The position numbers and the translations under genes are program-made. Of a DNA stretch of 33,305 nt, positions 1 to 33,305 are shown piece by piece. The stretch covers positions 1 through 33,305 of IMG/VR virus record IMGVR_UViG_3300049845_000617; one strand, 5' to 3'. A model generated the notes under the pieces. The model ran no database searches. It was given only the letters and a program-made list of their open reading frames with translations, and was not told the origin of the DNA. Within the stretch, counting starts at the first letter, position 1; the number at the start of each line of letters is the position of its first letter. The stretch comes from a virus.

Positions 1-186
1 TCAGCTCCTCGGGATGTACGTCACGACGATGTGCAGGTCACCGGTGAACTCGGGATCGAGCTTTGCGGCGGGCGGGTTAAGGCGCGCATCGAACATCTCA
101 CTGATGTCGCGCTCGATGTCGACAGCGGCCTCGAAGCCGGAGAAGATCTTGTCAAACAGCACGAACGGTTGCTCGGGCGTGCTCAC
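1..186 (-). CDS. Small protein of unknown function
   Basis: A 61-residue acidic protein that I do not recognise. I place the start at the GTG at 186 because it forms a 4-base GTGA overlap with the stop of the gene in front and has a G-rich stretch just upstream; a TTG at 198 would add four residues. The stop is complete at positions 1-3. It contains a helical middle (DIERDISEMFDARL) and a short beta-like end (GDLHIVVTYI). No catalytic motif, signal peptide or membrane segment is visible. It is the last gene of the small run starting at 902, so it is probably co-expressed with that group. Confidence 0.6.
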   Translation of the reverse strand: MSTPEQPFVLFDKIFSGFEAAVDIERDISEMFDARLNPPAAKLDPEFTGDLHIVVTYIPRS

Positions 187-419
187 AGCTGCCCCCAAAC
201 CGTTCCGATGTTGTCAACGCTGGCCTTCGACAGCCCGAGGAGCTGCAGTTCCTTGAGCATACGCTGGCTGTCGCCGCCGTTGTACAGCGCGAACTTGGCG
301 GTACTCTGGACGCGCATGCGCATCTCGATCACCGACAGGTTCTTGGCCAGGTCCTCGTTGAACTTCGTGTTCGCGCGGTCGTGGTCGACCTTGCGCTGCA
401 GATCGGCGATGTACGTCAT
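183..419 (-). CDS. Small helical protein of unknown function
   Basis: A 78-residue protein that is probably mostly helical, with alternating charged and hydrophobic residues in the first 45 positions (DLQRKVDHDRANTKFNEDL). I do not recognise a family. It begins three bases after the stop of the gene at 423-902 and its stop overlaps the start of the next gene, which supports it being a translated member of the operon. The ribosome binding site is weak, so translation may be coupled to the upstream gene. No membrane or signal segment is seen. Confidence 0.65.
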   Translation of the reverse strand: MTYIADLQRKVDHDRANTKFNEDLAKNLSVIEMRMRVQSTAKFALYNGGDSQRMLKELQLLGLSKASVDNIGTVWGQL

Positions 420-422
420 GGT

Positions 423-902
423 TCAGATGTGGGGGTTGCGTTCGTCGACGTGGCCACTGACCATCCACCAGGTGCCACCCTCTTGGCGCCAGCCGCTGGA
501 TAAGCCGCGGCGGCGGAACTTCTTGCCGGTGCTTGTGGTGATGTTCCAGGTCGGCGTGACCTTCACGATCTCACCTTCCGGGTAGTAATCGCCGTTGAAA
601 CCACGGCTGACCTTGTCGCCGACCTTCGGGGCCTCGATCACGTCGTACCGCGGCCAGCAGCCGTCGCCGGCGTCCGTGGCCAGGAACGTGCGACCGAGCT
701 TCTCGGTCAGCAACGTGGCCAGCGTGTTCGCGTACTGGTAGGACTTGATGTCGCTGCGGCTGATCCAGCCGTTGCCCGTGTTCACCAGGTTGTGCCAGTC
801 GCCGGGGGTCTTGGGCTGCATCGCCCAGCTACAGGGCTTGTCGGCGGGGGACTTCGTCGTGGCTTCGACCGGGACGGAGTTTTCCAAGCGGATGTAGAGC
901 AT
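423..902 (-). CDS. Phage protein with a conserved FNGDYYP / GHVDERNPHI module
   Basis: 159 residues. The C-terminal half carries a pattern I recognise from many phage proteins of unknown function: KVGDKVSRGFNGDYYPEGEI, then a TSTGKKF strand, then GGTWWMVSGHV and ERNPH. This looks like a small SH3-like beta barrel. The N-terminal half (LYIRLENSVPVEATTKSP) seems to be a separate beta domain. The ATG at 902 has GAGG five bases upstream, and an extended -10 promoter (TGCTATAAT) lies about 30 bases upstream, so this gene probably leads a short early, host-polymerase-read unit. The molecular role is unknown. Confidence 0.75.
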   Translation of the reverse strand: MLYIRLENSVPVEATTKSPADKPCSWAMQPKTPGDWHNLVNTGNGWISRSDIKSYQYANTLATLLTEKLGRTFLATDAGDGCWPRYDVIEAPKVGDKVSRGFNGDYYPEGEIVKVTPTWNITTSTGKKFRRRGLSSGWRQEGGTWWMVSGHVDERNPHI

Positions 903-932
903 CTAGACCTCGGCTTGATTGACTGTAGGGGC

Positions 933-941
933 ATTATAGCA
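933..941 (-). promoter_or_regulatory. Extended -10 sigma70-like promoter
   Basis: The minus strand reads TGCTATAAT, a perfect -10 hexamer with the TGn extension, about 30 bases before the ATG at 902. No convincing -35 hexamer is seen at the usual spacing, as expected for extended -10 promoters. It differs from the TAAATA motif in front of the structural genes. Confidence 0.55.
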
Positions 942-978
942 TGATCCCGAGGATGCCCCGTTACATCGTTACGGTTTG

Positions 979-1218
979 TCAGCGACGCTTCGTCCAGTCG
1001 TACCGTTCGCCGTCCGGAGTCTTGCCATCCACGATCGAATCAACTCCGTTTTGCCCGACTTGGTTTGCGTTCTCCGTGCTGATCGTCACGTGCTGCCTGC
1101 CATGTCTTCGCATGTAGTTCGCGTGCGCCATGGCGTGTCCAAGGGCGTCTTCACCATCGAAGATCTTCCCAAACGGCTGGCCTTCATGGACCCAGAATAC
1201 GCAGGCTTGTACACTCAT
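979..1218 (-). CDS. Small protein of unknown function
   Basis: 79 residues, rich in His and Gln, with a middle (GEDALGHAMAHANYMRRHG) that looks helical and a short polar C-terminal end (DGERYDWTKRR). I do not recognise a family. It lies 23 bases downstream of the terminase stop and has no clear ribosome binding site before the ATG at 1218; a weak GATACA-like element sits in that gap. The compact spacing and absence of a better reading frame favour it being real. Confidence 0.6.
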   Translation of the reverse strand: MSVQACVFWVHEGQPFGKIFDGEDALGHAMAHANYMRRHGRQHVTISTENANQVGQNGVDSIVDGKTPDGERYDWTKRR

Positions 1219-1241
1219 GGGTGCACTGTATCACATGTGCC

Positions 1242-2783
1242 TCATCCGATGCTGAACGGCATGGGTGCATCCGACTCGTCAAGCGGTCGGTCGTCATTCT
1301 CAGGATCTACGTACTCGTTCACCTGCTTGAACGCGACCTCGTTGTACTCGGACAGGCGCTTGAGCAGCCGCATGACCTGAACCGCGGCCATCACCGAGTC
1401 ATCAGTCGCGCCGGCCTTGGCCTCATACGTACCACCCTTGGACACGAAGTGCTTGAGCTCGAACACCAGGCTCTCGGACCTGACGGTCATCCCGTTCGTG
1501 GCCTTTTCAATCAGGGTCTTGAGCTGCAAGCAGTACAGGATCTTGGTCTTGCCGCTCGTGTTCACGCCGTGCTTTGCTGGGTGGTCAGACACCAGCTCAG
1601 CTTCGAGCGCCATGTTGTCATCGTTGTGGTACAGCGCCGAGATCGCCTCACCCACCCCGTTACGCTCAAAGGTCCACAGCACCTCAGCTCGCCCGCCGCT
1701 CTTTGGTGCCGAGAGTTTCTTGAGCAACCACTGGATCTTGGCGTAGATCATCGGGATGTTCACATCGTTCGAGCGGTACTCGGCGATCTGGTTCAGTCCT
1801 GGGAAGTCAAAGACCTGGATGGACGTGAAGTCCCCGCCACCGCCTGTCGCCGGGTCAACACCAACCAGATAGACCTTGCCTCGCCCACCAAGCTGGTCCT
1901 CTGGAACCCAGAACTTAAACCCAAGTGACTCCCAGATCGGCCGTTCCCAGCGCAGCTGGTTCAGGCGGATCGACGAGACCAGCAACGCGTCGCTTGACAG
2001 GAACTCGCAGTCCAGCTCCTGGCGAGCCTTGACTTCACCAAGCTTGCCACGCATCTCGTCGTAGTACGACTTGTCGCGATCCGGGTGACGCCACCACAGG
2101 AACTGCAGCGGCTTGAAGTTGTTCATGCCCGCCATAGCACCACGCCAGAGCTGTGCGAACAGATCGGAGTCACCGTTCGGCGTGCTGGTGATGATGAACT
2201 TGCCGCCAGTTGACAGCGCTGGCGTCAATGAGCCCCACATCTCGTCCTGAATGCGCCTTGAGATGAACGCGATCTCGTCCAGGAAGATGATCGATGGTGA
2301 TGAACCCCGGCCAGTCTTCTCGGACGTGGCCTCGCAGATGATGACGGACTTGTTGTCGAACTCGATCGAGGTGCGGTTGTAGAACGTGCAGCCAGCCTTG
2401 AGCCAGTGTGGCAGCTCCTCGTACGCGAACTTCACACGAGACTGGATCTCGACCGCGTGCGCCATGGCCTTCGATGCGATGACGCAGCGCTTGGCCTTAT
2501 GGAACGTCGCAAACCACAGGATGTACATGGCCGCCACAGTGGTCTTACCCATCTGCCGTGAGCACAACAGGATCGTGTCCTTGTTGTTGTGGATCGCGTC
2601 GATCATCTCCTTCTGGTAGTCGTACAGGATGAACGGCACAGCACCCTTGGTTGGGTGCTGGACCTTCACGTACTTCTCCATGAAGTAAATCGGGTCGGTG
2701 CTGCACCGACGGATCTCCATGATCTTCTCATGGTCGTACTCGGACGACTCGTGCGCTCGCTTCAGGTTTGGGTTCTTAGCCAT
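1242..2783 (-). CDS. 17: Terminase large subunit (T4 gp17-like ATPase/nuclease)
   Basis: The 513-residue protein is the DNA packaging motor, which docks on the portal, translocates genomic DNA into the prohead and cuts concatemers. The ATPase domain shows the Walker A SRQMGKTT (about 75-82, like T4's SRQLGKTT), Walker B IIFLDE (165-170) and coupling motif TSTPNG (199-204). The nuclease domain starts with VGVDPATGGGGDFT (D310), continues with a TFERNGVGE strand (E373) and has a late TDDS acidic pair. It is shorter than T4 gp17 (610). A GAGGAA site precedes the ATG at 2783. It overlaps the hydrolase gene upstream by eight bases. The probable small subunit is 8 kb upstream rather than adjacent. 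Confidence 0.95.
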   Translation of the reverse strand: MAKNPNLKRAHESSEYDHEKIMEIRRCSTDPIYFMEKYVKVQHPTKGAVPFILYDYQKEMIDAIHNNKDTILLCSRQMGKTTVAAMYILWFATFHKAKRCVIASKAMAHAVEIQSRVKFAYEELPHWLKAGCTFYNRTSIEFDNKSVIICEATSEKTGRGSSPSIIFLDEIAFISRRIQDEMWGSLTPALSTGGKFIITSTPNGDSDLFAQLWRGAMAGMNNFKPLQFLWWRHPDRDKSYYDEMRGKLGEVKARQELDCEFLSSDALLVSSIRLNQLRWERPIWESLGFKFWVPEDQLGGRGKVYLVGVDPATGGGGDFTSIQVFDFPGLNQIAEYRSNDVNIPMIYAKIQWLLKKLSAPKSGGRAEVLWTFERNGVGEAISALYHNDDNMALEAELVSDHPAKHGVNTSGKTKILYCLQLKTLIEKATNGMTVRSESLVFELKHFVSKGGTYEAKAGATDDSVMAAVQVMRLLKRLSEYNEVAFKQVNEYVDPENDDRPLDESDAPMPFSIG

Positions 2784-3363
2784 GCAGGAATTTCCTCAGC
2801 TGATCGATCGTGCGCTCATGTAACAGGATCTCGAAGTGATTCGCGTTGATCTCGACTTTCTTGGCGTACGAGAGCGCGCGTTGAGAGCTCACTGAGACCA
2901 CGCTGTCATTGGGCTCGTTGCTGGTTGGCAGCGACCCTCCGGTGCTGATGATCGACAGCACTGGCGGCACAATCTTCCTATTCTGGAGCTCCAGAATCGC
3001 TGGTGATGATGTGGTGATGTCGTTCAGCAGCGGGATGCCAGAGGCCACCCAACGGGCGAAGGCAGCAAAACGAGAACCACCCAGTGGTGCCGAGATCGTG
3101 ACCAGCTTCGACACGTTCGCATAACCACGAAGGGCAATTAGCGCCGCGATGACGCCACCTAGCGAGTGCCCCACCAGCGCTATTGGCTCGTCCTTGGGAA
3201 TGAACCTCAGGACCTGGCGAACTGAGTCCTCGATTGGTTGACGTGACTGGTAGTCAATGAGGACGTCGCCATTCGGGCCGTCCTCAGATAACTGGGCGGC
3301 CACGTAGGCAAATGATCTACGCGAACTATTAAGTCCGTGTACGTAATAGATCTTGTCTCTCAT
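2776..3363 (-). CDS. Alpha/beta hydrolase (lipase/esterase-like)
   Basis: 195 residues with the alpha/beta-hydrolase pattern: an oxyanion HG near 9-10, the nucleophile elbow GHSLGG (Ser67), a likely Asp153 in NEPNDS and His176 in NANHFE. It should be a serine hydrolase acting on an ester, thioester or amide; the substrate cannot be read from sequence. No signal peptide is present, so it acts in the cytoplasm or is a virion passenger. Its end overlaps the terminase start. The ATG at 3363 has no ribosome binding site and directly abuts a hairpin, so initiation is unusual. Lysis esterases such as LysB share the fold, but nothing specific supports that role here. Confidence 0.85.
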   Translation of the reverse strand: MRDKIYYVHGLNSSRRSFAYVAAQLSEDGPNGDVLIDYQSRQPIEDSVRQVLRFIPKDEPIALVGHSLGGVIAALIALRGYANVSKLVTISAPLGGSRFAAFARWVASGIPLLNDITTSSPAILELQNRKIVPPVLSIISTGGSLPTSNEPNDSVVSVSSQRALSYAKKVEINANHFEILLHERTIDQLRKFLHG

Positions 3364-3383
3364 GGCCCGTATTTAACCGGGCC
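3364..3383 (-). promoter_or_regulatory. Hairpin with TAAATA in its loop, abutting a start codon
   Basis: GGCCCG and CGGGCC form a perfect 6-base stem around an 8-base loop containing TAAATA on the minus strand. The stem ends at the base before the hydrolase ATG. It could terminate the upstream gene, act as a late promoter giving a leaderless message, or both. Confidence 0.4.
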
Positions 3384-3389
3384 GGTCAG

Positions 3390-3983
3390 CTAGCGCGGGT
3401 TATGTCCCCAAATGAGGAGTGACAGCAGCTTTCGTGTTGGCTCGCCGTTCTCATCACGCAATGGCCCAGGATTTCCAAGCATCCGAGACACGAAGCTGAC
3501 CTGCTTACCGGCCCACTTCCACATCTCAGGCGTCCAGTCCTTGACAGGTGTCTTCTTCATCTTGGCGATCCACTCAGCACTCTGCACGCCTGAACTGATA
3601 CCGATCTTCTTGGCGGCCTGCGGCTTGAGACCTGGGTACTTCTTCGGGTCCTTGCGACCTGCCTTCGTCTGTTGCTGCTTGAACTTCTCAATGGACTCGG
3701 CCGACATGTTGATCAGCTCACGCCACTTCTTGTACAGCTCCTGACGGCGCTTTTGCTCACCCTCAGAGACCTCTTCGGTGATGCCAACTGGCAGCAGCTT
3801 GCCGTGCTTGCCACCGTACGCCGCGGCCTGCGCATGAACCATCTTGTGCAGCGCGTGCATGGCCTTCATGATCTCATCTGGCGTGTGCGGGCGGCCCTTT
3901 GGGAGGTCATCAAGCTTCTTGAACTTGACCTCTGGCTCGACGAAATCGAACGGGTTGCCCTCGCGCAGGTCTTGGAGCTTCAT
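3390..3983 (-). CDS. Unknown protein with capsid-targeting-like leader
   Basis: 197 residues, very rich in Lys and helical. It starts MKLQDLRE followed by G, which resembles the leader of T4 internal head proteins cut after L-x-E. The rest contains a helical segment around 36-60 (PDEIMKAMHALHKMVHA), a basic linker (QQQTKAGRKDPKKYPG) and a Trp-rich stretch (EWIAKMKKTPVKDW, EMWKWAG). The basic composition would suit binding to packaged DNA, but this is inference. The ATG overlaps the stop of the Dps-like gene as ATGA. I do not recognise an enzyme family. Confidence 0.75.
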   Translation of the reverse strand: MKLQDLREGNPFDFVEPEVKFKKLDDLPKGRPHTPDEIMKAMHALHKMVHAQAAAYGGKHGKLLPVGITEEVSEGEQKRRQELYKKWRELINMSAESIEKFKQQQTKAGRKDPKKYPGLKPQAAKKIGISSGVQSAEWIAKMKKTPVKDWTPEMWKWAGKQVSFVSRMLGNPGPLRDENGEPTRKLLSLLIWGHNPR

Positions 3984-4576
3984 ACGTAGATCACCCCGTA
4001 ATCGTCGAGGTCGTCGTACTCGGCCACTACCTGGCCAAGGCGCACGTAATAGCGCTTGGTGCCATCACGTTGGGGCTTCAGGCGACCAAAGTTCGCCTCA
4101 ACGGCTGCGCTGAAGTCGACCTTGCGCTGATCAAAAACCCGTGGCTTGCCACGTTCCTTGCTGTGTGCCTTCGGGAGCAGGTGCAGCGGTGTTGGCTTCT
4201 TAGCCTCAGTCAGGTTCTCGACCTTGTACTTGATCTTAGAAACGGCGGCTTGCAGCTCCTCGAACTTGTTCACGATGAAGCCATCCTGTGGGATGATCTC
4301 GTGCGCGAACTCGAGGTACGCGGTCAGCTGTCGAATGAACTCACCAACGTCTTCTTCGCTGAAGGGGTTTGGATCACTGAGTGGGATGTGCCCGTCAGTG
4401 CCGTACTTACCCATGTAGATCTCAGCGAGCTCGTCAAGGAAATCGCCAAGCCCATCGTACAGCTCGCCCAGCGCCAGGTGCAGCGACAGCGACCGAACTT
4501 TCCAATGCCACATATGTGCCACATTGCGGGCGATCAGCAAGTTGCCAAGGACAACGTCCATCGGGTTTGTTTTCAT
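3980..4576 (-). CDS. Dps/ferritin-like helical protein
   Basis: 198 residues. The N-terminal 120 resemble the Dps-like fold: ARNVAHMWHWKVRSLSLH then ALGELYDGLGDFLDELAE follows the Dps pattern of an early HW helix and a second helix with D-x-x-D/E. Dps proteins store iron or bind DNA; several putative metal-site residues are visible, but activity is not established. A site NLTEAKK (LTE at 122-124) would fit prohead protease cleavage and separates this domain from a basic C-terminal part ending in a beta-like YYVRLGQVV. ATGA overlaps join it to the genes on both sides. Confidence 0.6.
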   Translation of the reverse strand: MKTNPMDVVLGNLLIARNVAHMWHWKVRSLSLHLALGELYDGLGDFLDELAEIYMGKYGTDGHIPLSDPNPFSEEDVGEFIRQLTAYLEFAHEIIPQDGFIVNKFEELQAAVSKIKYKVENLTEAKKPTPLHLLPKAHSKERGKPRVFDQRKVDFSAAVEANFGRLKPQRDGTKRYYVRLGQVVAEYDDLDDYGVIYV

Positions 4577-5385
4577 GATCTAGTCTCGAACTTAAGAACG
4601 CCTTGGGCGGATGTTGGGAGCAGCACAGAAACGGAAACGCCGGTTGACGGGTACGTCACACTGGTTGGTGTGACCTCTGTCAGCACTGTCAGAGTGGCAT
4701 CAAGGGTGTACACGCGGACCGCTGGGTCATACCCCAGGTTGTGTGTGACCGTCCACGTCGTGGCATTTGTTGTGATGTAGTGCGTGTGCCCAAGCCCACG
4801 AATGGTGGCTGGCAGGCCTGAGACGCCTGTCCGAATGCGGTACACTAAGCTTGCGGTCGCGAGGCTCGTCTCGTTTCGAACGGCCGACAACATGTTTCCA
4901 GCGGTGGTGTTCCAAGCGGTGTCGAACTGCGTGTCATCACGATATGTCTGGTGCGCTGGTGCCCATGCTACCTCGGCCAGCGTGGAGTTCAACAGCTGCC
5001 CTGTGTCCATCAACACGTCAACCTGCGTGTAAGGTGTTGGCGGCACATCAAAGAACTGCACCTGGTACACGGTGCCGTACACCAACGTGCTGGTGCCCAA
5101 CCGTGCTCGAACATGATTACCCTTGGCGAACTCAGTGCTGCGGTTGCCGGTGATCGTGAAGCGATAGAACTGGCTCGTCCCTTGGAATGCAGAGCCGGTG
5201 AAGCTCAAGGTTCCTGTAAGAACCGTCCATGTTGCCACAAGCTCGATTCGATCGCGCTCCAGTGCCTCGGTCCAAGAGCTCAGGGTTCCAAGCACGCTTG
5301 ACAGCATGGAAAGCTCCATGCGCAGTTCATTTCGACGATCGTGCAGCGAGTTAGCTGTTGGGGCGCTAGCTGGGAAGGCAGACAT
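4573..5385 (-). CDS. Tail-fibre-like structural protein with C-terminal HNLG domain
   Basis: 270 residues from the ATG at 5385, which has AAGGA seven bases upstream and a late promoter 22 bases upstream. A short coiled-coil (NELRMELSMLSSVLGTLSSW) is followed by beta-rich sequence and a C-terminal domain beginning ATTWTVTHNLGYDP. The same tWtVtHNLG pattern ends the protein at 28878-29741 and is familiar from phage tail fibre and appendage proteins. It is probably a trimeric virion appendage. The late promoter supports a structural role; the exact T4 counterpart is unclear. Confidence 0.7.
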   Translation of the reverse strand: MSAFPASAPTANSLHDRRNELRMELSMLSSVLGTLSSWTEALERDRIELVATWTVLTGTLSFTGSAFQGTSQFYRFTITGNRSTEFAKGNHVRARLGTSTLVYGTVYQVQFFDVPPTPYTQVDVLMDTGQLLNSTLAEVAWAPAHQTYRDDTQFDTAWNTTAGNMLSAVRNETSLATASLVYRIRTGVSGLPATIRGLGHTHYITTNATTWTVTHNLGYDPAVRVYTLDATLTVLTEVTPTSVTYPSTGVSVSVLLPTSAQGVLKFETRS

Positions 5386-5407
5386 CAAGCATCCTTGTCA
5401 ATCGCGC

Positions 5408-5413
5408 TATTTA
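5408..5413 (-). promoter_or_regulatory. T4-type late promoter (TAAATA)
   Basis: Minus strand GTCCTAAATAGCG, 22 bases before the ATG at 5385. The TAA of the motif is also the stop codon of the upstream gene (5411-5413). In T4, TATAAATA is read by the phage sigma factor gp55. Confidence 0.65.
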
Positions 5414-5938
5414 GGACGAGCTCTCGTGGAACTTCTCAAGCGGTTCAGCCTTGAAGGTTCTGCCATTTTGCCAGTTTGTGAACGCTAGCTGTACCTCTTT
5501 CTTGAAGCGCGTCATGGCGCCCTTGTGTGCTGGCCCCTCAAAGTCGTACTGCACGCTCTGGAAGGTCGAGTAAAACTTGTCCCAGATCTGACCGCCCCAG
5601 GCGCTTTCAAGGAAGTCGTACGCCTTGGCGTAATTTCGTTGATCTGAACGGCCGCCAGGCAGACACAGATCGATGATGCGATGGATCATCGCCCTTTCGG
5701 CTTGGTCGTTTGGGTAGTGCTCTTTGGTAGCTTCTAGCAGAATGAAGTCACCGAACGTACAGCGCGCATCCTCACCAAGCATGCGCTTGAAGATCCCAAC
5801 CACGTACGGCCAGAACGCGCCGTCCTTGGTCTTGAACTCCTTGTGCGCCAGGTCCTTGGCCTTATGCCACAGGTGCTCGGCGCGATCGACACTGATCTTG
5901 TGCTTCTTAGCGTACTTTTGGACGAGAGCTGCTGGCAT
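5411..5938 (-). CDS. Conserved phage protein (MPAALV helical N-terminus)
   Basis: 175 residues. I choose the ATG at 5938 because AAGGA lies seven bases upstream and the sequence MPAALVQKYAKKHKISVDRA is a start I recognise in phage proteins, with a helical region about lengths of KAKDLAHKEF. The reading frame is open further upstream but that part overlaps another small gene. The protein has aromatic clusters (GAFWPYVVGIFKRML, WDKFYSTFQSVQYDF) and no catalytic motif I can name. It is in the cargo-like block between gp16 and gp17. The function is unknown. Confidence 0.75.
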   Translation of the reverse strand: MPAALVQKYAKKHKISVDRAEHLWHKAKDLAHKEFKTKDGAFWPYVVGIFKRMLGEDARCTFGDFILLEATKEHYPNDQAERAMIHRIIDLCLPGGRSDQRNYAKAYDFLESAWGGQIWDKFYSTFQSVQYDFEGPAHKGAMTRFKKEVQLAFTNWQNGRTFKAEPLEKFHESSS

Positions 5939-6080
5939 GTTGAATCCTTGAAGTGTCGCCGTCGCTTTGCTTCTGACCGATCGAGATCCCAAGCACTCCT
6001 AACTCGAGCTTCGGTGCCTTATCTGCGGCGACCGAACCCTTCTGAACTTGCTTGATCTTTCGAAGGTCGATGAGCTTCAT
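5907..6080 (-). CDS. Small basic protein, 57 residues
   Basis: Short gene starting MKLIDLRKIKQVQKG. The ATG at 6080 overlaps the stop of the upstream gene as ATGA, and the first seven residues closely resemble the leader of the gene at 3390-3983 (MKLQDLRE), though no L-x-E follows. It is rich in Lys and Gln and contains a short apolar LELGVLGISIG segment. The last 32 bases overlap the start region of the gene at 5411-5938. The position, coupling and N-terminal likeness support it; the function is unknown. Confidence 0.55.
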   Translation of the reverse strand: MKLIDLRKIKQVQKGSVAADKAPKLELGVLGISIGQKQSDGDTSRIQHASSSRPKVR

Positions 6081-6889
6081 GCGCCTGATCCACCACCGTC
6101 TCCGCCACCTTCACCACCGTCCCCAACCCCAACATCAGAGCTGGGAGCTGGCGCGCTAGCGACACCATACCCAAGGCCGCCCCACACGAACATCGTGCTG
6201 CCCTTGCCCTTTTTCTTCTTTGGTGTCAAGATCTTGAGGCCAAGTTTCTCGAGTCCCTCATTCGCGGTCTCAGCGCCCGGCATGATCGTGATTGTGCCTT
6301 GCTTCTTGACCATCTCCTTGCGACGCATGTTCATGCCGCTGAAGGTCCACTTAATCTTGAGTACGTCGTTTCGCAGACTTTCGACGTCGAAGTCCATCTC
6401 ATCCCAAGTTGACCCATGACCATCTGGTCCCGGACCGATCCAATCCTGGACCTGTGAAACCAGCTCGTGCAGGCCAAAGCCGGCGTGCGCCTTGTCGTCA
6501 ACAGGTGATGCGCCAACTGCCTTAGCAATTGCCTCGAGGGAGTCGGCATGCAGGTCGATGTCCTTCCAATCACCAGTGATTCCCTTCGAATCAACGCGCA
6601 CCTGATAAGGGTTCTTGGAGGCGGCCTCCATCATGAACTGCTTGAACGTCGGTTTCACGATTGCCTCGTTGAAGATCGTCAGATCAGCGCCGCACTCGTG
6701 CTTCATTGACCAGGTTGAGATGTCGCCGTCATCGTCACGACGAATGGTGAAATCACTGAGATTGAGCGGCTTGCGGCAGCCAGGGCAGCGGACATCCTGA
6801 TGCACTTTCTTCACATGCATCTCGATGTCAGACATGTCGGCGGTGAAGTACCCACCTTTGTGATTCATCCAACCTTCAGTGAGCTTCAT
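6077..6889 (-). CDS. Unknown protein with zinc ribbon and internal capsid-leader-like segment
   Basis: 270 residues. It begins MKLTEGW and then shows a probable zinc ribbon with CPGC at 35-38 and HEC at 64-66. At 82-89 the sequence FKQFMMEA closely matches the leader FKQFLSE that begins the amidoligase, here placed internally. A basic KKKKGKG stretch precedes an apolar GVASAPAPSS region and a Gly/Asp-rich tail. One reading is that a zinc-ribbon segment was fused in front of an older gene that began with the leader. It is coupled by short overlaps on both sides. The function is unknown. Confidence 0.7.
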   Translation of the reverse strand: MKLTEGWMNHKGGYFTADMSDIEMHVKKVHQDVRCPGCRKPLNLSDFTIRRDDDGDISTWSMKHECGADLTIFNEAIVKPTFKQFMMEAASKNPYQVRVDSKGITGDWKDIDLHADSLEAIAKAVGASPVDDKAHAGFGLHELVSQVQDWIGPGPDGHGSTWDEMDFDVESLRNDVLKIKWTFSGMNMRRKEMVKKQGTITIMPGAETANEGLEKLGLKILTPKKKKGKGSTMFVWGGLGYGVASAPAPSSDVGVGDGGEGGGDGGGSGA

Positions 6890-8463
6890 TTGCTGTCCTT
6901 GGGCTTGAGTTTCTTGCGCAGCGCATCCGCCTGTTCAGCACTGATCAACTTGCTGGTGTTCTGTTGCTGAGAGATCGCGCCCAGTGCGGACTTGATCTTC
7001 TCTTCGCGTGTCTTCTTGTGCACACGCGAGCGGATCAACCAGTCAGCCATGGCCTCAGCACTGATCTGCCCTTTGGCGTACTTTGCCCAACGACCTTCAG
7101 CATCGGCGGCACCGCTGTCATGCCACTTTTCTGACAGCTGCTCTTCGGCGGCGTACTTACGAGCGTACGCCTTCGCGTCAGGAGCGCCCTTTGAAAGATC
7201 AAAAGAGACCTCATTGTCAGGTACCCAGGCGCTCTTGCTACCATCAGAGAGCTTGATCTCGCGGTCGAGCTTGAAAGCACTGCCGCCGTTGAAGAACTGG
7301 ACCTTTTCGAGCTTGGCCACGCCATTCCTGGTCATGACCTTGACCTCTTTGCCGTCTCCAAGGGCCTTCATGTGCTTGTTTGGATGATTGACGAGAATCT
7401 CATCACCTGGTCCGTATACGTGCCGACGTCCCTCAACCACCAAGTTCTTTGGATTCAGGTAGTACTTGTACACCCAACCTTCGTTCTTCTTGTGATCGAA
7501 CTTGCCGCACACGCCCTCGAAGTCCTTGGCGACGCAGCGCGCAACCTCAAGACCGCGAGGGTCTCCATCGATCGATGACGTTGGTGGGATTGACTTCTTC
7601 CAGGCGGCATACGTGTCAACGCTGACACGCGAACCTAGGCTAGCCTCGATGATCAGTGACTCTTGCATGAGCACCTGACGATGCTTCAGCAGCTCAGCCT
7701 CAAGCTTCTTGATCTCCTTGGCCGCGCTCGAAGAGTGTCGGGCATTGAACTCAGCAGCCCCGATCATGTGCTCGAGGTACTTGATCATCTGCCTGTGGTA
7801 CCCCTTGACATTCCCTTCACGCTTCAGGAGCATAGCGTGCCGCTTCATTTCTGAGCCGGCACTTTCTGTCAGGGCTTCAGACACCAAGATCTTTGGGGCC
7901 CTGGTGATGTCCTCAGAGTCCTTAAGCGCATCTGCTGCGGCCTTTGCGTCTCGCTCGTTCTGCACGTACAGCACGCCGCTCTCAAACCAACCCGAGATGC
8001 CAGCGTCCTTGAGCACGTTCAGCACGGTTTTCTCGTACCCTTCATGTAGAGATTCCTGAACAACAGGCTCGAAGAACTTAGCACCGCTTTGGTCTGGGGG
8101 ATAAACAGCAGCAAACACACGATCGGCGTGCTTGAACACGCTGATCAGCCAACGACCAATCCCTGCCGACACAAAGTCGTGCTTGATCTCGCGTGCCACA
8201 TCAAGGACACGATCTGAGATGCTTGTTGCACGAACTTTTTCGGTAGACAACAGGTCTTGAACCTTTGTCATCACGTTTCGAGTCAGAACAGGCTCTTCCT
8301 GATCTTCGAACGCCCTGCCACGGTGCTTGAACTCACCGCGCTTGAGCTCCTGTTTCTTGTCGCGCATCGCACCGCCAGCGTTCTTCTTCGCCGCTAGAAT
8401 CGCGTGGTTTGGGTCGCGCGGCTTGAGAGCGCCGACCTTGAAGGTTAGATCCTTGACTTTCAT
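6886..8463 (-). CDS. Large basic protein with several candidate prohead-protease sites
   Basis: 525 residues, Lys-rich. The N-terminus MKVKDLTFKVGALKPRDPNH lacks an L-x-E leader, but four candidate sites lie inside: LVSE/A (193-196), ALTE/S (197-200), LMQE/S (265-268) and LIIE/A (270-273). The region between 200 and 268 is predicted to be a coiled helix (AAKEIKKLEAELLKHRQ). A later SH3-like stretch (RRHVYGPGDEILVNHPN) is visible. This layout would suit a polyprotein cut during head maturation, which is inference. No enzyme motif is recognised. It overlaps both neighbours by four bases. Confidence 0.7.
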   Translation of the reverse strand: MKVKDLTFKVGALKPRDPNHAILAAKKNAGGAMRDKKQELKRGEFKHRGRAFEDQEEPVLTRNVMTKVQDLLSTEKVRATSISDRVLDVAREIKHDFVSAGIGRWLISVFKHADRVFAAVYPPDQSGAKFFEPVVQESLHEGYEKTVLNVLKDAGISGWFESGVLYVQNERDAKAAADALKDSEDITRAPKILVSEALTESAGSEMKRHAMLLKREGNVKGYHRQMIKYLEHMIGAAEFNARHSSSAAKEIKKLEAELLKHRQVLMQESLIIEASLGSRVSVDTYAAWKKSIPPTSSIDGDPRGLEVARCVAKDFEGVCGKFDHKKNEGWVYKYYLNPKNLVVEGRRHVYGPGDEILVNHPNKHMKALGDGKEVKVMTRNGVAKLEKVQFFNGGSAFKLDREIKLSDGSKSAWVPDNEVSFDLSKGAPDAKAYARKYAAEEQLSEKWHDSGAADAEGRWAKYAKGQISAEAMADWLIRSRVHKKTREEKIKSALGAISQQQNTSKLISAEQADALRKKLKPKDSK

Positions 8464-9302
8464 TTCTTTGGCTCCGCCGAGATCACAATCCAGTTCTTCT
8501 CTTCAGTGGAAAAATCAAGCTGAACTCCTGGGTACCACTTCTCAATTTGGGCAATCAGGCGCTTGATCAGCTCACCATCCTCGCGTGACAGGCGCTGCCA
8601 GTCGTAGTCACCTGACCCATCATCTCCTTCCCAGGTACCCCAGTACCGAACCTCATGTGCGCGATGGCCCTCTTTAGGATCCACACGGCGCCACTCGGCA
8701 AAACGATCCTGCTTTTGCTGATCACGCATGCGTGAACGCAGGTCATCAACTGCGCTCTGTACCTTCTTCATGATCTCTGGCTCTGCTTCCTTGGTCTTCG
8801 CGGGAACAGACATCACCTTCTTGGGATCCTGACCTGACTTCAAGGCAGCGATCAACTGCTTTGAGGTCGCGGTCTTGGAGTACATTGTGATGGTTTCATA
8901 CCCATCACCAGTGCTGATGCCGAGATCAGCTGGCATGTCACGCAGCGACATCAAGTACGCCTTGATTGGGCCGTGGCCCTTACCAACGCCTGGCAGCTCA
9001 CTGCGCGGCACGAGAATTGATCCCTTGTACCCGAACCGAGAAAAGCTATCATCAAACTGATCAATGATCTTTGACTCTGGTTCTTTGTGATCGGGCGGAA
9101 CGGCGCTGAATGAACCACGCCCAACCTTCTGCGAGCGAATGTATGCCGGGATCAGGATGTCATGCTCTTTCGCCAGCGCCGCAATCTCAGGCCATTTCAG
9201 CGCCTTGACAGCATCTTTGCCGTACTTCTTAAGCGCGAGCTGGTAGAACTGCTCTGGAGTGGAGCGCTTCGCCATCTCGAGGAGAGCTTGCAATGTCTTC
9301 AT
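8460..9302 (-). CDS. Capsid-leader protein sharing a domain with the AAA+ ATPase
   Basis: 280 residues from the ATG at 9302, chosen because it overlaps the upstream stop (ATGA) and gives the leader MKTLQALLE; a GTG at 9320 is possible but less likely. The first 65 residues match residues 116-181 of the ATPase at 13749-15254, including W-x-x-I then a conserved LIPAYIR, QK and GRG. The remainder is unrelated to ATPases and has an HEVRYWGTWEGDDGSGDYDW segment and a final beta strand (NWIVISAEP). The function is unknown; the shared domain may bind a common partner. Confidence 0.75.
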   Translation of the reverse strand: MKTLQALLEMAKRSTPEQFYQLALKKYGKDAVKALKWPEIAALAKEHDILIPAYIRSQKVGRGSFSAVPPDHKEPESKIIDQFDDSFSRFGYKGSILVPRSELPGVGKGHGPIKAYLMSLRDMPADLGISTGDGYETITMYSKTATSKQLIAALKSGQDPKKVMSVPAKTKEAEPEIMKKVQSAVDDLRSRMRDQQKQDRFAEWRRVDPKEGHRAHEVRYWGTWEGDDGSGDYDWQRLSREDGELIKRLIAQIEKWYPGVQLDFSTEEKNWIVISAEPKK

Positions 9303-9856
9303 TTGTTCAGCGCCTGCCACGCGTAGAAGTTGTCAATGATGTCCTGCTCGGTCTTGTATGCGTTCACGCCCTGATTTGGAATGAGCCTGCCATCCGGAGT
9401 CTTCACGAACCGGAACCCTTTCTTCGGACCGTCAACGATCGTGTACCCTTTCGGGAGGGTCTTCATCCCAGTCCGAGCTTTGCTGAGCTTCGCGTTCCGT
9501 GAGGTCTCGTATTCATCCGTGGCCGCTTGCCAGTCCTTCATGGCCTTAGCAAGCGCATCCGTGCCGTGCTTGTTCAGGTACTTGAACACGAGCTTGATGG
9601 CCTCGTCATCGACCTGCGATGGGTTCTTGCCCTTCAGGTCAATGCTCTTGTCGTGCACGAACTCGCTCTCGGCGTTCACCGCCCTCGGGCGCAGCGCGAT
9701 CTTGACCTGCAAACCATATCCTGGGTTGAATGAGGCTTGTGAGACGATGTAGTACACCGTCTCACCCTTGAAAGAGACCTTGTTCCAGTCACCGGTGTCC
9801 TCATCGTCGCCCGGTGACCTGGCAAACTCGTTGAGCTTGATCTCCTTCAGAAGCAT
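9299..9856 (-). CDS. Unknown protein with capsid-leader-like start
   Basis: 185 residues. The ATG at 9856 follows GGGGA and lies one base after the preceding stop; it gives MLLKEIKLNE followed by F, a leader ending in L-x-E. The body has a beta-rich first half (ETVYYIVSQASFNPGYGLQV) and a helical, Lys-rich middle (LAKAMKDWQAATDEYETS), ending with a short region (GYTIVDGPKKGFRFV) that looks like a compact beta unit. I do not recognise a family. It is in a run of similarly tagged genes, which suggests a shared fate rather than a shared activity. Confidence 0.7.
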   Translation of the reverse strand: MLLKEIKLNEFARSPGDDEDTGDWNKVSFKGETVYYIVSQASFNPGYGLQVKIALRPRAVNAESEFVHDKSIDLKGKNPSQVDDEAIKLVFKYLNKHGTDALAKAMKDWQAATDEYETSRNAKLSKARTGMKTLPKGYTIVDGPKKGFRFVKTPDGRLIPNQGVNAYKTEQDIIDNFYAWQALNK

Positions 9857-9857
9857 G

Positions 9858-10688
9858 TCACATCCCCAGCGAGGCCAGGTGTCGATCAAGCGTACGAGCA
9901 GTCGTGCCCTCGTAGTCCTTGTCGTTGTCGGTGTCGCCAACGTGCAGGTGCTCCCAGTGCCCGTGCTTGGTGATCGTGATCTCACCGCAACCAGAGGTCT
10001 TATAGTACTTGCCGCTTGGCTGGCGCTTGAAGCCGTGCGCCTTAAGAACTGGCTCGTACTCCGCCTTGAAGCGAGAAGCCATGGCTTTTTCTTCTCCAGC
10101 TTCAGCGAGCGCCTCTTCAGAAAGCTTCTTCACCTTCTGAAATTTATACATGGTCAGTAGCACTGGGCGTGGGTCTTTATCCTCGCTAGGAGCTGCGTCT
10201 ACCACATAGCAATCGGCGTGATCGACATTTTCCTGTGGCACTTTTTGGAGGCCGCCAACCTTGTCGTATGCCATATACGCTTTCAGTCCGTCAGGAACTT
10301 TAGATCCCTTCTTCAAAACACGCACAATTCGTCCAACAAGCGGAGTCACGCTGTCGTCGATGAAGGAAATCTTGTCGCCAGCTTCAAACTTGGTTGCACC
10401 TTGAAAATCGGCAGCACTTTGACCACGACCCATCTCAGCGGCGTTCCGTGCGCGCTGCATGCGGTCTTTCGCTTCAAACAGCTCGCCCTTGGCGCCGTCC
10501 CACTCGCCAACCGCCTTGGTCTCACCGCGCTTGTACGGCTTTGGGCCGACCATTGCCTGCGCGATGTCCTCATCGCCCTCGATCCAAGCATCTGGGTGCT
10601 TCTTCTTGATGGCGGCCTTCCAGCTCTTGAAGGAGCTGTACTCACCTTTGGCCTCACGAAGTGACAGTAGTTCTTGCAGAATGCGCAT
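9858..10688 (-). CDS. Unknown two-domain protein with capsid-leader-like start
   Basis: 276 residues from the ATG at 10688, 24 bases downstream of a late promoter. It begins MRILQELLSLRE followed by A, containing two possible L-x-E cleavage sites. A helical/basic region (FKSWKAAIKKKHPDAW) is followed by an SH3-like beta unit (FEAGDKISFIDDSV, VGRIVRVLKKG), a helix, and a C-terminal domain with HGFKRQPSGKYYK and ITITKHGHWEHLHVGD that may be a small alpha/beta unit. It opens the cargo-like operon that runs down to 5411. No catalytic residues can be assigned. Confidence 0.7.
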   Translation of the reverse strand: MRILQELLSLREAKGEYSSFKSWKAAIKKKHPDAWIEGDEDIAQAMVGPKPYKRGETKAVGEWDGAKGELFEAKDRMQRARNAAEMGRGQSAADFQGATKFEAGDKISFIDDSVTPLVGRIVRVLKKGSKVPDGLKAYMAYDKVGGLQKVPQENVDHADCYVVDAAPSEDKDPRPVLLTMYKFQKVKKLSEEALAEAGEEKAMASRFKAEYEPVLKAHGFKRQPSGKYYKTSGCGEITITKHGHWEHLHVGDTDNDKDYEGTTARTLDRHLASLGM

Positions 10689-10712
10689 AAGGATCCCCAA
10701 ATTGTGTTGGAT

Positions 10713-10718
10713 TATTTA
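10713..10718 (-). promoter_or_regulatory. T4-type late promoter (TAAATA)
   Basis: Minus strand GTCCTAAATAATCC, 24 bases before the ATG at 10688, in the 43-base gap behind the gp16 gene. It shares the GTCC prefix with the motifs at 5408 and 20020. Confidence 0.65.
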
Positions 10719-10731
10719 GGACGAGCAGCAG

Positions 10732-11190
10732 TTACTTGAGCTCTTTCGTCTCAGCATCGACGGTGATCATGCGCAGGATTTCCTCACGCGTGGCCACGAT
10801 CGTGTTGTTTGTGACCTTGCCACCCATGCCTGGGATAAACTGCAGTGCGCGCTTTCGATCGCCCTTGACGCGGGCTCTCGTGGCAGCGGCGTTAAGGGCA
10901 ATGTTCAGGTACGTGGCCGCCACCTCAGCGTTTCTAGCAGCATAACGCGGCTCAACGATCTCAGTGTACGCCATCTGGTTCTGGAAGGTGGTCAGCGCGT
11001 GCTCGTACACCTCGTCAATCTTGCGATCAACCTCAACGTCCTCAGCATCCTTTGGTTGCTCGGCCTGAGCGGGAACCGCAGGAAGCTGGTCCTCATTGAT
11101 CTCATCGTACTGCGTGACTTCTCGATTCGCTCCGTCCACGTCGAAGAGCTCATCAAGCGGGTTGGTGAAGGTTTTCAGTTCTGGATTCAT
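10732..11190 (-). CDS. 16: Probable terminase small subunit (gp16-like)
   Basis: 152 residues. A disordered acidic N-terminus (NPLDELFDVD, then a Pro/Gln-rich stretch) is followed by two long helices (VDRKIDEVYEHALTTFQNQM and RYAARNAEVAATYLNIALNA), the build expected for T4-like small terminases, which form rings that recognise DNA and stimulate gp17. No sequence motif is diagnostic, so the call rests on this layout, the length close to T4 gp16 (164) and the setting beside gp4. AGGTG precedes the ATG, which overlaps the gp4 stop. Confidence 0.6.
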   Translation of the reverse strand: MNPELKTFTNPLDELFDVDGANREVTQYDEINEDQLPAVPAQAEQPKDAEDVEVDRKIDEVYEHALTTFQNQMAYTEIVEPRYAARNAEVAATYLNIALNAAATRARVKGDRKRALQFIPGMGGKVTNNTIVATREEILRMITVDAETKELK

Positions 11191-11687
11191 GCTGCACCTG
11201 TCTTGGCGGCCGCGGCCGCCCTAAGTGATCGACGGACGGGTGCCCTGTTAGCTTGAGCACGCTGTTGATGGTGATGTTGGAACATCGATTTCTCAGTGAT
11301 GACCCTGAACTTGAGACCTTGTGTGGCCGCGAAGTCAGCCGCAAACTTCCACTTTGCCATGTTCACCGCCAGGGCAAGCTTATCACGATCAGTTGCGCGC
11401 GGGGTCAACACGGTCTCCTTGTAAGGCTTGACCTCGACGATCTCTTTCTGCAAGTTCCCGTACTTGTCCTTGTAGATCACCAGGGCGTCAGGATAGTACT
11501 GGTGAATCTTCCCATCGAATGGGTGCAAGTAAGGGATCGAGAACTCTTCACTCGCCCACTGCAGCACAGCCGGTGTGCTGTCAAGCCAGCGAAAAAGGCG
11601 AAGCTCCCACCCGGAGCGAAAGATTATTCGCTCTGGATTACCAAGGTACTTGGCTGGGTTCTTTGGGATAAAACGTCCTTTTGCCAT
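11187..11687 (-). CDS. 4: Head completion nuclease-like protein (T4 gp4-like)
   Basis: 166 residues. It matches the T4 gp4/50 family: GRFIPKNPAKYLGNPERIIF, RSGWELRLFRWLD, then WASEEFSIPYLHPFDG, a DALVIY strand and EIVEVKPYKET. In T4 this protein finishes the filled head before tail joining; the E/D-x-K arrangement resembles a PD-(D/E)xK nuclease. An unusual basic, Ala-rich tail (RAPVRRSLRAAAAAKTGAA) is added at the end. I start at the ATG at 11687, which overlaps the preceding stop as TGATG and has GGAGGG upstream. Confidence 0.85.
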   Translation of the reverse strand: MAKGRFIPKNPAKYLGNPERIIFRSGWELRLFRWLDSTPAVLQWASEEFSIPYLHPFDGKIHQYYPDALVIYKDKYGNLQKEIVEVKPYKETVLTPRATDRDKLALAVNMAKWKFAADFAATQGLKFRVITEKSMFQHHHQQRAQANRAPVRRSLRAAAAAKTGAA

Positions 11688-13189
11688 CACGGCCCTCCAT
11701 TACCTGTTCCAGGCCCACCGAGACCAAAGCCACCAGTGCTCGTGCCAAACGATGCCGAATCAGCACCAGGCGTCGTGTTGTCGCTGACCACTGAACGAGA
11801 GCTACGCGACAGCGCTTGACTTGCGGAGTTCACCACCGACGACACACGTGACGAGGCACCGGTGTACAGTGACCGACCGGCGCTCCCAATGAAGTTCCCG
11901 AAACCAGCTAGACCACCACCGGTGCCACCAGCGCCGCCACCGATACCAGAGCTCCCGCCACCGGTACCACCAGCACCCGAGCCACCAACACCGCCGCTGC
12001 CGTTAAAGCCGGCAGAGACCGAACCAAGCAGGTCGCCGATGCCAGAGCGAACTGAACCACCAACAAGCCCACCAAGGGTGTCAGCTGCCCGCCCAAGACC
12101 TGGGACTTGTCGAATGTACTTGCCAAATGTGTCGCCAACAATCCGCTCAGCGGCACGACCGCCAATTGCGGACAAGGTACGGGTGAACTTGTTCTCGCCG
12201 CCACCGCCTTCAGCTGGTCCACCTTTTGCGCTGATCGTACCAGCGGCACTTGCCCCACGACCAGTCGGCATCGGGTCTCCAGGCGATCCAGGTAGACCGA
12301 CGAAGCGCTTCTCTGGTGGGTCAGCTTTCATGACTCGCATTGGTGCCATGACCATGAAGTCATAGTCGAACTGCATCGTGAACAGGTTTGGGTCACTTGA
12401 TTCGTGTGACACGTCGTCAAGGTCAAACGACACAATACGTGGGTTCATGAAGAAGAACGCAACTTCCTTGGCCGCGCCGTCGATCTTGTCCGCGCCGGCC
12501 ATTGGCTGCACGAAGAACTGCGTGATCTTGATCGCCTGAATCGCGTTTCCAATGTCGGTGTTCAGCGCAGCTCGCGTTGCGTAGTCATTCTTACGGCCGA
12601 TGTCGGATGAGAAGATCATGCCGTTGCCGGAGTTGTACGCCTCAACCTGCTCAGCGATGTCGTGACTGGCACTTGCGGATCGACGAGTGATTGGTGAGTG
12701 CACCATCATCATGATCCGGAAGAAGTTGTACACCTGGTTGCCGGTGTCGTCAGCGAACGTCATGGTCAGCTCGCGGTGTCGGATCTGCTTCAGGACCTTC
12801 GTACGGAAGTTGTACTGGTTGACCTCCTCGTACTCAAACTCGACCTTTGGACGATCAACCGTCTTGACCAGGAAGATGAACTTGTTGTCCTTGAGCTCGG
12901 GGTATTCGGAGATGATCTGTGGCTTGAACAGGAACTCAACCTTGAACAGGAACTTGAGCTTCGGTCGGTAGTTCGTGTTCGCTAGGCTGTGAGCGTACGA
13001 GGTGGCCCACCACTCTCCAGCCGGGGCTGTGTTGTTTGGGGGCGCCTCATTGCCTCGCCCGAAGGCCTCCTTGAGACGCGGCTCAAGCTTGCCCTTGGAG
13101 AAGTCCTCGACAGCGTTACCAAAGAGCTCGGTGGCCGTTCGTTCAACGTTCACGCCGCCTTTCTTGAGGAGGTCCTTGATGTCTGGCAT
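11687..13189 (-). CDS. Tail-tube-fold virion protein, gp54-like, with Gly-rich tail
   Basis: 500 residues. Residues about 75-290 look like the tail tube superfamily: KLKFLFKVEFLFKPQI, FLVKTVDRPKVEFEYEEVNQ, HRELTMTF then a long helix, and a final strand set ending LFTMQFDYDFMVMAP. In T4 the related gp54 starts tail tube growth on the baseplate; this is the likeliest counterpart, though a gp19-like paralogue cannot be ruled out. The last 170 residues are Gly/Ser-rich and low in complexity, with many GGxGG repeats. AAGGA precedes the ATG at 13189. Confidence 0.6.
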   Translation of the reverse strand: MPDIKDLLKKGGVNVERTATELFGNAVEDFSKGKLEPRLKEAFGRGNEAPPNNTAPAGEWWATSYAHSLANTNYRPKLKFLFKVEFLFKPQIISEYPELKDNKFIFLVKTVDRPKVEFEYEEVNQYNFRTKVLKQIRHRELTMTFADDTGNQVYNFFRIMMMVHSPITRRSASASHDIAEQVEAYNSGNGMIFSSDIGRKNDYATRAALNTDIGNAIQAIKITQFFVQPMAGADKIDGAAKEVAFFFMNPRIVSFDLDDVSHESSDPNLFTMQFDYDFMVMAPMRVMKADPPEKRFVGLPGSPGDPMPTGRGASAAGTISAKGGPAEGGGGENKFTRTLSAIGGRAAERIVGDTFGKYIRQVPGLGRAADTLGGLVGGSVRSGIGDLLGSVSAGFNGSGGVGGSGAGGTGGGSSGIGGGAGGTGGGLAGFGNFIGSAGRSLYTGASSRVSSVVNSASQALSRSSRSVVSDNTTPGADSASFGTSTGGFGLGGPGTGNGGP

Positions 13190-13190
13190 G

Positions 13191-13649
13191 TCAATCCTTC
13201 TTCGTGATCGTGAAGTACGAGCGGTAATCGGAGGACTTGTGGTCGATCTCCTGCTTCCACTTTCCTCGAACCAATCGGTTTACTAGGCGTTGGTAGAGCT
13301 GAGCGCGGCTGCCTTCGCTCTTCTCGGCAGTGAACGACATCGAGTCAACGTCGTGTTGGTTCATGAACAACCTGGTGATCTCAATCACGGTGGCGAAGAC
13401 ACGGAACTCATCCCCAGATCCAGTCACTTTCAATGTCATACCCGTTGAATGCGCTGAACGCTCACCGAAGGCCATCTCCCAATGCGATCCTTTGCGTGGA
13501 ACACGGTCAATATCAACAACAATCTGCCGATCACCAGCATCGAACTTCGCTTGGTATGCGATCACCCCACGCTGGCCATCCTCGAGCTCACCCATTCGGG
13601 TCTCCTCAGTCCAGGTATAAGGGTCGTCAAGTAACTCAAGCAGAAGCAT
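13191..13649 (-). CDS. Conserved phage protein with MLLLELLDDPYTW start
   Basis: 152 residues from the ATG at 13649, 23 bases downstream of a late promoter. The start MLLLELLDDPYTWTEE and the later VFATVIEITRLF, SMSFTAEKSEGSRAQLYQRL pattern are familiar to me from phage proteins of unknown function in T4-like genomes. It looks like an alpha/beta domain of four strands and a long helix. L-L-E at 3-5 could be a capsid leader but the match is weaker than in its neighbours. There is no clear ribosome binding site; the leader is mostly a hairpin. Confidence 0.75.
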   Translation of the reverse strand: MLLLELLDDPYTWTEETRMGELEDGQRGVIAYQAKFDAGDRQIVVDIDRVPRKGSHWEMAFGERSAHSTGMTLKVTGSGDEFRVFATVIEITRLFMNQHDVDSMSFTAEKSEGSRAQLYQRLVNRLVRGKWKQEIDHKSSDYRSYFTITKKD

Positions 13650-13652
13650 GAA

Positions 13653-13672
13653 GGGGATCCAGTTGGATCCCC
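13653..13672 (-). repeat. Perfect 8-base inverted repeat in gene leader
   Basis: GGGGATCC and GGATCCCC separated by AACT (minus strand), lying between the TAAATA motif and the ATG at 13649. It may fold in mRNA or act as a DNA palindrome. Confidence 0.7.
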
Positions 13673-13678
13673 TATTTA
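13673..13678 (-). promoter_or_regulatory. T4-type late promoter (TAAATA)
   Basis: Minus strand GAACTAAATAGGGG, 23 bases before the ATG at 13649. The 8-base inverted repeat starts directly after it. Confidence 0.65.
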
Positions 13679-13681
13679 GTT

Positions 13682-13725
13682 CACTCGCGATAGCTGCCTC
13701 TAGCACTCGCGATAGCTGCCTCTAG
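13682..13725. repeat. Exact tandem duplication of a 22-base unit
   Basis: The unit CACTCGCGATAGCTGCCTCTAG occurs at 13682-13703 and again at 13704-13725 without a mismatch, in the gap between the ATPase gene and the next gene. It ends with the left arm of the hairpin at 13718-13738. The unit is spelled here only as its 22-base identity; key core is TCGCGATAGC. Confidence 0.85.
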
Positions 13726-13738
13726 CTCTGGAAGAGGC
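13718..13738 (-). terminator. Hairpin behind the AAA+ gene
   Basis: GCCTCT and AGAGGC pair around a 9-base loop, starting about 10 bases after the ATPase stop. There is no good U-run, so it may stabilise the 3' end rather than terminate. The 22-base duplication copies one arm. Confidence 0.4.
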
Positions 13739-13748
13739 TAAAGTTGGA

Positions 13749-15254
13749 TCACGCGTACTGGATCAGCTCTTTCCAGTTTGGCACGCCAGAACGAACGATG
13801 TCCAGCCCCTTTGTGAACTCGCGCATCGTGACCGCGGTGATCTCCTTGCGACCATGCATCACAAGCAGGTGATCAAGCAGCTCTTCCTTGCGCTCGATTG
13901 AAACGTCGTCGCCACCAAGAGATGGCAGGATCTTGCGCATGCGCTGCAGGATCTGGGCTGGCGTTAGGTCCATGTTGATCTTGGCCGAACGCGACAGAAT
14001 GGCGGTGTCGAACTCTTCCTTCTTCAGGTTCGAGATGAAGATCACACGACCAGTGAAGTCAAACGACGATGGGTACCGAACCTTCGAAGGATCAGAGCTG
14101 ATCTGGTCGTCGATGGTCTTGAAGAACGCCTCTCGCTCATCATCATCCATCTTTGACACGTTCACGGTGTTCGATGAAACCCAAGAGATTTCACGAACAG
14201 GTGACGTGTCAAGCGCGGCCTTGAGCACGTTCGTGGCGTCTTGGTTGCCCCACATGCTATCCAGGTCATCAAAGATCACTAAACCACCGTCACGGAACAT
14301 GAACAGCGTCTTGTAGATCTCAGCCGGGGTGGCCTTGCCTGACAGCTTCTGGTAATCCTTGCCCTTCGTGAGGCCCATCTGTTGGACGGTCTTCATGATG
14401 GTGTACGTCTTGCCGGTACCTGGACCACCGTAGATCAGCAGCGAGCGCAGCGTGCCTTTACAAGCCATCTCAACGAGCTGTGACATGTGTCCGTACAGCG
14501 TCTCTGGGTCCTTGACCTCAGCCTCGGTTGGACCGGCTTTCAACGCGCCTTGGAGCTGTGAGTACAGCTGTTGTGCTTGCTTGCTGTCACCAGCAGGAAT
14601 GAAGCGCTTGGTCTCTGGGTCCTGTGCTGTGACCTTGATGTACAGGATCGGGTCTTTCTTGCCGCTCTTTTCAACAGGCTTTTCGCCTTCATCTCCACCT
14701 GATACCGCGCCAGGCTCGGCGTTCCATTTTCCGCGTCCAGTCTTCTGACCGCGGATATACGCTGGGATCAGCACATCGTTCTTATCGGCAACGGTCTTGA
14801 TCTGTGCCCAAGTGACGTCGCGGGCTCCGGCCTCGCCGTACTCGTCGACCATCATCTTGAAGAACGAGTCATCGCCAACGCGCTTTGCCATCTCATCGAG
14901 CTGCAAAGATTCGTTGATGGCCTTGACCTCGATCTTGCCCTCTTCTGGGCTCTTGATCAGGCGCGCAATCTCCTTCATCGCGCCAAGCAACGTACCGGCG
15001 TTCAACGCGAACTTGTCCCAAACATCAATTGCATGTACGTGCCCGGCTTTGACTCGGACCTGCAGCGCGCGATCACCAAAAAAGTACGTGTACGCGTCGA
15101 ATCCCGCGACCTTGTTCACGTGTCCAGGACCACCGTCTCGGTAGAGTTTGGCACCAAGCAACTTGGGCAGCCTACGTTCGAAAGCTGAGAGTACTCGAGC
15201 GAAATCATCTTCGCTGAACTTGGCTTCGACCAGGAAGTTTTTGAAGGAGAGCAT
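13749..15254 (-). CDS. AAA+ ATPase with capsid-targeting-like leader
   Basis: 501 residues. The leader MLSFKNFLVE followed by A resembles T4's MKTYQEFIAE. Residues 11-110 form an unrecognised alpha/beta domain; 116-181 match the start of the protein at 8460-9302 (LIPAYIR, QK, GRG); from about 250 there is a AAA+ module with Walker A GGPGTGKT (276-283), Walker B LVIFDDLD (325-332), a sensor-like FISNLK and ILSRSAKI. It should hydrolyse ATP and remodel a protein or nucleic acid, as a ring. A late promoter lies 27 bases upstream. An ATPase carried in the head would be unusual; that is inference. Confidence 0.88.
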   Translation of the reverse strand: MLSFKNFLVEAKFSEDDFARVLSAFERRLPKLLGAKLYRDGGPGHVNKVAGFDAYTYFFGDRALQVRVKAGHVHAIDVWDKFALNAGTLLGAMKEIARLIKSPEEGKIEVKAINESLQLDEMAKRVGDDSFFKMMVDEYGEAGARDVTWAQIKTVADKNDVLIPAYIRGQKTGRGKWNAEPGAVSGGDEGEKPVEKSGKKDPILYIKVTAQDPETKRFIPAGDSKQAQQLYSQLQGALKAGPTEAEVKDPETLYGHMSQLVEMACKGTLRSLLIYGGPGTGKTYTIMKTVQQMGLTKGKDYQKLSGKATPAEIYKTLFMFRDGGLVIFDDLDSMWGNQDATNVLKAALDTSPVREISWVSSNTVNVSKMDDDEREAFFKTIDDQISSDPSKVRYPSSFDFTGRVIFISNLKKEEFDTAILSRSAKINMDLTPAQILQRMRKILPSLGGDDVSIERKEELLDHLLVMHGRKEITAVTMREFTKGLDIVRSGVPNWKELIQYA

Positions 15255-15281
15255 GTGATCTCGATGGAAAAAGATGTGTCG

Positions 15282-15287
15282 TATTTA
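15282..15287 (-). promoter_or_regulatory. T4-type late promoter (TAAATA)
   Basis: Minus strand GTTGTAAATACGAC, 27 bases before the ATPase ATG at 15254 and immediately after the gp19 terminator hairpin. Confidence 0.65.
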
Positions 15288-15292
15288 CAACA

Positions 15293-15314
15293 AAGGGCTG
15301 CATTTGCAGCCCTT
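15293..15314 (-). terminator. Terminator behind the tail tube gene
   Basis: A strong stem of AAGGGCTGCA and TGCAGCCCTT with a 2-base loop lies about 20 bases after the gp19 stop, followed on the minus strand by TGTTGT. It separates the high-output gp19 transcript from the ATPase unit. Confidence 0.7.
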
Positions 15315-15332
15315 GTCTTAAGCGATGAACGC

Positions 15333-15926
15333 TTAGGTCACTGCGCCGCCAAGCGCCGTACCCAGACCCTGACCAGCGTCGATGGAGCGAGCGTGATCAT
15401 ACCGCAGCGTCAGCTGAATCGTCGCAGCCTCTGACGAGGTGTAATCTAGATCGCCAAAGTCAGCGGCTTGAATCATGACACCTTCAAGAATCCATGTTTC
15501 AACGATGCCTTCGTTGCCGTCCAGTAGCTCAAGACGTGAGCCGAACTTGTAGTCAGAGCCAGTAGCTGCGGTGTTCAGCCAGCGACCGTCGAGCGAGGTG
15601 CCAACAAGCTTCTGTTGAGTCTCGAGCTGGCCCTTGATGACGCGTGATGCCAGGCCCGTGATGTCATCTTCAACGGTCATGTTCATTGCAGACCAGGTGT
15701 GCTTGCCTGCGACGTACGCGACGCTGTTGTAGCGGTGGATTGCGACCTCTTCGAACTCGAGCTGAGGACGCGTCACCGTGGTGGCTTGCATCGTCAGGTT
15801 TCGCGAATTTATGCCCGTCACGAGACGACCGATATCAAGGAACGTGACGCGCCACTTGTTCTTGAGCTTTGGGTGGAGAATTCCACTGCCGCCGCCTGGA
15901 ATTCCGAAGTTTGCTAGAGTAGCCAT
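15333..15926 (-). CDS. 19: Tail tube protein (T4 gp19-like)
   Basis: 197 residues from the ATG at 15926, which has AAGGAG eight bases upstream and a late promoter 28 bases upstream. The pattern KNKWRVTFLDIG, RNLTMQATTVTRPQLEFEEV, VAYVAGKHTW and a closing AATIQLTLRYDHA matches the contractile-phage tail tube fold, whose hexameric rings stack inside the sheath. The length is close to T4 gp19 (163) with small extensions. It has its own promoter and terminator, as expected for an abundant protein, and is followed on the other strand by a homing endonuclease. Confidence 0.88.
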   Translation of the reverse strand: MATLANFGIPGGGSGILHPKLKNKWRVTFLDIGRLVTGINSRNLTMQATTVTRPQLEFEEVAIHRYNSVAYVAGKHTWSAMNMTVEDDITGLASRVIKGQLETQQKLVGTSLDGRWLNTAATGSDYKFGSRLELLDGNEGIVETWILEGVMIQAADFGDLDYTSSEAATIQLTLRYDHARSIDAGQGLGTALGGAVT

Positions 15927-15954
15927 GCTCAATCTCCTTGTGTGAGCTTCAAAG

Positions 15955-15960
15955 TATTTA
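15955..15960 (-). promoter_or_regulatory. T4-type late promoter (TAAATA) for gp19
   Basis: Minus strand GGTGTAAATACTTTG, 28 bases before the gp19 ATG. The homing endonuclease start I chose (16022) leaves this element outside its coding region. Confidence 0.65.
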
Positions 15961-15992
15961 CACCGCTGACCCAAAATCGATGCAAATTGGTT

Positions 15993-16001
15993 TGCTAGAT
16001 A
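15993..16001 (+). promoter_or_regulatory. Possible extended -10 promoter for the endonuclease gene
   Basis: TGCTAGATA lies about 20 bases before the ATG at 16022, fitting TGnTATAAT in most positions. No -35 is seen. This is a weak call. Confidence 0.3.
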
Positions 16002-16021
16002 AAGAACAATTGAGAAGAGAC

Positions 16022-17596
16022 ATGAAGCCAACCACCCTTGAAGAGTACCTTGCGCTGGACTTGAAGAACAACCACTTCAGGTACATGGAGCAGTCAATCA
16101 AAGATCTGCTAGTGGAGCGCACCCCAAATTGCCATGGTGATCTAGTCGAACGGGCATTCTGGCTCCAGAACGGGCTTAAGGACTACCCTACGTGCAAACG
16201 TTGTGGGACAAAGCTCTCATCTAGAAATTGGTACCCGTCTGTCACACAAAAGCAGCGCGACAGAGGATGGCCGCAGAAGGGGTATCGACCATTCTGCGGC
16301 CGTGTTTGCGCTATGAATGATGAAGCCAAACACCAACGCGTGCGTGACACGTGCATTGATCGCTATGGCGTGCCGCACGCCCTACAGTCCAACCTGGTCC
16401 AGGCTAAAAGAAAGCTCACTAACCTGGAAAGGTATGGTGCCGCTAATCCAATGGCTTGGAGTTCAGAGCGTTTCAAGAACACCATAAGGTCGCTGTACGA
16501 TGTCGTCGCTGTGCGACACATTGATGGTGTTTCAGACAAAATTCGTCAAACCAAACAAACACAGGAGCTCTTAGTACGCCGGGTTAAGGAACTTGAGCAG
16601 CTGTTTGAAGTTCAGGTAATGTCAGCCCCGCCATCTGATGTGTTCAGACTGCACGATGTCGAGCTTAGATGGAAACACACCTGTGGCCATGAGTACACAT
16701 CGAATATCACATCGCGTGGACTAAGATTCTGCCCACGGTGCTCAAATGGCACATCAAGGGCCGAGTCAGAGCTGGGTGATTGGATTGAGGGTCTTGGATT
16801 TCGTGTGCTAAGGCGAAATCGTGAGTTTGGGTTTGAGCTTGACTTGTATCTGCCGGATCTTAAGCTTGGCATTGAATATGATGGGACGTACTGGCATTCC
16901 GCGAGATTCGTTTCTCAAGAAAAATCAATGCAGAAGCTTGAGTGGGCCGAAGCTGCCGGAGTGCGGCTGATCACCCTACAAGAACATCTTTGGGTGAACG
17001 CCAAGGACCTAGTCAAAGCCCGCCTGTCGTCGGTGCTTGGTTTGAATCAACGTGTCATGGGGCGGCGCTGTTCAGTCCAAAAGCTAGACGCGGGCAGCAG
17101 CAATGATTTCTTCATGCGCTCGCACCTACAAGGTGCGGCTCGGGCGAGCATCAGCTATGGTCTGATTCTCAACGACGAGCTCATTGCTGCTATGTCATTC
17201 GGCCCATCCCGATTTCTAAAGAGCGCCGACTGGGAGCTCATTAGATTTGCGTCGGCCCCTGGAGTGAATGTTCAGGGCGGCGCTGGAAGGCTGCTGAAGG
17301 CGTTTAGGGCCGAGCACAAGGGATCTATCGTGAGCTATGCTGATCGCTGCTGGAGCACTGGAAACCTGTACAAACGACTTGGCTTCAGGTTCATCAGGAA
17401 CTCGAAACCTTCGTACTTTTGGGTGTCAGGTCAACACGTGTTTACCAGGTACCAAACACAGAAAGGGAAGCTTGAGAAGCTTCTAAACGAGATCGGAGAA
17501 GAATTTCATCCAGCTTTTAGCGAAGAGGACAACATGCTGAACGCAAGATTCCTCAAGGTCTATGATCGAGGAAATTTGGTGTGGTTGCTGGATTAG
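16022..17596 (+). CDS. Free-standing homing endonuclease (EDxHD/Vsr-like)
   Basis: 524 residues on the opposite strand to its neighbours. Zinc-binding pairs appear at 58/61, 92/96 and 221/237/240. Repeated RYGVPHA and RYGAANP units resemble DNA-reading modules. The nuclease core runs SRAESELGDWIE, a FELDLYLPDL strand (D274) and GIEYDGTYWHS (E285, H292), as in the EDxHD group related to Vsr. A C-terminal domain (about 350-500) containing SYADRCWSTGNLYKRLGF is familiar from phage endonucleases. I prefer the ATG at 16022, with GAGAAGAG before it, over a TTG at 15938 that would cover the gp19 promoter. Its stop overlaps the next stop by two bases. It probably spreads the gene by cutting unoccupied sites. 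Confidence 0.85.
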   Translation: MKPTTLEEYLALDLKNNHFRYMEQSIKDLLVERTPNCHGDLVERAFWLQNGLKDYPTCKRCGTKLSSRNWYPSVTQKQRDRGWPQKGYRPFCGRVCAMNDEAKHQRVRDTCIDRYGVPHALQSNLVQAKRKLTNLERYGAANPMAWSSERFKNTIRSLYDVVAVRHIDGVSDKIRQTKQTQELLVRRVKELEQLFEVQVMSAPPSDVFRLHDVELRWKHTCGHEYTSNITSRGLRFCPRCSNGTSRAESELGDWIEGLGFRVLRRNREFGFELDLYLPDLKLGIEYDGTYWHSARFVSQEKSMQKLEWAEAAGVRLITLQEHLWVNAKDLVKARLSSVLGLNQRVMGRRCSVQKLDAGSSNDFFMRSHLQGAARASISYGLILNDELIAAMSFGPSRFLKSADWELIRFASAPGVNVQGGAGRLLKAFRAEHKGSIVSYADRCWSTGNLYKRLGFRFIRNSKPSYFWVSGQHVFTRYQTQKGKLEKLLNEIGEEFHPAFSEEDNMLNARFLKVYDRGNLVWLLD

Positions 17597-17985
17597 CGGG
17601 CAATTTCAGTCCAGGGGTCGCCAGCCTTGTATCCACTCATCTTGATCCAGCGATAAGGCAGCTCGTCGATGGTGCGTACCTTGGTTTGACGATTGTCAAG
17701 GATGTAGCCTTCGGCTTCGAGCACTAGGTGCCCATCGCCATTCTCGTCGGCGCACAGCACCAGACGATTTGGCACGTTCTGTTCCCAGAGCAGATGACGG
17801 CACGTCAACACGAAGTCATCGCAGTCACCGACCAGACGGCCATTTTCAAGTGCGGCCTTGATCATCGCTGGGTCATGCCAGTGCTCAATCAGGCCGTGCT
17901 GTTCTTTGTCGGTCTTGTACTCGAAGATCTTGAACACGCGTGCATGAACACGCTGTACGATCTTGACCTGTTCTTCAGTCAGCAT
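17593..17985 (-). CDS. Transglutaminase-like cysteine peptidase
   Basis: 130 residues with the transglutaminase-like triad: Cys55 in GDCDDFV, His86 in GDGHLVLE and Asp97 in YILDNRQ. The layout (VGDCDDFVLTCRHLL, NRLVLCADENGDGHLV) fits the short bacterial and phage cysteine peptidase group. Such enzymes cleave or rearrange peptide and amide bonds; the substrate here is not known. It may process virion or host-envelope proteins. The ATG at 17985 overlaps the lipoprotein stop by seven bases, so it is read from the gp18 promoter. Confidence 0.8.
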   Translation of the reverse strand: MLTEEQVKIVQRVHARVFKIFEYKTDKEQHGLIEHWHDPAMIKAALENGRLVGDCDDFVLTCRHLLWEQNVPNRLVLCADENGDGHLVLEAEGYILDNRQTKVRTIDELPYRWIKMSGYKAGDPWTEIAR

Positions 17986-18119
17986 TCAACGCCTCGCTCT
18001 TGGCCTTGTTTGCATCCAAGTGGGGGTTCAGTGACCTTACCTGGTTCAAATGGCTGCACCGGGACGGTCTTGCAACCGACCAGTGCAGCAAGCATCAGAA
18101 CCGCGATGACGGCTTTCAT
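17979..18119 (-). CDS. Tiny lipoprotein (possible outer spanin or exclusion protein)
   Basis: 46 residues: MKAVIAVLMLAALVGC is a lipoprotein signal with lipobox LVGC, leaving a 31-residue mature chain rich in Pro (CKTVPVQPFEPGKVTEPP). The ATG at 18119 overlaps the gp18 stop as TGATG and the stop overlaps the next start, which strongly supports translation. Size, Pro content and lipobox fit Rz1-type outer spanins that fuse the outer and inner membranes at lysis; superinfection-exclusion lipoproteins are an alternative. No inner spanin or holin is visible nearby. A lipoprotein implies a Gram-negative or at least membrane-anchored setting. Confidence 0.7.
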   Translation of the reverse strand: MKAVIAVLMLAALVGCKTVPVQPFEPGKVTEPPLGCKQGQERGVEC

Positions 18120-19969
18120 CAGATCTCAGCGTTCGTTGCAACAACGCGGATTGGGATGTAGATGAATTCCGCGGCGCGCGTTGGCTTGATCGCGATGTCA
18201 AGGTACAGCTCGTTCCGGTCGATGCGAGTTGGTGTGTTGTTCGACGTGTCGCAAAGCGTTGCGAAGTCAAACAGACCGCGCTTCGTCAGGATGTCGTTCA
18301 GCACACCATCAGCAGCTGCCTTCAGGTTGTCACGAGTGATCTGATCGTTCGGCTCGAACACGAATGGGAACGCACCCTTACGCATCGTGCGGCGCAGGTA
18401 GCACAGCAGGCGAACGACGTTGATGCGATCCAGCGCGCTGGCAGCCGATGCCGAGGTCTTCTGACCCCAGACCAAGATACCACGACCTGGGAAGAACACG
18501 ATTGGGTTGATGTTCTTGTCGTACTCGTACAGGATGTCGCGCTGACCTTGGTTCAGGTTCGCCTCGACGAACGTGGTTGGGCCGCCGAGTGCACCAGACA
18601 CGTAACCAACTTGTGCAACGCCGGACACGATGCCACGGTTCACACCAGCCGGTGCAAGCCAGACGTACGACTGGTCATCGCTGTAAGCGATCGTGCGGAG
18701 GGCCGTGCCTGATGGAGCAGCGAGAACGTTGCGACCGTCAAGGTTCGAAACCACGCACCATGGGTAGTAGTACGCAATGTTCGTGCCACGAACGCGTGCG
18801 GAGGTCATGGCCCAAGTTGCGGCCTGCTCAGGAGTCAACGTGCATGGCACGTCACAGACAGCCATCGCTTCTTCACCTACATCAACGACCAGCGCTGAAA
18901 GCTCGTCAGCAACCTCGTGGTAGCCAGGGCAAGCCACCAGGTTGAACTCATAGAGCTCGGAGCGAACCTCGGTGTTGCTGTTGATGGCAGCCTGCAGTGC
19001 GGCAACGATGGCCACACGACGAGCTGCGTCGTTTGCGCCGAGCGGGTCAACCACGGTCACAAGGCTTGCGGCGATCGTGAACTCATCACCAGCTTGGAAC
19101 GGAATAGCACCGTCCACGATGCTGAAGTTGATGCGGTTGTTGTCGTACGGCGTATTGATGACACCAGAACCGGTGCTGCCAGAGACCGTTCCAACGACGT
19201 TGAACGTGGTGGCTGAAGTGAACGTGATCGTCCAGTTCTCAGCGACGGCCAACTCGTCGGTGGCAAGACCAACGACCTCACCATCACCAACGTTGCCGCC
19301 ATCAGCGACAGCTTGGTAATCAACAGCGAAGCTGAAGCGGTCACCAGACTCGAATGGCGTGCTGCCAGCGCTGATCGTGAAGTTCACACGCGTGGAGCTG
19401 AATGCAGCGCCGACGGTGCCGATGCCAACGTATCCCGAAACTGAACCGCGAACGGTGTACGAGGTCGGGGTGCTGAACGTTGCAGTGAAGACCTGCGGAC
19501 GAACTGAGGTGTTCGTGACGGCGATCGAGCTGATCGCGCCGTTGCCAACGCCAGAGAACAGGATCGAACCTGACACTAGCTGCGGCACGCCAAGGGCCAC
19601 GAAGGTCTCTGGTTGCTCATCATCGAGATCGATGTCGGCGCGGACAACGTATGCTCGTGCACCGGTGCCGAGGAACTGGTTCAGCGCCAGCAGACCGTAC
19701 TCGTTGCGAGCATCGCCGTGGAATTCATTCCCAGCAACGTCGTTGCGGAAGTATGGAATGCCAAAGAGCTCGATGGACTGCGTCAAGCTGGTCACTGTAC
19801 GAACGACACCAGACTCAAGGGTGCCGACTGCAGGCGTCACGCCATTTGGCTGAGTCTTACCAGCACGGGTGGCGATGAAGAACAGCGGTACCGTTGAGGC
19901 CGTGGCCGGGAAGAAGAATGACTCGTTGATGACCGAGACTGATACACCTGGAGAAACGAGGGTTGCCAT
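18119..19969 (-). CDS. 18: Tail sheath protein (T4 gp18-like) with two inserted repeat modules
   Basis: 616 residues; subunits form the contractile sheath that drives the tube into the cell. Start MATLVSPGVSVSVINES and the C-terminal core (GRGILVWGQKTSA, INVVRLLCYLRRTM, FEPNDQITRDNL) are classic sheath sequences. Between the conserved parts lie two repeats of about 70 residues (141-216 and 228-301) with tsPTSYTVRGSVSG then NFTISAGSTPFESGDRFSF; a third copy lies in the protein at 22872-24731. They are probably surface beta domains. A late promoter lies 50 bases upstream and a lipoprotein gene follows. Confidence 0.95.
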   Translation of the reverse strand: MATLVSPGVSVSVINESFFFPATASTVPLFFIATRAGKTQPNGVTPAVGTLESGVVRTVTSLTQSIELFGIPYFRNDVAGNEFHGDARNEYGLLALNQFLGTGARAYVVRADIDLDDEQPETFVALGVPQLVSGSILFSGVGNGAISSIAVTNTSVRPQVFTATFSTPTSYTVRGSVSGYVGIGTVGAAFSSTRVNFTISAGSTPFESGDRFSFAVDYQAVADGGNVGDGEVVGLATDELAVAENWTITFTSATTFNVVGTVSGSTGSGVINTPYDNNRINFSIVDGAIPFQAGDEFTIAASLVTVVDPLGANDAARRVAIVAALQAAINSNTEVRSELYEFNLVACPGYHEVADELSALVVDVGEEAMAVCDVPCTLTPEQAATWAMTSARVRGTNIAYYYPWCVVSNLDGRNVLAAPSGTALRTIAYSDDQSYVWLAPAGVNRGIVSGVAQVGYVSGALGGPTTFVEANLNQGQRDILYEYDKNINPIVFFPGRGILVWGQKTSASAASALDRINVVRLLCYLRRTMRKGAFPFVFEPNDQITRDNLKAAADGVLNDILTKRGLFDFATLCDTSNNTPTRIDRNELYLDIAIKPTRAAEFIYIPIRVVATNAEI

Positions 19970-20019
19970 CTATGCGCTCCTGCTTGTTGATTGTGAGCTG
20001 TTGCTCTTGCGTTCATGCG

Positions 20020-20025
20020 TATTTA
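20020..20025 (-). promoter_or_regulatory. T4-type late promoter (TAAATA) for gp18
   Basis: Minus strand GTCCTAAATACGCA, 50 bases before the gp18 ATG; the leader is longer than for the other late genes and contains a GCAGGAGCG ribosome binding site. Confidence 0.65.
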
Positions 20026-20033
20026 GGACAGAT

Positions 20034-20052
20034 CAAAAAGTTCGTCCAACTT
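20034..20052 (-). terminator. Weak hairpin with U-run behind the amidoligase
   Basis: On the minus strand AAGTT and AACTT pair around GGACG and are followed by TTTG. The stem is only five bases, so the call is tentative; it lies between the amidoligase stop and the gp18 promoter. Confidence 0.35.
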
Positions 20053-20063
20053 CAAACGCACTT

Positions 20064-21587
20064 TCAGAGCAGCTTCAGGGCCTTGAGCGCCATTCGAACC
20101 AGCTGCCTCGGGGTGCCGGCCTTTGTTTCTTGCTCAATTTGCTCGGGTTCGAGTTTCAGGTTTCGAATCAGCGATCGCATGTCCTTACGATCCTGGAACT
20201 TCAACTCAATCCGCTCGTCATCGAGACGCTGCCCGAGATCAATCAACACAGCACGAGCAGCCACCAACGCATCAGCGCTGCCTGGTTCCGCATTCTGTAC
20301 CTGGTCGTACAGCATACGGTAGTCCTTCTTGAGGACCATCAGGTACGTGAGCTCTTGGTTCTGCTTCTTTTCCTTGGCCATTGGAATCAGCTCAAGGAGC
20401 TTCACCACCTTCTTGAGGTACTCTTTGCGTTCCATGTCTGGATTGCACGCGATCTCCAGTGCGGTAAGCCAGCGACCAACCACCTCCTTGAGGTCCTCGA
20501 AGCGCTTGTGATACCCAGCGCCACCAGCAGCGCGGAACTCTAGGTACTTCGGTGCCGGGAACTTCAGGTTCACGGAGTAGTACTTGCCCGTTTCCTTCAG
20601 CGCGCGCTGGCCGAAGGCAATGATGTCCTTGGCGGCCTTTGGGATCTCACCACGGTCGGTGATACCGTCGATGACGGTTTGGAGCTGTGATCGGGTGTAC
20701 GTGTTTGCTTCACGCTCGAACTTTTCCAGCACGTACTTGTCGCCCATGAACAGCACCAGTTTCAGGGCATCTAGCTTCTCAAGACCAGGCATTGAGATGT
20801 TGACGTGCAGGCCAGTGCTCTCGTTAGTGCGCATCTCGGCCTTGTCAAGCCAGCGCAGCAGCTTCTCAAGGGTGCCAATGGCCTCATCAGCTGGCAGTGG
20901 TGGCGACACGATCTCAAAGCCATAGCCCTTCATGCCAGATTCGTAATCGCTTCCGTCATCATCAAGGATAGATGAATCGTGCGTGATGTTCCAGTGCGCG
21001 TACCCGTGAGCGTTGACCTTAACGACCTCTGACAGCTCGCGGCTGAGGTGCTGTCGAAGAACCTCAGCGCTGGCCTTCCAACCACCCATATAGTTCACGT
21101 TTCCTGGAGCTGACTTGAAGATCGCGGTGTTGGTTGCCCAGCCGTACTTGGCCTCGAGCTCGTACGCGTCGATGAACCTCTGGCCGGTCTTGAACGCCGC
21201 TGCGAACCAGTCTGACCAGTCGTACCGTGGTGCCTTCTTCTCGGCCTTGCGACGCCCAGCCGCCTCATCATCGTCGAAGTCCATCCAGTTCTGCTCGACG
21301 TACTGGTCTTGCTTCTCGCTTAGCCAATCGGCGTAGTCACGCTCAATCTCACGTGCCTGAGGGCTGTTGATGATGAAGTACTCTCCGAACTGCGCGTACG
21401 TGTCGAGCTGGTTGACCTCGATACTTGGAGGCTCGTCATCCGCTGCCGTCCAGAAATCAGAACCCTCAGGGCACAGGACCTCGATCTCAAAACCGACCTT
21501 GGCGTCATCACCTAGGCGCTTGAAGACCGACGCGTACCCGCGCTGGTTCATGCGGCGCTCTGACAGGAACTGCTTGAAGGAGATCAT
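20064..21587 (-). CDS. Amidoligase with capsid-targeting-like leader
   Basis: 507 residues. The leader MISFKQFLSE followed by R mimics T4's MKTYQEFIAE. The body fits the glutamine-synthetase-like amidoligase fold: VGFEIEVL (E34, E36), an HWNITHDSS strand (D204), GYGFEIVSPPLP (E225), TGLHVNISMPG (H261, N263) and a late KYLEFRAAGG. Known members join carboxyl and amine groups using ATP. The partner here is unknown. The helical end (about 400-507) may be a binding arm. It is the last gene in the gp13-gp15 operon and overlaps gp15 as ATGA. The GNAT two genes upstream may share its substrate. Confidence 0.82.
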   Translation of the reverse strand: MISFKQFLSERRMNQRGYASVFKRLGDDAKVGFEIEVLCPEGSDFWTAADDEPPSIEVNQLDTYAQFGEYFIINSPQAREIERDYADWLSEKQDQYVEQNWMDFDDDEAAGRRKAEKKAPRYDWSDWFAAAFKTGQRFIDAYELEAKYGWATNTAIFKSAPGNVNYMGGWKASAEVLRQHLSRELSEVVKVNAHGYAHWNITHDSSILDDDGSDYESGMKGYGFEIVSPPLPADEAIGTLEKLLRWLDKAEMRTNESTGLHVNISMPGLEKLDALKLVLFMGDKYVLEKFEREANTYTRSQLQTVIDGITDRGEIPKAAKDIIAFGQRALKETGKYYSVNLKFPAPKYLEFRAAGGAGYHKRFEDLKEVVGRWLTALEIACNPDMERKEYLKKVVKLLELIPMAKEKKQNQELTYLMVLKKDYRMLYDQVQNAEPGSADALVAARAVLIDLGQRLDDERIELKFQDRKDMRSLIRNLKLEPEQIEQETKAGTPRQLVRMALKALKLL

Positions 21588-22522
21588 AGCGGTGCAGGTG
21601 GGAATGGCTCATCGCCACGTGTCGGTGGCGTGAACTGGCTGAACTCGACCCAGTTAACGCCATTCCAGCGTAGGGCCTTGCCAAGCGCTTCTCGCCACCA
21701 GGTTTCATCGACCTGTGGGTTGGGTGGCACCGTGTTCCCGGTGTATGTGCAATCAGTCTCGGTGAGAACTGGCTGTGGGTTCGTGTCGAACTCGATGCGA
21801 GCAACTGGGGTGCCAAACGGCGTGATGTTCCCGTCCTCATCAACCTCAAGCACGGTCTGAGGACCGCCAGTGGCGATCTGCAGGATGATCTTGCGCACCA
21901 AGTCGTCCTTGATACCCATTGGGGTGCTCAAGAAGATTGGCAGCTCAAATGTCAGCGTCCACGTCAGGATCCGTCGATCGGTGGCGGCTGGATAGTTTTC
22001 CTCGTTCGCGATGTCAGTGAGCTCGACTTTCGTGATCTTTGTCCAGTCAAACGGGGCATCTGACTTCTGGATCTGCAGGTCGGGGTTGAACAGAATCAAG
22101 ATCTGCTCAAGGATCTGATGCAGCTGATACACGTTCGAGGCGTAGATCGTGAGCTCCATCGTCATGTTGTAAGGGATCGGCATGGCGCGCTTGACCACCG
22201 TCAGGTCGTCAGGAAACACCCCACCGGTCTTCATTGTGACTCGATGATCAACGTACGCTTGAACCTTCCGACGCTCAGGGGCTAGGGTCAGGCTTTGCAT
22301 GTGCACGGCCATGGTTGGCAGTGAGAACATGCGGTTCTGTGTGTTCCCGGCGAAGAGCGCCGCCACCACGCGGTCCTTTGAACCGACAACGCAAGGGACA
22401 CTGATGAACTGCTCTTCATCGCACTCGCCCTTTCCGGTCTGCACCTGCAGGCCCTGAAAGATCGAGATGAACTGCATGATGTACGACCGAAGCTGGGCAT
22501 CAAAGAAGTACTGTCGAATCAT
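21584..22522 (-). CDS. 15: Tail sheath stabiliser / completion protein (T4 gp15-like)
   Basis: 312 residues. In T4, gp15 caps the tube and sheath and joins tail to head. Matching features are YFFDAQLRSYIMQFISIFQG, then the FISVPCVVGSKDRVV strand, then IPYNMTMELTIYASN, LEQILILFNPDLQ and a RRILTWTLTFELPIFL strand. The last 45 residues are an extra short unit (WWREALGKALRWNGVNW) of a kind that also occurs in gp13 and the protein at 28878-29741. It overlaps the GNAT gene by four bases and is followed by the amidoligase. Confidence 0.85.
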   Translation of the reverse strand: MIRQYFFDAQLRSYIMQFISIFQGLQVQTGKGECDEEQFISVPCVVGSKDRVVAALFAGNTQNRMFSLPTMAVHMQSLTLAPERRKVQAYVDHRVTMKTGGVFPDDLTVVKRAMPIPYNMTMELTIYASNVYQLHQILEQILILFNPDLQIQKSDAPFDWTKITKVELTDIANEENYPAATDRRILTWTLTFELPIFLSTPMGIKDDLVRKIILQIATGGPQTVLEVDEDGNITPFGTPVARIEFDTNPQPVLTETDCTYTGNTVPPNPQVDETWWREALGKALRWNGVNWVEFSQFTPPTRGDEPFPPAPL

Positions 22523-22872
22523 CTGGTGCTCCAGCCATCAATGTCATCGGTAAGATCTGGTATGTAGCCACCAATCGAGCGCGCAAAGGCATCACCTTCC
22601 TTGGAGCGGCGGCTTGAGTGCTCTGGGTGAGCGGCGCCGTGCTTCTCAGCCCGCTCAACAGCGAGCTCCCACAAGTGTGTGCCTAGTCCTTGTCGACGGT
22701 ACGGTTTTCCAACAAAGACCTTCTCGATCTCTCCAGTGCTCTTGTCCCACTCAATGTACCCAACAGCGCCTGCGCTGTTGAACAGGTCGATTCGGTGCAG
22801 GTCCTCAGTCTCAGAGTACTTGTCCTTGAGTGAATCCCAGTCAAAGCCCTCAAACAGGTCAGCTAGCTTCAT
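22519..22872 (-). CDS. GNAT-family acetyltransferase with capsid-leader-like start
   Basis: 117 residues. MKLADLFE followed by G is a candidate capsid leader. The GNAT core is visible as AGAVGYIEWDKSTGEIEKVFV then the acetyl-CoA loop RRQGLGTHLWELAVERAEKHG (RRQGLG at 59-64). The C-terminal strand is a conserved-looking SSRRSKEGDAFARSIGG. GNATs transfer an acyl group from acyl-CoA to an amine; substrate unknown. The gene sits between gp14-like and gp15, coupled to both by start/stop overlaps. A short N-terminal part means it may be a minimal GNAT. Confidence 0.8.
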   Translation of the reverse strand: MKLADLFEGFDWDSLKDKYSETEDLHRIDLFNSAGAVGYIEWDKSTGEIEKVFVGKPYRRQGLGTHLWELAVERAEKHGAAHPEHSSRRSKEGDAFARSIGGYIPDLTDDIDGWSTR

Positions 22873-24731
22873 CAGCGAACCCCCTTGGATGACAGCGGAA
22901 CGACCTTAGGCTGGTTGAAGATCTCGCGCTGAGACGGCTTGTGCGAGCTGCGCTCGTCTCTCCTGTCCGTTTCCACGTAGACCCACTTGTTCTTGGCCGA
23001 GCTGAACTTGTACAGACGAGCTGGAATCTTGAGCTTCGGGTCGTAGTTCAGACGGTAGTACGCACCATCAAGCTGGCCAGCCACGTCTGGCAGCTTGTAC
23101 CCCTCTTCGTACGGCAGGCCGTCTGGCGGCAGACCGTCTTCAACGTACAAACCGGTTCCATCATAGGTGCCTGGCTCGTTGAAGCGATTCATGCCAGAGG
23201 CCTGTTCAAGGATATTTGCGCCCTGCTCTGGAACCGCCTTACGTGCCTCCTCGTTCGTTGCCTCAGTAGCGGTCAGCGGACCGGTTTGGATCTGTTGGAT
23301 ACCTTCGAAGAACGAACCGTCATCCACCACGTACTTCTGCGTGTCAACGGTACCGAGCAGATCACGGTGCTCTTGCGATGGGATGAGCTGCGACGCTTGG
23401 AAGCGGAAGATGATCGGACGCCAGTTCGTGGTGAAGCCTTCAGCTGACCAGCTGGTGTCCGAGACCTCAAGGAACTTGCGAACTGGCCGCAGGTTGTGGT
23501 CGTACTGCGTCTCGCTTGGAATCTCCAGCACATCACCAACGACAACTGGACGTCCAAGTGCCTTCACCATGGAGGCAAAAGACACCGTGAAGTTGTACAC
23601 ATCAGCGACCTGGAAGCCGAACTTGCTCAGGTCAGACAGCGCGTCAAACGGTTGGTACGCTGCCTTGAGGCTGATCGACTGGTTCGCGTAATCACGATCA
23701 CGGTTCTCAAGGAAGACCGGATCCTGTACGTCATCGAGGCGCGTGCTCTGCCAATCGAAGAGCTCCAGGCTCTGCAGCTCCCATGGTTGATCTGTCGTCA
23801 CACCAGAAAACGATGTCGGCACGATGCGCCAGAACCGAGATGGGCTGGACTGCTTTAGGCGAATCAGGTTTGGTTGGCCGTCATCAGGCACGTTGACGAC
23901 ATCGACACGATACCAGTCCATGTCGATTGGGATCGAGAACATGTCGCCGGCTGAGAAGGGCACGGTGCCGGCCAGGATCGTGAATGCCGCGTACTTGGAC
24001 AGGTACCGCTGGCCGACCGTTACGGTGCCTAGGACCTCCGTGGTGTCGCCGGTGAAGAACGCCGTGAACGATGTAGGCGATACAGCAGACAGCATGATGG
24101 TGCCACGGCGGGCCTCCGGTGTCGCCGAGGGCGTGCCGATTGTTCCATTGCCCGTTCCCGTGTACAGGATCTTTGTCGGATCGATTCGGAAGCCACCGTT
24201 CGAGCGCTCAACACGGAGCTGCAAGGCCCGGCGACCGGCCACCGGCTGAACAAGCCGGATGGACGTGATGTGATGCGTGTTCGGTTGGCTTGGACCGTAC
24301 GCTGTCGCTCCGTACGAGGTCTTAGTGATGCCAAAGTCGTACCCAACCCAGGCTGGATCGGTCAGCACGGCCAAACCGGTCTGCGGGCTGACCCACGCGC
24401 TGGCCAAGCCGTCAAAGACGTCGGCAGAGCCGTTCATTGGCTCGCCTTCACCAACCAGATCAACAAGTCGACCCTGCTCATGGACACCAAGCAACTTGAA
24501 CACGTTCACGGTGGCACCTGAGATGTTCAAGGCCGCAGCGGCGATCTGTTCTTGGTATGAGTCGTCGCCGTTGTTGGAAAGATCCCATTCGCCTGTGCAC
24601 AGCTCAGGTGGCACGTACACGCTTGGAGGTGCTGGCGTTGCCCCGATTCCTGAAGACAGATTGTCCTCATTGTTCGGGTTGTTTAGCGACCCTGCACCGT
24701 CTGGGCAGGTCGTGATTGGAAGAGTTGCCAT
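22872..24731 (-). CDS. 14: Probable neck protein (gp14-like) with discoidin-like and repeat domains
   Basis: 619 residues from the ATG at 24731. Residues 44-190 and 271-330 look like the two halves of a discoidin-like beta sandwich (PAWVGYDFG, RFWRIVPTSF, WELQSLELFD); between them at 191-269 lies the same module seen twice in gp18 (AFTILAGTVPFSAGDMFSI). From about 360 the sequence (FGFQVADVYNFTVSF, VVVGDVLEIPSE, WRPIIFRF) resembles T4 gp14, a neck protein that completes the head-tail joint. Position between gp13 and gp15 matches T4 order. Discoidin folds often bind sugars, so host or decoration contact is possible. Confidence 0.7.
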   Translation of the reverse strand: MATLPITTCPDGAGSLNNPNNEDNLSSGIGATPAPPSVYVPPELCTGEWDLSNNGDDSYQEQIAAAALNISGATVNVFKLLGVHEQGRLVDLVGEGEPMNGSADVFDGLASAWVSPQTGLAVLTDPAWVGYDFGITKTSYGATAYGPSQPNTHHITSIRLVQPVAGRRALQLRVERSNGGFRIDPTKILYTGTGNGTIGTPSATPEARRGTIMLSAVSPTSFTAFFTGDTTEVLGTVTVGQRYLSKYAAFTILAGTVPFSAGDMFSIPIDMDWYRVDVVNVPDDGQPNLIRLKQSSPSRFWRIVPTSFSGVTTDQPWELQSLELFDWQSTRLDDVQDPVFLENRDRDYANQSISLKAAYQPFDALSDLSKFGFQVADVYNFTVSFASMVKALGRPVVVGDVLEIPSETQYDHNLRPVRKFLEVSDTSWSAEGFTTNWRPIIFRFQASQLIPSQEHRDLLGTVDTQKYVVDDGSFFEGIQQIQTGPLTATEATNEEARKAVPEQGANILEQASGMNRFNEPGTYDGTGLYVEDGLPPDGLPYEEGYKLPDVAGQLDGAYYRLNYDPKLKIPARLYKFSSAKNKWVYVETDRRDERSSHKPSQREIFNQPKVVPLSSKGVR

Positions 24732-25171
24732 CAGTAAATCGTGCGCCCAAGGCGCTTGTTGATGTTGATGCCGTACTGACTGGCTCGTTCGCCAACTGCT
24801 GATGACGCGGCAGATACCATCATCGGCCAAAAATCAACGCTGTCATCAGTACGACCACCGACGAGTACGTTCTCCATGTCCACGCTCTCGTCGAACAGGT
24901 ACGCGTTGCGACCAAGCTCGGCCTCGATCTCTTCTACCTCAGCTTGCAGCTTACGGTACTCCTCACGAGCTGCATTCGCCCAAGCAAGCACTTCCTTGTT
25001 CACCGCCTGGACAAGGGCGTACTTTGCATCATCGTCGAAGGCCTCATCCTCGGCCTTGTACAGATCAGCGCGCTTGATCTTGCCATCGCTCTCTTTGATC
25101 TCCTTGACCTTAGCAGCGATCTCTTTCTTCTGAGCCGCGGTGAACGATTCGAACAGTTGGTGGAGCTTCAT
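24731..25171 (-). CDS. Small helical protein with capsid-leader-like start
   Basis: 146 residues. I use the ATG at 25171 because AAGGAC lies six bases upstream and it yields MKLHQLFE followed by S; the frame is open further upstream but overlaps gp13. The rest is helical and acidic (AAQKKEIAAKVKEIKESDG, EYRKLQAEVEEIEAELG), probably a coiled coil, followed by a short C-terminal end (NINKRLGRTIY). The leader nearly equals the GNAT's MKLADLFE, two genes away. I do not recognise an activity. It overlaps gp14-like gene as TGATG. Confidence 0.75.
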   Translation of the reverse strand: MKLHQLFESFTAAQKKEIAAKVKEIKESDGKIKRADLYKAEDEAFDDDAKYALVQAVNKEVLAWANAAREEYRKLQAEVEEIEAELGRNAYLFDESVDMENVLVGGRTDDSVDFWPMMVSAASSAVGERASQYGININKRLGRTIY

Positions 25172-25196
25172 GATGGTCCTTCGGCACTTTTGTTCC

Positions 25197-27068
25197 CTAT
25201 GCAAGCAGGAAGCTAACGTTTCCATGCTCAGCGTTCTGCACTTCGTAATCGAAGAGCTGCTGTCTCAGGTCAGTGAAGTCCTGACGAGCTTCAGACAACA
25301 AGGTCTCACCGTTCAGCGTGATGGTGCCAGACGGACCAGGGGTTCCAGAGCTGTACTTGGATCGAATCAAGCCGAGGATCTCCTTGCACTCAGCCATGGC
25401 CCAGCCTTGCAGCCACTGCTTGCACCAGCGATCCAAGAGCAGCTCTTGCTCAGGCCGTTCGAGCTCAACCTCAAGCACGACCTTCTCGTTCCGGGAGATT
25501 CGGCGGGCGATGTGAAGTTCACGACGCGCCTCGTTCCAGACGAATGGCATGTCGCCAGCAAAGATTCGCTTGAACTCCTCTGACAGGGAGTGCATCAAAT
25601 GGATGCTTAGCACGTCAGTGTACCCTGAGCTGTAGAACTGCGACAGGAAGGTCTGGAAGTACACGTTCGTGTCCCAGTTCATGCTGTTCGCGCCAAGGAT
25701 ATTCAGGCGGTGAATCTTGTGCACAGTGACGACACGATCAGTCTGTTCAACGGGGGAGTTCAGGTAGTACATCTGCTGATCGTTCAGCAAGGTGAACAGC
25801 ATGTACCGCATCTCGTACGCACCCATGCTGAGCTGACGGTACGTCTCGATCGCGTTGTCAATCGCGATGTTGAAGTGATCCTCGGTGAGCTCCACGCACT
25901 GCGTTGGGTACCCAAGCTGGCTCTTCAGCACGCGAATCAGACGCAGCCGCTCGTCGTACGAGCCGTCAGTTCCAACACCGATCTTTTCGGTTGTTGGAGT
26001 ACCTTGTTGTGAGGTGTTCGCTTGTTCCCAGCTTGTGCCGTTGAAGACGTTCAGGGTGCGTGTTCCGGTGTTGTAGAACAACAGGCCTGGGTACGGTGTC
26101 ACCAGATCAGTTGGCTCAACGGTGAACTGTCCAATGAACGCTGGAATGATACCGGTGCCGGTGTTGAACAGCGTGCTTGACGGGGTTGGGATCTGCCAGG
26201 CGACGCCATCCCAGTACTGCACGCGCCTGGTAGTGTAGTCGTACACCACATCACCGAGTGCTGGTGTTTCTGGCAGTTCGGTGAAAGCTCGTACCGAGCT
26301 GAGCGGCACCCACGTCGGACCAGGTGCCAAGAGCAACATGTTGGTTGGGCTGGCAATGACCCACTTCTTTCCATCGAAGACCTTGAGCTGCGTGGCGACG
26401 CTGAAGAAGTACGTCTGTCCTGGGGTACCTGGGTTAACGGCACCAGTGGTAATCGTGTCGGTGCGAGTCGGAATCCAGACTGAACGCGTACTGTCCCAGT
26501 ACTGAACCAAGTTCAGCTGCTGATCGTAGTACACCATTCCCGGGTTCGGGTTAGTTGGAGCACTTGGGTATGACGGGATCGAGCCCGTGAATGAGCTGGA
26601 GTCCTTCTCGATCCGTGAGCTTTCCAGCGGGTATGACTGGATGCCGATCGGGTAGTACTGCAGGACGTTCGTTGATCCATGCACCGACGCGTAGTACACG
26701 GTGCTTGGATCAGTTCCAGTGACCGTGACGGTCCACTCGATGAGCTCGCCAACTGGGGTTCCGGTCGGCAGAGACTGACCCAGGATGTTTGACCAGAACC
26801 CAACGACCTGGCCAGTCCCAAGAGCACTGGCCGTTGGATCGCCCCAGACCAAGGACGGGGTGAAACGATCACCGTCCTGCGGGTAGTTGTTTGCGGTGAT
26901 CGAGCTGGTGCTCAGAACCAGCACCGCGCCGTCAAGCACACGAGTGCTGCTTGGTCGACGGATCTTCAGCTGAATGGTGCTGGGAGTAGGCCGAGTGAGC
27001 TCAAGCTGAAACTCACGCGCCTCGATCCAAAGCTCGTGCGTCGTCAGCTGGTTGATTTCGTGCGCCAT
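25197..27068 (-). CDS. 13: Neck protein (T4 gp13-like) with N-terminal decoration modules
   Basis: 623 residues. The C-terminal 250 are gp13-like: LGYPTQCVELTEDHFNIAID, YRQLSMGAYEMRYMLF, then RNEKVVLEVELERPEQELLL and TITLNGETLLSEARQDF. In T4, gp13 caps the portal before tail joining. The 370-residue N-terminal extension begins with a beta domain (1-130) and has four short units (170-200, 211-240, 268-295, 324-350) with the scheme G-x-x-Y, then W/F-D/N-G-x-x-W (for example VQYWDGVAWQIP). The ATG has AGGT upstream and a hairpin and late promoter before that. Confidence 0.85.
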   Translation of the reverse strand: MAHEINQLTTHELWIEAREFQLELTRPTPSTIQLKIRRPSSTRVLDGAVLVLSTSSITANNYPQDGDRFTPSLVWGDPTASALGTGQVVGFWSNILGQSLPTGTPVGELIEWTVTVTGTDPSTVYYASVHGSTNVLQYYPIGIQSYPLESSRIEKDSSSFTGSIPSYPSAPTNPNPGMVYYDQQLNLVQYWDSTRSVWIPTRTDTITTGAVNPGTPGQTYFFSVATQLKVFDGKKWVIASPTNMLLLAPGPTWVPLSSVRAFTELPETPALGDVVYDYTTRRVQYWDGVAWQIPTPSSTLFNTGTGIIPAFIGQFTVEPTDLVTPYPGLLFYNTGTRTLNVFNGTSWEQANTSQQGTPTTEKIGVGTDGSYDERLRLIRVLKSQLGYPTQCVELTEDHFNIAIDNAIETYRQLSMGAYEMRYMLFTLLNDQQMYYLNSPVEQTDRVVTVHKIHRLNILGANSMNWDTNVYFQTFLSQFYSSGYTDVLSIHLMHSLSEEFKRIFAGDMPFVWNEARRELHIARRISRNEKVVLEVELERPEQELLLDRWCKQWLQGWAMAECKEILGLIRSKYSSGTPGPSGTITLNGETLLSEARQDFTDLRQQLFDYEVQNAEHGNVSFLLA

Positions 27069-27075
27069 GTTTTGA

Positions 27076-27092
27076 CCTGGTAGTGCTCCAGG
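27076..27092 (-). repeat. Hairpin in the gp13 leader
   Basis: CCTGG and CCAGG pair around a 7-base loop, between the TAAATA motif and the gp13 ATG. The 3' arm contains the AGG of the ribosome binding site, so it could mask it. Confidence 0.5.
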
Positions 27093-27098
27093 TATTTA
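27093..27098 (-). promoter_or_regulatory. T4-type late promoter (TAAATA) for the neck operon
   Basis: Minus strand GCCATAAATACCTGG, 24 bases before the gp13 ATG. This copy extends to ATAAATA, nearest the T4 consensus TATAAATA. Confidence 0.7.
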
Positions 27099-27122
27099 TG
27101 GCGCGGCTGGATAGATACTGGT

Positions 27123-27374
27123 ATGAAGTACGTTCTCCACACCTTTCGGCCAACTGAGACAATTGACGCGGTGATTCGCTTACTGGGTCGTCACAACCTC
27201 AGCCAGCAGGAGCTGCGTCCATTGTTGAGGCGATTCAATGAGCTCAACGGCATCAAGGTCCCTCGCCCGGGCATGACGTATAAGATTCCGCTGCCCTTTG
27301 AGGTCGTAGATGACCATGGCAACGTGGTGGACGTGACGCCACAAGAGCTGCTGGATCCCCCTCCGGGGTCCTAG
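27123..27374 (+). CDS. Small LysM-like protein
   Basis: 83 residues on the plus strand, facing away from gp13 and toward the exonuclease gene. The segment TETIDAVIRLLGRHNLSQQ, an LRRFNELNGIKV helix and RPGMTYKIP follow the LysM scheme (two helices between strands, then PG-x-x-x-IP). LysM domains bind peptidoglycan or serve as connectors in tail proteins such as gpX and gp53. No signal or membrane segment exists. The start has no clear ribosome binding site or promoter. The last bases lie in the palindrome at 27361-27384. Confidence 0.6.
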   Translation: MKYVLHTFRPTETIDAVIRLLGRHNLSQQELRPLLRRFNELNGIKVPRPGMTYKIPLPFEVVDDHGNVVDVTPQELLDPPPGS

Positions 27375-27384
27375 GACCCCGGAG
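27361..27384. terminator. Perfect palindrome between convergent genes
   Basis: CTCCGGGGTCC and GGACCCCGGAG form an 11-base stem around TA, covering the stop codon of the plus-strand gene. It would block transcription from both sides, but has no U-run. Confidence 0.6.
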
Positions 27385-27410
27385 TTAGGTGAACGCTATT
27401 TGTCACCTAA
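27385..27410. terminator. Second hairpin between convergent genes
   Basis: TTAGGTGA and TCACCTAA pair around a 10-base loop directly after the first palindrome, and run into the stop codon of the exonuclease gene on the minus strand. Confidence 0.5.
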
Positions 27411-28014
27411 TGCCTGTATTCTTCGCCGCCTCCCAGCCAAGGACTCTCCGCACAAGCTTCGCGATGTTCGCGGCGTCATCTGCACCGTTGTGGTGCCGGC
27501 CGTCAAGCTTCTCACCCGCGTGCTCCAGCATGCGCTCCATACCGATCTCCTTCTGCAGACCGAAGCGCAGCGCGTACAGGGTCTTGATGTTCAAGTGTCG
27601 CATCTGAGCGAAGATGTTGTGCTCTCGGCTGATCCCATACAGGTCGTGCAGCGATCCTCGTCCCGATCCTTGAGACCCAAGCTTCACTCGATCGTACTCG
27701 CCGCATGAGAACCAAACGTGATCTTTGGTGAGCTTGTAGTCAGCCTGGATCGCTTGGAGGACATCACGAATGTCAGACCCTTCGTCAATGTCGGCTTGCG
27801 TCCAGCCGGTGAGCTGCGTGCAGAACGGCGTCACCGGCGTGCCGCGCAACGGCCGCACGATGTACGAAGACACGTCGCAAATTTCACCACCGCGTAAAAG
27901 CTGCGCGATCCCGATCTCAATGATCTCATTGGGCAGTATGCCCTGCTCTTCCCGCGTGGCCCAGCACGTTGCCTCCACGTCTACCACAATCACGCGGTCC
28001 AATCTAGCGCCCAT
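27403..28014 (-). CDS. DnaQ-fold 3'-5' exonuclease
   Basis: 203 residues from the ATG at 28014, which follows AAGGACAG. Motif I is VVDVEATCW (D12, E14), a middle Asp probably lies in the DGS or EYD stretches, and motif III is RHHNGADDA (H175, D180). This is the DEDDh scheme of RNase T, DnaQ and related enzymes, which need two metal ions and degrade RNA or DNA from 3' ends. Its job in the phage (proofreading, RNA turnover, DNA breakdown) cannot be told. The stop lies inside the hairpin at 27385-27410. Confidence 0.85.
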   Translation of the reverse strand: MGARLDRVIVVDVEATCWATREEQGILPNEIIEIGIAQLLRGGEICDVSSYIVRPLRGTPVTPFCTQLTGWTQADIDEGSDIRDVLQAIQADYKLTKDHVWFSCGEYDRVKLGSQGSGRGSLHDLYGISREHNIFAQMRHLNIKTLYALRFGLQKEIGMERMLEHAGEKLDGRHHNGADDAANIAKLVRRVLGWEAAKNTGIR

Positions 28015-28207
28015 CTCTGTCCTTAAGAAGTTCTTGCAGCTCGTCACGTTCAACAAGGAGCAACAGCTCCTCGGCCTTCAAGGCCCTCATGGCCTCAACA
28101 AACGTGTCTTGTCCGAGCTGCGTCTGCTGTCGATAGAAGGCCTGTCGCTGAATCAATCGACGCCGAGAGCCGTCAAGAACCTGCAGGCGCTGCTCGATCC
28201 AACGCAC
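28004..28207 (-). CDS. Small helical protein, probable
   Basis: 67 residues from a GTG at 28207 (no ATG in frame). It is almost fully helical: RWIEQRLQVLDGSRRRLIQ, then EAMRALKAEELLLLVERDEL. The 35-base overlap with the gene upstream and the 11-base overlap with the exonuclease gene match the packing elsewhere. The start codon and weak ribosome binding site make it less certain. Nothing is known of its function. Confidence 0.45.
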   Translation of the reverse strand: MRWIEQRLQVLDGSRRRLIQRQAFYRQQTQLGQDTFVEAMRALKAEELLLLVERDELQELLKDRDGR

Positions 28208-28856
28208 GCGGCCTGACGAAATAGGCAGGGCTGAAGCGTTGATCGAGGCCGGCCTTGAACCAGCTTGGGAGCTCGCGGCCGGTCCAGGTAGAGAACCTGA
28301 TCTTTTCACCAAGGTAGAAATTGCGGTACGCAGCCACTGCATCATCTTTGACCTTGAACTGCTCGGGCATGGCCTGCGGGAAGGGTGTGAGCGGGCTCTC
28401 AGCCAGGTTGTTGGGGGCACGGCGCAGCACGTTCAGCAACTTCTCTTCCGTGGCGTGCAGCTTACCGAAGCGGTACGTGTACTCGTTGCACACGGAGGCG
28501 AACAGTTGGTACAGCCAGCCGTAGTTCTCCGTGCTTGTGCGGCACCAGACCGTGCAAGGATGGTTTGGATGTGCCACGAGGTAATGACCACGGCCGCCAA
28601 CGATCTTGACGACCTCGGTCGAGGTCGCGCCCTCTGGGGTCTCGACCTCGGTCTCGATCACTGACGCTAGCTCACCAGGCAGCAGGTACAGACGCTTCGA
28701 GCGCTTGTTGACCCTTACGGGGACCATCTTTCCATCGAGCAACCTGTGCGCGGTGCTCAACATCTGCGCGTACTCGATGATCATCTTGCGGACGTGCTGG
28801 TCACAGTGCTCGACGGCAGCTGTCCTGGGGTCCTTCTGCAACACAAAGATGTTCAT
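28173..28856 (-). CDS. Conserved phage protein (HCDQHVRKMIIEYAQML family)
   Basis: 227 residues. Features are MNIFVLQKDPRTAAVEHCDQ then HVRKMIIEYAQML, an HPNHPCTVWCRTSTENYGWL stretch, EYTYRFGKLHATEE and FPQAMPEQFKVKDDAVAAYR. I recognise these from a widespread T4-like phage family of unknown function. Conserved His and Cys residues suggest metal binding or catalysis. There is no ribosome binding site; a TGGTACAAT element just before the ATG would give an almost leaderless message. Confidence 0.8.
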   Translation of the reverse strand: MNIFVLQKDPRTAAVEHCDQHVRKMIIEYAQMLSTAHRLLDGKMVPVRVNKRSKRLYLLPGELASVIETEVETPEGATSTEVVKIVGGRGHYLVAHPNHPCTVWCRTSTENYGWLYQLFASVCNEYTYRFGKLHATEEKLLNVLRRAPNNLAESPLTPFPQAMPEQFKVKDDAVAAYRNFYLGEKIRFSTWTGRELPSWFKAGLDQRFSPAYFVRPRALDRAAPAGS

Positions 28857-28863
28857 GTTGCCG

Positions 28864-28872
28864 ATTGTACCA
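28864..28872 (-). promoter_or_regulatory. Possible extended -10 element
   Basis: Minus strand TGGTACAAT, seven bases before the ATG at 28856. The fit to TGnTATAAT is good, but the short distance implies a leaderless transcript. Confidence 0.3.
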
Positions 28873-28877
28873 CGACC

Positions 28878-29741
28878 TTAGGTCCGAACAATGACCGTTC
28901 CGGTTTCGTTGTTCGAGAACGTCACTGTGAGCTGCGTGGCGCTGGTGTATGTGATGTCAAGCGGGATGATGCTCTTCACGTCATTCGGCGACGATAAGCC
29001 GGTGTTCTTGTACACCTCGACTGAGACGAGCCTGACGCCAAGATTGTGCGTGACGGTCCAGGTTGTGGCTGCTGTTGTCTGGGTGTGCGTGTACTTGGCA
29101 CCAAACAACGTCGAGTTCATCGGGGTGAACGACGCGCCGTTGTAGATGTTGGTGATGCCAGTGGCGGTGTTGTACCAGATCTGGCCAACGAACGGATTCA
29201 GCGGGGCGGTGCTTCCAGCGCTGTTCTGCACGCTGCGCAACATGGTCTGCTGGAAAACCTCGCCCCAGCCGGCGGTGTACCTGCCGATCAGCGGCACTGG
29301 TCGAGTGCTGAGGTACTGTCCTTCTAAGACGAGAATCGAGCTCTCACCTTGCACGGTGAACTCGTACGTACTGATGTCAGTGATGGCGCCCGTTGTGAGC
29401 TCAGTACCGCTGCCAGCCGGCAGGGACTCAATCACACGAATCCTGGTGTTGCCACCGACAAATTCGCTGGGCAGCACGTCACCTGAGCTGGTGCGCGTGT
29501 ACACGGTGTATGAACCGTTGTACTTTGGATTTCCAGTGACCGTGAAGGTCGTGGCGACTAGCAGTCTTGTGCCAGTCGGCGCGGTGCTCGACGTGTAATT
29601 CCAAAACGGATAGCGAGTTCCGCTTGCATCAATCCACTCGCGCCCGTGAAATAGCTGGGTGACGTTCCCTGCAACCTCAAAGAACCGAGGTGAACTTCCG
29701 CCCGGAGCGGGGTTGATGTTGACGATGTTCAGCGAGCGCAT
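28878..29741 (-). CDS. Tail-fibre-like structural protein
   Basis: 287 residues, beta-rich, with a late promoter 24 bases upstream of the ATG at 29741. An N-terminal domain (1-175) is followed by one NPFVGQIWYNTATGITNIYN unit (182-207) of the kind present in gp13 and gp15, then a C-terminal domain (217-287) starting ATTWTVTHNLGVRL. The same HNLG domain ends the protein at 4573-5385. Both are probably parts of fibres or other virion appendages that reach the host surface. Confidence 0.7.
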   Translation of the reverse strand: MRSLNIVNINPAPGGSSPRFFEVAGNVTQLFHGREWIDASGTRYPFWNYTSSTAPTGTRLLVATTFTVTGNPKYNGSYTVYTRTSSGDVLPSEFVGGNTRIRVIESLPAGSGTELTTGAITDISTYEFTVQGESSILVLEGQYLSTRPVPLIGRYTAGWGEVFQQTMLRSVQNSAGSTAPLNPFVGQIWYNTATGITNIYNGASFTPMNSTLFGAKYTHTQTTAATTWTVTHNLGVRLVSVEVYKNTGLSSPNDVKSIIPLDITYTSATQLTVTFSNNETGTVIVRT

Positions 29742-29765
29742 AGCTGTCCTTAGCAGGTTAGGACA

Positions 29766-29771
29766 TATTTA
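29766..29771 (-). promoter_or_regulatory. T4-type late promoter (TAAATA)
   Basis: Minus strand CTCGTAAATATGTCC, 24 bases before the ATG at 29741. Confidence 0.65.
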
Positions 29772-29789
29772 CGAGCCACCGACTTAGTC

Positions 29790-30092
29790 TCAGATCACCC
29801 TGAACTCGACATCGAAGTAAACGAACGGCCACTCGGGCTTGTGCTTGACCGCTACATCGTACTTGATGACTTGGAGGCTCGTTGAGAGCTTCCTGGAGAT
29901 CACCCAGTCATCAAGCTCCTGGCACTCCAGCAGATCAGTGAGCAGCACCTCAGACGCGGTGAGCGCTTGGTTGTCAGTGATCTGGAACACCTTGGTCATG
30001 TACCGCAGGGTGTTCACAACGGGGGTGGCTGCCTGGCGCGCAAGATCTTCTACGTCAGGCGTGACAGTGGGGCGTGATGAAAGGGTGGCCAT
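29790..30092 (-). CDS. Small protein under a late promoter, unknown
   Basis: 100 residues. The N-terminal helix (DVEDLARQAATPVVNTLRY) is followed by KVFQITDNQALTASE and a beta C-terminus (SLQVIKYDVAV, WPFVYFDVEFRVI). It could be a small baseplate or fibre-associated virion protein, which the late promoter 23 bases upstream favours. I do not recognise a family and see no signal, membrane or catalytic motif. Confidence 0.7.
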   Translation of the reverse strand: MATLSSRPTVTPDVEDLARQAATPVVNTLRYMTKVFQITDNQALTASEVLLTDLLECQELDDWVISRKLSTSLQVIKYDVAVKHKPEWPFVYFDVEFRVI

Positions 30093-30115
30093 GGAAGACT
30101 CTAGGTTTGGCTTGG

Positions 30116-30121
30116 TATTTA
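30116..30121 (-). promoter_or_regulatory. T4-type late promoter (TAAATA)
   Basis: Minus strand GCTTGTAAATACCAAG, 23 bases before the ATG at 30092. Its TAA is the stop codon of the MazG-like gene (30119-30121). Confidence 0.65.
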
Positions 30122-30700
30122 CAAGCGCTCAAGCAGTCCGATGTTGTCCTCGTGCGTTGGTCCAACCCAACCAGCTGGCTTGATCAGGTCAGGCAGGCCG
30201 AGCGGATTTGGGCGCTCAGGCTTGATCCCAGGTTCCTTGGCAAGGTTCGCCTTCATCACGCGACTCCATGCCAGATGGGAGTCCACACAGTACGCGTCTA
30301 GCGTGCCAATGGCGACAACACACAGGTCGATCATGGAATCAACCACGTCATCTGCGGCCTGCACCGCCTGCTCGTTCCGGTCTGGCACCTCGCTGTTCTG
30401 CAGCGCCACGAGCTTGTCGTACGCGGTACGGGCCTCGTTGAGCTCCTCCTGCAGGAACTTCAGGCGGAAGTCCAGGAACTGCAGCAGTTTCTCAGGGCCG
30501 AATTGGGCAACAACCTTCCGTACCCCGAACTTGGTGTGCATCAGGTGAATGTCATCCACCCAGTCCCCGTATCCGTACTCACCCCTCGCCAGCTCTTCCA
30601 TGAGGACGCTCTCGTATGCGTCCATCATTCGTTGATCAGCTCCTTCCTGGGCAAGGATCTGGAGCTCGGCGTTCACATCATCAAAATTGGTTTGTCCCAT
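30119..30700 (-). CDS. MazG-like nucleotide pyrophosphohydrolase
   Basis: 193 residues. The all-helical MazG/HisE fold is suggested by FLQEELNEA (E85, E86, E89) and DDVVDSMIDL (D118, D121), an EExxE plus DxxD arrangement that binds magnesium, and by the closing region HLAWSRVMKANLAKEPG. Members cleave nucleoside triphosphates or ppGpp-like alarmones, cleaning the pool or blunting a host alarm during infection. The substrate is not fixed by sequence. GAGGAAG lies before the ATG at 30700. It ends inside the next promoter. Confidence 0.75.
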   Translation of the reverse strand: MGQTNFDDVNAELQILAQEGADQRMMDAYESVLMEELARGEYGYGDWVDDIHLMHTKFGVRKVVAQFGPEKLLQFLDFRLKFLQEELNEARTAYDKLVALQNSEVPDRNEQAVQAADDVVDSMIDLCVVAIGTLDAYCVDSHLAWSRVMKANLAKEPGIKPERPNPLGLPDLIKPAGWVGPTHEDNIGLLERL

Positions 30701-30743
30701 GGCTTCCTCTTAGCAGCACTTCATGTGCCGAGGAAGTAAGACA

Positions 30744-30749
30744 ATTGTA
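30744..30749 (-). promoter_or_regulatory. Weak -10 element before the MazG-like gene
   Basis: Minus strand TACAAT, 43 bases before the ATG at 30700. No -35 hexamer is seen, so this is a low-confidence call. Confidence 0.25.
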
Positions 30750-30755
30750 ACGACA

Positions 30756-30776
30756 AAGGGGGCACGAGGCCCCCTT
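30756..30776 (-). terminator. Terminator behind the acyl carrier protein gene
   Basis: AAGGGGGC and GCCCCCTT pair around a 5-base loop about 20 bases after the stop, followed by TTTG on the minus strand. It closes the Thg1-ACP operon. Confidence 0.65.
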
Positions 30777-30794
30777 GATTTGGTTCGATGGAAG

Positions 30795-31076
30795 TTAGTC
30801 GGGGTCGCGACTCATGTTTTCCAGCGCCACACGGATCTTTTCGATCTCAAGCAGCCCACCGATCTTCACAACGTCCTTCAGCTCATCGTCAGTGAGTTCG
30901 ATTCCAAGCATATCCTCGAGCTCCATGGTGAGCTCGAGCAGATCCAGTGAATCGTACCCAAGCTCCACGAAGGTGGTGTCGAGGCTGACGGTGAAATGCT
31001 CCGACCTTGGAGCCCCCAGGGCGTAGTAGTCGAAGTCCTCAACCAGCGCCAGCAGTCGTGGTTCGAGATCACTCAT
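30795..31076 (-). CDS. Acyl carrier protein
   Basis: 93 residues, acidic. The 4'-phosphopantetheine attachment site is the Ser of GYDSLDLLEL (Ser43), with the usual following helix (ELTMELEDMLGIEL) and TDDELKDVVKIGGLLEI. Carrier proteins hold growing acyl chains; a phage copy may be loaded by host enzymes and serve lipid or amide chemistry. The ATG at 31076 overlaps the gene upstream by eight bases, and a terminator follows. No partner acyl transferase is adjacent, but an alpha/beta hydrolase and a GNAT lie elsewhere in the window. Confidence 0.88.
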   Translation of the reverse strand: MSDLEPRLLALVEDFDYYALGAPRSEHFTVSLDTTFVELGYDSLDLLELTMELEDMLGIELTDDELKDVVKIGGLLEIEKIRVALENMSRDPD

Positions 31077-31482
31077 TTGCGAGGAAGCTCCCCGCGGTTG
31101 CGTACGCGGCCTTGGTGGCGCGGAAGCTGTGCTGCCAAGCCCACTCGTTCTTGATGTACGCGCGGAAGGACTCGGCATCCAGGTTGATGTTCTCGTCGAC
31201 ACTGAGCTCCAGCATCTCGATGACCTCGACGTACTGGCTTTCGTAGTTCTGCGGGAACTGCACATGGAACGAGAACCGCTTGAGTTTGTCCTCGATCTCC
31301 TGCACGGTTGGATCGACGTTCTTGACCTTCTTGACCGCGACCTTCAGGTCCTCCTCAAGACGGCGATGGAACTCCAGCACCGCCTCACGGTACTCAGTGC
31401 GGTGGATCTCGAGGTTCTTTCGCAGGGCCTCGAGTAGCTGTACTCGATTCACGTTCACTGAACGCTGGCGAATGTTCATCAT
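31069..31482 (-). CDS. Helical phage protein, unknown
   Basis: 137 residues, mostly helical with many charged residues: VNVNRVQLLEALRKNLEIHR and EYREAVLEFHRRLEEDLKVA form a likely coiled coil, followed by PTVQEIEDKLKRF, QFPQNYESQYVEVIEML and a final NEWAWQHSFRATKAAY. The beginning resembles phage proteins of unknown function that I have seen in T4-like genomes. Two ATGs (31482 and 31479) are both possible after AAAGGAA. It overlaps Thg1 by four bases and ACP by eight. Confidence 0.75.
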   Translation of the reverse strand: MMNIRQRSVNVNRVQLLEALRKNLEIHRTEYREAVLEFHRRLEEDLKVAVKKVKNVDPTVQEIEDKLKRFSFHVQFPQNYESQYVEVIEMLELSVDENINLDAESFRAYIKNEWAWQHSFRATKAAYATAGSFLANE

Positions 31483-32285
31483 GGTGTTGGTTCCTTTGGC
31501 ATTTCATCCCCAAAGAGAATTGACAGGGGATCTTCTTCACGGGACAACCAGCAATCGAACTTGGTCAGTACAGTTCTTGTGACCGGCCCCGTTGGACGAT
31601 GCTGCTCTGGGATCTGAAGAAGCTCGATCTGGCTGAGTTCCTTCAGGACTTTGTGGCGCTTCACAAACGTGCCACGCTTGAAGAACGCGGGGTAGTCGTT
31701 GAAGTTGATGCCCTTCTCTTGGAAGAGCTTTTCTTGCATCTCGTTCCCATGCAGCCCTTGCAGGCTCTTGTGTGAAAAGTACGTGTGCGCGGCCATCGAG
31801 ATCGCGTTCTTCACCGCATCTTGCTGCCGCCAGAGAAACGCGTGATACGCCTCGCGCAGCGTCGGCACGACAAAGGCGCGGCTGTCGAAGGTCGCAAGCT
31901 GGCCCGCCTTTTCAACGAGGAAGGCCTCAATGTTCACGTTGAAGACCGCGGCGGCGTACGAGGCGGTCAGGCTCTCAAGCTTCTGGAACCTCCCGTCGAA
32001 CGGGTACTCAGCACTCTCGTGCGGCTGATGGTACCAAGCGAGCGTGATCTCATCGGACTGTGTGTACCCAACGCGCGCCTGAAAGCGGTCCACGAGTCGC
32101 TCCGTCAAGAACACCATCAGGTCGCTGAGGTCCTTGTCGTACGGCCGCTTGAGGCCCCTGGTGAAGGTGTGAAAGGACTTGCCGTCCAGGCGGACGATCA
32201 GAGGCTGGCCTTTGAAGGCCTTACGCAAGGTTGAAGGCGCTTCGTACGCCTTCATGCGGTCGCCAAGTGAGGTTTTGTCGGTCAT
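31479..32285 (-). CDS. tRNA(His) guanylyltransferase-like protein (Thg1 family)
   Basis: 268 residues from the ATG at 32285. The Thg1 pattern is LIVRLDGKSFHTFTRGLKRP (D34), then GYTQSDEITLAW (D78, E79) and a region WRQQDAVKNAISMAAHTYFS. Thg1-type enzymes add nucleotides to tRNA 5' ends in the 3'-to-5' direction and can repair truncated tRNAs. In a phage it may mend tRNAs cut by host defence nucleases; this is inference. A promoter TTGTCA, 17 bases, TAGAAT lies 51 bases upstream. GGAG precedes the start. Confidence 0.88.
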   Translation of the reverse strand: MTDKTSLGDRMKAYEAPSTLRKAFKGQPLIVRLDGKSFHTFTRGLKRPYDKDLSDLMVFLTERLVDRFQARVGYTQSDEITLAWYHQPHESAEYPFDGRFQKLESLTASYAAAVFNVNIEAFLVEKAGQLATFDSRAFVVPTLREAYHAFLWRQQDAVKNAISMAAHTYFSHKSLQGLHGNEMQEKLFQEKGINFNDYPAFFKRGTFVKRHKVLKELSQIELLQIPEQHRPTGPVTRTVLTKFDCWLSREEDPLSILFGDEMPKEPTP

Positions 32286-32335
32286 GGTCTTGTGCTCCAA
32301 GAACTGGCTGTACCCCATTTTCCAGAGGTACTCCA

Positions 32336-32364
32336 ATTCTACAAGAGCGCAGACACCGTGACAA
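32336..32364 (-). promoter_or_regulatory. Sigma70-like promoter (-35 TTGTCA, -10 TAGAAT)
   Basis: Minus strand TTGTCA at 32359-32364 and TAGAAT at 32336-32341 with a 17-base spacer, the ideal distance. It would drive Thg1, the helical protein and ACP with the host polymerase. Confidence 0.6.
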
Positions 32365-32369
32365 TACAG

Positions 32370-32385
32370 CCTGGGATCACCCAGG
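32370..32385 (-). terminator. Small hairpin before the Thg1 promoter
   Basis: CCTGGG and CCCAGG pair around four bases, just after the stop of the gene at 32388. The following U-content is low, so it may be only a weak terminator. Confidence 0.4.
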
Positions 32386-32387
32386 TG

Positions 32388-32789
32388 TCACCGGTTCACT
32401 CGAACCAGATTTGACAAAGGCCCATATGACCAGCTCGGTCGAGTGACCTGGTGGTCACTGCCATTTGGTATCACGTGACCGACGGCCGGCACGCGCTTGT
32501 ACGTCTGGCTGTTGTGCAGGACGTCAAGCCAGTGGATCGACGGGTAGTAATCTGAGAGGCCAATCCGATAGACGCGACCTTGGAGCTCGCGCTTCGAAAT
32601 GAACTTGAACGACCCGTACCCGGTGAAAAACTCCTGCAGACCTTGCAGGTGGTTGAACAGGTGGGCGACGCCGACCCCGCTGTAGGGAGCACGTTGCTCA
32701 TGTTCCTTGAACGCGCGTTCAAGCGCGAGCTCCGGGCTGCGAGCAAAGAGCTCGCAGATCGTCTCAGGCCGCGAGCTTGTCGCCCGCAC
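32388..32789 (-). CDS. Protein of unknown function
   Basis: 133 residues from a GTG at 32789, preceded by AAGG at a normal distance; a TTG at 32795 is the only other upstream start. It has a helical start (PETICELFARSPELALERAF) and an aromatic C-terminal half (EFFTGYGSFKFISK, YRIGLSDYYPSIHWLDVL) that looks like a small beta unit. I do not recognise a family. It overlaps the upstream gene by 26 bases, which is long for this phage but common for unusual starts. Confidence 0.6.
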   Translation of the reverse strand: MRATSSRPETICELFARSPELALERAFKEHEQRAPYSGVGVAHLFNHLQGLQEFFTGYGSFKFISKRELQGRVYRIGLSDYYPSIHWLDVLHNSQTYKRVPAVGHVIPNGSDHQVTRPSWSYGPLSNLVRVNR

Positions 32790-33057
32790 TGACAACCTTC
32801 TTCTCAGGAGGGGGCGCTGGCGGGTTGATCTTCTTCAGCCAGACCTGCGCGAAGTCGGCCCACCCGGTCCTGATGTAGGTTCCGGCGTCAGACAGCTGCT
32901 GAACCTCGGGAGCCTCGCAGCGCCACATGCGGCCGAGCTGTGAGTGCTCACCGCGAAAAGCGACGACCTTGACGATGAGCCCGAGGTTCGGACTCTTCCC
33001 TCGTCCCATGCCGCCAATGACCTCACAGAGATCACCTGCTTTGATTGGTTCCTGCAT
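32764..33057 (-). CDS. SH3/KOW-like small protein
   Basis: 97 residues. The pattern AGDLCEVIGGMGRGKSPNLG then LIVKVVAFRGEH, LGRMWRCEAPEV and WADFAQVWLKKI is familiar from conserved phage and bacterial proteins of unknown function with a small barrel fold. A Pro- and Lys-rich tail (NPPAPPPEKKVVSAGDK) follows. Possible roles are nucleic-acid or protein binding. The ATG at 33057 lies four bases after the stop of the small gene in front. Confidence 0.75.
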   Translation of the reverse strand: MQEPIKAGDLCEVIGGMGRGKSPNLGLIVKVVAFRGEHSQLGRMWRCEAPEVQQLSDAGTYIRTGWADFAQVWLKKINPPAPPPEKKVVSAGDKLAA

Positions 33058-33061
33058 GCCT

Positions 33062-33187
33062 CTATTTTAAGTCTTTGTGAGGCAAGCCCAACCAAAAGAT
33101 CGGGTTGGTTAAGCCCAGTTCATGGCGAACCTGGCTAGCAGTCGATCGAAGTACCGGGTGCTGTTCCAGGTGAATCGATTGACGCAT
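33062..33187 (-). CDS. 41-residue small protein
   Basis: Starts MRQSIHLEQHPVLRS and ends WLGLPHKDLK. It fills almost exactly the gap between two genes: its ATG lies four bases after the preceding stop and its stop is four bases before the next ATG, and GAGAAC sits upstream. I do not recognise it; the middle TASQVRHELGLTNPIFWLG looks like a short helix and strand. The fit with the compact gene layout is the main support. Confidence 0.45.
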   Translation of the reverse strand: MRQSIHLEQHPVLRSTASQVRHELGLTNPIFWLGLPHKDLK

Positions 33188-33191
33188 GTTC

Positions 33192-33305
33192 TCAGCCAAT
33201 CTTGATCTCGCCGTCGACGATGAGCTGGTCATGCTTCAGCTTCGTGCCATCGTCCTTGGTCACCGTCTCCGCCGCGCTCATGCAGGCCGGCAGCATCGAG
33301 CTGCG
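33192..33305 (-). CDS. 3' end of a gene cut by the window edge
   Basis: The last 37 codons of an open frame ending at 33192, with MSAAETVTKDDGTKLKHDQL and then IVDGEIKIG. The start lies beyond the window or at an internal ATG (33296 or 33281). Its Lys/Asp-rich beta-like end is normal phage coding sequence; the product cannot be named. Confidence 0.45.
   Translation of the reverse strand, partial: RSSMLPACMSAAETVTKDDGTKLKHDQLIVDGEIKIG

Follow-up and report, generated by a model that had tools for sequence, protein, structure and literature searches.

The window, the whole 33,305-nt stretch of DNA analysed here (IMG/VR virus record IMGVR_UViG_3300049845_000617), covers part of a jumbo myovirus genome, and a megablast comparison of it with phage records returned no match. 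A structural block running from terminase to neck (1242..27068) contained the genes for TerL (1242-2783), head closure (11187), tube (11687 and 15333), sheath (18119), sheath stabiliser (21584), neck (22872) and Ad2 (25197), all on the minus strand, and interspersed among them were genes whose products start with a short leader ending in hydrophobic-x-Glu. Ten such genes had been listed in a first-pass annotation of this DNA; all were present on the minus strand with the starts assigned there, the start codon lying within the longest open reading frame for two of them (8460-9302, MKTLQALLE; 24731-25171, MKLHQLFE). Neither an S77 protease gene nor capsid genes were found within the 33-kb window.

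Two classes of leader were distinguished. Class A was found on the AAA+ gene 13749-15254 (MLSFKNFLVE, then A; 15225..15254) and on the amidoligase gene 20064-21587 (PF12224, E 1e-13; MISFKQFLSE, then R; 21558..21587), and class B on the GNAT gene 22519-22872 (PF00583, E 1e-9; MKLADLFE, then G; 22849..22872) and on gene 24731-25171 (MKLHQLFE, then S; 25148..25171), the body of which gave no match in a Pfam scan. Gene 8460-9302 begins with MKTLQALLE (9276..9302), followed directly by the M that opens a module designated MAKR, and its G003 counterpart, read from an upstream in-frame start, is MKLIQTLLE/MAKR (the slash marks the predicted cut). The leader of gene 9858-10688 is MRILQELLSLRE, then A (10653..10688), and the orthologue in G004 starts MSTILELLQLTE/A.

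The listed genes are not equally secure, those at 6077, 9299 and 13191 being the weaker calls. Gene 6077-6889 has only the short start MKLTE, then G (6875..6889), and since a relative (L097) keeps MKITEGWMNH, these residues possibly belong to the body. In gene 9299-9856 the start MLLKEIKLNE (9827..9856) could be cut as MLLKE/I (E5) or as MLLKEIKLNE/F (E10), and no homologue of the body was found among the sequences compared. The start MLLLE of gene 13191-13649 (then LLDD; 13635..13649) requires the ATG at 13649, and its LxE may be part of the DUF6934 body (PF22028), for which the predicted model resembled a GNAT fold. Gene 3390-3983, whose product has a DUF6321-like C-terminal end, carries MKLQDLRE, then G (3960..3983). 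Leaders are absent from its orthologues in G004 (M/GNPFDF), G007, G003, G001 and G009, and leader-like starts occur in L037 (MKVSELFE/A) and, ending in Asp, in L045 (MKVAELFD); the leader thus appears to be an optional tag that is missing from most orthologues. When the leaders of orthologues were compared, as the first-pass annotation had proposed, the leader was kept on the amidoligase (18/19 orthologues, or 19/19 with a corrected G003 start, MITFKQFLSE) and on AAA+ proteins ([FY]LxE-type leaders on 10/10 full-length orthologues of 13749).

The starts had been described as 5-12 residues ending in L-x-E, in most cases before A, G or S. All ten do end in [LIM]-x-E, and A, G or S follows in six. 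Across the window, [LIM]xE with the Glu at positions 5-14 occurred in 15 of 40 genes against 5.5 expected, the mean after shuffling residues 2-15 of window genes (P=0.0002). Five of these genes lie outside the list of ten and fit the motif loosely. The excess over chance is therefore about ten genes, and any one weak case could be due to chance.

Leaders of the T4 internal proteins and Alt are cut by gp21 after I/L-x-E. Two search patterns were defined, pattern A being the T4-IPIII register ending in Glu and pattern B the second leader class; both were refined after the relatives had been seen. Applied to T4, pattern A retrieved 2 of 235 proteins of at least 60 residues, exactly those starting MKTYQEFIAE, which we take to be IPII and IPIII. 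Targeting of IPIII depends on its residues 4 and 7, and processing on residues 8 and 10 (PMC9026906); the class A leaders of 13749 and 20064 keep these positions (F4, F7, L8 and E10). Class B leaders (22519, 24731) are without the aromatic register and resemble the Alt-type start MELITELFDE; the Leu-rich starts of 8460, 9299, 9858 and 13191 also lack the IPIII aromatic register.

Each of the ten relatives searched (near-complete genomes or isolates) encoded both a prohead protease of the gp21 type (S77) and the capsid protein Gp23. Capsid maturation sites aligned to T4 E65 read [LIM]xE/[TN] in 10/10 cases (relatives and other jumbo phages), and the predicted leader cut has the same [LIM]xE form. 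Within the structural block, the tag was present on 36 of 113 variable genes versus 10 of 100 core genes (p=8e-5). The ten tagged core genes were amidoligase or AAA genes only, and no relative carried it on a core gene for tail, neck or terminase.

We consider it very probable that these leaders act as T4-type capsid-targeting propeptides, serving targeting, S77 cleavage, packaging and probable ejection with the DNA. Entry into the prohead, as the first-pass annotation had suggested, is the best explanation of the IPIII register, the capsid-site form, the cognate S77 protease in relatives and the lack of tagged tail, neck and terminase core genes. The short N-terminal peptide would bind the internal core and pull its protein into the prohead during assembly, the protease would cut after [LIM]-x-Glu and release the body inside the head, and internal sites in fused proteins would allow one polypeptide to be cut into several packaged modules. 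Targeting, cleavage and packaging of the tagged proteins are likely on the evidence of sequence. The bodies would then probably be ejected with the DNA and affect the host during early infection, a less certain step which extends the analogy with the T4 internal proteins and Alt.

Alternatively, the prohead-targeted proteins might serve head assembly or DNA condensation, as core or scaffold, and not be injected effectors. This is unlikely, but it draws on the facts that T4 core proteins are likewise cut at such sites (PMC5694885) and that similar starts occur on head-cluster genes adjoining the protease. Enzyme bodies (GNAT, amidoligase, AAA+, ART-PolyVal and zeta-toxin kinase), and the restriction of the tag to lineage-specific genes, fit host-directed cargo better. 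Tagged domains in the relatives are ADP-ribosyltransferase-like, zeta-toxin-like kinase, GNAT and chitinase, and the presence of such effector-like domains makes it plausible that the tagged proteins form an injected "arsenal".

It is very doubtful that the leaders are simply amphipathic N-terminal helices or translation-friendly starts (MK with Leu and Glu) that are alike by chance or composition. On that side stand the 5.5 matches expected in the window, the five unlisted loose ones, and the inability of generic LxE to predict virion proteins in phage PA5oct, where it occurred in 22 of 90 MS-positive and 52 of 190 other proteins with no enrichment. When A, G or S was required after the motif with a wider hydrophobic set, the one variant of four to reach significance, the counts were 9/90 versus 4/190 (p=0.006), and the LI-only motif with A/G/S gave p=0.12; strict class A and B leaders were on too few PA5oct proteins for comparison with the virion MS data. 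PA5oct virions examined by MS did contain counterparts of two window proteins, namely gp281, which has the body module of 9858, and gp135, a homologue of 13191. Against a chance origin, the signal in 2,607 scanned clade proteins was lost on changing the last residue, pattern A giving 103 matches with E and 0-14 with any non-Glu residue (A 14, D 8, Q 4); pattern B gave 92 with E versus 24 with D. Leader residues F4, K5 and E10 are invariant within one family of about 31% identity, leader residues 1-10 of a modelled protein had a mean pLDDT of 55 against about 92 for the body, and leader exchange takes place at a single, exact bond (below).

Common descent, with the tagged genes as diverged paralogues retaining one inherited start, is highly improbable. 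Some families are indeed paralogous: 46 tagged proteins fall in one cluster, G004 has a series of them, and the MAKR module is common to several proteins. In the window, 8460 and 13749 share this homologous module (E 6e-12), and the first-pass description of the bodies as unrelated is thus in part mistaken. Against common descent, tagged bodies in the clade belong to different folds (AAA+, amidoligase, GNAT, ART-PolyVal, zeta toxin and GH19), the tag is carried by 195 proteins whose bodies form 89 clusters (70 being singletons), and orthologues carry different leaders or none. The preference for an address tag over shared ancestry in the first-pass annotation is well supported by the Glu specificity, by leader swaps at the scissile bond and by the 89 body clusters. 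Leader codons vary and no upstream DNA is held in common, so that selection acts on the peptide; a DNA-level origin of the common start (promoter or recombination site) was rejected on the same grounds. Direction to another phage compartment or complex, such as the tail or replication site, with or without cutting by another protease, is also highly improbable. The position of the tagged genes among tail and neck genes speaks for it; against it, no tail or neck gene is tagged, and the motif is identical in form to the site of capsid-protein maturation.

The best new evidence for reading the leaders as targeting tags is their modularity. On orthologous amidoligase bodies the leader varies, and the junction falls precisely at the predicted scissile bond (MISFKQFLSE/, MKIQYLFE/KAMN, MITFKQFLAE/KAMN), so that both classes occur on this body, as they do on 6 of 19 multi-member body clusters. 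Every distinct instance of the MAKR module (13/13) follows [LIVM]xE, and [LIM]xE-type sites also separate modules within fused proteins. Three internal sites in the window had been overlooked in the first-pass annotation. In 6077-6889, FKQFMME/A (6626..6646) is comparable to the G009 capsid protein site QYMME/TA, and the portion downstream of it has a homologue in G009 that stands as a gene with a leader of its own (213929, ..KGRLTE/AEKTGYQIKVDS). In 13749-15254, ESLQLDE (14892..14912) precedes the MAKR module common to 8460. In 6886-8463, SLIIE (7645..7659) precedes ASLGSRV, and the module that follows stands as a separate gene behind MKVSELFE in L091 and behind SVVTE inside an L097 fusion protein. 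Enrichment of internal sites was seen in 6886 and two large proteins of relatives (p=0.025, 0.014 and 0.0015) and not in 8460, 13749 or 20064; it is not general, and the polyprotein idea is therefore based on module joints and not on site counts.

Whether the peptide is a general, exchangeable cargo label we judge to be evenly balanced. An accessory gene gaining it at its start would then be packaged, genes joined through it would be polyproteins cut by the protease into injected effectors, and the whole arsenal, perhaps 10-30 proteins per phage, would be readable from the genome; strict class A or B leaders number 11-27 per near-complete clade genome. Few of the phage proteins injected with the DNA are known, since they come to light singly through mass spectrometry or are conjectured from their gene context, and a sequence-readable tag would permit genome-wide prediction of cargo, here the 195 proteins noted above, among them ADP-ribosyltransferase-like, kinase/zeta-toxin-like, GNAT, amidoligase and AAA+ proteins. 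If true, this would give a list of candidates for early effectors and for proteins that counter host defences, explain rapid cargo gain by jumbo phages and make short targeting peptides available for loading proteins into phage heads.

Judged from the short N-terminal propeptides and the S77 protease and Gp23 of clade relatives, the clade tag appears to be a large and modular variant of the capsid-targeting sequence known from T4. A handful of proteins are tagged in T4, whereas in the clade there are 89 body clusters, swapped leader classes and joints inside fusions. Ejection proteins of phiKZ and SPN3US are likewise head proteins cut after Glu by the prohead protease, with many packaged, and cutting is predicted here; their propeptides are mostly longer than 100 residues with the motif A/S-x-E (PMC5694885), whereas the window leaders end in [LIM]-x-E and are 5-12 residues long. 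Polyvalent proteins and virion-packaged ARTs, inferred by Iyer and co-workers from multidomain architecture and gene context (PMC5512222, PMC9503650), share predicted injected host-modifying domains (ART, kinases) and late or head-region neighbourhoods. The predicted cargo here is, by contrast, single-domain with a peptide tag (among the ten window proteins scanned with Pfam, none showed more than one enzymatic domain), or fused with predicted inter-module cut sites. A tandem YRG family in the relatives gave no Foldseek match below E 0.3 and no match in a profile search of PDB sequences; the best structural match to its model (pLDDT 92) was 2aua (Z 6.9), followed mostly by ART-type enzymes (Z 2.5-3.6). 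T4 NrdC.10, PA5oct gp126 and Atu_ph07 gp221 are homologues of the AAA+ domain of 13749 without the leader; in 13749 that domain forms one protein with the leader, the MAKR module and an N-terminal domain. Atu_ph07 also encodes an amidoligase, gp196.

In all ten genes for which the first-pass annotation had claimed an L-x-E start (3390, 6077, 8460, 9299, 9858, 13191, 13749, 20064, 22519 and 24731) the first 5-12 residues ended in [LIM]xE, and the following residue, described there as mostly A, G or S, was one of these in 6/10. Over the whole window [LIM]xE was found at positions 5-14 in 15 of 40 genes, compared with 5.5 after shuffling (P=0.0002). The strongest leaders, written with a slash at the predicted scissile bond, were MLSFKNFLVE/A (13749), MISFKQFLSE/R (20064), MKLADLFE/G (22519), MKLHQLFE/S (24731), MRILQELLSLRE/A (9858) and MKTLQALLE/M (8460); those of 6077, 9299 and 13191 were weak when each was taken alone. 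These leaders are most probably capsid-targeting propeptides, a kind of leader known from T4.

A T4-like structural block was found on the minus strand of the 33,305-base window, with genes for the terminase large subunit (1242-2783), head closure (11187), tail tube proteins (11687 and 15333), sheath (18119), sheath stabiliser (21584), neck protein (22872) and head-tail adaptor (25197). Nearest to the terminase were those of jumbo phages CM1, RAS14, XacN1, Atu_ph07 and PA5oct (37-39% identity), and sheath searches gave many close environmental relatives, several of >290 kb. Genes were called with one script in the genomes compared, which were relatives G003 (336 kb), G004 (343 kb), G006 (350 kb) and G009 (311 kb), XacN1, PA5oct, T4 and parts of others. 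In several relatives the gene beside terL is itself homologous to the N-terminal half of the large subunit (G003 132514-133230; G006 338584-339366; G007 41454-42197). The window terminase gene is adjoined by an alpha/beta hydrolase gene kept in relatives (2776-3363, minus), a homing endonuclease gene (15938-17596, plus; phrog_3339, E 4e-93) lies on the opposite strand in the sheath-tube interval, and a tRNA-His guanylyltransferase gene lies in a late region (31479-32318, minus; Thg1, E 4e-28). An acyl-carrier-like protein (30795-31076, minus) has a phosphopantetheine attachment site (PF00550, E 4e-10).

Between terminase and neck, the leader was present in 36/113 variable vs. 10/100 conserved genes of nine relatives (p=8e-5); the ten tagged conserved genes were amidoligase and AAA+ genes only, and no leader was found on terminase, tube, sheath or neck genes of this block. 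Strict leaders were likewise concentrated genome-wide in lineage-specific genes (in G006, 22/205 vs. 5/238).

In T4 IPIII, residues 4 and 7 determine targeting and residues 8 and 10 processing, and Asp at residue 10 blocks cutting (PMC9026906). Our class A pattern follows this register. Among T4 proteins of at least 60 residues it matched only two, both starting MKTYQEFIAE; the shorter gp61.1 (NC_000866 18966-19130, 54 aa, annotated hypothetical) has a similar start, MKTFKEFIKE/D. Class A occurred twice in the window, where shuffling predicts 0.05, and 11, 6, 3 and 2 times in G006, G009, G003 and G004 (0.5-0.6 expected). Class B, MK[LIV]..L[LF]E, is similar to MELITELFDE, the start of T4 Alt, and was counted 2 times in the window, 24 in G004, 16 in G006, 11 in G003 and 5 in G009 (<1 expected). 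As the patterns were partly refined after inspecting relatives, residue substitution and T4 controls served as a guard against the resulting bias; among 2,607 clade proteins the final residue of pattern A was Glu in 103, Asp in 8 and Gln in 4.

Peptidase_S77 and Gp23 were present in 10/10 relatives searched. The T4 gp23 maturation site FLTE/A (E65) aligned with [LIM]xE/[TN] in the relatives' capsid proteins (G003 KYLTE/TA; G009 QYMME/TA; PA5oct RFLVE/NA), and the window leaders KNFLVE/A and KQFLSE/R and the internal site KQFMME/A have the same form.

Comparison of leaders across orthologues, proposed in the first-pass annotation, supported the tag: amidoligases, at a mean identity of 33%, carried the motif in 18/19 cases, or 19/19 after one start was corrected. 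Both classes occurred, switching exactly at the predicted bond (L023 MKIQYLFE/KAMNQSIY; L012 MITFKQFLAE/KAMNRGSY; L041 MISFKQFLSE/KAMNASEF; G004 MKLDVLFE/RSMSAKT). The gene 3390 body starts directly in G004 (M/GNPFDF), after MKLQDLRE/ in the window and after MKVSELFE/A in L037; in L043 (15850-17124) this module is fused to a stretch resembling, by eye, a Nudix motif. Leaderless homologues of the AAA+ and amidoligase domains exist outside the clade (T4 NrdC.10, PA5oct gp126, Atu_ph07 gp221 and gp196). Clustered by body, the 195 class A/B proteins formed 89 groups, of which 70 had a single member; 6 of the 19 multi-member clusters held both classes. The leaders differ in codons and have no upstream DNA in common, so selection acts on the peptide itself.

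Similar sites lie inside proteins. The MAKR module of gene 8460 recurs within gene 13749 and in an L097 protein of 787 residues, in which the modules of genes 6886 and 8460 of the window are fused. [LIVM]xE preceded the MAKR module in 13/13 distinct instances, many of them orthologous (approx. 5 independent contexts), though this site may itself belong to the domain. The ASLGSRV module comes after SLIIE/ in gene 6886 and after SVVTE/ in L097, and forms a separate L091 gene behind MKVSELFE/; the second half of 6077 follows FKQFMME/A in the window and its own leader in G009. The predicted cut sites thus fall at module borders, a position that would fit a polyprotein cut inside the head. The scale, the swapping of leaders where the cut is predicted and the reappearance of the cut motif at joints in fused cargo proteins are apparently new in the searchable literature.

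The PA5oct record flags 93 proteins as found by ESI-MS/MS, including gp135 (homologue of 13191) and gp281 (homologue of the 9858 module). The first-pass motif followed by A/G/S was present in 9/90 MS-positive vs. 4/190 other proteins (p=0.006), with no significance for three other motif variants or the plain motif. Together, these virion data give modest support. By analogy with T4, injection of the tagged proteins is likely.

Window domains comprised amidoligase (E 1e-13), GNAT (E 1e-9), AAA+ and DUF6934, whose protein model (pLDDT 72) resembled GNAT enzymes (Z 8.7). Leaders in relatives preceded ART-PolyVal (E 5e-9), zeta-toxin/AAA_33 (E 3e-12), HD plus AAA_33 and GH19 chitinase domains. Tandem arrays of tagged genes (L019 354-5617; L031 1202-8727; L022 1616-9905) consisted mostly of one paralogous RG-motif family, MITFKQFLxE...DCxxFL...RG. 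As many as seven or more copies of it occur at one locus, and its leader residues F4, K5 and E10 are invariant at approx. 31% identity. In its model the leader was of low confidence (pLDDT 55) and the body was well folded, with weak structural matches mostly of ADP-ribosyltransferase type; the obvious parallel is T4 Alt, an ADP-ribosyltransferase that is packaged and injected (PMC5512222). Near the amidoligase gene a leaderless bacterial transglutaminase-like cysteine proteinase (17593-17985, minus; Peptidase_C93, E 3e-17) is encoded, and the two may form a pair making and breaking amide bonds.
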